Positions 1-64,000 of a stretch of 64,000 bases of DNA are shown here, one piece after another. The stretch is from Paragyromitra xinjiangensis (lineage: Eukaryota; Ascomycota; Pezizomycetes; Pezizales; Discinaceae), in assembly GCA_038503065.1 (NCBI GenBank), contig JBCAMK010000004.1, positions 231,001-295,000 on the forward strand, written 5' to 3'. Under the pieces are notes generated by a model. It saw nothing but the letters and a program-made list of their open reading frames with translations, did no database searches and was not told the origin of the DNA. The translations under genes were made by a program, and so were the position numbers. Each line of letters begins with the position of its first letter. Within the stretch, counting starts at the first letter, position 1.

Positions 1-2824
1 AACCCCCATCCCATTCTTCGTCCGAAGAATAGCTATGCTAGCCTCATCTAGACTAGACTAGCCACGCGACAATCCAACTATTGTGACCTCGCCTTAAGCA
101 TCGTTGGGGTAGTGATACCCTTACATATTAGGCAACTCGATTCCTGATCTCTTCAAGCCGCAAGGATCAGCGACAGCCTTCAGCTGACCCCGGAACACGT
201 CTCGAACAATAAGAAAAAACCTAGGGCAACAGCAGCTAGTTAAGGTGTTGCCCCGCCAAAAGTTAGAATGTCATTTTCTACCAACCCAATAAAGTTTTTC
301 TAAAGAAACATTCTATAGCTAAACCCGCCTTGCTGATGTAAAAGCATAGACTTGCAGGGGTTAATCTACAGAAAAAAGGTTATCACATACCGCCCATCAC
401 GGACCTGCAGCGAGACAGACCTAAACCACAGTTTAAGATACCTGCATTCATCAACTTCAACACCTGGATAAACATAAGTCGCATACCTCATCAAGAGGGC
501 TTCTCAACTGCATACCAAACCGAGTCAAATCAACAAAGATGCCCTCCGGCAAACATTAATCCGACTTCCACGGATAAAAGTCACCACCTCAAACAGTCAC
601 AAACCACATTCCAGCGAATCGTTTGGATAAGGATGGAACAGCTGCAGAGTGCTAACAGGAATGTGGGGAACCCTGTCCCCCACCTTTCACCACAATCACA
701 GTCACGCTCACTGTTTGATAACCGTAGCCTAAGTATATATCTAGCGAAGGTTGAAAATCTTGGTAAAAAATCCAGGATTTTGGAGAGTACAGCAACGGCT
801 AATTTATATTCTTATGCAAGGACTACGGGAACAACTCCCACGCGTTGCCACGACTACCAGTGGATGGTGCTGTGGCGGTGCGAGGAACCATCATAGAAGG
901 TACCCGTGATCATGCACAGATCCACTCGAACATATAAGAGAGGATTTCTAGCGCCAGAGTTTCATAAAAATGCGCTCTTTTTTGGTCGGCACACTCTCTA
1001 GGACAGAGAGGTCCCTTCCACGGGGCTGGGATTCTCTTTCGTCTCGAATTCCCGACCAGTTTTTACGGTATAATTTTAAAGACAAAGTTTTGTTGCTCTT
1101 TTCCCCATACTAAGATCAGTGTTGAATTTTGCCTAACTTGTGCGGGTCGATCTGTACGGGTCGGAACCTACCGGTAGAATGTGGGGATGGAAGCCATGTG
1201 CAGCATGCACCGAAATCCATCCGGAGAAGGCCATCCGTGTACTAGTCAATGATTCACTCCACCAAGTGTAAAACACGTGTGGATACTAGACTGGTGAAGC
1301 TTTTCGGGCAAGATTCCACTTTGGTATATAAAAGCGACCTTGTGAAAGAAATGAGGCCCGGAGAGCACTCACACAAGGCAAGTTGGTGCCGACTTCCTCT
1401 GAGTGAACGAGTCAGCTTTCGACATGGTTCACAAGACTGATAAAGTCAACTGATCTATAAGATTGGAATTATTGCCTATAGCTAGGCTTCAGGGAGTGGC
1501 ATACAGCAACGCATCTACTACAGTAACCGACCAAAGGTACTCCTCGCACAGCAACAGACTCAAACCCAAGTCTACTCTCGTGACCTTGGAGTCTTTTCTT
1601 CTGCGGTTGGTGTGGTGGGATCGCGACGTGATTGGTGCCTTTACACCACAACTAATGTTACTACCAAACATACCCCGCTTTCTTACGCCGGAGTAAGAAC
1701 CGAGAATCTCAATAAACTAACTCTTAGATGAATACCCTATCGTGCTTTGTTGGTGGGAGCATAATACTACTTCGTTTTAGTTGCGCCCGGGCCATTAAGA
1801 TCTTCCTTGTCGATGTCCCCACAATCACAATCACAAGCGGCTAAAGTGGGGTCTGAGCCTCTGACGTCGCCATAACCGACTGGTTTATCTGATCTTTAGT
1901 AAACTTAATTCAGTTAGCGATCTTCTTAGTTACAGCCTGGGGAGAATTAGCTTGCTGGGACACGAGAATTGCATATCCCAAGGCATAACTCAACCCCTTG
2001 TTGTACCCTGGTATACGCACGCTAAGGCAGACTACATTTTATTCACCTTTTCATATGTGGATAGCCGGCGCCGTGTAGATTCCTTACAACATGGATAATA
2101 CACAGAGAGGTTAGTTATTCCCAAACCCTCGTTCGATTTATACATTACAACAAAGAGAGGTAATATATCTGAACTCACTCTAAATACAAGGTACAAGGCT
2201 AATATCCTAAAAAATTTTACAAACACAACACATACACGAATGCAAAAAATTGTCATGTAGTGCCTATACAGCTAGGTGGCAAAAATCTACGCAAAACCTA
2301 TATATTTGGCATATCGTCTATATACTAGCAGCCTTCTCAGCAACCAACCTAAATAGCTTTATACTAGGAACACATGTAAGTTGATCTAGAAAATACCTTC
2401 CTTATGCTTATAAGAATAGCTACAAATTAATACATAAAGGCAGCTTCGCCGTAAAATATCCGCACTCGAGTCAAACAAGCCTAAAAAGGCAGCAGTTCTA
2501 CAATATTCTCTCAGATATTAGGCAAAAGCAGAAAGTACGGCATTCGTGTTAATTGTTGCGATATAATCCAAGGCCTAAACGGTGTAATTCAAAGGCCGAT
2601 TCAAAGCTCGGTATACAACAACCGAAGCGACCCGATATTTAAAGGAGGGGAAAGAAGTTCGGCAATTGCAAGGCGATGATTCCCACCTTATAGTAGAAGA
2701 CTACTATGCCAAATTGAGCATAGCCTTGACGAGGAGGTTCGGTCCCCGGTTATAGGCCTATTAGTAGACTGTATCTCCTGCATATTTTCCCTTGAATAAG
2801 TATCGTATCAATCGTTATAAATAT
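1..2824. other. AT-rich intergenic region, no convincing gene
   Basis: Short open frames occur on both strands, the longest under 90 codons. None has a recognisable domain, signal peptide or consistent splice signals. The sequence looks like gene-poor, possibly mutated, transposon-rich intergenic DNA. I see no tRNA or terminal-repeat element here. Confidence 0.5.
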
Positions 2825-2833
2825 ATGAATTAT

Positions 2834-3254
2834 AAGCAAAGGTGCAGACTGCCTCCCGACTCAAAGGTACGGTTCCAAAATACCCCGGGGGTGTAAACTA
2901 CCCCTCAATTCATTAAGTGAAATATCAAACCCCACATCGCGAAGCAATAAAAAAGCTGTTTCTGGAAGAAATTGCTAGATCCAACTTTGCTTGCTCTCTG
3001 GTGGACATGCTGTCCGCAACTGTGGTCTTGAAACAAGTATAGGATTCAAATTCCTGCTGTTCCTGGAGAGTCACCATGCTGAGGCGAGCAGGATTTGATG
3101 GAATGTGGTTGTACTAGTAGTGATGATGATGATGATGAAATACATATCTTGTTATGTTGTGTATCTACGTGGTGGGATCGAGGGGGGTAGTATACACCCG
3201 CGGGGTATTTTGGAAGTACACCTCTAGATCGGGAGGCAGTCTGCACCTTTGCTC
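2834..3254. mobile_element. Mutator-like MITE with 9-bp target duplication
   Basis: The two ends form terminal inverted repeats of about 73 bp (roughly 85% identical by eye), beginning AAGCAAAGGTGCAGACTGCC on the left and GAGCAAAGGTGCAGACTGCC on the right. The element is flanked by the 9-bp direct repeat ATGAATTAT (2825-2833 and 3255-3263). Long inverted repeats with a 9-bp duplication are typical of Mutator-like elements. At 421 bp with no coding capacity it must be non-autonomous. The interior includes a (GAT)n run near 3120. Confidence 0.8.
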
Positions 3255-3263
3255 ATGAATTAT

Positions 3264-6055
3264 GGACACACATATTGACATGCTTCCGTGGGTACATCAC
3301 ATTGTTCACGAATTTCCCACCAAGCATGGATGAGAGATATTGATGGCCTGTATCCTTCCCACCCCAGCCCTCGAAAAAGCCCGTCACCCCGGCCAGCACT
3401 CACAAATATGTGGATGAAAAGAAGTAAACTGCTAGAATGCAAATGAACTCAGGATTACAGGGAAGTACGAAAAACAAATCGTATCTTTGTACACAACATG
3501 TGTACGCACCAGCTCGTTGGAAGGTCAGCTCCTTAGAAATTTGAAACCACTTTACTCCTATTTCAAATCTTTTATAACTAACACTCAGCTAGTAGGCATC
3601 TGATGGCGTCGGTAGAAGCAACTACCCGGGGAGAAACGCGTGCACAATTGTACGTATAATTGTATCACTCATATCATCTCTTTTCCCCCAGACATAGAGA
3701 TTGCGCCAAGCCAGTTATCAATACCAAAAAGAGAGAGAATAGCCACAAAAAAGAACAGAATTATCACTGCGAGGCAAAAGCCAGGCGAATAACTTATATG
3801 CTCAGCGTGTATCGATATCATGCTATGTATACGTATACGTATAGCGTCCAAGAGCTCAAGCCCCTACGAGCATACTACATGAAGCCAATGATTGTATAGT
3901 CTTTACCTTATAAATAGAACGGATCAGTAATCGCAATAGTAATAGTGCTAGCCGAATAAACCCATACGCACACGGTAGCTACATGTATAGCTAGTTGATG
4001 CATAACCAGCAACTATAAGTGTCCCCCCCCCAGCACCGAGTAGGTCACTGCCTCATCTCCTTTACTTTTTCTATGATGATAACGCCCCATGACGGTAACG
4101 CCTCTCTAACATAAGGGAACCAATAATACTGGAAGGCAGAAAGCTTAAGGTTCTTCGTAACTCACCGAATGCAGCCTCATTCACCTATAATTTCCTAACC
4201 GCAACAGCAGAACACTATATATAAGAGAAAATTCGGCGGCTTCTGGGAGTGAAGTAGCGTACCCCAGTGCGATAATCTTCTCACAGTAGTATATAATCCA
4301 GCAAATTTCTCCAAGATTCCAAAACACCCTAGCCTAAAGCGCCAAACTTACATGATGACGTATTGGACCAGGGAATAACATCTTCTAATCACTTCCATCC
4401 CCCTATTTTGTTAGGCACCAACAACCTCCTAGTTTATAGTACTCAACCTCCTACTCCCCCAGTAGGACACGTACCTAAAAATAATTTGTACCGATCGTTC
4501 CGGCAAAAAAATGCGCAGCTAGCACCAGCCACGAGGATGATCTGCGTATATTTACAGCCCTAATTTTCGGCCACCTCCGCCCCTGTACAAACCTTCATCA
4601 ACATACTTAGTCCCTGGTAACCAAAAATGTAAATGAGAACAAGAAATAAATGCATAAACAAGGCTCGGGCCGTTCAGATTACTAGATGCTATTCTGTGGC
4701 TACCCCTAGAGCTCGGCGCCAAGGTCAACGCCCTATGTACAGTCTCGTAATAGCAATCCCAAATAGATCCGTGTATGTACTGATTGGTTGTTTGCTCTAC
4801 TCGGGTACCCGAAAATGCAAGCTGTAGGAGGGCGTTGATCAATTGGTAGGTTAGGTGCATATTCGGGTACTGATGCCCTGCCTCAAGTGTGATGATCGAA
4901 ACAAGACCATAACAGGAACAGTACCCCTACGTTAATCGCAAGATAGTCCTCCCCCTAGTTTACTTCTCGAAAGCGAGGGTGGCTTAAGCAGTCTACTCCG
5001 AGTAAAACTAGTGCTATCTTATCTGCCTTGCGACGGGTGGGTAATCCGTAGGTTAGCGGTACTAGTCGCACCATACCAGAATCAGGCGCCTGGCTAGGCT
5101 CGTCCCCATCCCTACTGCCTATGGCTGCTGCGCACCGTAGGAGCAAGCTGCGTGTATGGGCTGGGCACGAGACTAGCGCCTGGCCCTGAGTCCGTAATCC
5201 GAGCACAAGCAAAACCCTAGTCCCTATGAGGCAGCTAGGTTTAGGTATCTCAGTAATCCAATAGAGCTTGGAGACCTCAAAAATGATGCTAACGAAAATA
5301 GACCAAAACCAAAAATCTTTGAGAAAATAGAGTTTTCTAGTCACAGTATCTCACTCGGATATTCACTCTGGAAAACCCGTAAGACGAATTCAATCTCTTT
5401 TATTTGCTCACTGGCAAGACCTCGTTCTCCGTGCACATTTTCAGTATGGATGAAAGGCTTTATATCCGCAACTCGTAACTTTATTGCACTGTGCACGGCA
5501 AATACAGCCGGGGACGATAATACCCTACATCGGGACACGGGAGAACAGCTCGGGTGGACGTTCGAATTCTAAGCGGCAATGATTCTTAAACCCCATTGTA
5601 TAGACCTGCTATTAGCTAAAGATAAGCAAGAATCCGCTGTAACTTGAACATTCGCCTCGCTGTTCTCGCGCATCCCCATAGTATTTTACGGCTGAGTAAA
5701 TAAAGAGCGTCGAAGAAAGATAGAGGGCGTAGATGGTAGGACGAATATGAAGACGTGCTAGGCATGTATAGATCTCTTTTAGTGCCCAAGTTTGATAGAG
5801 GGTGCGTTATAAAAGTCTGACTTCGGCGGGTCGTTTACTTATATGCCGAGCTAGATGATCACGGGTGGATAATTTGTCATGATGCTAGTGCCATAAACAT
5901 AAATGTTATTTTATCTATACTTCAATCTCCATGGGATCCCTATTAAACCCTTGCAACCCCTAGCCCATATAGCCATTGGCTAGGATAATAAGCGGAATGA
6001 GATATTGACCGCGCATGCAAGGATATGGATTCCATTTTTCTCTTGAATGATATGT
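3264..6055. other. Intergenic region; one weak open frame
   Basis: No gene can be supported. A 129-codon minus-strand frame (4955-5344) covers a more GC-rich patch at about 5030-5230, but it has no recognisable domain and may be a relic of an unrecognised element. A C8 run lies near 4023. Confidence 0.4.
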
Positions 6056-6064
6056 ATAATCAAC

Positions 6065-6512
6065 GAGCAAAAGTTCGATCTACCCTTGACGATTAAGACC
6101 TGGTTTAATCTACCCTTCGGGTTTAATCTCCCTCCAAGACTCGCTCTTTTCTTTCTTATGTACCATGGCCTACACTTACATTTCTGGCCCTCCCAGGCTC
6201 CAGACAAAGGTACACTATTTGCAAGATTACCAGGCTATTTAGAGCAAGTACATACGCCCTTCATGCCTGCCTGTGGCCCCTGGTGCCCTCTGCTTAAGTG
6301 CAACAGTGGGCTACCTCTTTTCGCTTGGCCGCTTTTAAGAAACACCCCTATATACAAGATCTTATCAGAAAGGGACTGCTGATTTCTATGGATGGCGGCC
6401 ATGACAGGGATGAATTGTGTTCGGGAGGGATACATTCTCATGGGGGTAAATTAAACCCAAAGGGTAGATTAAACCAGATCTTAATCGTCAAGGGTAGATC
6501 GAACTTTTGCTC
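6065..6512. mobile_element. Second Mutator-like MITE with 9-bp target duplication
   Basis: Inverted repeats of about 70 bp begin GAGCAAAAGTTCGATCTACC at both ends and run through a GGTTTAATCTACCCTT block. The flanks carry the 9-bp direct repeat ATAATCAAC (6056-6064 and 6513-6521). The first bases resemble those of the 2834-3254 element, so both were probably mobilised by the same kind of transposase. Length is 448 bp with no transposase-like frame. Confidence 0.82.
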
Positions 6513-6521
6513 ATAATCAAC

Positions 6522-8491
6522 GTTATCAGTACTAGGATATCTCCGAGTAAATTAAGGGCGTGACACTGTGACGCATATGATTGATTTGATGGTGATAATT
6601 CTTAAGCACCTGTTCCATTCCCAACAACCTCAGGTTAGGGTACTTTCAGTTACCCACTTTATTCTGTACCACCACATCAGAAACGTTAATTACTTCTTTT
6701 CTTATTCTGCTATCTCAGATCGCGAGATTATCCTAGGAGGGTTGCCGGCTGAAAATCAAATACCTAATCATGAGATATCATTGGATACACGCATATCCCT
6801 GCTTGGTAGCTCAACCCAAGGTCTAGGCCCCCACCACTTGTTTCCCTCCACAAGCTCGCTAAGCGGACAGAAATCCCACTATTTCGCAAGGTTTGCGATG
6901 TTGGGGGAGATTGTTTTTGCTTTTCAGAGCTTTGAGTTGGTTATTGCAACATCCGGCTAATCGCTTCACATGCCAATCTGCCGAGCAGCTGCATGTGGTG
7001 CCGCATTAGCAATTTTTTAGTCAAATGTTGATAAAAATAAGTATGGGGCTTCAACAACTAAGCTTTTTTGTACGCAGGGACACGGGAGACCAGCCCCTTG
7101 GCGACTACGCGGACATTCAATCCTTGAACCAGGTAACAACAAAACAATTCTACAGGCTCCATTCGGCCAAGATTCAATGGGCCGCTTTCCCGTGTTCCTC
7201 AGACAAGAGTAGGTTACCTACTCCAATTCCTCCAATCGCTGCGGAATACTGTGTGTCAACACCGCAATAACGTAAGGGTGATGGTTTGTTTGTTTCAAGG
7301 AGACACCTTTGGGCGCTATCGTTGATCTTTCAGCTCTAATGTCGGTGCATTTTTAATGATCAGGTATGCAGTTAATTGCTTGCTTACTTGCTTAGAGTTT
7401 TGTGATCCGGACAGAATAAAGACTGAGCCCTAGGCCTGTAAGCCCGGATACGATGTTTGAGGCTCAAGTGAGACTCAAGCTAAAAAAACAACCAGAGATC
7501 CCAAACAAGGACCAAGCCCTATCGGGGCTTCTCGGGAAATTTTCGGGGCTCGGGGGTGTTCGGAGCTTGGGATTCGGAATTCGGGGTTCGAGGTACTTCC
7601 TGGCCCCAAAAATATAAGCAGCAGTAGGAAGCCCTCTTTACGACCTTCAAGGATATGCATGCAGAGAATTCGAGACTTCTTAACTTGGGAAATCCCCCGA
7701 AGGTATAAGTAATTGTGTATAGCTTGCTAATAAAAGTAAGTATCCATTGGCTCTAAGTATTTGAACATTCCGTGACTATACATACACAAGCCCCACGCCG
7801 CATGCGCAGTGGCTGAAGTGGGGATGGATGCCCATTTTGCAGCAAGCTTAACCGATCCGAGTTGGATCTTTTCGGCCACGATCATCGGTGGAGGGAAAGG
7901 AAGATGATGGTATCGACCAGAGTTAATTGGAATACTGATCTCTGGCGGGGTCAGGGATAGGGTTCTAGAATTTAAGGAACCAATTAAGTGCAATTACTTA
8001 ACAAACGTGCAGGAAATAACCCCAACCCACCCTGATTTTCTTGGTAAAAGAGCGTTTTTCACGACGATTCGCATATTGTTGCTTCAAATATATGTAGTTG
8101 ATCGGGAGAGGAATGTAAGCTCCGGACACGTCAGCCCTATCGGTCACCCTCACATTGTGCAGGGTACGGCTTACAGTACGACTCGACAAAAGCTTCTCAC
8201 TTGCTAAAATTATAACCAGGCTGGACAATGTCTTAATATCCACCAATCCGAAGATATTCCTTGCTGGTTTTGTTCAGCCGCGTCTGCTTCTGGAATAAAC
8301 ACTGGTTCGCCTCGGATAGTTGTTCGATTCTGGGCTTCAGCTGGCGATTAGACTCAGCCACTCTGGTGCACCCAGTATGCTGTATTTTAACGTCGAAAAC
8401 CCAACCTTAACCCCGCTTCAAAACTCTATCCTTCAGTCTACACGATTCTTTGGTAACTCTCACCACTGGTAATTCATCTTTCATCAACTCA
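6522..8491. other. Intergenic region upstream of the MARVEL-like gene
   Basis: A 130-codon plus-strand frame (6568-6960) has no recognisable domain or conserved features and is not called. The segment 7535-7590 is locally rich in TCGGGG-type words. The last few hundred bases should contain the promoter of the 8492 gene, but I see no clear element. Confidence 0.4.
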
Positions 8492-9415
8492 ATGGCATCC
8501 GAATTTATACCCAAAATGGCGAAGAGGACAGCAACCATGCGTGCACACGCGGCGAAAATCAACGCTACCCGTTCATGGCCTTGGGTCATTATTCGAATAC
8601 TTGAAATAATCCTTTGTGTCGCTATTCTAGGCATATCATTATATCTTCGATTTTCCTGGCATCGTTCCTCCCTTGCCCGTCGTGATGCTTTGCCAGGGCC
8701 GAAGGAAGACTACACCCCGCCTTGGTTTGATACAGATGATGATGATTTTGATCCTCAAGCGGAGGCCGATGATGATTTCAACTATCATGCGAGCAGCGGG
8801 GCAAAGGGGCGATGGGGATTCTCACCCTATGTTTCACTTGGCATTTTTATGGGTGGTGTAAGTAAAACCCTACAAACTCTACTTGGGAATATATCTAACG
8901 ACAGATTGTATGGATTCCAGGCCCTAAGTTCACTCATTTCGTCGTTTTCAACACTCCTCCTCTATTGCTGTGATAGACTTAGCCTTAAATTTGTCTTCAT
9001 ATGGGATCTCTGCCTAGTGTTAGTCTGGCTCGCTGGTAACATCTTCATGGGCAAACTCATCACCGACAATCTGGGATGGGGATCACACCACTTTATCGCT
9101 GTTCTTTATAAGGCTGATTTCTTCCTCGCTATCTTTGTCGGGTAGGTTACCACGTTGTCTCAAGGAATTCATCAAGAATACACGTTGCTGACATAACTAT
9201 CTGTTAGTACTTTGTTCGTCGTTTCCAGTATCCTCGGGCTCCGCTTGACACTGGCAGCCAGGAGGGCTGCAGGCGGGAAGTACGCTCCTATGACTATGGC
9301 CCCGCCGTACGTGGCATCACAGAAACGTGGTGAGACTGGCAGCACCTATACTGGTCCAGAATCTGGTGAAGTACATGATGGTCCCGATAAGCTCGCCTCG
9401 GAACACCATTCATAA
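8492..9415 (+). CDS. Four-pass membrane protein, MARVEL-like
   Basis: Exons 8492-8857, 8921-9141 and 9208-9415 join in frame to give 264 residues. Both introns have clean GTAAGT/GTAGGT donors, and the first has a CTAAC branch site. Four hydrophobic segments are visible: after SWPWVI, around GFSPYVSLGIF, in the FVFIWDLCLVLVW stretch, and in ADFFLAIFVGTLF. A polar acidic loop (DTDDDDFDPQAEADDD) lies between the first two. This topology and a short polar C-tail match fungal MARVEL-domain plasma membrane proteins, which are thought to act in membrane apposition and eisosome-type domains. I chose the ATG at 8492, since the open frame further upstream lacks one. The topology is clear; the family assignment is an inference. 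Confidence 0.68.
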
Positions 9416-11619
9416 TGTTAGAATTGTGGGGATGGAGACCAGTTCGGGCATACGTTTAATTTCTTAAAGTTTTTTTTTCATCTAATACCAAAATGATTTT
9501 TTTTGTAGCGGAGTCTGGTGGTATATGCTTTCAATGTATTGTTTTTTGTTGCAAATTGACGATGAGTATAGTTTTAGTTCTCATAGTTTCTGTTTTAAGG
9601 TGTTTTGTGGTGGAGTCAATTAAATCGTGATTTCCACGAGCTGAGCTTCCTCAGTTTCTAAATTGTATCACCAAGCCCCTTGGTTGCGTAAAAGATTTAA
9701 AGTTCCGATCACTGGGGGTTTCCGCTCAACAAGAGGCGAAGTAGCCTCTTGTGGGATAAACCGTTAAAGCTGTCCCACACGCCCACAAAATCAAGCGTGG
9801 CACCAATTTTTCCGGCAAGTCCCTTGATAAGCGCAGATTCTTATCACGAGGGACACACTTATGCATTCCGGCCAATGGCAATCTTTCGGCATCGCTTAAG
9901 TTTCCCATCAACCGGAACTTTAGCTTTTTCTTTTGGGTTTTGTTTCAGCCACTGCCAGTTCTCTGTGTGACTTAATATAGAACTAGTGATGTTGTTTTCT
10001 GAAAGGGCTGCTGGGCAGTGTATGGGGCTTGCCGCCTCTTTCCTTCCTTTGCTTAGTTGCAGTAATCTATACGTATCCTTACCAGCAATCAAGTACAGGA
10101 GGGTCAAGTTAACATTTATGTATAACTTTCAGATACTGATCTATTGTAATCTGGCCTACTCCGTGATAGTTGCTAACGAATATGAGCGCATCTACTGGGT
10201 TAGAAGTAGGCTTCCTGGCTAAGTGTCAGTAGTAGACTCTAGACTTTAGTGGGAAGTCTCAGAGTTGAGAAGGGTTTCTAACCTGTGATTCCCAGGAATT
10301 CGGCCTTTACTAGAGTCAAGTCAATCAACCAATTAAGTCTTTGCCTCCTATTATCCAACATACTTGTTGAAGAACGGCTTCCTAATTCAGGACCGTGTGT
10401 GGATAAAGCAGTGAACAAAGGGAGACCCGGAAGCAGTGGGAGTTTTGACAATTCTTTGTAGTCGGGGGACTTAGCATATATAGTGGGCTCTAGAGCTCGC
10501 TAGTAGAAAAATCAATCAAGTCTACTATTCATGATACAGTACACTCGCCCTATAAGTATACTTTTTATAAGAATATTCTTAGTGGAGCGCTCTACCTCCC
10601 TAGTCCGTATTTGGTAAAGCTTCCCCTATAGGCCTTCTTTATTTGGTTAGACCACTCTTCTTATAAGAATATTCTTCTGCACTCTTGGCCCCGACAGTAT
10701 TCTTATAGAGCGATTGTACTGTGCTAACCCAGGACTATTCGAGTGACTTTTCATGATTTAATTTAAACTTTTAGGCTCCAGTCAGATAGAGTGTCATATT
10801 TTAATTTTTCTATTCCGGATTTTTATGTGGTACCATAAAAGGTTCAGGTTGTGAAAATTCACTAAAATCTCCAACGAGATGTACTCCTACGACTAGAGGC
10901 GTATGTAACGCATAATGACTACCCTATTGGAATGTTGCACATGGTGCCAGTATTAAACTTTTGGGCTTACTATGGGCAAGAGCAGTTGACCCGGTGTTCT
11001 AATGGGTGAATACTTCATTGGGCTGGGGCTAGCTATAGAAGCGCCTACTCCTTTTCTTGACGATATAATCAGAGAAATCCAGACCGGTTAAGCAACCTGA
11101 ATTCTACTGTATTACCCTCGTATTATTGAAACCCGTGGAATTCTCGGGATTTTGTTAAATCTGCGCATTTTCTAAACTTAATCTACTTGATTGAGTGATT
11201 GAAGTGAATTCCGCTGATGGTGAAGCAAGGGGGAGCTAATGATAAATGCATGCCTACAGATATACGTCAGCGATGGGGAGCATAGGCGACCTAGGATAGG
11301 CAATTCGGTGTCAACACGAACGGTTCCGCGAAGGTTTGGTGTGAATATCTCGGGGAGAGGTGTTGCTAGATCGAGTTTATAGTTTGACATTGAGAATTGA
11401 CTTATCAGCTTGATCACACGTGGTCATCCATGGTAAATATAATCATTTTTTCATCAGGGTTTTCACGAGATAAGCACATGCGCATGAGATCACCCACAAA
11501 ATTTCATCAACTGACTAGATGATGCCCGCTACTTTAGAACTATAACTTGACCACCTGAAATACCTCAAGTCAACCTCAACCTCTCCCCTCTCTTCAACCC
11601 ACCGAAACCATTTGTAGTG
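9416..11619. other. Intergenic region with short palindromes
   Basis: No gene is supported. An 8-bp-stem hairpin, CAAGAGGC..GCCTCTTG, lies at 9730-9751. Two copies of the palindrome AAGAATATTCTT occur at 10569-10580 and 10665-10676 in similar surroundings and may be a remnant of a small inverted-repeat element. The last 300 bases should contain the chitin deacetylase promoter. Confidence 0.4.
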
Positions 11620-13084
11620 ATGATGTTCCCTAAATCGCTTATCATTATCTCCTTCATCTTGCTAATCTCCTATATCACACTTATATCCGCAAATTTAATA
11701 ACACAGCGTGATTCTCCTAGCAACCGCTGTGGTTCCCAATTTGGTGACTATTCCTGCACTAGCATTGGCCAAATTTATCGTTGCTGCTCACAGCACAACT
11801 ACTGTGGTGATACTGGGGATCATTGTGGAACTGGCTGTCAGCCAGCTTATGGAAATTGCAATACGGCTACAATCTCGACAGCGCCGAGCTCTGCCCCTGC
11901 TATCTCGTCTAGACCGAGATTGGGAAATGTTCCATATGGAGTGGATATTTACTCGTGCACAGCGAACGGCGTAATTGCATTGACTTTTGATGATGGGCCT
12001 TGGTGGTGAGTAGATTGGATTCCGTTGATTCTAGGCATGTGTGAGAGAGTGGTCGCTGACGAAGGCAAAGGTACACTGCCCAACTTCTTGACATCCTCCG
12101 TGATAAAGGTGTCAAAGCCACATTCTTCATAACGTAACTTAGCTCTGCTTTTACGCTCCTCCACTCCCGCCATAGCCTTTGACCAACCTCTTTTTCCGAA
12201 CTAACCCTCTAATGCTTGTAACAGAGGAAATAATCTTGAAAAAGGCGCAATTGATGCCACTAGCCAGTGGTCTGCTGTCATCGCAAGAGCTTATAATGAG
12301 GGTCATCAAATTGCCTCACACACGTTAGTAAATTCTTATGCTACTGCTTTAGGCATCTGTGAAGAGTAATGAGCTAATGATGACGATTTCGTGATATCCA
12401 GATGGGACCATCCAGACCTCAATACTCTTTCCGAAGACGACAGGAGATTTCAAATGATTCGTCTAGAACAAGCCATGATAAAAATTAGTTCGTTCCTCTC
12501 TTCCCGGGTTTCTCTATTTTCCTCTTCCCGCACTCTTTCGGTTTCAGCCCCTTCACCCACAGTACATCTACTGAGCTTCCTCCGCAGTCGGAAGGTACTC
12601 GACATATATGCGCCCTCCGTATATTCGTTGTGGGAATTCTTGTCGAGCAACGATGGGTACACTGGGATACCACGTGATTATCTGGGATCTCGACACGGAT
12701 GACTATAACCAAGATAGTCCCCAGTTGATTCAGAACTCGAAGAACAACTTTTTGGCTGCGCTGAATAATGCCGATCCGTCTTACAGGAGCTTTCTGAGTA
12801 TTGCGTTAGTGCTCTTATATCGTTTTTATTCCTGCTATATCAAAGTATGGGTGAGTGCTGACTGGTGACGGGAGATAGGCATGATATTCATCAACAGACT
12901 GTAATCAATTTGACGAGCTATCAAATTGACCTTGGGAGGGCGAGAGGATATAGATGTATGTTTCCTCTACTCCTTGTTCTTCTTATGCTTCCTCCTTACT
13001 GTAGACTAACCCTGAACAACAGTTGTTAGACTTGGTGAATCTTTGGGCGACCCGGAGGCCAACTGGTATAGGACGCAATTGTAA
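11620..13084 (+). CDS. Secreted chitin deacetylase with chitin-binding domain (CBM18 + CE4)
   Basis: Seven exons (11620-12005, 12071-12133, 12225-12323, 12402-12487, 12588-12804, 12879-12955, 13023-13084) join in frame to 329 residues. An N-terminal signal peptide is followed by a hevein-type chitin-binding module (about residues 36-75) with the CCSQHNYCGD core. The NodB/polysaccharide deacetylase domain follows, with all its hallmarks: TFDDGP (catalytic Asp and metal Asp), SHTWDHP (metal-binding His pair), MRPPY, and a late AHDIH motif. The enzyme should de-N-acetylate chitin to chitosan in the wall or outside the cell. The first ATG of a tandem pair is used; a GTG just before it is not. The last intron (12956-13022) gives a Phe codon at the junction, which is acceptable. 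No lesion is seen. Confidence 0.92.
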
Positions 13085-13354
13085 TAGACTAAGATGAAAT
13101 TTGTCAACAAGTAGTTAGAAATTTGCTAGAGCAAAAGGTGCCTGGGGATTATTGCGCGTGTCACGATAACGAAATGAGATAAAAACAAAGCACCGAATTT
13201 TGCAACATAAATGAAAACCCTGGAGATGGATAGCAGATTACATTACTCCACGTGATATAAAGAGGCAAGGGAGTCGCCCGAACTCCTGTGCCATGCATAT
13301 GAGGATGATAAACCAAAATCTTTACAAAAGAAGTCAATGAGATACCAAGCACTG

Positions 13355-14486
13355 TTACAAGAAAAATGCAGCCCCAACCACCACCACAAAACATCCAAGG
13401 TGCAGAAGTTTTCCCGAGACCGGCATCGGCATGGCCGACGACCCGCTCGTCTTTGTAGAATTCACCCCATTCAGATCCACAATTCCATCTGCACCACGGG
13501 AACTCGTGGTTGAAGCCGAGTCGGTGGTGATTTTTTTATCTGCATCATCAAACGGATACATGACCCCAATTTGTAAGAATGGGAACGAAGCGGTGACGTT
13601 GATGTTTGGACACACATCTCCAATGCGGTCAATGACGTCTCCTGTAGTAGCATTTTCGCCCTGGAACATGCCCGTGATGATGACCTCCATCATCTCGGAT
13701 TGCATGAAGCATGACGCTTGCTCGCAAAACGTCTGGTTTCGGGCTATGGCTTCTTCTTTGGTGAGGTGAGAGTAACGAGTTGCCTCAGTAGATGGCCAGG
13801 TTGTGAGTTCTGTTTCGGGCTCGGAGATAGAGCAGTAGGAGGTTGTATTGCTAATAACGGATTGGTGGTTAGTGTCATCTGAGCACCCCGGTAGCACAAT
13901 CGCGTGGGGAAGGGGGGGACGGATATTCGCGGCGTACTTACAGATCCTGTATACATTTCTCCCAAAAGATCCAATCTAACCACTGGTACTCCGTATACGC
14001 ATAAGCGCCACCAAATTGTAATACATCAACCCCAGCCTCCCCACCCGGTAGTTCAAACTGCTGCAAATAGATATCCGGCTCTTCGTTCCCTCCCAACGTC
14101 ACATCGCCGAACAGTTTGCTAAAGTCGTTTTCACACGAGCCCACTAGGTTCTCTCGCCACTGCTGCAGAGACGTGAGACAGTCTAAGCTGCAGATGTCAC
14201 GGTATAGTGTCGTGAATGCAGTTTGGGAGATTGAGGTTGAAGTTGTAGTGGTGTAATTTACTAGCGTGGGTCCGACGAACATTAGTGAGTTTGAACAATT
14301 CACGGAGGCCGAGTATGCTGCTGCACAGTCATCTGAGAGGGTGCCTGGGGGGATTATGCCGTTGAAGGATTGGCCTGTAATGGTGATCCCGTTCGACGGA
14401 AAAGTTGAGTTGAAGGAGAAGAGAGCGGTGGTGAGAGGAAGAGTCACGAGCGTGACTGTGAGAAGAAAGGAGCGTGGGGATAACAT
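13355..14486 (-). CDS. Secreted, probably GPI-anchored, cysteine-rich protein
   Basis: Exons 14486-13942 and 13850-13355 join in frame to 346 residues. The acceptor at the ATTAG ending at 13851 is chosen because it restores the frame and has an ACTAAC branch site about 20 nt upstream; the nearer CAG does not keep frame. A signal peptide opens the protein. The ectodomain has paired cysteines (DDCAAAYSASVNCSNS, DICSLDCLTS..GSCENDF) of the kind seen in fungal LysM-associated and wall proteins, plus several N-glycosylation sequons. The C-terminus is a Ser-rich stretch followed by a hydrophobic tail ending in FFL, a typical GPI attachment signal. No LysM domain is visible. Function is unknown; a cell-surface role is inferred. 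Confidence 0.78.
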
Positions 14487-15048
14487 GGCGGTTTTTTTTC
14501 TGGGGGAGGATTGTGTTAAAAGAGTGACATCCAGTATCTATCTGCCTTGTGGGGGGGGAGAAAAGGGAGGAGAGAGTAGGAAGGGGAGGAAAAAAATGAC
14601 CCCGAGCTTTGTGTGGAGTCGCGGTAAACACCAAGACGGCGGATGAGTGCATCTCTCCGCGTTTCCCATTCAATGCCCACACGTGAGGCAAGGTAATCCC
14701 TGTCTAGCAATTTGAAAGGGGCATAATAACCGGCGCACGGTTGAATGAGGCTGGGCAAAAACAAACATGTGGCGGGAGTGGCTTCGTGATGGTCTTGGCG
14801 GTAAATACCCATAGATCAATGACTACTTCAGCAACTTAAGAGCATCAGTTGAAATTTCACAGCAAGGGTAAGTGAGCATAGAGCTTTCTACTAAGTCTAA
14901 AATCTAGAAAGCTCGAGATCACTAAATGTAGCTTCAAATCATTAAGTGAAAAATCTGCTATTTCGCTCCCAAGTAGGAATCAAGAACTTTCGGATCAGGA
15001 CCTAGCCTATAAACCCCCTGCCCCGAAGCAAACAGAACACTAACCTCC
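14487..15048. other. Spacer between two minus-strand genes
   Basis: This 562-bp region holds the upstream region of the GPI-protein gene and the 3' end of the collagen-like gene. Purine-rich G runs lie at 14550-14600. No further gene is seen. Confidence 0.5.
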
Positions 15049-16046
15049 TCACTTCCGCAGGTACAACAAAACCTGCATCGCAGTTGCATAGATGAGATAT
15101 TTGACATAAGGGTTCAAACCTTTGATACCCGCGTTAGACCAAGTCATTCTAAACATAGCAAATGGTATCGATATTTCTTTTATAGCAGAACGAGCTGCCT
15201 GTTGTACACTGGCCGGAACCGATTTGTCATCTACTAAAGTATTCCAATACGCTTTAGGTCCACCCCCTGCTGGATGATGTATATAACTAAATGGTTCAGT
15301 TCCCACAGTAAACCAAAGTTTCTCTATCACTTCTCGACGATAATTAAGCTTTATACCAGCTGTCTCAAACGCCTCTGAGATAGCACTGATCGTGGGATCT
15401 TCGGGCATGACGGACCGATTGATCTCCGCATTAAGGACGGCGACAAGAGCATCCTGGGCCTCCTTCGATAAAGCATCGATTTCAATAGTGGTGCATAGTC
15501 CAAGTAAGCGCGGCGGCTCCAGGGCTGGGGGCAGCGTTTGTACCGACTCCAACGATACAACTCTATCTAGTAGATCCTCGATTATCCTCTGTTGCGCATT
15601 AATGGTATCTGCCATGGCTGTAATCGAGGTGGATAAATGAGTGATATTTGCAGAATCGCCGACAGGGCCGGCGGGGCCCCTAGGTCCCACGTCGCCGTCA
15701 CGCCCAGGACGACCATCACGTCCTGGTGAGCCATCACGACCTGGACGACCGTCACGCCCGGGAAGACCATCACGTCCTGGGGCGCCTATGATAATCAGCA
15801 TGAACCGGAAGTATACCACCTTAGCCAGTGAGATCCCTGATCAACAAGACCTGCTCTTGTTTCAGATCAGACGCTCTATCTCTCCTGGCCAAGGACTCAA
15901 AGTCTTGGCAATGGGGCCATTGCTAAGGAAAAGACCATATTGATTACTGAGAATCAGCCGCGTGACATACCTGTTGGTCCGATTTCGCCTCGTTCCCCAC
16001 GGGGGCCAGGAGGCCCTTGAGGCGCAGCTCTGAGTGAAGAATCCAT
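15049..16046 (-). CDS. Collagen-like protein with coiled coil and unique C-terminal domain
   Basis: Exon 1 (16046-15971) starts at an ATG and encodes GPPGPRGERGEIGPTG. A 185-nt intron splits the last Gly codon (phase 1), and exon 2 (15785-15049) continues with about 15 more Gly-X-Y triplets, mostly GRD/GRP/GSP, giving 270 residues in all. After the collagen block (about residues 11-75) comes a heptad-like helix (about 77-110) with the look of a trimerising coiled coil. A globular domain of about 150 residues ends in a hydrophobic segment (YVKYLIYATAMQVLLYL). No signal peptide is visible. It is intact, unlike most relatives at 44-64 kb, with which it shares the phase-1 Gly-codon intron. Function unknown. 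Confidence 0.8.
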
Positions 16047-17445
16047 CGATTGAGATTGACGATAGTGAGGATATGAGGCTTTCAGGTTAGATGAGATTCC
16101 GGTGGGTGTGAAACCTCATTGAAGGCAACATTTAAGTACTCGTATCTATGACTTTCAGGCCCATCATCCGACCGATTAGTGGTTGGATAGGCTTAGGTAG
16201 ATCAAAATGTGATACGGCTGCGATGAAAAGATTTAGCGATTCCAATCAAGTCGCAATACACACCCACACCCACTCTTGGCCAATAAACCAAGCTTTGTGA
16301 TAAATATAGTTGATTGGGGTTGAATAAAGTGTGACCAGTCAGAACAACTTGCATAAGGCTTGCATCTTGGGTTACCCCAGCAAAGTACCAAAGTCTATTC
16401 CCAAGACATCACTGGTAGTAACTGGCGGGCAAGCCGTGAGCGTGACGACCCTAAGACAGACCATTATTAGATGATTTTTCGTGCCAGTCGCCAAGATCGC
16501 CATGGAGGCTGTTTTGCAAAATGTATTAGTAGTGGGGTAAATAAAAATAAACCTTGATATAACTACATTTATCGTATTGGATGAGTCAATCGAGGGATCG
16601 GGAGTTTCTGCCCAGGAAAAAACCAAACATCCCTCCAAAAGAAAAGCTTCCTTATCGTGAATGTTGCGTATGTGTAAATTTCACAAAGCTTCACAGTAAT
16701 AGCGAATGTGTGGGCCCAATTTGCATACAGTTAGCTCTCGGAAGACATCCTGAAACCTTCAGAGGGTGCCCGCGGCATTTCCCGGTGGCTGGGGCTATTA
16801 AAAATCGGAGCATAGATTATTTTTATACCAGAGAGCCTCGTCTTAGCTCGATATGCAAGATCTGTTGCCCTAGATCGGTCAGATTTTATAGGAAGAGTTT
16901 AATCAGACACCCGCGATTCAACCAAGCTATCCATGTGGAAGCATAGGTAGATGCAGTTTCTTCATCAAAAGTGACGAACCAATCAGTCGCGTCACGTGGT
17001 CTTCGGGAGGAAGGAGTAGCGGTGAAAGGCAAACATACGGTGAAGATGGGGGAAACCCCACCCTAGCTTATACTTAGGACCATTATCCCTACAGTTCGGT
17101 TTGCCAAAATGTCCCCCGTGGCTCTAGCATCTGATTTAGCCCTTTCATTGCGCCATATAATTGTCTAAGAAAATTAATATCCTTTAAACAACAATTGAAA
17201 TTTATTCACAGCTAGTAAAAAAGTATAGCTATAACAGCCGATATCTATAAACAACGTAATGTAGCGCCATATTTTAAATCCTTATATACTTGTATGAAAC
17301 CAAGATCTACTTTACATAGAAAACCCTCAGAACGCCGTTCGTATAATATAGACAAATATATATAAATAAAACCGATGAAGTCGCCTCACCGAGTAGAAGA
17401 TGGGATGCTTTCTCTTAACATTTCGCCCAACAGTCCCTCCCGCTA
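16047..17445. other. Intergenic region; one doubtful small open frame
   Basis: This is the upstream region of the collagen-like gene (before about 16350) and the 3' flank of the DUF3433 gene. A plus-strand frame at 16581-16946 (121 codons) has several Cys residues (ECCVCVN, CKICC) but no family match that I recognise. I leave it as doubtful. Confidence 0.35.
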
Positions 17446-20400
17446 TCATACCTCTTCCGAATTTAGCATCTCTTGCGCCATAACTTTACTAACTCGTTTC
17501 CCCCTATCCACCGAAAACCCCTCCGCTAGGCGGACCTGCCTCGCCTGCATCTTAGCATTTTCTCCTCTTCCCACAAGAGGCTCCCTGTCCACTCCAAAGT
17601 GCTGTTTGCCGTCCCGCCCAAAATAAACACCATACCCGTACTTGTTTCCTAGCCGGTTTAAGAAGTTTGCGCGCTCCTCAGGATTCATGGCTTCAGTCCC
17701 CGCGACGTCGTCGATAGCGTTTGACGCATAGTACGTCGACATCTCAACTGCAATGCTGGTTGGCAGATTCGAAAGGAAGTTTCCTGGTCTGTATATGTAG
17801 GTGATAGTACCAACAATAATGAATAGTCCTAGGATAGCAACAGAGACGATAAACATCCCCTGTGACATTGCCATCCTCCTCTCGCTTAGCTGCACTTGTC
17901 CTGCCACAATTGTGCCGTGGACAGGACTAAATAGACCATCACTGTATCTTTGCAGGAAGATGGAAAAGAGCAATTTATAGACCTTTTCCAAGGCTCGACC
18001 AGAAACAGCCGGGTCTGGAGGCCAGGTGCTATTCGGCTTATCGCTCCCGGGTAGGTTCCGCATGAGGTAGTTAACCCAGTCGTATGGCTTTGGGTCGTTG
18101 CGGACGTAGCGTGATACCGCCCCTCCCATCTGATCATCGACGTTGTTGTCGTCATCACTAATGACCTGGTCGAATAGCGAGACGAACTGCGCGGCAGTAG
18201 TATCGCTGAAGAAGTCATCTGGGGATTCCCATTCACCGGTACGATTATATCCAAGGATTGTGTTCTGCTCGTCGACCCGGACGTCAAAGATCGCCGTCTG
18301 GAAATAACTCTTACACACAACCGCAACATGGCTTGGTGGCTCGGTGACTCCCAGTATTGTGGTTGGATCATTCCCGTCTTGGTATGGGACCTCCACGACC
18401 TTTGTTTGGATCCACCCTGCCGTGAAATATCCCGGGCACTGCCAGTTCTCACTCCCGTACCTGAATGTACCCATGAAATCGATATAACCCCAGCCAGGCA
18501 CGATTGGCAATTCCGTACGACCAGTACCATCGTTCCATACGGTTAACGTTTGGTCGAACTCGCCAAGATTGCCGGTATACATTACAGCATTGTATGTGCC
18601 GTTTTTAACCCCATCCGGTGTCTGACATTCTTGCCACATATCAAATGCATAGTCACGACCCACATCAGGGACGGCTCCGGTACCGTTACTGCTGCCGTTG
18701 GACCCGGGGGTATTATTCTTCCACTGGCGCTTCATTAAGGTCTGATTCTCGGGCATCTCGTTGCACTTAATATCGACGCCAAACCCCCTTGTCGAGCCTT
18801 CACGCACTTTTCCATGGAGTTTAGGATCAGAGCTATCAAATGGGAGGAAATAGAATTCATCCGATGTCCATTGCGGGAGTGACAAGTTCTGTGAAACATT
18901 CGCAAACGCAACATAGAATAGCTCCAGCTGCCGGATGTCGCTGCCGTTGTAGTGGGCGGTGTCAAGGCTTACTCCCCCCTGCGGCAGACCAAGCTGGACC
19001 GAGTTAATGCTCACATTACCTGGCTTCATAACTTGGCTCAGTGGCTGTTGGAAGTTGGTTGCTTCCGCCCGAAGGATAGTTTTATCGTTGAACAGTGCAC
19101 CGAATGCAACAGCCAGGAGGTTGGATCCAAGCGCCATCATGGAGAGGGATGCAAGAAGGAAATGACGTGCCCGAAAGGAGCGGTATCCTACAAAGTGGGG
19201 GGGCTTGCAGTCATAATTGACAGTGAGAGATTTAAGTGGTGAGGAGTTTCCTTTGCTGAGTTCTTGGTACGGCATCACGAGTGCGGTGTAGCGCGTGATG
19301 AGAACCCAGAATGGCTCGATGAAAGTTGCAATAAATGTGGGGAGGTAATTGTAGACTATGTTGTTCTGGAAGCTGTTACCGATAACGGGGAGACCTTAAA
19401 AAGTCGAATTAGTGACTTAGTCGAGTGATAATTTATGATATAGAGAACTCACCATCCCAGTTCCTATCAGAGCTATACAGCCATCCCAGCAACACTGCCA
19501 GCGCTAAAAACAGAAAACATACAGCAAACCCCATGACAGGATGCAGTTCCCAGTGGCTGTCGTTCTTGTCCAGTGCCAAGCTTTCGATATGCTGCGCCGC
19601 ATTATCATTATCTGGCAAGCGCCATTCCTGGTCTGCTGCCTCTTTCGGTATTTTGTAGACAGTCGGGTTGAGTTTCATCAACCTATACCCTCCGGTGGAG
19701 AGAGGCACTATTTGGTACCTCCTATCGCTCTTGCGTAATGTCGAAACTAGCTTCTCCTCACCCATCCACTCGAAGTTCTGTAGGTCTGAGATCACACTCG
19801 GGGAACCGGCGATAGCACTCATGCCGGCAGCGATAGAAGATGGATCATGAGTGAGGTTGCAAGTGCGCCTCCAAGTAGTATAGATCAATCCGAATGACAG
19901 AAAGAGAAGGATGCCAAGTGCGGCTTCGATAAGACGCGCAAAAACAGGGTCGACGGTCACAGCTTCAATCAGGAAGGTACGCTCAAACGATGGGTCTTGA
20001 GCGGCAGATGGGTGAACGGCCGATAGTTCGCCAACCACAGCCATAGCAAAAAGAAGACTATAAGCTCTTGCGAACATTTCCCCTAGCTTTGTTGAGTCTA
20101 GGAGTGATCCCAGATCACCTTCCTTCTCTCCCGCAAGACCGAACCCAGTAAGGCCATGGATGTTGTAGATACCAACCGTCTCGTTGAACTTCCTACCCAG
20201 CTGGAATTGGTGATCCGGTGGTGCAAATGGATACTCTCCTACAGCGTTGGGATATATCGCCACATCCATCGCACTCGTGCTTGCTGCGTTTATCCCAATC
20301 GACATCAAATCCCCGAAATATGTCCCATTAATATCCGTGAACACAGTCTTTTCCCCCAACGGCTCTTCATGCAACACTGCTCCTGTCTTCGCCTGTACTG

Positions 20401-21654
20401 TGACCTTCACCGACTGCTGTTCGTATACCGGCTCGCAGAATATTACAGCCCAGTCGGTGCTATACCACTTCACTAAATTCCTCTTGTTGATCTCAGCCAA
20501 ATCTTCTTGCCGCCAAACCAACTCCTTTCCCCACAGCGCCATGAATGTGTTATTATTAGCACAGTGGGCGTCTGTGGAGCTCAGGGTATAATCATCCACC
20601 ATACTCCCTGGCGGCACAAATCTAGGATTCTTCCCATGGCTCACGAATAGAGTATTCCAATTCTTTTCGAATAGGAAAACTTGATCGTAGGGGTATGTTT
20701 TGCGAGTCAGGTTGTATGAACAGTCTTTCGCCTGATTGGTGAATAGAAATGAGCTTGGTCCATCAAGAGTATTACCGTCCGGAAATGCCTGGATCGTCGC
20801 CGGCGCACATTTCAAGTCTGCCGAGAGGCGGGTAGAGGTGCCAGTCCAGGTCTCATTGGACCTGATCCCTGCGTTTTCTGTAGGGCGGAATGGAAGGATT
20901 GCATGGCTTGGAGTTGCGAAGGGGGGGAGGCTGGCGTTGAAGTAGGTGTAGTCATATGCAATGAAGGTGAAAGCTGCTGAGAGATTCTTGTCTTGGCTTG
21001 CCGATGGGACGATAGTAGATGCCACAAACGGAGCGGCGATAGTTCTGGGTACGATATCCATGCTGAAAATAGCAGCTGACAGTGGACTGATGGAGAAAAA
21101 TATCAATACCAGGATTGTCCCAGAGTAAAATACGGCCCAATGTTTCCTCCTGAATGCAGTGATGGGAACACTCGCAACGAGACTATAGGGATAGTTCAGC
21201 AGTAGTGAGTCCCGCGCTAGGGCTCCACTGGGTTTCGATAATTGATAGTATGGTTCCAGCCGTTTGATATCATGATCCACCCAAGTCCACAGTAGGCCGT
21301 AGAGAACTGACACGAGCGTCGGAAGATACTGATACGCAAATTTGGCGCGTGTTGAAAGTGACTCTGGCTGACCATCCCCACTATTGACATCCCCAAAAGC
21401 GAGCCCACCATTTTTTCTAAAGGTCTGGAAGAGTACCTCGATAAGGATTATGAAGAGAATAGATATCCACGTAAAGGTTATGAGGAATGGTCGGCCAATT
21501 ACCGAAGGCTTCCAGTTTTCTTTAACTTTTACGCCTAGCGATTGTCAGTCGAGACATGTAGTTATAGAGTTATGAAATCAGTCGACGGACCTCTGAATTT
21601 GGTGTCGTAAGTCTCTAAGGTAGGCGAGGGTATGCATCCTACATGGGAAGACAT
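17446..21654 (-). CDS. Large DUF3433 membrane protein (two repeats)
   Basis: Two long frames (626 and 610 codons) and a short first exon form one gene: exons 21654-21591, 21534-19453 and 19394-17446, introns of 56 and 58 nt, total 1364 residues. Joining is supported by consensus splice sites and by domain logic, since fungal DUF3433 proteins carry two copies of the domain. Each half has an N-terminal hydrophobic pair, a long extracellular-type region rich in N-glycosylation sequons and Cys, and a C-terminal membrane segment (LIEAALGILLFLSFGLIYTT in the first; MFIVSVAILGLFIIVGTITY in the second). More helices lie near the N-terminus (FLITFTWISILFIILIEVLF) and between the halves. It is probably a plasma-membrane or secretory-pathway protein; its biochemical role is unknown. 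Confidence 0.85.
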
Positions 21655-22595
21655 GTTGATATATACCCAGAAGCTGTAGTTCGGTGAGCTAACTTCAAGA
21701 GCCACCCATTAATCGAAATACTTCCTATCCACGATCTCGGCCTGAAAACTTTATTCTTGAAAAATAAGGGGCATCAATCACCTTCAATTTTCAGGATTAC
21801 CCCTAAGTATTTGTTCCAACGGCGGGGTTATATATATTCATAGCCACGTCGACCAGGTGCTAGAACGCCTATGGTAATTCGAAAGGTAAGGGACAGAGCC
21901 GCATGCAGTCTCAAATATAACGCTTTTAATAAACGCCTATCAAACGCCTAGAAGTAAAAGCCAATTACAATGCCGGAGAAAACTCTTGTTCGCTGGAGAA
22001 ACCTTTGTGCTGAACCGCGAAAGCCTAAATTCAAGAAACGAAGGCAGTGCACCAATGCACTGGTAACATTTTGTGCCACCGGAGAGAGACCGCTATCAGG
22101 ATCGGTATAAAAATAGATCTACACCGACTGCGCTTACCGGAAGTGTCCAGCATCTCTGATTTAATTAGATCCACGTGCGTCCCATGATCGTGAAATCTCT
22201 GGTCCTTCATGGGACAAGCCCCCCCAAGCATTTCTCCGGAATGATGCAGATCGAGAAACTGCTAAAGCTGCTTAAACCCTAACCCACAAAATAGCTGTGG
22301 GGTTCTTGGGATCATGGACACATGAAACACCGTCCCTGCGCATTTGTACATGAATTCATGCATGTCGACCAGGGAACGTTTCGTGCGCCAGTGATACCAA
22401 GCTCTGTAGCGCATGTAGATACTCACAACTCTTCCATACACGTCCCATCACGTCATGCCCTGGAGCCCTAAACGCGTCTCCCCGCTTCCCCATGGAAAAT
22501 AAGGATAATATTTCATTCAGTCGTAATAAGATTATCCATCTTTCCCTCACCACGCTATGCAAAAATAAGAAGAAATAGATCAAAACAAATAACTC
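21655..22595. other. Intergenic region
   Basis: This segment separates the DUF3433 start from the 3' end of the RPA70N-domain gene. Only short frames are present. I see no RNA gene or terminal-repeat element. Confidence 0.5.
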
Positions 22596-23678
22596 CTAAA
22601 CCATCCCAATTCTCTGGCGACTAGACTCCCCATCCCAAAATGTGGCAGGGCCTTTAGTATCCTTAGCTTCACCACTTTCTTGGCTCTTCACGGGCTCCTG
22701 ATTTTTCGGATCTTCCTGGCTCCCCACAGCCCCTCGATCCTCCAAAATCTCTTGGCTCTGCATAGACCGCCTCTTTCCCCTCATCTTTGCAATCTTTCTC
22801 TCCCCACTCTGAACCTCCTCGGTCGCGAATCTATTTGCTCTCATCTTCGCAATCTTTCTTTCTGAAGCCGGGACGCGCGAACTCCCTGAACTCTGGGTTT
22901 CTTGGGCAGCCTGATTTTCGTCGGGACCAACGTCTTCCTCGGGATTGTCGTCCTCATTCTGCTCATTTTCGCACTTAGCCAGAGACTCGAGGTACTCCCT
23001 CCTCCTAGGCCCCGCGTTGATCTTGATCGTATCAAAAGAAACCATTGGGGCTTGTGTATCAATTGGAACGTCTTGAGTAAGGAATTGATTATTCCTAGTG
23101 CATATTGCCGCATCCGTTATAACAGCGTTAACTTTCGGTGGTGGGCCCAAAGTGATCACTTCCATAGCGTTTTTGAATTCGTCCTTATGGCCCTTCGGAA
23201 GAACAACCTGCATAGCCATTACCGCTAAGTAACTGGAGAGCGAAAAAAACGTCAGTCCTGTCATTTCGATGATGAGGATGGCGAAAGTAGTGAACACACG
23301 TTTTCGTCCCGGATGTCGCTAATTCGTAATGCACAAGTCTCACGGTCGAATACTTTTTGAGGTGTCCAGATTCGGGCATCCAGTGCAAGTCAGGAGCAAT
23401 AATGGCTAAACACATGAGTCAGCTGTTTGCGAGGCATGGCAAGTTTAGAATGAGGACAAACCATGCATCGCGTGCTTTTCATCCGATACCATCAGCTTGC
23501 AAACTACACCACCATCCTGGTCCCAAAATCTGATATCCACAACCTGCAAAATAGGATCAGGAAATAAAAGTGTGCAAGGCCCATAAGCGCGACAGATATT
23601 TCTTATAGGGTGTCGGAATGGGAGGGCGGGGGGTATCCAGCCTTTACACTTTGTTTGATCGGTTATTGGTAATGCCAT
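22596..23678 (-). CDS. RPA70N-like (replication factor A N-terminal) domain protein
   Basis: Three exons (23678-23462, 23405-23300, 23232-22596) join to 319 residues. Residues about 43-140 follow the pattern of the Rfa1/RPA70 N-terminal OB domain: PILQVVDI, then a charged turn, KLMVSDEKHAMHAIIAP, an STVRLVHYE strand, and a final strand YLAVMAMQVVLP. In RPA this fold binds acidic peptides of checkpoint and repair proteins. The protein stops well short of full RPA70. The rest is polar and probably disordered, with a repeated basic ERKIAKMR motif (twice) and acidic patches. The second intron's acceptor (CTCCAG before TTACTTAG) is chosen over a nearer CAG because it preserves both frame and the OB strand. 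It is divergent from the SWS1 gene with about 190 bp between them. Assignment is by motif reading only. Confidence 0.66.
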
Positions 23679-23868
23679 TATTAGAAACAGGGATGATATC
23701 GTGTGGCCTTGACGCGAGGAAGCTTAGCAAGACGTGAGAGAGGAAGGATAATAAGATGCTGCAGGATAGTGGTTTCTAGGGGCGGGATGTGAGGATCTTA
23801 TATCTAGTCTCGTGAAGGTCCGTGCGGCGATTCACCATCCCCTAACCCTATCCTGACGTCGCTGATAA
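23679..23868. promoter_or_regulatory. Shared divergent promoter region (RPA70N-like gene and SWS1)
   Basis: Only about 190 bp (about 265 if SWS1 starts at its second ATG, 23944) separate the two start codons. The segment contains GACGCGA, close to the MluI cell-cycle box core, and TGACGTC, a CRE-like word. These are short words that could occur by chance. The head-to-head layout is seen directly; co-regulation is inferred. Confidence 0.45.
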
Positions 23869-24873
23869 ATGGATATAGGAACGAACGAATTCGAAATACT
23901 AAACCGTCATCCTAAATATTTGATATTGGGTACGTGTACTGCAATGCTATCGACTCCATCATCTCGTCTGATCCTTTCCGACCTCATACTCCAGTTATCC
24001 GAGCTTAGCAGGAATAACACAAGCTCACCTGCCCCACCTGCCCCACCTCCAGAATCCGATGCCTCTGCCGAACCCACCCCCAACCCTCTTAAAGCACTTC
24101 CAAAAGAAGTACAACAAATAATTGTAGCACTCGAATACCTCATCCCCTGTGGTGTAACCACAGCGCTTGACGTCCTAGATAAAGGTCTCGTAACACGATA
24201 CACCCTCAAAACCGAGGACAAAGCTAGGGAGAAGGAGGAGGGGCAGGAGGAGGGGCAGGAGAAAGCCGAGGAGAAGGCTGAGGAGCAGGTCGAGGTACCT
24301 GCTGCCGAACGAGAAATACCAGGTTCCCCAACAGGTTCGGGTAGTGAAATTAGTGACATCCGTGAAGAAGCAGAAGAAGCAGAAGCAGCAGCAGAAACAG
24401 TAGAATCAAACGACTCATCAACCCCAGCACGCACTGAAAAGTACTCTTACTACGTTGGGTCGGAAGAAATACCTCGTTCAAGGTTCTCAAAGAAACCAGC
24501 ATATCCCTCCTCGACTTATCATGTTCTCCTGGATGCGTGGTATTGCACCTGCCCGAAATTCTTCGATTCTCTTGCCACCAAGCCTAAGCCTGTGGCTACA
24601 AGTGCATGCCCGGAACTGACGGATAAAAACAAAAGGGCAAGGAGACGATGGGAAAAGAAGGAATTCGAAAGGGTATGGGATCTTCTGAAAACCCACAATT
24701 GGGTATGGGGAGGTAGGATGATGGGGGTGCATGCCCCGCCAATATGTAAACACCTATTAGCGTGTGTATTAGCGGAGAACTGTGGCAATTTGTTTATGCC
24801 ATTTGTTAAAAGGGTGGAGGTGGATTTGGATGAGATGGTAGGGCTAAGTGTTAACATATTGAGGGTGGGATGA
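23869..24873 (+). CDS. sws1: SWS1/ZSWIM7 homologue, SWIM zinc-finger subunit of the Shu complex
   Basis: A single-exon gene of 334 residues; a second in-frame ATG at 23944 would give a 309-residue form. A helix (SRLILSDLILQLSEL) and a block ALDVLDKGLVTRY match the N-terminal part of ZSWIM7/Sws1. A SWIM finger follows, with C226-x-C228 in WYCTCPKFF and C293-x-H295 in PPICKHLLACVLAE, the signature CxC..CxH. An acidic, low-complexity insert (about 115-190) and a 60-residue insert inside the finger make it longer than animal ZSWIM7. In yeasts and animals this protein pairs with a RAD51 paralogue to promote Rad51 filament assembly. An XRCC2-type paralogue is encoded 15 kb away at 39.8 kb. Confidence 0.84.
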   Translation: MDIGTNEFEILNRHPKYLILGTCTAMLSTPSSRLILSDLILQLSELSRNNTSSPAPPAPPPESDASAEPTPNPLKALPKEVQQIIVALEYLIPCGVTTALDVLDKGLVTRYTLKTEDKAREKEEGQEEGQEKAEEKAEEQVEVPAAEREIPGSPTGSGSEISDIREEAEEAEAAAETVESNDSSTPARTEKYSYYVGSEEIPRSRFSKKPAYPSSTYHVLLDAWYCTCPKFFDSLATKPKPVATSACPELTDKNKRARRRWEKKEFERVWDLLKTHNWVWGGRMMGVHAPPICKHLLACVLAENCGNLFMPFVKRVEVDLDEMVGLSVNILRVG

Positions 24874-25459
24874 TATGTCGGAGAGTTAGTGATTAGCGCT
24901 ATCAGCCAACCACTACATGTATCTCAGCATATAACACTGATACAGTGTTTATATTCCTTACAGTCGCCACACCGGCATGTAATTGATACACCTTGTAGAG
25001 CTTATGGGTCTCATAGACGAGCACCTCCTACACTTATCTTCCTTTCAGTTCCCATGTGTTTGCGCGATCGATCAAAAAACTTCACTCCAATTTCTTATCT
25101 CAGGCCCTTTGATATGGCGCCCACCTTTGGTGGAGTCTGTTTGGAAGATCTCTTGATCTTAGTCAGTACGGGCTGTATCTAATATACAGATATCAAATCC
25201 AGAAGCACTCTGCCTGATAAGAAGTGTCATACAACATAATGAAATCTTTGGATATTTCAGTGGCTACGGGGGTAGCAAAGTATAGTAAAATTATATGGTT
25301 TTATCTATGTATATAAGATACTCATTGCAGCTCCTACTACATGAGATCTTATCCATTGACAATAACTCACACACAAATTACATTATAGGCGGTACAAAAA
25401 GCTATCTGCTTCATTTATGTTGTAGAAGCCACCCTTCTACAGACAATTTGTCCCTTCAT
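24874..25459. other. 3' spacer between convergent genes
   Basis: This is 586 bp between the convergent stops of SWS1 and the Lys/Glu-rich gene. It is AT-rich with no gene visible. Confidence 0.5.
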
Positions 25460-28400
25460 TCACTCGACCATCTCAACATCCTTACTCTTCTTCTTCTTAG
25501 TCCTTTTCCCCTTCTCCGTCTTTCTAGCTTTCTTCACCTCCTCGTTCTCCCCGCCTTTCTCCGTTTGCTTCACCTTCTCAGTGTTCTCGGTCCTTTTCAC
25601 CCTTTTAGCTCTCCCCAGTTTCCCCCCTTCTTCCACCACATCCATCTCTTCCATTTTCTTAGTCTTCCCCACTTTCTCAGCCTCCTTTACTCTCTTAGTC
25701 TTCTCCGTCCTTTCTGCCTGTTTTACCCTTTTGGCCTTCTCAGCCTTCTCCCTTTCTTCCACTTGTTCCGTCCCTTTCGCCTTCTTGGCTTGTTCTGGCT
25801 TCCTCCTTTTTCCAGTTTGCTCTATCTCCCCGATATCCTTGGTATTCCTCACTTTCTCTTTCTCTTTCCCCTTTCTCCTATCAATTTTTCTTGTCTCCTC
25901 CATCTCTTCTGCAATAGTGACTTTCTCTGCCTCTATTCCATTGGCTTTTCTTGCCCCTTTTGTTCTCTTCGGTTTTTCTGTCTTCTTTATCTCTTTTCCC
26001 TTTTTATTACTCTTCGCTTTCTCCGTTTCCTTGGCCTTCCCTGCTTCTTCCGCTTCCCTTGTATCCTCCGTCTCCTTTCCCTTTTTACCACCTTCCGTTT
26101 CTCCCATCTCTCTTTCCTTCGCCTTCGCCTTCCTGGGATTCTTGACCTCGCTCTCTCTTACATACCACCTCCCAACCAAAAACCTATACGGCTCCGCCTC
26201 ACCAAACAACGTAACGGGAAACCAAGGTCTATCATAAAATAGTGTCAACCCCTTCTTAATAGCCCCTACAATCCTATTAGTTACGATAGCCTTCACTTTC
26301 CCCTCCTTTCCATCCTGATTTTCGCCCAATCCTTTCACAATGCACATTTCCCCATCTCGCAAGAACTCTTTCACAACTATGCGGAATGCCGGTTTATTTT
26401 TATCTTCAGCGAATACACTCCTAAGCGTGAGTTCCTTCGAATCGTGTTTCCACCACATAGCAGTCTCTGCGAGCCCACGCTCGAGGTATCCACGACGGGG
26501 AGGGGAGGGTGGTGGAGGCGTAGGATCTCGCGGAATGACCAGTCGCTTGTGGTGTGTCAGGATATTGATCATGCCGGGTTTTAGTGGTGGTTGCGGGGCG
26601 GGCTTGGGATTCCTGAGGCGGAGACGTATTGAATCTAGAGTCATTAGCGGGCGAGGTTTTGAGACTCTAGGTTGAGAAATGTCTGTAGGTGCTTGTGATA
26701 GGGGTGGCGCTTCTGCGGGTGGTGCTAATGCTTCGAGTCTGTCCCTGCGGGCCATGGCGTCGATATCCTCTGCAACTTCGTCGCCACTTGAAGAAGCATC
26801 GAATATTCTCTTTGGTACTATGGTGTAAGGTATCCGGCGTTTCTTAGCTGGAATTAGCGGGGAGTCGGGATCGTCTTCTATGGCATCTTCTATAGCGTCT
26901 TCCTCGACAAAGGTCTTCTGCTTCTTTCGCACCTGCTTCGACGGCTGTGTCGGTGACGAATCAATTTCCAAGATTTGCCTCTTCTGTGGTGGTTTCGATA
27001 GCTGCACTAGCTCTGCGGGTGAATCCGAATCTTCAATCTCATCCTCAGAATCGGGTACGACAGTCAAGGCACCCAACCCCGCATACCTTCCAGACCTTGG
27101 AAGGGTAATCGTGTCCGCTTGTCGTTGATCTTCCTGTTGCTGCCGTTTTGGCGGAGGTGTGTCTGGGACGAAATTAGGGGGCGAACTGCTTCGTGCGCGT
27201 GGCCGTTTGTTCAGTGATGCAGAGCGCACCGGTATTACCACCGCAAAGGACGCTCGGGACCTATCGAACTGTAGTTCCTCTGGAACCTTTGCTGAGGGTT
27301 CGGGGACTCCCGGTGTTTTATCTAATGAAACCTCACTGTACGTGGCGGTTGCTCTTTTTGACACTCTGATGGGGGTTTCTGTGGCTTTTTGCTTTCCTTC
27401 TGAGGGTTTTTGGGGTTTGAAATTTAGCGTTTTAGAAACTGTAGACCCCCTAGTAGTTGAGGATGACAATGATGCTGTCAGATTTAGAATATTTTGAAAA
27501 CGTGACCCCGCAACTGATGAATCTGCATTTTGTAAATCCGACTGCTCCGGTTCCCGAGCTAGTGTCGGTGTTGATACTCGACTATCCGTTCCCCGTTCTG
27601 GCATTCGACGCCTCCTGGCAGTGACTAGTGGAAGGTCAGGACCATCTTCAATGACAGCAGATGCTGCAGGAATGGGCTGCAGAGGTGCACTAAGGTTTAC
27701 ACGACGCTTCCTCTTACCTGCTACTGTCGCCGAAGCGAGTAGATCTGGATCTATCTCATCCTGAAAACGCGATGGTTTCCGGAACTGTAATCCCGCCATC
27801 GGTGTCGGTGTCGCAGCTTCCGCCTGGGCCACATAACGACTTGCTAAAGCTCTACTCGCCGAGGCCGAAGACGGCTCAAGCTCTAGTGTATTTTGAAATT
27901 GTGGTGTCTTTGCAGCTCTACTCGTGCTCCGAGTAGAGAATGTTGGCGGCTTTCGAAACTGAGGTTGTCCTGTCGTCTGAGCTGAAGTTGAGGTTGAATA
28001 ACGGCTACCCACAACCGAAGCAGATTGTAATCGTGAGGATTCATTGCCGGGAGTGCTCTTCTTCCTCTCTTTCCTTTTCCCTTTCTCTTTCGCTGCTGGT
28101 TTCGACGGATTCAACGAAGCAGCAATCAAATCTGGATCTATCTCATCGAGGAAACGAGAGCCCTCTGCTGACTTACTCCCGGAGGCAGATGACGGTGGTT
28201 CGGGGGGTCGAGGTTGGGCTGGGGCCTGAGCTCTAGGGGTCGATACTCGCTTTGATGATGTTGATGTTGTGAAGCGCGGTGAAGGTCTGAATTGGAGTGT
28301 TTGAGGAGCGTCATCTAGATCTTCGATATCATCCAGGTCTATAACGTCATCGAATTGCTTTTGGGGCTCCCTATTGATGGGAGGCCTGCGAGGTTTCTAG

Positions 28401-28467
28401 AGCTCATTGTAGTCAGATATTGAGCAAGAGCAGAGGTTAAATAAGGGAAACGACTAACAGGTGGCAT
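25460..28467 (-). CDS. Large Lys/Glu-rich nuclear-type protein with one unrecognised folded domain
   Basis: A 9-nt first exon (28467-28459, Met-Pro-Pro), a 62-nt intron (GTTAGT..CTCTAG) and a long second exon (28396-25460) give 981 residues. The long frame has no ATG at its apparent start, which is why the mini-exon is needed. The N-terminal 500 residues are disordered, with Ser/Pro-rich stretches, basic clusters and repeated short motifs (QFRKPPTF and QFRKPSRF; SRFLDEIDPDL and SRFQDEIDPDL). A folded-looking region (about residues 585-755) includes AMWWKHDSKELTLRSVF, a GEMCIVKGLGENQDGKEGKV turn-rich stretch and DRPWFPVTLFGEAEPYRFLV. The last 200 residues are a near-continuous Lys/Glu helix. 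I do not recognise the family. Composition suggests a chromatin or nuclear scaffold protein. Confidence 0.75.
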
Positions 28468-28568
28468 ATTGTTTGGGCTTTTCCAAAAATTAAGTCTTCC
28501 AGAGAAATGGTCGCCGCTGTCAGAGGCACGACAACACCCAGTGACTCGAAACTAAAGCAAAAAACGAA

Positions 28569-28661
28569 TGATGGCGGCGAGATTCGAACTCGCGCTCTTT
28601 CGAATTACGGTTTCTGACAAAGTCCTAAACGTAACGCCTTAGACCACTCGGCCACGCCACC
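28569..28661 (-). tRNA. tRNA-Leu (anticodon TAG) with a short intron
   Basis: On the minus strand the 5' GGTGGCG pairs with the 3' CGCCATC (one G-T wobble), with discriminator A and a T run just downstream. The D arm is GCCGAGTGGTCTAAGGC. The anticodon stem is TTACG/CGTAA, with loop TT-TAG-G then a 13-nt intron before the last loop base. A long variable arm (11 nt) marks a class II tRNA, and the T arm is GCGAG-TTCGAAT-CTCGC. U33 and G37 flank TAG, giving Leu (CUA). Total 93 nt including the intron. Confidence 0.9.
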
Positions 28662-30552
28662 TGTTGATAATTGTAGTTGTCCAAAGTTATATGTATTGTT
28701 TCGCAGAGCGCCAAAACATTCCTTTAACCCCACCAGGCGAAAACGGACGACGCTAGGCATAGCCTCTCAGAATACAGTTTACAAACCTAATTGGCGATAT
28801 AATACACCCGACCTAGCAGTAACTACGACGCAATACTATTTTTCATCCAGAAAGGATATCAAGCAAGTATTCCACTGCATGGCCAAAAATAGCTAACAAG
28901 GCTGTGGTTCCTGGTTGGCATGAGGCTCTGCGAACTTGGGGTCGGAACTTGCCGCTGTCAGGTTCAGACCTTTTCGGCAACGATCGCCCCCGCCTCAGTG
29001 ATCCCGGACGAAACGGTGCGCACATCGCCATATTGTCCATCGTTCGTACTCGTCAATTGGATTTGCCAGCTGTTTCTTGTCTGGCCCTACTGTTCGCAAC
29101 ATTGACCGCATCGTCTCCGCAAACTCTATCTTCAGCCCTATCGTTGCTGACAGTTACGGTTACCCCACCTCACAATGCGTCACCCGAAAAATCAACAGTC
29201 CAACATCTCGCGGGATTGACACGTTAATACACCCCTATCGCATGACAGAAACGGAAACAGAATGTCTTTGGGTTAAAGGAACCTCTGGTCAACTCTATAA
29301 ACCCAGACGCCGGCATTTCGCTACGCCCGACACGCGATCAGCTTTACCTTTTACCCCTCTATCCTCACTTGCCTCTTTTTCCCAAGAGAGAAGTTTATCC
29401 GTCACTAACACTATTATAGTTCCGGTGTAGAAAAGATGAGAAACTATTATTGACATGGCCATGAAGAGATTACCTGACTTCGTGATCAGGACTAGGGACA
29501 GCTCATTTCAACTCTAGCCGAAAACGTCAAGCTTCATCAGTCACCAGATGACCCAGAAAGGTATATGCTACAATGCGAATATCGCATCCTAGCTCTTGCG
29601 CTACGCCAAAGCACTCCTCTAGTTCGCGATTCTATAAGGTTCAACGAAACGGCTAGCCATGAAGGTGTAGGGCTCATAACGGAGGACAGGGCAAGTGATA
29701 TGACCAGCCGATCTCGCGCGGTAGCAGGAGCCTCAGATCATGCAGAGACTGCGAATCAGTCGGATATAGGAGTGTTGAAGCTTTCACTAGGGGCTATTCG
29801 CCGTTGGGGAGAATTCGTTGGTATTTCTAGTGCTAGTTATCCTTCGGAGTGTCATAGCTATAGTTGGCTACTTTGTGAAAGTACAAATCTGGGTTTAGCT
29901 GAGCTCTTAATCCTATGGTATTTTTGGGTCAGGAAATTCGAATGGGTTTTTTCATCTCTTAGTCGTAAAGCTATCCGTGAAGCGGAGTGCGACTTGATAC
30001 AAAGAGAAGGGTTTGTTGGTGATGCAAGATTGTTTGGCCTGTGATCGATTCTGCCCGTAATCCACTTCCATCCCTAAGAAAAATCTACCAATAACAACCA
30101 TTAACACCCACTTAGAGTACCAATTGCAACTATCTTTAAAACATTGAAAGCAAGAAATGAAAAGTCTCCCGTAGTTTGCCCTTAGCACATGCATAATCAT
30201 AGACTGCATGGTCACGTGCTACGATAACGTTTTCGAACTACAACTGAGGATGGTTTCACGTTACGCGAGAAAATGCATAGCTTTGACTTGTATTTGGTAT
30301 TTGTCTTCTCCAGACATGACTTTTAACATCTATCCAAAACCCAAAACCAGAAGACCAAAACACACGGCCACCCACCTCACAACATCTCTCACGTAGACTT
30401 GAAACCCATTGCCAGATCAACCAAGCTGCATGAAACATGTAGAGTCGGCTACCGAGAAAAATTATGCAGTTCCATTCTCCTTCGAAGAGGATTCTGCTTT
30501 AGTTTCTTTAAACAGTTAGCTAAATACACCCCACTACATCAACCGGAAGGCC
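28662..30552. other. Mostly unassigned region after tRNA-Leu
   Basis: Several overlapping frames lie at 28904-29430 without a consistent coding choice. The only frame that looks coding is at 29565-30044 (separate entry). The rest holds nothing I can support. Confidence 0.35.
29565..30044 (+). CDS. Hypothetical protein fragment, unrecognised
   Basis: A 159-codon frame that can be extended upstream in the same frame to about 29505 (AENVKLHQSPDDPERY), just after possible acceptor AGs. The beginning reads as amphipathic helix and resembles fungal proteins with N-terminal helical bundles, but I cannot assign a family. No convincing 5' exon or start was found. It may be a gene fragment or a chance frame. 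Confidence 0.25.
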   Translation: MLQCEYRILALALRQSTPLVRDSIRFNETASHEGVGLITEDRASDMTSRSRAVAGASDHAETANQSDIGVLKLSLGAIRRWGEFVGISSASYPSECHSYSWLLCESTNLGLAELLILWYFWVRKFEWVFSSLSRKAIREAECDLIQREGFVGDARLFGL

Positions 30553-30828
30553 TTAGTAATTACCATCCGAGTCAAACTCAAGCCCAAGTTCAGCTGCTGT
30601 CGGCGGACGAGTAGCAAACACCCACTCCCTCACAACACCAGGTGGCTTCGGGCCTTTCGAATGAGGATGAGTAGGATGGTTGGTGGGATATGTAGGGTAC
30701 TCAGCCTCTGCCTTAGGTGCAGAAGTTGAACTAGCTTTAGTTTCGGTGTTTGTAGGCTCGGTCTTTGCGGGCTCAGAGGGAGCTTGTGTCGCAGCTGGGA
30801 TGGTTCCTTCTTTGTTGCTTACGGACAT
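30553..30828 (-). CDS. Small proline-rich hypothetical protein
   Basis: A single-exon frame of 91 residues with an ATG start and no intron signals. The N-terminal half is Ala/Pro/Thr/Glu-rich and probably disordered. The C-terminal 30 residues (GVVREWVFATRPPTAAELGL) look conserved in style and may be the functional part. The opposite strand also has an open frame, but codon use and composition favour the minus strand. No known domain recognised. Confidence 0.5.
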   Translation of the reverse strand: MSVSNKEGTIPAATQAPSEPAKTEPTNTETKASSTSAPKAEAEYPTYPTNHPTHPHSKGPKPPGVVREWVFATRPPTAAELGLEFDSDGNY

Positions 30829-32153
30829 TTTGGATTATTGTTGTAGGTATGGGTATAGACTTCTAAGCTTTACTAAGGAGATGTTAGCAAGTTATGTATT
30901 TTTCACTCAGAGATAGAAACTTACTTAAACTGTCTATGGCCGAAAAGTTGATACTCGGCTGGGTGAAGATGGAAGTTAAGTGTGGGCTTTTGAGGACATT
31001 AAGAAGCGACGTCACGCGTGGTTAGGGGCTAGCATCGCGCTCAGACCTCAACAGCGCTATCCGCGGAAAGACTAATGCACCTTTACTCCATCGTTTGTCT
31101 GCTCAATGAGTGTATACCCAAGCCATCTTTCTCGTTGATTCTCAATTATTTAGAAGTTCCCTATTTCCCTTAAATCGAAAACTGTTTGCCCCAGATAAAG
31201 AACATTATCACTGCATTTACTGTTTGTTTCAGAGGGAAAAAACGAAGAGTAACAAGGCCTCTGCACGGACCCTGATTCCAAAGATCTCGAATATTCCCGG
31301 TTTCCAGGCTCGTTCCCATCTCGCCTGCCGATCGGGTTCTACAAATACGGATAGCCGGCCAGTACGATGCGAACCCTTGAAGCAAAGCTTGATACCGGTC
31401 TCAGAATCGTCAGGTCCATCCCTAGTTCCAGCACACCGGACTCTTGTCCGTTTGTGTGGCGCTGCCATAACCACTCACTTCCCCTGCACCTGGAAGCGGC
31501 CCGCCCCGCATCCAGATGCCTCCCGATTCTGGCGGATTTCGTATTCCCCCACTTTTCTCGTCAATCGAACACTCTCTTGCTAGTAATTGGCGAGAGAACG
31601 CAAAATTTTAGGCTTGGCCTGTGATAGTGGCCTGGACTAGGCTAGCGAGTGCTAGATCATGATGCTAGCCGCAGCTAGACCACAGCTTGTGCAAAAGGAA
31701 TATAATCTCTAGAAGCTGATAGAGCTGGAGAGTCATTGTTCTGACGCAGAAGGCGTGGTTGCTGTCAGTGCACGAATCCTTGTCATTAGATCAACAGAAG
31801 CTGCATAGTGCCGCGGAGCGGAGACTGTAGGTTGAAAGAGGCATTATTCTCATTAACATGGTCATCCAATCATTTCTTTTCTCCAACCTAATGTTGCATT
31901 GCTCAGGGATGTAAATCTCTCCTATCAGGGTTTATGGGTAAAAGTCGAAACTAAGATACTCTACTTCTCGTTGTTTCTTGCAAGCCATTTTAGTTGAACG
32001 TCAATTGAAGAGTGAACGAAAAGGTATTTATTCCTTCTTTCCAAGCTACAAATAGAAGTGGGAATAACAGAAATAAGTACACGCCTGTCAACAGCCGATC
32101 CAAATCTCTAATCTCGGGGAACTGCTCCTATCGTCTAAACCCATCCTTTCATC
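30829..32153. other. Intergenic region upstream of BIO2 3' end
   Basis: A plus-strand frame at 31110-31583 and overlapping minus frames have no recognisable features and are not called. No RNA gene or repeat is evident. Confidence 0.4.
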
Positions 32154-33384
32154 TTATGGCGCAACCTCAATGGCTTTTCTAGAAAAGCTCTCCATTGGAC
32201 TCAAGCCCCATCTATCAAACATCGCTTTATCCTCATCCCACCCGCTGCAATCGGTGGTCAACATCTTCTCCCCTGTGAAAATCGCGTTCGCCCCAGCCAT
32301 AAAGCATAATGCCTGCTGTTCCTCGCTGAGCGATATTCTGCCTGCAGCCAATCTGATGATGCTGGTAGGCATGATACAACGAGCGGTCGATATCGTCTTC
32401 AGAATGGACGTGAACGGCAATGGCTTAGTATCGCCAAGAGGAGTACCCTTGATGGGAACTAGCGCATTGATAGGCAGTGACTCCGGGTGCGAAGGCATGG
32501 TTGCGAGAGTGTATAGGAAAGAGATGTGGTCTTCTGGCTTCTCGCCCAATCCCAAGATCCCTCCAGTACACACACTTATCCCTGCATCGCGAACATTCGA
32601 GATGGTATTGAGGCGCTCATCGTACGATCTTGTTGTGATCACCTTGGGATAGTATTCCCTCGAAGTATCGACGTTGTGGTTATACGCCGTCAACCCAGCT
32701 TCCTTCAATTCCTTCGCTTGTTGGTCATCAATCATCCCCAAAGTCACGCACACCTCCATCCCCATTCCTCTCACACCCGACACCATCTCCTTGATTCGCT
32801 TCAAGTTCGTCTTGCGACCCCGCATGTCTCTCCATGCTGCGCCCATGCAGAATCTGGTACTACCGTTTTCTTTTGCGATCTTTGCGGCCTCGAGCACGGA
32901 TTCTACCGTGGAGAGTTTTGTAGCCTTAAGGCCGGTATCGTAGCGGGAGGATTGCGAACAGTAGGAGCAATCCTCGCTACAACCACCAGTCTTGATGTTC
33001 ATCAGGGTGCACATCTGAATCGAAGACGGATCATGGAATCGACGATGGATTGTTCCCTGGCACAGATAAAAATGAGTATCAGCAGACTGTACTAGCCATC
33101 TAGAGGGCGTTGGCGCAGGGATAAAATCTTACGGCAGCAAACGCCAACTCGAGGGTGCCGGTATTGTATATACTTTCGATCTCTGCCTTCGTCCAGTTGT
33201 TCCGCGACTGCTTGGCCGCTAGCGCATCTTGAAGCGGCGAATACGAGGAATTCAAAGGTGGGGGAGCGCCCGGGTCGGTGGCAGACTCGGGTAGTCCAGG
33301 AGTCAAGACGGCGAAAGACCGGCATTGAACTTGAGTCCTTCGCAGGGCGATACCCAATCTCAAAGATACCCGCGCTTGGTTCAT
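32154..33384 (-). CDS. bio2: Biotin synthase
   Basis: Two exons (33384-33133 and 33056-32154, 76-nt phase-0 intron) encode 384 residues. The first about 25 residues are basic and Ser/Arg-rich, fitting a mitochondrial targeting signal. The radical-SAM cluster motif CxxxCxxC is C110-C114-C117 in GGCSEDCSYCSQ. Other family blocks are present: GAAWRDMRGRK, YNHNVDTSREYYPKVITTR, GGILGLGE and AGRISLSEEQQ, the last carrying the Arg that binds the second Fe-S cluster. The enzyme inserts sulfur into dethiobiotin using SAM in the mitochondrion. The gene stands alone; no other biotin gene is near. Confidence 0.96.
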
Positions 33385-36300
33385 GGTTTCAGTATTACTG
33401 ATACAGTGATATGGATCTAAAGGAATGTTTCAGTCGTGATAAGCCAGCGACGAAAAAAAAAAACGAGGTTTAGGGGACTACAACTGGGTAGGTACACCTC
33501 AATCAATCTGCGGGGTAATTATAAAACACCGAGCAAATAAATGCCGTATCGCCAATCAGAGTAGATGTATATCCAAGTACATATGCCAAGCCGCTATTGC
33601 CGTACGGATATTAGTTTTTGCGTAACGTTTGGGCTGTTAGACTGCTGGGTTTGGCTACTCTGGTTATCACAACGAATTTCTTGGGGCTTGAAAAAAAAAA
33701 TGAATAACGCTTTATAGCTATGGGCGATAAAGTGTATTACTACAGGAATACTGCCATTAGTGCTTAGATATTTCATATCCAGTGGTTTGTGCTGGCTTTA
33801 GCAGATGATTACAAGGGCAAGCCTTCTCGGCTAGGATGTGCTGCTAGGTGACACAAGTGGTTAATGCCAAACGGGGACATCCGTCCCTATGCCTGGGTAA
33901 CTTCTCCTTGGAGGGCATGTTTAGCGCCTTTATCGACGGCTTAAGCCGGCTACTTGGATTAGCCCGAATTATCAGTACCGAGGTAACCCCCAAAAACCAC
34001 GTATTTGTGTATTATACTTCTGAACTGGCAAGTTGGATTTTATAGTGGTACTAGAGTGCGTTTGCTAGTGTTTACCTTATTAAATGTAAATTTAAATCTC
34101 ACTCCTTCTAAACCTTCATATTAGGGCCAGTCCCTAGAGTACATTGTGCCAGAGAATTCGGTTGACCTCAGGGCAATTTTGTGCTAGACCGCGAACGAAA
34201 CTGGGCAGGTGAGGTTTTGGAGAAGTACTCGCCCTTGTTATATGCGTGTAAATATTTCACTCGTTATTTGTTAGGTATATTCAGACTCCCTAGTAATAGT
34301 GGTGGTTTCCAAGCTGCGTGGTTACGAAGAGCTATAGATTCCGAAGGTATTGATTCTCATGCAAGTGGCTCCACTGCATCAATTTACGGCGAGTAGCTCC
34401 TTTCTTATCATTAATTTCATTTTCCAAGTCCGCATTGTCTCATTGTGGCTAATTGCGCATGTAAATTGACGGTTGAAGGCGATGGGATATCTCGTAAAAT
34501 TGTATACCAGCTCATTCGAAATAGGATGTATCTGGTTTTGTTCATTGACGTGGGTGGTTATATGTTAATTGACTAGCTACTAGTACATACTTTATCTTAG
34601 GTCTATCTCCCTGTGGAATTCGATTTGGGAGATAAAGAGTTTGCTGCCGAAAGAAAACAACGCAGCTGCCTTGCCCTCGGGCCCACCCCTCCGCTGATAT
34701 AATCCGGGGTTAACCCCGCTATATCTAATGATGGGAGTGGAACTCGAGGAGTTGGTCAAGTAATTAGATACTTAAGTGTGCGTGTTTCTGACTGGGCAGG
34801 AAGATTGTCCGGAATCTCGGGGCGGCCGAAAATACTCTTAATCGTGTCTAGAAGCGGTAGCCAGGAGTAAGATTCGTTTTCGAGACCTCGAAAACTTTCC
34901 CGTCGCCTAAATCTATGTAGTGGGTTGGCTTTTCACATCAGGTGATGAAACATGAGGTTTATAGCTGTTGATAAATCCCATTACTAAAGTAGTTAGGGCT
35001 ATGAGGTGCGCACCCCAAACCTTATGTAGATAGATAATTCGTTAAGTGCACCCGAGGTCTATGTATACGCTTGAGGGGACCACGCGTACGGCGAAAACTC
35101 GATATGAGTTCTCATTTAATTGAGAGGTGTGGAGTATTGGTGAACCCAAAGGTATAAAGATTGTTTTCTCTATTACTAAACAGCCGGGTTCTATATCCCA
35201 GGAGATGCTTTAATATGGTATGAAACTAGTGAAAATTTCTAATCCTCGACAATAGTCCCGGTTTGGCCTAAGGCTTTGGGGCTGTGCGTAGCTTTGTTAC
35301 CAGTAAAAGGTTGGGATAGTAGGAATAAATTCGGTTACCAATGATCCATATAACCTTTATGCTGGCACATGGTATAGTCTTAGTGTGATTATTCTTGGCA
35401 TAGATGACGAGGAGTAATGGAGTTCCGCCAGGGGTAATTATTGCTGCATAATCAATATGTGAAACTCGATCTGTATACCATGTGGGGTTCATTGACGTTC
35501 GCCCTTATCCTGAAGTAGCTACTTGATGAGCCTAACCGCTCACTGTTACTGAGGTTGGTGTTACTAGGAGTCGTGTTCGCTAGGGCTACGGTATCCGGAG
35601 GCCGACACCGGCCTGGGTCTCTGGGGCTTGTGAAGGCACTTTTGAGACGAGGCGTGAGGTTGCATAAAGTTCAACACAACCTTGCGTCGGACATCGGAGG
35701 TTGAGACTATATTTGCCAGCTGTTAATTTATGGAGAACGATTTTTTGCCGGCGCCGAAAGTTATAAGCGAAGTTGTTTTTGATCCACGAAGATGCATTGT
35801 GGCAGCAAGTACCGAAGCTCTCTAGGTCATCTGGGCCAGGATCATATTGCCACAGGCTTTAGCGTTTGCTCATGCAAGAGATCAGTATTCTGGGGGTGCT
35901 TTAGAACCTACTGTAGTTTCTCGTTGAGGAGACTTGTAGATAGTAGGTCTATCCCAAATATGCTGCTAATGAGGGACGAACTCCTTGCCACATTTGCAAC
36001 TACATAGTTGGAGATATCCGGCTGCGTCCTATGGCTTTGACTACTGATATGTTAATGTTCAAAGCCGGTGACTAAGATTGGGAAATACACTTTCCCGTCA
36101 CCGGTAAATCGTTCTCAGATATAGTATGTCTAGATTTCTGGGTTGAATAATAATATCTGATGTCTCTTTCGCTAAGAGCCAAGAGCCAAGACGCGTAAGC
36201 CTTTGAATCGCTTAATAGTCGTTTACGGACGAATGGATAGCGTGTAATTTTAGGAACACCCTAACTTCGGCACTATCACATGAATTTGGTAATAAAATCC

Positions 36301-37061
36301 GTTGTGTGGGCGGTGTACGTACGGCGGGTTAAAAAGGTATCTATTTGCTTGGTGAGAACGAGAAGCCACGGGGATTTGGTGATTCTCTCCGGAGAAAGTT
36401 GTGGAACTACTACAACATATCTCTGATACAAACAATGGTAGTGGAATATTTTTTTCGGTGAAGTGTTGCGGGGGAAGCCGTCGGCAAGGCGGATGCAGGC
36501 TTGGTAACACGATCTGCTGGGGGAAATTTAAGCATATCTTGGCGCCGCATGCTCTCGGCGCTTGCTGAATTCAGCCGGCTTAATTCCAACCTCTTAACAA
36601 GAAAACAACCATCTGTTTCAATTGGTGACGCCTTACTGGTGGGTCAGTAGCACCGTACTCCTGTGCCAATATCTTTTCCCATATAAATGAAACCATAAAT
36701 ATACTTACAAGCTTCAGAATGCAAACCGCTACAATTATCCTTTGTCTGGGTTGAACTATGCACCGTAGGATTTCATCATATCGGAACGGCGTTCTCTCCG
36801 CCGGCTTAAGCTCATGCCATGGAAAATCTGTATGTCAAAGTTCCCGAGGATTGTAGAAAACGGTCCGTCCGATCATTCACCTCAGCAAGACGCTCAATCC
36901 AACGAATGTATGAACTTGGAGTACCTTCATCAAGTATATAAAGTCTACTTCGATGCCTTCAGCAGGCTTCCTTAACTCATCAAACTTACATTGCACACTC
37001 GGTCACTCACCTTGACACTACAATTCGATATTATCTTCCCTGAAACTTCTTCCCAGACAAA
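33385..37061. other. Long gene-poor AT-rich region
   Basis: About 3.7 kb with only short frames on both strands. A (A)9 run lies in the BIO2 upstream region near 33455. No tRNA, terminal inverted repeat or protein homology was recognised; it may contain decayed transposon sequence. Confidence 0.4.
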
Positions 37062-38136
37062 ATGGTCAACACTTCCTTCTTGATCACGGGTATCCTCGCT
37101 CTTGCCACTAGCCTTCCACTAGCCGTCGGCCATGAGGTTGATGGAGGTGCTGACTTGGCTGCCCGTGACCTCCACGTTGCGAACGCTCGCCACATAATGA
37201 ACACCCGTAAGGCTAAGCGTGATGAATTCGTCAAACGATACACCGAGACCAATAATATCGCTCGCCGTGCGATCTCGACCAGTGATCCTTTTAATGGCGC
37301 AATTACAACTTGTGTTCTTGCACCTGAGGAAGAGATTGGCCCCCACTATATAAAAACTCCGATTCACCCACTTTGAGGACTCGCAAATTTGGGGCCGAGT
37401 TACTAATGTGTGTGTGGACCTGTCCGGCGAGTTGATCAGGAGTGACGTCCGTGAGACCCAACCTAGTGTTGACTTGCTTCTTGATGTCCAGGTCTTCGAT
37501 GTTAAGACTTGCAAGGTTTTGCCGAATATCTATCTTGACTTCTAGTCATGCAACTCGACTGGTGTCTACTTTGGGTTTGCCGCTGAGGGCACTCTCGTAA
37601 GCCTCCTTTGTTTATTATATAGATTTTTTATAGGGTATTTGACTGACTTGAGCGGCAATAATAGGGCAAAACCTACCTCCGTGGTCTCGTTAAGTCTAAT
37701 GCGAATGGTATCGTCCAATTGACCACCAATTTCCCTGGTCACTAGGGAGGGTTTGTCATCTCCTGTTTCTTTAATAGTCAAAAACATGTTGACATCTAGT
37801 AGTCGTACCACGCACATGCATCTGATCGCCCATATTAATGACGTTGTGACCCCCGACACCTACACTAGCGGCACGATCCCCCATGTTGGTCGAGTCTTTT
37901 TTCCACAATCCGTTATCACCGAGGTTGAAGCCACATCACCCTACGACGCAAACAAGCATGCCATCACGCTCAATTATGCAGACCGTGTTTTCACTCAGCA
38001 AGCCAGCGTCACAGCCGGGTATCTTGATGTTGTCACCATTGAGAAACTCGGGTCTAGAGGTCTTTTGGGATATATCTCGATTGGGTTGGACCTGACCGCT
38101 AGCAAGAGTACTGGCAACGCCAGGAGCGGTGAGTGA
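37062..38136 (+). pseudogene. Decayed secreted intradiol ring-cleavage dioxygenase
   Basis: The frame begins with a good signal peptide (MVNTSFLITGILALA) and pro-region, then reaches FNGAITTCVLAPEEEIGPHY, the N-terminal signature of extracellular fungal intradiol dioxygenases. Further blocks follow in other frames: GELIRSDVRETQPSVDLLLD, the STGVYFGFAAEGT stretch, KTYLRGLV..ANGIVQLTTNFPGH, and RTTHMHLIAH with its two ligand His. The C-terminal part at 37753-38136 is open to a stop. At least two in-frame TAG stops break it: one at the expected Trp before the SCNSTGVY block (about 37545) and one directly after NFPGH, where the family has a metal-ligand Tyr. A frame loss lies near 37345-37400. 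Such enzymes cleave catechols; this copy cannot be active. Confidence 0.82.
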
Positions 38137-39797
38137 ATTGGCTGCCCTTAGCCTTATTCGGTCATGTGGCTAACGTGAGTTCTTCTCCCATAGAATGATT
38201 CTAGCCAGTGATATATCGTAGTCATATCAAGTGAGGTGGTCTCTGAGAGATTTTTGAGAGGGGAAGAGTTTGTTTGTCGATTAAGGATTTTGTATTATGT
38301 AGCGTTGTTTGAAAATAGAAAACCTCCTTAGCTAGTAATTTTGAGCAGTTGACAAGCGGTGTTTGTCATTCCGTTGTGATTTAATCTCGAGTGATTGGTT
38401 GTGACGCTTCAAATATCTGCGAATTGATTGATTGATAATTCATAGACGCATCTGGCCCTTAGGCTATGGCGGTACAAACATCTGCGAACCGATAGGTGAG
38501 CAAAAGATGTTTGTTGGAATTTAACTATCAACAACTAATAGTCGTATTTTTGGAGAAGATTTAGTCCATTGAGAGATGACAATTGCAACGGACTCCAACC
38601 ATTTACTAGGGCCGTAAATTTAATTACTCTGATGTCAGGGCAAGTAGTAGGTAGTTGGGGGTTAACATTATACGAGCTTCACTACTTTACTAAGTAACCG
38701 TTTCCTATCGCTGATAATTGGATTGCCTAAGGCTCCCTGGTTAGTTTTTTATTCTGATAGTGAAAAAGGAGGAACTGGAACAAGAGTCAAACCATCTAAG
38801 AACTAGAACCATTGAGTAGAGCAATTTAAAGAACCTACGTATCACGTAGTAGAATACCTCGATGGGAACGGACGTTGTGCGGCAGGTGCGGTTGATATTG
38901 GTATTGAGTATCATTCTTGGTATTCAGCTGCTCATTATTTCTTACGAAGCATGATCGATGAAGAAATGGTTAAGCGAATGTATCAGGATTAGCTGCGCGA
39001 GATACCGAGTGGCAATGCAACGGACAGCCATCTTTTGCTTGCTAAAACTGACTAGGGTGCACCCAGTGTGATTTATTACCAGAATTAACACGATAGATAG
39101 CGCTTCTATGCCGGAAGCCAGGGACCTTTGCATAGATAGCAAAGGACAGCAGTGAACTAGAGGTAGTTGGTAGTGAAAAATATCTTATTAGATAACTGTA
39201 TAGTCTGAGCGCGATTGGTATAAGGTAGAAGCTAGCGGGCTAGCGCCTATCTAAACTTGCCTCACTACAGAATTGATGTTAGAGTTAGAATTGATTATGA
39301 TCCTCTACAGGAATATTGAGTTTCGCTTGTGGCCGTCAATTTTTGGGCATGAGGAGTGATGAAATACCGCGGGGACTATTCATCCAGCCAGCAGCGATAG
39401 GCACAGGAATTCCCCCGAAAAACAGAGGTTTTGGAAAACCGTAGTATACATCTAGAACTCGAACTTGAGTACAACTTATGTAAACGTCCAAGCCACCTGC
39501 ATCGATGTGTTGCGCCACCCGAGAGAAGCGTTCGCTGCGCACCGCCACCAAGATAACATGTTTCACGTTATAAACGGATACTGCGATACTTCAAAATAAT
39601 CAATAAGTAGTGATATAAAGCACAACAAAAGATGGTTATGCTACGGCCAATTCACGTTCGTTATCCCATGTGATGCGCGGAGATGCCTTACCCCAATGTA
39701 AACGTCATCGGTTGTCCGTGCAACATCACCGAACCTATCTGCAGCCGCAAAGAGAAGCAAATCCTCCAACTGTCTCCACCAGCAATCACTCTAATCC
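38137..39797. other. AT-rich intergenic region
   Basis: This lies between the dioxygenase pseudogene and the XRCC2 gene. Only short frames occur. Two related segments, TGACGCTTCAAATATCTGCGAA near 38402 and GTACAAACATCTGCGAA near 38472, look like a partial local duplication. No gene is called. Confidence 0.4.
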
Positions 39798-41147
39798 ATG
39801 AGAATACACCGACGCCCTAGCCGCTTAGGAGTCTCGGCTCCTGCACCGTACAGGCCTCTCGTGGGCCCATCGGGATGGAAGGATGCCGGTAAACATTTGA
39901 TGACGAAGGTGAAGAGGCAGCCATTGACCGAGGTAAGTTCTGTCTTCACCCTCCGAGAAATTTATATTACAGGTGCTGATTCTCGTCATCGTGGCTCTTG
40001 ACCGTAGTTCCTCAATTCTCAACTCTATAAAGAGCGTGGTAAGAGAAATTTCAATGTCCTCGGTATTCCGCCCATGGATGCGCTCATCAACGAGATCCTC
40101 AATCCCGTACTTGTCGACAAAGACAATTTCCCGAAGCGGCTTAGGCTTCCTGTCATAGAAATCTCCTCCCGTGGCTCGCACGGCAAGACGCACCTTCTTT
40201 ACTATATCTGCGCTGTATCAACTCTCCCGACATGGCTGAAGGGGAAGGACAGTGCCGTGGTTATCATCGATTGTCTGTGGAAGTTTGATGTGAATAGGCT
40301 GCATGTGGTGATGAAAGGATATGCCAAGAAGCAACTTGCACTCACCGGCGAGAAACAATTGACGGATCACCAGCTCGATAAGGTCATAGCGGAGGCTTTA
40401 AAGCACGTGCATATCTTTCAGCCCGAGGACTCTAACCAATTGCTCGAGACGATCAAGAATATTAAACCATATTTGTATGGCGAGACAGAACATAAACACT
40501 ACTCAGCTCAAAAAGAGGTGGATTGCATAATGATTGATGGGATCTCGAATTTTATATGGGAGGACCGCTTTCACGACTATGGCGCCGTCATGGTAGACGA
40601 AGACCACCCTGACTGGATCAACCTCTGGGATCGCTACGACGACATCACAAAAGAACTCCGCGCAGCAGCAACTGCTTTGTGCTGCTTCATAGTTGTTACG
40701 AATATAGGTTTCATGGGAAGATACGACCCCGACAAACCCCCCGTCTTATACGCTTTTGGAGAGAGGCCTCCTCAGTATAGACCTTGGAAATTGAGTGTGT
40801 GGCAGCAGTATTACGAACCATGGAGAGCAAATCTCCCGTTACGACCACCCAATTTTATACGCCCGTATCTCAAGCATATCCTGCCGCAACCGTGGACTCC
40901 ATTTGTAAATGTCAAATTAGTGGTGCAGAGGGAAAAACTTCCTCAGTTTAAAAAAGGACTTCCACTAGGAGAGGCGTTAAAGGCTCGGAAGGCGCGATTG
41001 GAGCTTGTTCAGCAGGGAAGATTTGTTGGGTTCGCTGATACGATCGGATTAGGAGGGGGGCTTCAGAAAGCGGTTCAGGTGGTTAATCAAGGGACGGGGA
41101 ATTTTTACTTCTATATCAAACCGGATGGGGTTGATGTTACGACTTAA
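39798..41147 (+). CDS. xrcc2: XRCC2/Rlp1-type RAD51 paralogue
   Basis: Exon 1 (39798-39932, 45 codons), a 75-nt phase-0 intron (GTAAGT..CCGTAG) and exon 2 (40008-41147) give 424 residues. The acceptor at 40007 was chosen because it yields FLNSQLYKERGKRNFNVLGI leading into the conserved block before the Walker region. Walker A is GSHGKT (residues 101-106). The Walker B-like strand is VDCIMIDGIS (about 217-226), and a WEDRF helix follows as in XRCC2. The C-terminal half is longer than animal XRCC2 and contains a long Pro/Trp-rich region and a final VVQREKLPQFKKG strand. With SWS1 at 24 kb this supplies a Shu-type pair for Rad51 filament control. It converges on the MBD4-like gene 348 bp downstream. 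Confidence 0.83.
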
Positions 41148-41495
41148 GAATTATTTTAGTTGTGATCTTTGTATGGTGGTGTTATTTTAGAGCAAACCAT
41201 GTTGGGATTTCTGTGTTCATATGCTTGGAAATGTTACGTGTTATCGCCCACCCTTAAGTTTGAACGTCTAATTCATCATATACCTTGTTTCACATTCGAA
41301 GCTCCATCAGAATAATCAATGCATAAGCATATATTAACTAGTATATTAACCAATAGGTATGGCTTGTTTCGTTCCTAAATTGAAAATCTAATGTAAATAA
41401 CTGCCTACGCTGTAAAATATCGCAAAAATCAATAATCAAATGAATGTAGCCCAAACTAGTTGTTCTACCTCTTCTATACTCTCTCGGACTTCTTC
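41148..41495. other. Spacer between convergent XRCC2 and MBD4-like genes
   Basis: This is 348 bp of AT-rich 3' flanking DNA shared by two convergent genes. No gene or repeat is seen. Confidence 0.55.
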
Positions 41496-43693
41496 TCAAT
41501 CTTCGATGACTATGTACTCTCTGTCTATCTTACCTTCAACCTCAACTTCTAGGTCACCCGCTTCTCTCCATCTCACACCCTCTTTTGCCCATCTCCACCT
41601 TAGATATGCCCTCAATTCTTTATCTTTCGGCACAACTCGCCTCCATTCCTCGTTTTCGTGATTATTCAATTGTCCTTCACCTGCCCCCTCCGCCGCTTTC
41701 GTTTCCAGTGATCCCTTTCTAAACTCATCTAGACAAAATATCCTCCAGCTATCTAAGGCGTACGCCCCAACTCCAGGCAGATGGGCAACTTCCCATTCAC
41801 AGTTCTGCTCCACTCCGAATTTCGGTCGCTCGCCAACCTCGCTGGGCGGGAACGGTATATTGAATGGTTTGGTATCACGCACCGGGTAATTGTATTTTTT
41901 TGCTCCTTTCCCGGGTGTAGGTGGTTCCACAAGCCACCTTTTCCCCAGCTTTATCAGTCTGTCAGCACGGGTTCTGTGGAGTCCAAGTGGCTGGAGAAAA
42001 TCGGTTATGGTTTGCAGATCGCCTTGTGACAGTGCGAGCGGGGTTGGATAGTCCACGAGGAATCGACGAAGCAATGGAACAGCAGTTGCTGTTGGGTATA
42101 ACGTTAGTAAAGTTTCACCTATGTTACGGGAACCTGTGACGGACCTCCTCGAGTTTTATTTAAGAATATCGTTGATATAATAACGTGGAACTGTATACCA
42201 GTGAGTAATCCATAAGCTAAGGATGCGGTTTGGGAGAATCTTACAGAGTTATTACGCAGTTCCTCTTGGATGAGTCCAAAGGTTTCCGAGGTCAACGGGG
42301 GCCATGGAATTACTGATGTCCCGGCGGGTACTCTTTTCTTCGTGCTCTTATTCTTCGATTTGCCAGGTTTTCCCGAATCTTGCTCCACTGCAGAGGAGGC
42401 AAAATATGACGATACCTTGCCAGTCTTCCTTATCTTACTCCGGATTCTTTTCCGCGGAGGCTTCGTGTGTGTGTTGATTACTGAATCTCCCACCTGCTCT
42501 GTTTCCCCAGGGCAGGATTCAATCAATTCGCCCACAATGGGAGTGCTGAAGTCGGGAACGATAATACCTTGCAAAGGTATGGGAGGTGGTTGTGTGGGAG
42601 GTGGTTGCTTCTTGCGGGATTTTGCTGAAGGGGTAAGTTCCTTTGGTCTTTTTCTTGCTAACTGAGAATTGTTGGTTTGGTTAAGTAGACCTTTCTCCCT
42701 TGGTTTTTTTACCGCCTGGTGATCGACTATGGTCTTGGGAGAGCTTTCAGACTTTGCTGAGTTCGCCACCTGGGGTACATTATCATTCGTGGTAGCCCGC
42801 TGTTGGAGGGTGTCATCTTGCAGAGTATCATATTGAAGAACCGAATTCTGGTGGGCATTTTTTGCCCTTTTCCTCCTATTCCCATCTCTCTTTTTATGCT
42901 CAGATTCCAGTAGTGCGACGGGTATCTTGGGGTTCGGATCGAGAGGGGGCGTGAAAAACGACGATTGCGAAGGATTGTCGATAACACCCTCAATAGTATA
43001 GGCTCGTTTTCGTTTACTCGTTTTAGGGGTTTCGTGGGATGGTTTGCTTCCTTCAATCGGCACGCCTGTCGTAGAAGTCTCGAGCGCCTGTTTCCTTTCC
43101 TTTTTCTTTTTACCCCTCTTCGCTCTCTCTGTCGCAGAACGCCTTTTGGTCTCAGTTGTTTTGAGATCTGGATACCTCTCATTTTGCAATATAGCAGAAT
43201 TTGTCTCTATTAAAACTCGGTTGTCGTTGATGCCTGTGGCGATTTCTAGCGATCCGTCCGGCTTTTGCGGATTTATATGCTTCGCCGAACCACCGATATC
43301 AATCTTATTCCTGCGTTCACGATGATTTCTTGGTTTCCTATTGGTTTTGGGACTAGTTCTGTGGCACCGGGATTCGCGTTCTGTCATCCACCCATCGTCT
43401 CCGCCATTCACTATTCGATCCAGAAACCTCGCCTCTTCCGTGATTAGTTGGGTTTCCACCCTCTGGCCTATAGCAGATTCCAAAACATGGGTAAATGTGC
43501 CCCTATTGTGGTGCGGTACATTTGGGGTAGTCGTTTGTGCGACAGATCTTACTCCCTTTCTTCGCCTGGATGACTGTTTAAAATAAGGCGATTTTGTCGC
43601 CCCACAACGAGGTGTGAGAAAGTAAGGTGAACGGGTAGATGTTTTCTTCGGTTTTCGTGATTTTCTGCAGGGCGCATTTGTGGGGTCCTGCAT
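41496..43693 (-). CDS. MBD4-like G/T mismatch DNA glycosylase (HhH-GPD)
   Basis: Exons 43693-42245, 42190-42145 and 42088-41496 join in frame to 695 residues; introns are 54 and 56 nt, the second with a perfect TACTAAC branch site. The middle exon (46 nt) supplies the conserved FHVIISTIFLNKT strand-helix. The HhH-GPD domain spans about residues 478-690, with the hairpin LPGVG (about 602-606), the catalytic Asp at about 611 in AYALDSWRIF, and the final VPKDKELRAYLRW helix. The 480-residue N-terminus is basic and disordered; no methyl-CpG-binding domain is seen. MBD4 relatives remove T or U opposite G. The second intron has a non-standard GTCCGT donor, chosen because it alone keeps frame. Confidence 0.87.
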
Positions 43694-44329
43694 TTGAGCG
43701 ATCGTGGGTGAGAAGCTAGGTGCAAGAACACGTTCTGGTCCTGTTGGTAGGGAGACGGCGGTATGACGTCATCATACATAGTTTCGAGGCGGTTACTATC
43801 GGCTGGGTAATTTTGGAGATTAGATCTCCAACCAATGAATGGCGTCTTTGCTGTAAAGACGTACCGCAGGTTTTGGAGAGAACCACCCGGATGGATGTAA
43901 TATTCCTGGCAGAAGGGGCGTGAGTGTCTTATATTTGATTCCTCTCGAGGCCCATATTCTATCCTACTTTCTCAATGTATTCAGTAGCACACAGGACTAT
44001 TTTTTTAATAATGAGTTTATTATAACTAGAATTCCAGCTAAAAAAGGATAGACTCTTTATGGGTATTGATCCTACGGCATGAGAAAGCCTAGCCCACTAT
44101 GATAAAAAACCATCAAACAGAAATACAAATACTTCTGTTTACGAAAAATAAAACAAAACCAAGAACAAAAGTCCCCGGATCCACTTATACAGGACTATTT
44201 GCTACTTCTCAAGTATTGCAACCCTAGCCTCCACCTACAATGGCCCAATCCTTCCCTGAATTGGTTAAGTTCACTGCGCCTCTCTTGCCAGGATCTTAAC
44301 TCGCGAATTCAAAAGGGAAAACGTTCAGG
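43694..44329. other. Boundary between repair-gene block and repeat-rich block
   Basis: Upstream flank of the MBD4-like gene. It contains a palindromic segment GGCGTCTTTGCTGTAAAGAC (about 43841-43860) that recurs in nearly the same form at 45476-45500 in the collagen pseudogene. No gene is called. Confidence 0.4.
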
Positions 44330-44605
44330 ATACCATGTTTCTAATGGGTTTGTATGCCACAATACCACCATCTCCCACTGCTATAAGCTCCATGCCGAAG
44401 AGTACACTATGTTAGTTAAAGTATAGCGAAAATTCTAAATACTCCGGATTTTCTGCAAAGTTATAGCTCAAAATTTGAAGGCTGTCCTGTCGCTGAGGGA
44501 GCTGAAAGGGGTATGCGACTAGCGATTTTGCTATATTTTTGGTGGGCATGGTCAGAACGCAGTTGGTTGTGGTATCCGGCATACAAACCCATCAGAAACA
44601 TGGTA
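44330..44605. mobile_element. MITE, TA target duplication (family 1)
   Basis: The ends match as inverted repeats over 28 bp with one difference (TACCATGTTTCTAATGGG left, TACCATGTTTCTGATGGG right), then diverge gradually. TA at both borders fits Tc1/mariner or Fot1/pogo-type insertion. The 276-bp element has no coding capacity. Confidence 0.75.
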
Positions 44606-44777
44606 TCCCCAAATTTTTATGTTTCTAAATTTGTCTTGGCGCCTTTTTACTTTCTTTTTTGTTTCTTTTCGGATGTGGGGTAAATGGGGGCGGAGGTTCG
44701 TCCTGTCTTTGCGTCGGAGTCTTATTATTTACCGTTTCTGGTACTTTGCCTTTCATATTTCGATTTATTGCTGAGTC

Positions 44778-45492
44778 ATGTCTGCATTTGATCCCTATGA
44801 TCCCTAGATCCACTTACATAGGCTCCGGTGCTTCGACGTCATGGTATAGAGGGGCATCTTTGCTCGGTAGAGAAATGCCCCACCGCTTGGCGGCCGCACG
44901 GTACAGAAAGCCATGTGTGTAGTTGGCTGTGTGAGGGTTCGGTGCACAAGGGTATCAATCCGGGCGAAGATCATGTTTGTACGGGAGAATGTTTTTCCGG
45001 TGGTAAGAGTTTTCCCCAAGACCCCGTTTGCCTTTAGCGTAGTCTGTTTTCTGGGGGGTGTTTCTAACGATTTTTTCTTTCTAGTAAAGCTACCGCACCA
45101 GTACCTAAGGTGGGTGGTGGAACGGGTTCTCAGCAAGGTGGGACTGCAGAGTCAGTCCTTGGGGGGGGGGAATAGACCTGGAGCCGGAGCTGGAAGGTCC
45201 AGAAGCTGGAGGTTCAAGAGGAGGTGCTAGAGGTTCCGTAGGAGGTTCTGTCGGTCCAGCAGGACGTGACGGAAGGGACGGAGTGGACGGAAAGGGCGGG
45301 AAGGATGGGAAGGATGGGGCCCCAGGCAGAGACGGGAGGGATGGCCCGAAAGGTGACCCGGGCCCAAAAGGGGACCCCGGGAAGGACGGAAAGGGTTCAC
45401 ATCATAGTGTGATGTGGTCGACCTACGGGGCGCTTCGTGTGGCGTGTCAGGGAGCTTATGAAGCACTGAATGAACGGCGTCTTTGCTTGTAA
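44778..45492 (+). pseudogene. Broken Cys/His-module collagen-like gene (locus A)
   Basis: The start resembles those at 50533 and 62453 (MSAFDPYDP against MPFFDENDP) but loses frame within about 12 codons and then meets TAG at 44819-44821 where both relatives have Trp. The Cys/His module itself is complete: GHLCSVEKCP, HVCSWLCEGSVH and HVCTGECF. A phase-1 intron (45003-45084) leads to KLPHQYLRWVVERVL. A G10 run (45161-45170) puts the frame out by one; past it, an acidic/Gly linker and about 20 Gly-X-Y triplets (GRDGRDGVDG, GPKGDPGPKGDPGKDG) read cleanly. The end is MWSTYGALRVACQGAYEAL, then stop. At least three lesions, so called a pseudogene. The G10 frameshift could be a sequencing error, but the TAG is not in a homopolymer. 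Confidence 0.8.
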
Positions 45493-45858
45493 AGACGTAT
45501 TCACGTGCATCAGGAAATAAATAAGTTCGTTCTTGAGATTTTCCTCTGCCTTGCTTGTATAGAACCGAACAGATCTTATCTTCTTCTCACTAGTAGAAGT
45601 TGAGTATTCTGATTGCAGCTTAGCGGTTGTATCGTACACATCGAACCTACTTCTTAGTTAAGGTAGCTTCAAATTTTCTAGTGACACTACTCAGGGAAGG
45701 GGTTTTGGATGTTGTACGTAGCCATCTGCTGGGGTACATCAGCAAAAAAAAAGGCACCCAGTACATTTGCAGGAATGTGGCTTTCCTGAAGACCCAGGTG
45801 CCAAAAATAGTTTCCCCATTCGGCTGAATGATAACATACTAAAGTAAAAAACCGCACC

Positions 45859-46002
45859 TAGCACTCGTGGTCTACCATAAGTTCCTGAAAATGTCTTTTA
45901 GTAGCAATAGCTTTTGATTCGCCCCGCAGCAACGCTTCACGGTTTGATTGGTCAATTCATACCCCTGTTTTCAGGTACTTATGGTAGAGCACGAGTGCTC
46001 TA
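45859..46002. mobile_element. MITE, TA target duplication (family 2)
   Basis: Inverted ends of about 35 bp (left TAGCACTCGTGGTCTACCAT; right, read inward, TAGAGCACTCGTGCTCTACC) are separated by about 75 bp. The 144-bp element is bordered by TA. It sits between the locus A pseudogene and the X1 fragment and may mark where the 5' part of X1 was lost. Confidence 0.72.
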
Positions 46003-46145
46003 GTGGGCGCACCGCCACCGCTGCCAGGTGTCAACAGATTTTCCCTGGCACCCGTAGTACTGCATACGCTGGAGACAGACCTGCTTCCGCGCATGCTTAT
46101 CATACAAGGGGGGGTTATGGGATTTAGTAGTCATAATATGCCGAG

Positions 46146-46412
46146 GGTTCGGTAGCAGATTCGGAGGGTTGGGAGGGGCCAGAGTTCAGCGAAAGGTGTG
46201 GTAGTGACTGTGGTCATAGTGAGTGCGATGGCTTCGATGTATGCCAGCACGACGAAGAAATGGGAGGTGATTCCGGTTCGGTTGGAAACGAAGCCATGAT
46301 CGAAGACTCTGGGATCGGAGAGGAGTCGCATACCGATATAGATATGTCGAATATGTCGAAGGACTTGAGATTCCAGGGAATAGTGGAGCCCCCTCTCGCG
46401 GTCGGTGTATAA
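46146..46412 (+). pseudogene. 3' fragment of repeated gene X (copy X1)
   Basis: The plus-strand frame reads DSEGWEGPEF, then CGSDCGHSECDGFDVCQHDE, then GSVGNEAMIEDSGIGEE, and stops at 46410. The same tail is found in copies at about 55.27-55.53 kb and 57.24/59.5 kb. Only the acidic, Cys-containing tail is left; sequence upstream (from the MITE at 46002) shows no match to the body of X2. The downstream neighbour is a collagen-like gene, as for X2. Function unknown. Confidence 0.6.
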
Positions 46413-46536
46413 GTGTCGTTCCCCTCCCCTAGGCAGATGTGGTGCTGTTTCCTTTCATTGTTTTTCTAGGTTTCATTTTATCCCGTTTATCTTTTATTTT
46501 TCTACTACCGATATTTTTCTTACCTTTTCGGGGTTC

Positions 46537-47539
46537 ATGGGTTCCCAGGAACCGCAGGGTGAGAGGGCCGAGAGGGGACCAGCCGGTCCGCAAGGGGGTA
46601 GTGAACCGCGGGGACGGAGAGGTGAGCAGGAACCGACAGGCTTTACGAGGTTGGCGGGTCCGCCTGGACCTGTCGGGCCGACTGGTAAGAGCAGTTAGCT
46701 TCCTTCCTAGGTGTTTAAAAGCTGAATATGTTATTTAGGTCCTCGAGGGGATCGAGATCGAGGAGATGCGGGAGCTATGGGGGATGTTGGACCGTTAGGT
46801 GTAACCGGGCCGGCAGGACCGTGTGGGGAGCAGGGCGTCGCCGGAATACCGGGTCCTACGGGACCGATAGGACCCTCTGGGCCCCAAGGTGTCGCTGGAG
46901 AGCGCGGGGAAAGAGGAGAGCAGGGAATTATTGGGCCGACGGGTGAACGAGGACCAGTGGGCGATGCAGGTATGCCTGGGTCGCAAGGGTTACAGGGGAT
47001 TCCAGGCAAGGACGGGGTAGCGGGGGTAGCGGGGGTGAAAGGGGATCAGGGCCCCGCTGGACCGACAGGTCCTGTAGGTAAGTATATGCCCTTGTTCGGT
47101 GATTCTTGTTTCACGGTGAGCTGATATCTTTTGAGGTCCCAGCGGTCCTAAGGGTGATCGAGGAGACGTATCCGGTCTCTCGAAATCGACACACTCTGTA
47201 TATGGTATGATAACGTGGGCGGATTTGGATGTGCACCCTCTCCAAAGGCTTCTGGAGTTCGATGCTGAGCTCGTAGTTTCCGCCCGTCGCTGGAATGGTT
47301 CTATTTTAGAAGCAGATGTTCGGCGCGAGTTTGCGGAGCTTATGGGAGCGTACAAGATTTTCTTTAGCTGGGAAGGTGGGGTTTATCATACTCGCGCCCA
47401 TAATGTCACGAGAACTTTGACGCAGCGCACTGCAGATCATGTTGCCTATCATTCTTTGTCTAGTTTCAATCGAACCGCAATTTGTTGGGCTTTAACTTTG
47501 GATCTAATGGGACACCGAGGTTTGGAAAACAGGAGGTAG
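46537..47539 (+). CDS. Collagen-like protein, complete frame (locus A2)
   Basis: Exons 46537-46684, 46739-47077 and 47136-47539 join to 296 residues with short introns (54 and 58 nt), both splitting a Gly codon in phase 1. Exon 1 (MGSQEPQGERAERGPAGPQG) is collagen-like, but five triplets have lost Gly (four E or R, one A). Exon 2 encodes about 37 nearly uninterrupted Gly-X-Y triplets, such as GPTGPIGPSGPQGVAGERG. Exon 3 starts with four triplets and continues into a 110-residue C-terminal domain (WADLDVHPLQRLLEFDAELVV..RRW, ending GHRGLENRR) that I do not recognise. No signal peptide is visible. This is the best preserved member of the cluster. Confidence 0.75.
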
Positions 47540-48001
47540 TAGGCTGGGTCTTGGGGGACGGCAAACTATGAGTTTTCCCTTTGGCTGGATCCTTTGGGTC
47601 TTGCTTTTCAAATTTTTATTGTTTATATTTTTAAAAAATCCAAAAATACACGATAAATTAAAGGGTGCAATGAAATATGAGTTTATAAGCAGAAATGTAC
47701 TTACTCCCGGTCCCTCAATGGGGAACAAGTTGACAATCAAGTCAGGTGTCGTAAATCTTATTGTTTTAACTACCCCCGCACGTGTAATAAAGACAGAAGT
47801 TTGGATAGTGGCAGGAGACTTCATCTCTAGTGGCTTCCGCGTCGAGCCATTGTTGCGTTCCCTGTCAATTGACGACTTCAATCTCCATGATATGATATTC
47901 ATTGCAGTGACACTGATTGAATTTCTGTTAAACTCGGGGGGTGACAGGGAACGAGGGTCCCTGATTGGTGGGGCAGCATTTTCAACGTTTCAAATTTGAT
48001 C
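47540..48001. other. 3' flank of A2; open frame of doubtful status
   Basis: A plus-strand frame at 47568-47999 (143 codons) begins with a hydrophobic segment (WILWVLLFKFLLFIFL) and overlaps the segment just after the A2 stop. Equivalent positions after locus D (56.4-56.5 kb) also hold a hydrophobic frame (FFFVNGPFVVTFILLALFKF). It may be a tail exon reached by alternative splicing, or chance. Confidence 0.3.
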
Positions 48002-48213
48002 TACCGTAAAAACTCGGTCATAACGAATTGGTCTGGACTGAGACAGCAGAATATATACACACTCTGACTGGCTGGGAGATAGGGTTCGGGTTGACATCCT
48101 ACTTATATTGGTTGCGATAACCTGAAAGCTGATGGTGTGTACCAATTGGGGGCACTTATTCTACCATGCAGTCTCAGCCCAGGCCAATTCGTTATGACTG
48201 AGTTTTTACGGTA
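48002..48213. mobile_element. MITE, TA target duplication (family 3)
   Basis: Inverted repeats of about 44 bp with four differences start TACCGTAAAAACTCGGTCAT (left) and TACCGTAAAAACTCAGTCAT (right, read inward). TA at both ends; 212 bp, non-coding. Confidence 0.82.
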
Positions 48214-48400
48214 TCACCAACAGGAAAGGCTACCTAGCAGCCGAATTCGCTGGATTCGCCTGTTGCCTGAAGGCGTACCTAGCTGCTCGATTCGCTGACT
48301 TCTACTGTCGCCTCAGGTGCGCCTACATGCTGAATTCGTTGGATTTCCTACTGGTCGGCTGGAGGTTCGCCTTGCCTAGGTGTCAGTGTGGATAGTGATT
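48214..48400. repeat. Short degenerate tandem repeat
   Basis: About three imperfect copies of a unit of roughly 60-65 bp that contains GAATTCGCTGGATTCGCCTG or variants. It starts immediately after the family 3 MITE. It has no open frame of note. Confidence 0.5.
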
Positions 48401-48596
48401 AGGGCATAGGTAGGTGCATATGAATGGAGAAGCCTGTACATAAATATTGTCATGGAGTGACTTGTAGATAGCGAATTATGTACATAGATATTGTCCAATA
48501 GATATAGAGATAGCGAATCAAGCATTAAATTTTACACGTTTTATAACTTTAGTTTTACAGGGGAGATTCATAGGAGGGATTTTGAGTTGAAAAGAG

Positions 48597-48905
48597 GTGC
48601 TATTGGTGATGCTAAATTTGGTGCTTTGGTGTGACAGTTTCGGTGCGTGTCAGCGTGAGGGTGGCTCCAAGACGGGTGCTAGAAGCTCTAGTTATGTTAA
48701 GAAGAGAGCTGACATATGTTTAGGGCCGGCGGGCGAGCGAGGGGAGCGAGGCGATCAAGGTCCCGCTGGACCGGCGGGGGTTCCTGGGCCAGCAGGCTCT
48801 CGGGGGAATAGGGTGTCGCTGAACCGCCAGGTCAGATTGGGCCAACGGGGCTACCAGGACCTCCGGGCGGCGGGGATGCGGGACTTAGGTTGCAATTCCT
48901 GCTAG
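48597..48905 (+). pseudogene. Collagen-like gene fragment (locus E, 5' part)
   Basis: After about 40 codons without a known match, the frame enters collagen repeats: [20 protein letters not shown] and five further triplets. It then loses phase at a G5 run (48802-48806). In the shifted frame a TAG (48809-48811) comes at once, where a Gln would fit, followed by [18 protein letters not shown]. One indel plus one stop point to a pseudogene. The upstream piece GACQREGG resembles the CQRED start of the X3 tail, so an X remnant may precede the collagen. Confidence 0.55.
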
Positions 48906-49208
48906 AAATTTTTGAGAATGAAATTGAGGGTCATTTTTAGGGCCAAAATTGTAGTTATAGCCATATCAATTTATTAAAGCAATAGACAGGAAATTTTGAT
49001 TTTAACATGTCAGTCATAAGTAGTTTATACACATCTACCTCCAAGAATTTAAATTTATTGATCAAAATCTCATTGAGTTACAAGCTGGTTATTTTTTTCT
49101 TGTGGCCTATACAGGCCAGATACAGCGTCGCTACGGACGAAGGAATAGATGCAGGAGGAATGCCACTAAATAAGCTGACACCTCTAACACGGCAGGGACT
49201 CGCTTGCG

Positions 49209-49427
49209 TTGGATCACCTTCTTCTGGAATCGATGGTGTTGCCCAGTAAGAAAGTACTTCAATCTTTCGTCTGCTTGAGTATGATCTTCGGGCTTTGTAC
49301 TTCACTGGCTGTGCACGAAAACCACGGGGTTTTTCAGGCCCTGGCACTCGCTGTTTGCCTGGGCGTAGGTGGCTTGGGATTTCGCAATCGGGCATTGATA
49401 GTGACATTGTACGGTGTTTTGTTGTAA
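49209..49427 (+). CDS. Doubtful short hydrophobic frame
   Basis: 72 codons with two hydrophobic segments (FVCLSMIFGLCTSLAV and ALALAVCLGVGGLG). It lies between the two parts of locus E and could be a C-terminal membrane exon of that gene, comparable to the membrane segment ending locus B. No start or splice sites can be defined. Low confidence. Confidence 0.25.
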   Translation: MDHLLLESMVLPSKKVLQSFVCLSMIFGLCTSLAVHENHGVFQALALAVCLGVGGLGFRNRALIVTLYGVLL

Positions 49428-49503
49428 TTAATGGATAAGTCTCTTCCCACGATGTTTAACTGAAGTTACCTACGTGGTTGCAACTTGGATGTGGCATCGA
49501 AAC

Positions 49504-49664
49504 TACAGTGAAAACCGGTCATATGGCGGATCCGGTGTGTGGCGGACAGGGGTGCTTTTAGCAAAGGGACACAATATTCCCCCAGCGGATATTGCGTCCC
49601 TCAACCAAAAAAATTACCCTGTCCGCCACACACCGGATCCGCCATATGACCGGTTTTCACTGTA
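49504..49664. mobile_element. MITE with perfect 48-bp inverted repeats
   Basis: The left end (49504-49551) and right end (49617-49664) are identical as inverted repeats over 48 bp, starting TACAGTGAAAACCGGTCATA. TA at the borders; total 161 bp. Perfect ends suggest recent activity. It lies inside locus E. Confidence 0.88.
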
Positions 49665-49739
49665 CCCACTCAGAGAACCTCCTCCATATGCTGTCTCAGC
49701 CCGGCCCTATTCCCTACACCCGAGATAATACGGTATTAC

Positions 49740-50342
49740 GCGTACATAATTTGTGCGCACAAGCGAGCGAGGGCAGACTTTGAAGGTCCGACAGTCTCGC
49801 ATCATGAGTATCAAACATACTTGTTTTTGTCGAAGAATGTGGCCAGTCGCAATACGTCGGAAGCGATTAGGTTTCATTACAACAGCACGAATGATCCAGA
49901 TGTACAGACGCATAGAGATTCGTCACATTGTATTCTTTGTTTTCCTTGTACGGAGGGAGTGCCGCCAGCAATTATTACAGGACGAAATGCAACTGCGGCG
50001 AATAGGACTAGTAGTTCGGTTTATGTCAGGGAGACTACACTAACTTTCACGATGGAGACACATGTCCATGCGCGGATTCGTATTTTGCTCGCGAGGGGTA
50101 TAAGTCATCGTGCAGAATTTGCGCGCGTAAGTTTCTGGTTGACAGTGATATAATGTTTGGGGTTTATCTGGCGTGACGTAGTATAGATAGGTCTGAAGGA
50201 GATTACGGAACGGTGGTTGTGTCGAGGACGGATGTTGGTAATTCGGGCCTCACGGGTATAGTGGAATCGCCTTCTGGTACTCCGTTTGATGTGATCGTCA
50301 ATAATACTAGACTCCCGGACAGTCGTAGGATAACTGGGTGAG
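49740..50342 (+). pseudogene. Beta-rich C-terminal region, possibly of locus E
   Basis: One frame reads from about 49770 to 50150: FEGPTVSHHEYQTYLFL, then FHYNSTNDPDVQTHRDSSH, SSSVYVRETTLTFTMETHVH. Near 50130 a GTAAGT donor occurs, and after about 50190 a different frame continues with DYGTVVVSRTDVGNSGLTGI and TPFDVIVNNTRLPDSRRITG. Alternating polar and hydrophobic residues suggest a beta-sandwich, as in trimeric C-terminal domains of other collagen-like proteins. The intron phase does not fit cleanly, so either an indel is present or I have the splice sites wrong. Confidence 0.4.
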
Positions 50343-50532
50343 GCATATAGTCGTTAGGACATCGAGGAATGACTTTTTATTATTTTTTTCTTTTTTGGTG
50401 TTTTATTTGGCGTAAGCAGATTGGTGTTTCGACAGGTATTTAGAGTTGGGTCATTTCCCCTCGTTTTGATTTTTTTCCTTTCTTTCTTTGTCACGTCCTT
50501 GAAATTTTACTTTTATTTGATCAGTCCTTGTC

Positions 50533-52046
50533 ATGCCTCCTCCCGAAACAACTGCGCCAGCAACATGGCCAGCCAAGAGAAGGCCTCATGGTGTAGTTGG
50601 GCATTTGTGTTTGCCTGCTAGGTGTCCGGATCAGTGGGTGCCACATGGGGGGTCGGGGCATGTCTGTAGTTGGGTGTGTGAAAATTCTGTTCATGGGGGA
50701 TTGTCTCCGCCGGTTGGCCACGTGTGTGACAATTCATGTTTTCCAGGAGGTAAGAGTTTTTGTTTAGTTTTTAGGGATAGTAAAGTCTTATTGTAGTATT
50801 GAGAGCGAGAAGCTGATTTTTATAGCACAGCTACCTCGGGAATATTGCCGTTGGGTCCTCCAGCAGGCGGGTCTTCCGGAGAAACGACTGGATCGTCTGG
50901 TGGAGGAAATGTGCCTCCGCCCGCTACCCATGCTTGGGGAGGAGGAAGTGGTAGAAGAGGAGGAAGTGAGAGTGGAGGGTGGGGGTAGTAATGTAGGAGT
51001 CGACAGTGGAAGTAAGGGGTCTGGAAACAGCTCAGGAAACGTCGGGCCAGTCGGACCAGCAGGTCCCGCAGGTCCCACAAGGCCAGTTGGGCCAGTTGGG
51101 CCAGTTGAACCAGCTGGAACAGATGGTGTAGATGGTAAGGAGGGTGGTGTAGGATCGACGGGGCCCGTGGGGCCGGCTGGGTAAGTAGTATGTTATTTTT
51201 TTTCTTGATGTTAGTCGATGGATGAGACTGATATGGGAGATTTTAGGGAGCGTGGGTCGGACGGGAGGGACGGCGTTGACGGGAAGGATGGAACACCTGG
51301 GTTAGTTTTAAACTTTTCCTAGTGGTGCAGTTTTGCTGTTGTTAAAGATTGAGGTTAACAGTTTTTATTTCGTAACGACAAATAGCTCGCTGGTCAAGTG
51401 TGATGTCACGACAGAAACTTTTGAAGCCCTTAAGAGTGAGGTTTCGCAGTTAAGGGGTTTGATAAAACGGCTGCTTGCGGATCCTTCTGTTCCCGGCCCT
51501 CAGGGTCCTGTTGGGCCGAGGGGAGAAGCAGGTGAGAAGGGTGAGATTGGGGCTCAGGGACCTGTAGGGCCTCGCGGTGTTGCTGGGATGAGAGGAGAGG
51601 TTGGGCCGGAAGGGCCTGCTGGTACTACGGGTCGGCCCGGCGAGCGTGGGGAGACGGGGCCTAAGGGCCCTCTAGGAGAATGTGGGGAGCGTGAGGAGAT
51701 GAAGCCTGAGGGCCCCTCCTAGAGAACATGGACCTCATGGGTAGTAGTTTTTGGTAGGGGTATTTTTAATTATTTGAAAAGAAATGTATTGATTTTTTTT
51801 TTTTTATGATTTAAAGGAAGAATTAGACTGCCAAGCCGGGTCGATCTTGCGAAGCTAGAAAGGTGTGGGGTGATAGGTGCTCGTAAATCGATTATGTTAT
51901 TTTACACTATCACAAGGTACATAGGCCGATTCTGGAGGGTGCTCTTGTTATTTGCACTTATCAGTTCGCTGGTCATCCTCGCTGTTATCATGCGGATGGA
52001 GAACCGCTATAGTGTGGAGAGAATGGGATGGAAGAAATATATCTAG
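50533..52046 (+). CDS. Cys/His-module collagen-like protein with C-terminal membrane segment (locus B)
   Basis: Exon 1 (50533-50749, 217 nt, ATG start) encodes the Cys/His module: GHLCLPARCPDQWVPH, HVCSWVCENSVH, HVCDNSCFPGG. A phase-1 intron (50750-50825) leads to exon 2 (50826-51180) with QLPREYCRWVLQQAGLPEKR, a Glu-rich helix, a Gly/Ser linker and collagen triplets. Exon 3 (51247-51300) is 54 nt, six triplets. Exon 4 (from 51362 or 51386) has a heptad helix (ETFEALKSEVSQLRGLIKRL), then about 20 triplets ending in GEREEMKPE, where Gly is lost, and a C4 run (51713-51716) followed by TAG. Removing the shift, the triplets run on to a donor near 51740. A last exon (from about 51819) encodes FWRVLLLFALISSLVILAVI, a membrane helix, and ends at 52046. 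One indel makes the status (gene or recent pseudogene) uncertain. Confidence 0.68.
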
Positions 52047-52266
52047 GCGTTTTCAGTGCGCATTTCCGCCGCGGTTGTACTCATGTCGGTGGCATGAGTA
52101 GTATTTTTGGCTATAGATCTTTTGGAAATATTTTAAAAATGTTTTGTGTGGGGGATTTCCACCCCTTATCACGTTGCATGATTCCTTCGCTTCCTTTCTC
52201 GGATCCTGAGAGGAAGGACCAACACCCGCAGTGTCTTTAGGACTTTCACCTATCGTAATACCTCAC

Positions 52267-52308
52267 GCCACTAGCAACACATATCTGCAGCTAAATGTTG
52301 CTAGTGGC
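52267..52308. other. Perfect 13-bp stem-loop
   Basis: GCCACTAGCAACA (52267-52279) and its exact reverse complement (52296-52308) are separated by 16 bases. It lies downstream of locus B and could be an RNA hairpin or the remains of a tiny inverted-repeat element. Confidence 0.6.
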
Positions 52309-52499
52309 ATGTATATCTCGTAGCGTTAATTCTTGTTCTTGTTGTGGATGGTAATATTTTCAAGTAATATATTAGTCATTGTTGTAAATTCTAGTTATAA
52401 GGGTCGATTTTCCGTTGCGACGCTGGTTAGGCGTTGTTTTCTTATTTTTCATTGCTTTTAGTCGCTTTGGCATATCGACAAAGTGGTGAAGTTCGTTAC

Positions 52500-53640
52500 T
52501 ATGTTTTGTGATATTCAACCTTTTTAGAAGAGACTTGTGACCGAGTTATCGCCGTTATCATTGTTCAGGTTACCATGCGTGAACAAGGAGATTTATGGTT
52601 AGAAGAAGCGCATAGTGAAGAGGGAGTGGAATTTGAGAGGTTTCTAAAACGTTGGATCCAGACTCCATCAGCTTTAGAGAAGTGATGCGTACTTACGATG
52701 CGATAATTTTGGAATCGGCCGTATTTCGATAGAAGTTATTATGAGGAGTCAGATATGGACGTATTCGTGTCTGGCGGAGGTTCTTTTGGGCCAGAACTGA
52801 GTCGGGGGGAAGAACAATCTCACGGAGAGTGGTATCGCGGCTTAGTTGCTTGGAAAGATTGTTGCTAGAAAGCTGACAGGAATATGTGTTTACAGAAGAT
52901 TCTTGTCATTGCTATTCATTTACTTACGCAACAGGGATACGAAGGTACCAATGGCCTAGCATGGGCGAGTCAGACGGTGGAAGAATTAGTATCCTCCCTT
53001 TTGGTAAGGTAGATGGGAGTAATGCAGATACCAGGGTTTATGGACAAGAAGTCCATGGTGTCTTTAGTTTTGTTAGAGGCGGCCAGAAGATACAAGTTGT
53101 TGCCAGTCGAAACTTGGTTTTGTGTTCTGTTGTTTGATTTTATTCGACGGTGGTAATGAACTTTTTAACGCACAGTGAGGTGTTTTCTCTTTTTCCAAAC
53201 TATATGTTCTGCAGGAGACAGGGTGTTAAAAATGTTCCCTCGGATGAACGGACTGACGCAGAATGGGCTAAGTATGAGGATAAGAGGTTTTTATTGACTA
53301 GGAGGCCCGAATTGCGCGGGCGATCGGCGGAACAGGATGTAAGTTCAATACCTTGTTCCTTAATTCGTTGTGGTGTTTAGATTGGTCGTTAATTTGTTTG
53401 ATCAGGAGAACTTTCAATTGCCAACAGCGGACGGTTTTCGGCATCGTTTGACAGATTGAAGAACCCGGTACTTTGTCCACAGTGATTGTACATCTTTGCA
53501 AGCTACCGTTGATTATGATTCTTGTTTTAAACTTCGGGTGAAGTATGGTAGGAAGTTTCACGAGTAGGGTAAATGTTTTTAGGGGTACGAGCAAGTTAAG
53601 ATAGATGATAAACTTGCGAAGAGAATTAGATTAGATATGT
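52500..53640 (+). other. Unassigned coding-like fragments
   Basis: Several short plus-strand frames look coding but cannot be joined: MREQGDLWLEEAHSEEGVEF (from 52575), KILVIAIHLLTQQGYEGTNG (about 52899), RVYGQEVHGVFSFVRGGQKI (about 53030) and VPSDERTDAEWAKYEDKRFL (about 53240). GTAAG-type donors occur at 52971 and elsewhere. This may be one multi-exon gene or a pseudogene. No family is recognised. Confidence 0.3.
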
Positions 53641-53736
53641 ATTAAGTTTCTCTAACGTTAAATTTTGGTTACAAGTTGAATTGGAATCGAGTGATTTCCA
53701 ATGTTTTGAATTTTGAATCACGTGTGATAGCGATAG

Positions 53737-54034
53737 TAGTAGTAGTAGTAGTAGTATAGTAGTAATTCATTTACATATCCAACTCTATGGGTTATGACGA
53801 TAACCTTAACAAGGCAAACAATACAAAACAAAACAATACAAAAACAAAAAAACAAATAAAACAAATAAAACACCAAAACCAACAAAACATAAATCCCATA
53901 TCCAATTCTTCCTATATTTCTTATCTTTCCTCGAGCTCGTTTCTCTGTAAGCAAAAACAATAACCACAATCCCTTTTAACAAAATGAAACTTAAACAATT
54001 TATCTTTCAATTTCCCCGTACCCCCATTCCAATT
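53737..54034 (-). mobile_element. Short retroposon, minus orientation, 12-bp target duplication
   Basis: A 298-bp segment is flanked by TGATAGCGATAG (53725-53736 and 54035-54046). On the minus strand it ends in a (CTA)n tail preceded by a 45-bp block (TTATCGTCATAACCCATAGA onward). The same block and tail close the 2.2-kb element at 57285-59484. A tailed insertion with a target duplication fits target-primed reverse transcription. It is probably a 5'-truncated or short non-autonomous member. Confidence 0.72.
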
Positions 54035-54370
54035 TGATAGCGATAGTAATAGTAATATTAAGAGGATGAAGGGATCCCCTCTGGGGAAATGGCTGGAGGC
54101 TAACTTTATTTTTTCTATTTATTTGATAAGTTACTTTATCTAAGTAGTCACGGGTAGCATAGAGAGGGGATTCCCCTTTTTCGACCTAAATCTTTTAGTT
54201 TTTTATGCTACGCGCTACGACAACATAACATCCAAACTTTGAAGTCTTGATATTTTCTATAGTATCAAGTCGCGATTCTTATTGACGGGTAAGTAACCAT
54301 TTATGGTATTTATATTTTTAAGTCAATTACGTCGGCTGACTAGGCAGTACCAGGGTAGATAATTCACAGT

Positions 54371-55532
54371 ATGAGCGATCACACGATGACTCGTGTTTCG
54401 GCTACAACACCTTCCGAGGCACCGTTCGCGTTACTAGAGCTGCAGCAACCTTCCTCGAGCCCTCCAAGGGAAACAGTCCTCGCGCCGCGGATGCTACCAA
54501 AGCGAACGGTGCACGGGATATGGTACAGGACGTTCGTGAGGGTATGTCCAGGTTGGATCAAAGGTTTGCTTTGCTGGAGACCACGGTCCACGGTCTGAAC
54601 CGGAATGTAGACACTGTAGTGGGATTGATTTGTTTTGGGTGGAGGGGAGGGCTGCAGGGCTTTTTATTTGCCAGTAAGCGGAACAGCGTGTGGTTATATA
54701 GTTGGTGTGGATCGTCTTTTGTCTAGTAGCCATTCATTGGAACAATCAGCATTTTGAATTTTACGTTGAGCAAGTTGTTTTTATATCCAGTCAATCTTCA
54801 TTTTCTTCTTCGTCGTCGGTGAAGTGTCCGAGTGGGTGGGAGAGGTTTCCGCGTTATCCAAAGTTTATTGATCGAAAGCCTCCGCTTCCGTGGGATGAGA
54901 GCAAGCCGATGTTGGAACCTGTGGACGAAAAGAATCAGTGGCATTGAGAGTATACTCCAGAGTACCAGAAGTATTTGGTGGAGTGTGAAGCTTTTAGCGC
55001 TTGGTTCGAGAAGGCTTCCAATGAAGGCACGGAGTGGGTGGATCTTCAAGCGCAGTATCCCTTCAAACCGCCTCGAGCCACTAATCCTGTAGGTTCTTTT
55101 TATTCGACACGTTACGGTTCGCAGTACACGAATGAATACAAGGAGTATCTGTTTTTGGTGTACAAGCAATCCGGCGTTAAGTTGTCTTGCCCGGGATTGA
55201 AGAGGAGGTACCGAAGGTACCATGAGGAGTTGTGTAAGGAAATGTACGACTGTTCAGCGTCGGAGCAGGATTTTTCTACGGAAAGTGACTCGGAGGGGTG
55301 GGGGGGTCGGAGTACAGCCTGCATCACGGCAGTGATTGTGGTCACTCTGAATGTGACGTGTCAGCGCGATGATCGATATGACACGGATATCGGTAGTCCT
55401 GGTTCGGTTGATAACGGGGCTATGATGGAGGGTTCGGGTTCGGGTCCGGGTGACGATGTTGCAGATCCTACCACGTTGGACGTGAGCCATATGTTGAAAG
55501 AGTCGGAATATCCACATGCTCCTCCTTCTTAG
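54371..55532 (+). pseudogene. Gene X, longest copy (X2), with in-frame stop and frame shifts
   Basis: Two frames overlap at 54371-54640; one carries a helix (MVQDVREGMSRLDQRFALLE). From about 54805 one frame runs CPSGWERFPRYPKFIDRKPP, through DEKNQWH, then TGA (54945-54947), and continues in the same frame: EYTPEYQKYLVECEAFSAWF, FYSTRYGSQYTNEYKEYLFL, LKRRYRRYHEELCKEMYD, to an acidic tail and stop at 55532. In the tail, the part matching GSDCGHSECD of X1 is read in another frame, starting at a G7 run near 55300 and returning near 55350, as expected of two compensating indels. Function unknown; the repeated Tyr/Trp-rich segments are soluble-looking. A collagen-like gene follows 170 bp downstream. 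Confidence 0.6.
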
Positions 55533-55698
55533 GAACGGTTATAAAAGCGTGGTTGATTCCTATTTTTTCCTTTGCTTGTTATATCCACGTTTTTTCGGTT
55601 GGAGGATTTTCGTTTGCATTTCAGGTTTTGTTTGTTTTGTTTGATTTTTTTGGAGTTTTGTTTGTCGTTTCTAGTTTTGTGTTTTCTTCGTTTTCCTT

Positions 55699-56337
55699 AT
55701 GAGTCAGGGGCCCCCGGGACTACAGGGGGAGAGGGGGGGGAGGGGTCTGACTGGTCCTCAGGGTGGACCTGGAGCACAGGGGGAGAGGGGGGGAGGGGTC
55801 CGACGGGTTTTACTGGGTTGACTGGCCCACCAGGGCCATCGGGGCCGGTAGGTAAGTATCCTTCCGAAGGCTTTATTGATCCCTTCTGACTTTGAGTTAG
55901 GTTCCGCGGGCGAGCGAGGTGATCGAGGTGATGTGGGGCCTACAGGACCGCAGGGAGAGCGGGGTGACGTCGGGCCTCGAGGTTTGGATGCGAACCCCGC
56001 GGATGCGAGTGAGATATCGCGCATATCTTCGGGTCTAGCGAATAACCTTTCGGAAACGAAATTGTTGCAGGATAGAGTCGTTCTTCTGGAGCGGCAGCTC
56101 GTGCAGTTTTCTTCGGGTTCGACGGATGTGTCGGCTGAGTTGGTGACCCTTCGGCAGACCGTGGATAGGTATCGGGCCCTTACACTCCAGGTTAATTATT
56201 TGGCGGATGACTTGGCTCGCATCGAGCGTGATTGGCAGCCTGCCAATCAGTATGGCCACGAGGGAGCGAGGCAGATAGGGATTCTGAGCACTGTGGCACA
56301 GAACCTTCGGGGTTCGTTTTCAGCTATCTGGGAGTAG
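55699..56337 (+). pseudogene. Collagen-like gene with a G-run frameshift (locus D)
   Basis: ATG at 55699 starts MSQGPPGLQGERGGRGLTGP, similar to the start of A2. Two near-identical segments follow, each with GERGG encoded by a G run: the first has G8 (55733-55740) and keeps frame, the second has G7 (55787-55793) and loses it. Past this point the other frame continues GPTGFTGLTGPPGPSGPVG. A 49-nt phase-1 intron (55852-55900) leads to GSAGERGDRGDVGPTGPQGE, then a long helical region of about 120 residues with heptads (LLQDRVVLLERQLVQ, LRQTVDRYRALTLQVNYLAD) and a stop at 56335. A one-base deletion in a homopolymer may be real or a sequencing error. Confidence 0.72.
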
Positions 56338-56359
56338 GATTTGATTTCTTGGGTTCGGA

Positions 56360-56584
56360 GAAACAGGAGGTAATAGGGCCGGGTCCTGGGGACGGCAGGT
56401 TTTTTTCCGGAGGAAGTCTATTTTTTGATGTTTTGAATGGGTTTTTTTTCGTTAATGGCCCATTTGTGGTCACGTTCATCTTGCTTGCGTTGTTTAAATT
56501 TTTGCGGCGTTGAGGATGTTAACAGCGTGGAGTAACGAGAAGAGAAAACAGGAGGTGGAAAGGCCGGGTCTTAGGGGACGGCAA
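56360..56584 (+). repeat. Two copies of a conserved 3'-end motif
   Basis: A segment of about 38 bp around AAACAGGAGGT..CCGGGTC.TGGGGACGGCA occurs at 56360-56398 and 56544-56584, and also across the A2 stop codon at 47527-47565. It marks the ends of collagen-like units, so it may be a 3' UTR signal or simply the trace of duplication. The second copy here implies that one more 3' end was duplicated and lost its gene body. Confidence 0.6.
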
Positions 56585-56766
56585 GAGAGTTTTCACTGGT
56601 TTATTGCGTCTCCCTTGATTTTAGTTCATAGTTGTTTTTAAATATCCATATACGAGTAATCGATCTATGATATGTTTTTACGCTTTTAAGTAAGTGAGAT
56701 TTGCTCGTGTACAGGGTTAAATAAACAAACAAACAAACAAACAAACAAACGGATGCGTGAGCGCAC

Positions 56767-56972
56767 AGGGACAGATGGTCTAAGTGTATGGCTGTCTGAC
56801 TATCCTTTCGTTGCAAAGCGGAGGGTTATGGATTCAAATCCCATGTCTCCCACCCCCGGTATACCCAACCTCGAACTACTTCCAATGCCCCAATGGGACC
56901 TGCTGCCTATAGTGCGCCGCCATAGCCCTAGGGCTCGTTGCGAATAGATGCATTATTATTATTATCATTATT
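56767..56972 (+). mobile_element. tRNA-derived SINE with 14-bp target duplication
   Basis: A 206-bp insertion is flanked by ATGCGTGAGCGCAC (56753-56766 and 56973-56986). The head resembles a tRNA gene, with a pol III A box TGGTCTAAGTG (56776-56786) and a B box GGATTCAAATCC (56830-56841), and 5'/3' acceptor-like halves that still partly pair. A tRNA-unrelated body follows, and the tail is ATT-rich. All SINE hallmarks are present. A (AAAC)n microsatellite lies just upstream. Confidence 0.85.
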
Positions 56973-57284
56973 ATGCGTGAGCGCACGAAATTTTAAAAGG
57001 TGAGAATTAAAAAGAAATATACAAAAGAAAGTCGTTGAAAAACATGAAAGGTTAATTTCGAGTGATAATATGAGACTGAATCGAAACATGCGAGTGATAT
57101 TACATGATTAAAGGGAAAAATATAGATGACAAGGAGATATAAATGAAAACATACCCCGGCGTTCCTCAAAATTGGATGAGGTAAGATGTGTGAGAAAAGG
57201 GTTCGTGCTAGAAATACATTGATGTTAGGAGGCCAAAGTTGGAGCCTTCATCACAGTGAGTGTGCAAGGTTTGAGATGTGTCAG

Positions 57285-59484
57285 GAACCAACCAATCAAA
57301 GGTCGCCACAGATTTCCCTCAACTTCTGAGGTTTTTGTGATATCAGGTTTCCACCAATCAGGGCGTACCTACCCTGCTTTCATTAGGCTTCATTACCATG
57401 AACAGCAATTTCTACAGCAACAAGTCAAGCTATGGTAAAGGAAAGACAACCATGCTAGCCTTTAAGCTCATGGCCTTCAGAAATGAATACCACCGCCATA
57501 TCGATGCACTATTGTGGGAAGTTAAGAGATTGAGAGGGGAAGTAGGAGTGTTGGCAAGAAGAAATTACAGAGCAAAGAGAGAGATAAAAGAGCTGGTGGA
57601 AAGAGTGATGAGGCAAGCACCACCACCAATTCTAGCAAGACCGGAGAAGGAAGAGAGCAGGGAAGAAAGAGTGATTGAGGAAGAGGAAAGGAAGGCGGAG
57701 AAGGGAGATGTAGAGATGAAGGAAGCAGAGCAAGAGGAGAACACCCCCAGGAGAGAACGGAGACAGAGGAGAAGGAATCAAAAGGATTGAAAGCAGTGAA
57801 AGCGTTGGAGAAATTGGTGGAGATGAAGAAGAGGGAAAGGGAGAAGAATAAGAAGAAGAGAGAGGACCCACCTAACGCCATACCGAGTTTGGCAAAACTC
57901 CCTGAGCAGGTCGCAGAAGTAATCCCTGTCTGCGAAACGAAGCAAACGGCAAAGAAATGGCGATTTGTGGAAACTAATAGCAAAATATTGGTGGGACCGG
58001 GTGAGAGGCATGTTGATAGGGCGGACCGGAAGGCAGCCAACAAAGAGAGATATACAGGAGGTTAAAGGTTACATGGACGGAATATGGTGGTAACGCCATA
58101 TTATCCGCGCAGGAATTAAATCTCGCCCCACTGGGGTCACGATGTAACTCTCCTGAAAACTATCCGACCTTAGTATATTTATATACGCACCTAATGGGCC
58201 GCTAGCCCAAACCCCCTGAACGAATGGAGCGGCCGAAAGACTGCCATTCTAGTGCGTGCGGTTACACCTATTGCAGGCCCGTGACAAGCGCCGTTGGGTT
58301 GTGTCAGCACTTAATGACTAGGTAAAGGACAGGACACCTGCGGAGGGAGGTTGACGAGCTCTTAGAGCGGGACACTTACAAAGGTAGTGCACCCGACTGA
58401 GTCTCATATACCGAACCTTGGTTAGTGATAAGGGTTAAAACCTTTTGAGCGAGACCGTGACGTTTAGATAGCGACGCCTTGACTACGAGGACGCTTTCTA
58501 TTTTAGCGAAGCTCACTATGTGGGTGGGGCTAGGCGTTGGCTGTATATGTAGAAACTTATAAAGTAGTCTAACGGCCCGAGAGAATGGACGCGGCGGTCG
58601 GTCACGAACACCCGCTTCGGCGTGGAGTGCCCCCTAGTAAGGGGTTTTGAGTGGCTTAAGGTACAAACACCAGAGGCAGCGCAGCGAGGGTGGGTGGATA
58701 TGTGAACGATGGCAACTCGCCAAAGAACTCGCGGAAAAAGACGCGCTTAGCACGCGGACCCCGAGTACACTGGTAGTCCTACACTCCATTTCACTTGCTT
58801 ATTGAGGATTGCTTTACCCAGCTTCTCTTCCAAAAGTTGCAGCCTAGCCGGTTAACCGTGGGTTATGTTTAGTTTAGGCTGGCATTTCCTGGCGGCAACA
58901 GCCCGGTTGAGAGAGATGTTCGACAGTGTTTCCTTTATCGACGTATAAACTAGATGAGGATAGCTGCGATACGGCTGTGTGCGCCTTACAACCCGTAAAA
59001 GCACAATAGACGTCCGCATGGGGGGTAATACCATGAGGGGCAATGTTCGTAGTCTAGATTAGGGCGGTTTTCTTCGTCTTACTAGGTTGCGGGCATTGCC
59101 CTTGTCTACAATTACCAAAAGGGCAATGACCCTTAGGAACGGGCTCTCAAAGGTGGATAGCGTTGAATGAAGGAATAAACGGGAATAAGATGTTACTGTT
59201 GCTACCAGAAAGGGAGAGAGGAAAAGAGGGGTATATTTGTCGGGATAGGAAGTATGAGGCGATTGGTTTTCAGTTTGGAGAATTTTATGCGAGAGTTGAG
59301 GATTGTAGGGTGGAGTGGGATAGTAGTGAATGGGAGCCGCATATGGAAGGAGAATGAGAGCGGGAAATTGTTGTTTTGTGTTTTGTGTTTTGTGTTTTGT
59401 TTTGTGTTTTGTTTTTGGTTGTTCTTATCGTCATAACCCATAGGGTTGGATACGTAAATGAATTACTACTACTACTACTACTAC
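57285..59484 (+). mobile_element. 2.2-kb retroposon with 14-bp target duplication
   Basis: The element is bounded by TTGAGATGTGTCAG at 57271-57284 and 59485-59498 and ends in a (TAC/ACT)n tail. Its last about 60 bases match the tail end of the inverted element at 53737-54034. It contains one protein-like frame near its 5' end (57398-58065) and a middle part without a clear reverse transcriptase. The structure fits a deleted or non-autonomous non-LTR element. The insertion splits gene X3, so the boundaries are fixed independently by the interrupted frame. Confidence 0.8.
57398..58065 (+). CDS. Coiled-coil, Glu/Lys-rich protein of the retroposon
   Basis: Two overlapping frames: 57398-57790 (130 codons; no ATG start) and 57787-58065, joined by a one-base frame change in a purine-rich stretch near 57770. 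The first has a heptad helix (EYHRHIDALLWEVKRLRGEV) and a Glu-rich tail, the second a basic helix (LEKLVEMKKREREKNKKKRE) and a last segment with IPVCETKQTAKKWRF. Length and composition resemble ORF1/Gag-type RNA-binding proteins of retroelements, but no zinc knuckle is visible, so this is only an inference from position. Confidence 0.4.
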
Positions 59485-59749
59485 TTGAGATGTGTCAGCG
59501 TGAGGACGAAGACAGGGAATGCGGCAGTGAAGGGGATATCGGAAACGATGGTATGATCGAAGATTCTGGTCATGGCGAAGATGTGGCGGACGTTTCGTTA
59601 GATATGACGGAAATGATGAAGGAATTGACTTCTGCGACCGACCTGCCCTACACCTCTTCCCCGGGAGTGGTATATAAGCAAAAAGCCGGGTCTGCGTCCA
59701 GTCGCGCCTAGAGCAGTAGGCGCACTAGGCACACTGGGCTCGGATTTTT

Positions 59750-59910
59750 TTAGGCACTGCGTTAGACGCATCGTCTAGTATGGCGTATGTTTGGGCGGCA
59801 TTGGGCGCATTAGACGTACGATGTCACGCTGCTTGTCACGCTGCTTTATATGGAACTAATAGTCTATTCTGCTCTATGTACATTTACGACGCAATTCCAC
59901 CCATTGTCTT
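59750..59910 (+). pseudogene. Possible collagen-gene C-terminal fragment
   Basis: The frame at 59780 reads YVWAALGALDVRCHAACHAAL, which has the same spacing of Trp, Gly-Ala-Leu, Val, Cys and Ala-Leu as the end of locus A (MWSTYGALRVACQGAYEAL). No collagen triplets remain upstream. A weak match, noted because it lies downstream of X3, where a collagen gene would be expected. Confidence 0.3.
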
Positions 59911-59929
59911 GCTTCCGCTGTTGATCCAA

Positions 59930-60215
59930 CTGCCTCCGAATCGACTGCTGGATAGACTCCGAATTGGCTGTTCCTGAGCCTCTGAATTGACCCCGAATTG
60001 ACTCCAAATCGACTGTTTCTAAGCCTCCGAATCCTGCTGAATTGACTGCTGAATAGGCTCCAAATCCACTGCTGAATAGACTCCGAATTGACTCCTGAAT
60101 TGACTCCGGATCGGCTGTTTCTAAACCTCTGAATTGACTGCTGAATTGACTGCTAAATTGACTCCGAATTGACTTCGAATCGGCTGTTTCTGGGCCTCCG
60201 ACTCGGAATCGACTG
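59930..60215. repeat. Degenerate minisatellite, 12-bp-type unit
   Basis: Many imperfect copies of words such as CTGAATTGACTC and CCGAATCGACTG follow each other, with the phrase CGGCTGTTTCTAAGCCTC recurring three to four times as a longer-period unit. Confidence 0.7.
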
Positions 60216-60469
60216 CTGAATATACTCTATAGCACAGTATGTTAGCACGGTTGACTGACGTGTAAGAGGTGGGGATTGGAAAGGTGAGGCGAGCGGGAGG
60301 TGGAGAGGTGGGAGGCGAGCAGGAGGTGGGGTGTGTGGTTGATATAAGGGAATTGCTGGCGGAAGGCGCGTGTGAGGTCATAATGAGCCTAGGAGGGTCG
60401 GGTAACCGAGGGTTAGGGTTTCGACTTGGCTGAATTTGCGACCAGGAGACAGTATATGGGCGCATGGGG

Positions 60470-60780
60470 GCGTGTGAGCGTATGTGGGCGCATGGGCGTA
60501 TGGACGTGGTAGGGTGAGCAATAGAGCAAGCGTATGGGCGTACTAGACGTAGATCCATGCTGAGGCGAGCAATAGAGCGATCATATGGACGTACTGGGCG
60601 TACGGACGTACATACTAGGGCGTGCGATAGAGCAGGCGTATGAGCGTACTAGGCGTATAAACTTACTGGGGCGTGCAATAGAGCAGGCGTAAGAGCGTAC
60701 TAGGCGTACGAACGTGCTGGGGCGAGCAATAGAGCCAACGTATGGGCGTACTAGACGTACGGAGGCAGCTGGACGCAGGT
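60470..60780. repeat. Minisatellite with 51-bp unit
   Basis: At least four units of about 51-54 bp start with GAGCAATAGAGC or GTGCAATAGAGC and contain GGGCGTACTAGACGTAC. Because the unit is a multiple of three, the minus strand gives an apparent 17-residue repeat (SIARPSTFVRLVRSYAC); I regard that as a by-product. Confidence 0.75.
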
Positions 60781-60970
60781 AGGCGTGCTGAGCTTCGGAA
60801 GCTCGCCCAGGCGCTTGCCCAGACGCCCAGGCGCGCAACCCTTTTTGCTGATGACTGATTTCTAATGATTTGAAGAAGTTAGCGAGCGCTGCGTCGGGGT
60901 TGATTGTTTTGATCTTTGCCCAACATCAGCAAGAACAAAAAATTGGCTATTTGAGATTGGGATTATGTTT

Positions 60971-61106
60971 TTACCTCTGTGACCTATTTGGCCCTCTGTG
61001 ACCTCTGCAGAGGAAAATATCAAAATTTCCTCGGAAACTACCACAGAGAAATGTTGACCTCTGCAGAGGCTACAGAGGTGATATAGAGGTCAAATAGGCC
61101 ACAGAG
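60971..61106. repeat. Imperfect foldback sequence
   Basis: CTCTGTGACCTATTTGG..GACCTCTGCAGAGG (60971-61013) is mirrored by CCTCTGCAGAGG..AGGTCAAATAGGCCACAGAG (61058-61106). The arms of about 45 bp could form a hairpin with a short loop. No target duplication was recognised. Confidence 0.6.
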
Positions 61107-61329
61107 CCCAAATATCCCACAGAGGAATGTCGTTTGTTTTTGCTGATGAACTAGGGTGCGACTGTAGGAGTGACCTTATATTGACGTTTTTGGGATAGGT
61201 ATGAAGACTTTGAGTACGAGGTGTTAGTTGGATGGCTTTTGTATTGTATATTTTGATATTATAAAAATATTATTTATTATTTCATCAGTACGAAGAATTA
61301 AACTTTCAAATTTGGTTACGTTCTTTATT

Positions 61330-62067
61330 CTACGAACCAATGGGGCGGTCAATTTAAAACAATTCCATAATTTTAAGGACACGATAATCTAGAATGAGTG
61401 ATAGTTCCAAGAGCTTGGTTTTACCTATGTCAGTTTCACCTATGACCTAGAGGGCTCTTTTTCGTCCTTTGTGTCTGTTTTCGATGTAAAGCTCTTCGAA
61501 TTCCTTGATGCTGGCGAATCTTTTCCAGGGTTTGGGGTTTATGACGAAACATGGCTCTTCTTCAAAATCTGCGCTCGGGAAGACTTTATTCATGCCATTT
61601 TTTATTTTATCTCTTTTGAGTAGCCATGTTTTGGGGTCGACTCTTTTGGTTTTGTCGAGCATGGCTTTTTGGTTGAGGAGTCGACAACGTCGTGCCAGAA
61701 TGTTCTTAAATGTTGTCCGACTTTCTCAGCGCATAGATCATTGAACGCAAAGTCAGCTTCCTCAAAGGTGCTACCTCTAGTTATTCCCTTTCCAGGTTTG
61801 GGGGGCTCGTTGCACTTGTTGATGTAGTGCCAACAAGTGTCGAGCTATGTTAGTGTGGAACGTAGTGCCGTCGATTTTAATGTCGTACTTTCGCTGGGCG
61901 GTTTTGCCCTTGATGCAACAATGCTTTTTGGTGTGAGGATTGATTCCCAGGTCGACCAGTACGTGGAAGTGAGGGACTGGGTGTAGTTCTCGGCCGTTTT
62001 CGTCCACTTTAGGCTCGCGGTATTCTCTTGTAGCGAACCAACGAGTAGGTGGGTGGGTCCATTTCAT
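61330..62067 (-). pseudogene. Endogenous, decayed Rep gene of a circular ssDNA (genomovirus/geminivirus-type) virus
   Basis: On the minus strand, 62067-61777 carries the HUH endonuclease metal motif in PHFHVLVDLG and a following block with FHTNIA; 61662-61447 carries the linker leading to the helicase; and after a TAG at the end of that frame a Walker A motif (GETDIGKT) lies at about 61410. The order matches Rep proteins of CRESS-DNA viruses: endonuclease, linker, SF3 helicase. It is broken by at least one frame change between about 61780 and 61660, by the TAG before Walker A, and by truncation soon after it; the N-terminal rolling-circle motif I is also missing. The family includes fungal genomoviruses and plant geminiviruses; the remnant does not say which. 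It is a fossil with no coding capacity. Confidence 0.7.
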
Positions 62068-62452
62068 ATATCTAGTCGTGAATCTGTTGCAGTTATCCGG
62101 GATGGATTGATGAGTACAATTAATTATGGAGAGGTGTATGCTCGCCGATATACTTGTGGGGAGTGTCGAGTCTTTGTTTGGTTTTATTGGTTTTTTTTCT
62201 TTTCTTGTGGTTGTTTTTTTTTTGGCTTTTGTTTTCTGACGAAGATTTTTGTGACGCGTCGAGAAGGTGGGGTGGCGGAGGGTTGTGATTTGCTTACTTG
62301 CTTTTTTTGGATTATAAAGTGGGTGGTTTCGCCCAGTTCTGGTTGTCGTGTTGACTGTTCTCCGTTTTTGTTTGCTTGTCGTTATTTCATCGTCGCAACT
62401 ATTCGATCGACGACGATTATATTATTGGATTTATCGATAGCTATAGATGTAG

Positions 62453-64000
62453 ATGCCTTTCTTTGATGAGAATGATCCCTTTACGTGGCCGGCGAGATTC
62501 AGACCGCATAGGGTGGTGGGTCATTTGTGCTGGCCCGCTCGTTGCCCGGATGAGTATAGTCCTCATAGCTCTCCGACACACGTTTGTAGCTACGTTTGTG
62601 AGGAATCTGTTCATAAGGGCGAGCCTCCTCCGGATAGACATGTTTGCTCTTCGGATTGTTTTCCAGGGGGTAAGTCTTTTTCGTACTCTTTTTGCTTATT
62701 CAATTCTTGTGAGATCGATAATTCTAATGCTAGATGGTTAGATAAGCTACCGGTAGAGGTTCTGAGGTGGATGGTGGAAAGGGTTCTAGCACATCTAAAC
62801 CTTCCAATGCAGCGGGTGGATCAGGTGTTGGAGGCGGTTCAGGCGATTCCGTTTCCGGCGGGGTTGGGGCTGAGGGAGAAGGATCAGGAACTGGAACCGG
62901 AACCAGACCAGATGGAGGTGACAGGGGAGGGGGAACTGTCGGCACTGGAGATAAGAGCCAGCAAGGTGAGCGGGGCGAGCGGGGAGTCTGGTAAGTTTTC
63001 TTGCGCCGGGGTAGTTTGTTGGTTGTTTTGTTTATCTGACGTTTGTAGGGCCACAGGGTGTTGCGGGTGTACCTGGCCGGGACGGGAAGAATGGGAAGGA
63101 TGGTAAAGAGAGTTCGAAGGGGTCGGTCTAGCTATGTTTAACTGATATGAATTCCATGATACTTCTCTCATTTTTTTCTTGTTGAAATGTTCTTGTCCGG
63201 GATCGGGCGGAAGTTTACTTTTGAGGATAGTAAAGATGGTGTCTCGGCCACTCCAGCTGTTAGTCTCGAGTCTTTTCAGAAGCTGGAGGGTGACATTGAG
63301 TCTCTCCGCTCAATGATTGAGAAGCTTTTGGCAATGCCTCAGGCTCTGGGTCCGAGAGGTGAACGAGGTGAAACAGGCTTGACGGGCTCGAAGGGGGATG
63401 CTAGAGCGAAATGGTGGGTGCTATTTACCCCAATTAAATTTTTTTTGTAAAGTTGGTTAATGGAATTTGGTTGCAGTAAATGAGGTGTTCCTGGTGTTCC
63501 TGGTGTTCCTGGTCGTGATGGCGTGGATGGTAAGAGCGGTATAAATGGGAGGAATGGTAGGGACGGTGTGAACGGGAAGGACGGTGTGGATGGGAGGGAT
63601 GGTAGACCTGGTGTGTAGGGAGAAAGGGGTGAGAAGGGGGATAAAGGGCCTGTCGTGAATGAGTCTAGTCTGATGAAGCGAGTCGAAGAGTAGGAGGCGA
63701 AGGTTAAAGCACTGGAGGCTAGGTAGTTTTGAGATCCGTTCAGGCGATTGAATTTTTTCTGATTTGTGCTTGTTGTCTACGTAGATCAGTATCGACCGCA
63801 GCAGAGGTTTCGTCCTTGGGGGTGCGATTGCTTGCCTCCGAGAAGGAGGCGGAAAGGTACAAGAGGTTGTGGCTCGAAGACAGGAGTACTGTGTCGGTTC
63901 TTTCGAGTGGGTTGAGCAGGGCCAGATCCAGTATAAGGGCCTTGAATGCATTGTTCATGGAGGCGTGGGCATACTGGTTACCTCTGCGTGTGGGGGGGGG
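62453..64000 (+). pseudogene. Cys/His-module collagen-like gene, cut by the window end (locus C)
   Basis: Exon 1 (62453-62669, ATG, 217 nt, same length as in locus B) encodes FTWPARFRPHRVVGHLCWPA, HVCSYVCEESVH and HVCSSDCFPGG. The intron 62670-62741 is set by homology (acceptor GGTTAG), giving DKLPVEVLRWMVERVLAHLN and an acidic linker. A phase-1 donor at 62990/62991 leads to exon 3 (63049 on): GPQGVAGVPGRDGKNGKDG. A helical exon (SLESFQKLEGDIESLRSMIE) matches locus B, then more triplets (GPRGERGETGLTG; GVPGVPGVPGRDGVDG..). Two in-frame TAGs (63616-63618, 63691-63693) interrupt the later part, both where Gln would be natural. After a GTAG donor near 63723 another helix (AEVSSLGVRLLASEKEAE) runs on beyond the window. 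The 5' half is intact and the 3' half damaged. Confidence 0.68.

Follow-up and report, generated by a model that had tools for sequence, protein, structure and literature searches.

Of the collagen-like proteins of fungi, the one most familiar to us is MCL1, the product of a single gene, which is secreted and anchored in the cell wall and in which a cysteine-rich part is followed by collagen. Proteins with the collagen triple helix repeat (the PF01391 profile) are found in some fungi as well as in bacteria, phages and viruses. Among fungi, an MCL1-like candidate effector is reported from Colletotrichum lentis (PMC4546252), and a collagen-like family, by homology only, from Morchella conica (PMC8329594). 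The 64,000-nucleotide stretch analysed here (hereafter, the window) carries a cluster of such genes, of which B and E read as intact, and a further one that does so, U15, at a distance from it. Like the known PF01391 proteins, these three have Gly-X-Y tracts that score above the profile cut-off, with coiled-coil-like parts adjoining. The genes here differ in being apparently spliced and clustered, and neither the head nor the C-terminal domains could be assigned to a Pfam family. The layout of the genes that we call type 1 is like that of MCL1, likewise fungal; however, U15, B and E show no signal peptide, and the type 1 head is a short module of three H/C repeats. The Morchella conica family belongs to the same Pfam family and perhaps to a related fungus, but neither a cluster, nor the gene structure, nor a head is described in the accessible part of that paper (PMC8329594). 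Phages and polinton-like viruses have trimeric fibres, built of collagen and coiled coils, in which stalk and trimeriser are arranged in the same manner (PMC12220804), although the viral scans made here returned no relative. Vertebrate-type fibrillar collagen was not encountered: the longest uninterrupted Gly-X-Y run (in B) has 39 triplets, no C-propeptide family was matched, and PF01391 stands alone in E, B and U15. No description of such a collagen-gene cluster was found in the titles and abstract openings searched, a literature that leaves out most subscription journals.

Across the 64 kb we counted 15 Gly-X-Y runs of at least six triplets, while none occurred in any of ten simulated sequences that kept the dinucleotide transition frequencies of the window; the 15 include at least one shadow frame of E (51040-51111, minus strand). 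The six units of the preliminary description were all present at 44.8-63.7 kb, with plus-strand runs at 45244-45396, 46762-47085, 48723-48874, 51035-51692, 55707-55989 and 63048-63609, and so was the separate one at 15-16 kb, whose run (15652-16016, minus strand) belongs to U15. The mixture of intact and broken members in a dense cluster was also confirmed, since B and E read as intact, A, C and G are broken (at least three of the six members) and the frame of F is apparently interrupted once. Upstream of the window, a 40-kb stretch contained a single run of five or more triplets, glycine-rich and not collagen-like. Genome-wide, the PF01391 profile matched 22 stretches, 17 of them above cut-off; seven of the 22 lay in the window and nine at one C5 site. 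Inspection of seven loci outside the window disclosed one repetitive gene and one GPP-repeat gene, both in C5, the rest being low-complexity or non-collagen. The cluster reaches the end of the window (64000), where 22.5 kb of N follow. GC content of the window is about 46-47%. Its earlier designation as an accessory region held for the last 20 kb insofar as inverted repeats abound there, but not for the left 44 kb, which contain a tRNA-Leu and where four of the nine frames given to Pfam matched ordinary families (a biotin-synthase type, a chitin-binding one and two DUF3433).

The Gly-X-Y units are best read as spliced fungal genes and the cluster consists of two interleaved families, type 1 (A, E and G) and type 2 (B, C and F), plus a partner reading frame. 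The predicted gene structures are well supported by the sequence: the models of U15, B and E are free of stops, and the introns in B, E and F, like the first two in G, measure 49-85 nt with GT donors and AG acceptors. A CTNAY box starts 13-19 nt ahead of the next exon in seven of the ten modelled introns, the other three having none near the acceptor. The Gly-X-Y register is kept over the intron of U15, both introns of B and the second of E; as splice sites were picked by eye, in part because they keep frame and register, this is no independent test of the models. In each of the five cluster genes examined, the 150-nt leader was rich in T, with 43-59% T where the 95th percentile is 41%; that of U15, with 26% T, was not.

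Gene U15 (15049..16046, minus strand) was modelled with two exons, 16046-15971 and 15785-15049, encoding 270 aa: 20 Gly-X-Y triplets, a coiled-coil-like stretch and a C-terminal domain of about 150 residues. It matched PF01391 with an E-value of 2.1e-9 and 37.5 bits (cut-off 27.2), and a single relative was found, P0001 (76% over 249 residues). The first five residues of P0001 (MLIII) are those of the frame immediately upstream of the modelled exon 2, which favours there the possible alternative of a one-exon U15 starting a few codons ahead of 15785. Its C-terminal domain had no sequence match among solved structures at E up to 1.

In type 1, the gene that reads as intact is E (50533..51722, plus strand; exons 50533-50749, 50826-51180, 51247-51300, of 54 nt, and 51386-51722). 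Its 320 aa comprise an H/C-rich head, a helical-looking linker, collagen, a coiled-coil-like spacer and again collagen, with 41 triplets in all (PF01391, E-value 1.5e-17, 63.5 bits). The head (50581..50748, plus strand) is made of three repeats of the form H-x4/8-H-x-C-x3/4-C. Copy A (44778..45490, plus strand) has a TAG after nine residues and a frame change before a head that is open (44834-45001), and a second, apparent frame change at a run of ten G (45161-45170), ahead of 17 Gly-X-Y triplets. Copy G (62453..64000, plus strand) runs to the window end with open exons at 62453-62669, 62742-62990, 63049-63102 and probably 63257-63413, and its last part is a collagen plus coiled-coil-like exon with TAG at 63616 and 63691; within the stretch of G matched in the genome-wide PF01391 search, one TAG was counted. 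In the alignment of the three heads (A3), six Cys and six His are invariant in every copy. Outside these genes, the head was absent from the genome as read. Pfam searches at E up to 10 gave no family for any of the three heads, nor did a curated zinc-binding or Cys-rich Pfam domain match; residues 1-130 of E had no relatives at the limits set, and an earlier alignment (A1, in which the row of copy A was in the wrong frame) had no sequence match among solved structures at E up to 1.

Type 2 proteins are collagen from their first residues on. B (46537..47539, plus strand; exons 46537-46684, 46739-47077 and 47136-47539; 296 aa) has 47 triplets, interrupted in exon 1 where several Gly are substituted, and a C-terminal domain of 123 residues; it gave the PF01391 match with an E-value of 6.7e-21 and 74.3 bits. 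This C-terminal domain matched only itself in the genome, and no relatives of the C-terminal part were found at the limits set. C (48709..48880, plus strand) is a remnant of a type 2 second exon, with a broken frame and nothing else left; over 70 nt its DNA is 71% identical to the first part of exon 2 of F. The latter gene (55699..56337, plus strand; exons 55699-55851 and 55901-56337) apparently changes frame once, where exon 1 has a run of G (55733-55793), and its second exon alone scored 24.4 bits with PF01391, under the cut-off. Coiled coils were assigned by eye throughout, and the only profile match was a weak one to TolA_bind_tri in the coiled-coil-like C-terminal part of F (E-value 9e-4, 19.7 bits against a cut-off of 30.1).

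A partner frame lies upstream of type 2 genes. P1 (54948..55532, plus strand) ends 167 nt before F, contains its P2-like part in an apparently different frame around a run of seven G (55300-55306), and gave no Pfam match up to an E-value of 0.1. P2 (46137..46412, plus strand), a tail of the partner frame, ends 125 nt before B, and P3 (59484..59708, plus strand) is a further such tail, followed by minisatellites where the type 2 gene would be. P2 and P3 aligned with a score of 96, where 500 shuffles reached at most 50; P2-P1 scored 71 against 60 (75 against 44 with the small frame P1b), and P3-P1 scored 100 against 65, a value to which a Leu-rich stretch contributed. Gene B carries a 37-bp element at its 3' end (47527..47563, plus strand), with two more copies at 56361-56397 and 56547-56583 (plus strand); the three were the only occurrences in the genome as read, all in the cluster, and the reversed pattern gave none. 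RNA structure in the element found no support (z-scores -1.58, 0.11 and -0.39). A split copy after U15 was suspected by eye; its gap exceeds 30, and a gapped pattern allowing up to 30 had no match.

That the C-terminal domains are variable, as first described, agrees with the comparison of five C-terminal pieces in all ten pairings, none of which was significantly similar in BLASTP or in single-sequence hhalign, both low-power tests (best E-values 0.063 and 0.029, respectively); no kinship among these domains was found. Inspected for a GPI or wall anchor of the MCL1 kind, C-terminal stretches are weakly hydrophobic in U15 (0.85) and B (0.77), and a possible extra exon after E, a candidate for use in that gene, is strongly so (2.69).

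Sequence comparison shows that the type 1 copies are old. In exon 1, E and G share 61% of residues with pS 0.77 and pN 0.29, and the head of A is 50-55% identical to those of E and G; in the three type 1 comparisons pS was 0.77-0.86 and third codon positions differed most. No dN/dS is given for this exon because dS is saturated there. In exon 2, 39% of the E and G residues are kept (dN 0.66, dS 2.33, ratio 0.28), and the coiled-coil-like spacer retains 36% over 28 codons, with 19, 10 and 18 changes by codon position and no third-position excess. Near-saturated synonymous sites next to so many kept exon 1 residues, including the head Cys and His, argue against the rapid copy turnover proposed at first. 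As a cause of decay, RIP had no clear support: the cluster had a TpA/ApT of 0.92 and a substrate index of 1.05, the rest 0.86 and 1.16, and the composite index reached 0.20 in one 2-kb window (58001) and was negative in most.

We believe, with a probability of roughly 0.6, that the locus is an old and partly decayed array of spliced fungal genes in tandem, whose products are trimeric collagen-like rods that differ at their C-terminal ends. A module made up of a type 1 gene, the partner frame and a type 2 gene would have been duplicated repeatedly, and birth and death of copies, still under way, would have left some intact and others decayed. Somewhat unlikely, but the strongest of the alternatives, is that the local duplication is dead or dying and that the collagen genes are relics which now serve no purpose, the B and E frames having stayed open by chance. 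The plain breakage of A, C and G, the Gly lost in exon 1 of B, the crowding of the region with inverted repeats and minisatellites and the wide E-G divergence outside exon 1 are all consistent with it; however, the keeping of the heads at near-saturated synonymous distances, even in the broken A and G, points to long past constraint, E is open across four exons, and U15 has a 76% relative in P0001.

If the old array of rod genes is the correct reading, each intact protein would be formed by three chains zipped by the coiled coil, the Gly-X-Y part serving as a stalk and the end domains being displayed in threes: in type 1 the Cys/His-rich head, probably stabilised by zinc or disulphide, and in type 2 and U15 the C-terminal domain, different between members. 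The earlier statement that no member has a signal peptide holds for U15, B and E, whose N-termini had a best 19-residue hydropathy mean of at most 0.14 in windows starting within the first 24 residues. On this basis, the most likely place of the rods would be inside the cell, or outside it via an unconventional route. The same N-termini, having no hydrophobic segment, argue against the rather improbable reading that these are secreted cell-coat proteins directed from the cell surface at other organisms; moreover, no named fungal protein was among the search matches. Metarhizium MCL1 offers a fungal precedent for such a reading, with immune evasion reported (PMC7776561). Finally, capture of the fibre genes of an integrated virus, considered because such viruses commonly have fibres of collagen and coiled coils (similar in layout; PMC12220804) and because a geminivirus-Rep-like relic lies at 61.4-62.1 kb (piece 61450-61725, a weak Gemini_AL1_M match, E-value 0.013, below cut-off), is highly improbable, since the genes are best read with fungal-type introns, PHROGs matched none of eight pieces, the Rep-like piece had no match in the phage collection, viral_contigs matched neither of two collagen-gene queries (P0001, and A1 with its one wrong-frame row; type 2 genes and partner lay outside the scan) nor either of two neighbour pieces (the frame at 49.7-50.15 kb and the Rep-like piece), and no other hallmark family appeared among 24 proteins or pieces compared with Pfam (frames at 52.3-53.7 kb excluded).

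For the array of trimeric rods, trimer, metal or disulphide, location and role are inferred, and we propose a role as spacer or tether. A more specific and doubtful idea is that of a lineage-specific fungal collagen-rod family lacking signal peptides, with a new three-repeat H/C (HHCC) metal-binding head and with cassette-like modules: the copies would exchange their C-terminal display domains but remain similar in leader, first exon, partner gene and 37-bp 3' element. Several clustered copies that share a conserved head of an unfamiliar family and lack any visible secretion signal would suggest that collagen rods work inside the fungal cell, and the C-terminal exchange, if true, would provide a new eukaryotic example of modular display proteins.

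When all six frames were scanned, Gly-X-Y runs turned up at each location where the preliminary description had put them, that is, at about 44.8, 46.5, 48.7, 50.5, 55.7 and 62.5 kb (units A, B, C, E, F and G, respectively) and in a separate minus-strand unit at 15-16 kb (U15). The window held 15 runs of at least six triplets, at least one of them a shadow frame, as compared with none in each of 10 simulated sequences. The sequences match the collagen triple helix repeat family PF01391, for which a genome-wide search (scoring the best candidates alone and blind to N stretches) yielded 22 matching stretches, 17 marked above the cut-off, with seven of the 22 in the window. Those inspected outside it belonged to a repetitive gene on another contig, C5 (nine stretches), to a GPP-repeat gene on that contig and to low-complexity or non-collagen matches. 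At C5:2291952-2292044 (L033), a run of GPP triplets precedes a helical-looking domain some 130 residues long; this is a further collagen-like frame.

The collagen fragments can be read as exons. Joined at GT..AG introns, the four exons of E encode an open protein of 320 aa, the three of B one of 296 aa and the two of U15 one of 270 aa; these proteins have 41, 47 and 20 triplets and 24%, 16% and 32% charged residues, respectively. The Gly-X-Y register was kept across the U15 intron, both B introns and the second E intron, which is not an independent test of the joins because splice sites were picked by eye with register among the criteria. The introns of B, E and F and introns 1 and 2 of G measured 49-85 nt, that of U15 185 nt and the less certain intron 3 of G 154 nt; in seven out of ten, a CTNAY box started 13-19 nt ahead of the next exon. 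E and G each included one 54-nt exon. For U15, a one-exon gene is a possible alternative to the two-exon model, since the start (MLIII-GAPG) of P0001, a related database protein, is identical to the frame directly upstream of the modelled exon 2. After E, an open stretch with a strongly hydrophobic segment (51817-52046; 19-residue average, 2.69) is a possible alternative C-terminal membrane exon.

The cluster units fell into two types. Type 1 (A, E and G) opens with a head of 56 residues that carries six Cys and six His invariant in all three copies and reads as three H-x4/8-H-x-C-x3/4-C repeats. This head matched no Pfam family at E-values up to 10, and genome searches with the single-sequence E and G heads returned these three places only. 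In type 2 (B, C and F), collagen begins at the first residues. Partner reading frames end 125 nt ahead of B (P2) and 167 nt ahead of F (P1), and the tail of a third (P3) stands alone at 59.5-59.7 kb; their similarity exceeded that of 500 shuffles in all four comparisons, the weakest being P1-P2 (score 71, with a shuffle maximum of 60). A 37-bp element lies after B, after F and once more at 56.5 kb, and the genome as read contains its pattern nowhere else. Since a type 1 unit, a partner and a type 2 unit follow one another in this order twice (A-P2-B and E-P1-F), the array resembles a single module repeated. T-rich leaders in all five cluster genes tested suggest common promoter features. A 167-aa reading frame directly ahead of E (49650-50350) had no match of weight in Pfam, PHROGs or viral_contigs.

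The mixture of intact and broken members claimed earlier was borne out, E, B and U15 being open and A, C, F and G showing breaks. In A, a stop follows the ninth residue and there are frame changes; C is a second exon standing alone; the long collagen exon of G contains two TAG codons, and F shows a single frame break within a G run. The breaks of A exon 2, F exon 1 and P1 all lie at runs of 7-10 G, so that these three may be assembly errors. Between exon 1 of E and that of G there were 45 differences at third codon positions, against 21 at first and 20 at second ones (pS 0.77, pN 0.29), and A differed from E and G with pS of 0.77 and 0.86, respectively, and pN of 0.34; no dS is given for this exon because synonymous sites are near saturation. 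Judged from these substitutions, the type 1 head was under constraint after an old duplication, and both observations oppose the rapid copy turnover proposed in the preliminary description. Exon 2 was looser (E and G, 39% identity, dN 0.66, dS 2.33), and the coiled-coil-like spacer showed 19, 10 and 18 changes at the three codon positions over 28 codons, with no third-position excess. The divergence data do not oppose fast change in the middle parts of the type 1 genes. Signs of RIP showed no clear rise.

Protein searches covered 5.8 billion proteins. For U15 residues 70-270 they yielded a single relative, P0001 (71% by the search table, 76% over 249 residues pairwise); none was obtained with E residues 1-130 (E-values up to 0.001) or with B residues 172-296 (E-values up to 1). 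When C-terminal pieces (from U15, B, F, G and a collagen gene on C5) were compared with one another, none of the ten pairs was significantly similar, the lowest E-value being 0.063 with BLASTP and 0.029 with single-sequence hhalign. Nothing was found when viral_contigs was scanned with two collagen-gene queries (one an alignment of type 1 heads with copy A in the wrong frame) and two neighbour pieces, and PHROGs gave no matches for eight pieces. A decayed geminivirus-Rep-like relic is spread over several frames at 61357-62130 (minus strand); one piece weakly matched Gemini_AL1_M under the cut-off (E-value, 0.013), and another carries an HxH-like motif and matched only itself in this genome. 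A phage search with a Rep-like piece gave no match.

The genome comprises 48.2 Mb in 22 contigs, and the window, located at C4:231001-295000, has a GC content of about 46-47%. Fungal-type genes occupy its left 44 kb: of ten frames compared with Pfam, nine of them from this part, four had matches, namely two DUF3433 proteins, a biotin-synthase-type domain pair and a chitin-binding domain. This part also contains one tRNA-Leu, and a eukaryotic 18S rRNA gene starts about 23 kb past the right end, beyond an N stretch. GC skew was positive over 44001-64000, in the exons listed and outside them (0.174 versus -0.016 in the first 44 kb). Among the collagen genes, five short inverted repeats (44318-44618, 45860-45999, 48002-48213, 49504-49664 and 52264-52311) are perhaps MITEs. 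At 53744-59485, an inverted repeat (about 120 nt, 84%), partly simple sequence, flanks 5.7 kb with P1 and F; P3 starts at its right arm. A candidate tRNA-like SINE remnant ending in ATT repeats was seen by eye at 56790-56980.

Trimeric stalks are usually built from Gly-X-Y tracts with coiled coils next to them, and by that plan E, B and U15 would form such stalks; the residues of the type 1 head would suit three metal sites or disulphides. The absence of a signal peptide, noted before, agreed with the lack of an N-terminal hydrophobic stretch in U15, B and E, which would favour a role as spacer or tether within the cell, or an unconventional mode of export, over classical secretion. A signal peptide is one of the features that define MCL1 but is not evident in these proteins. 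Among the collagen-like proteins known from fungi is MCL1, from Metarhizium (PMC7776561). Viral fibres are built on a similar plan (PMC12220804), yet the scans made gave no viral relative. The cluster is a variation on an already known kind, the collagen-like (PF01391) proteins.
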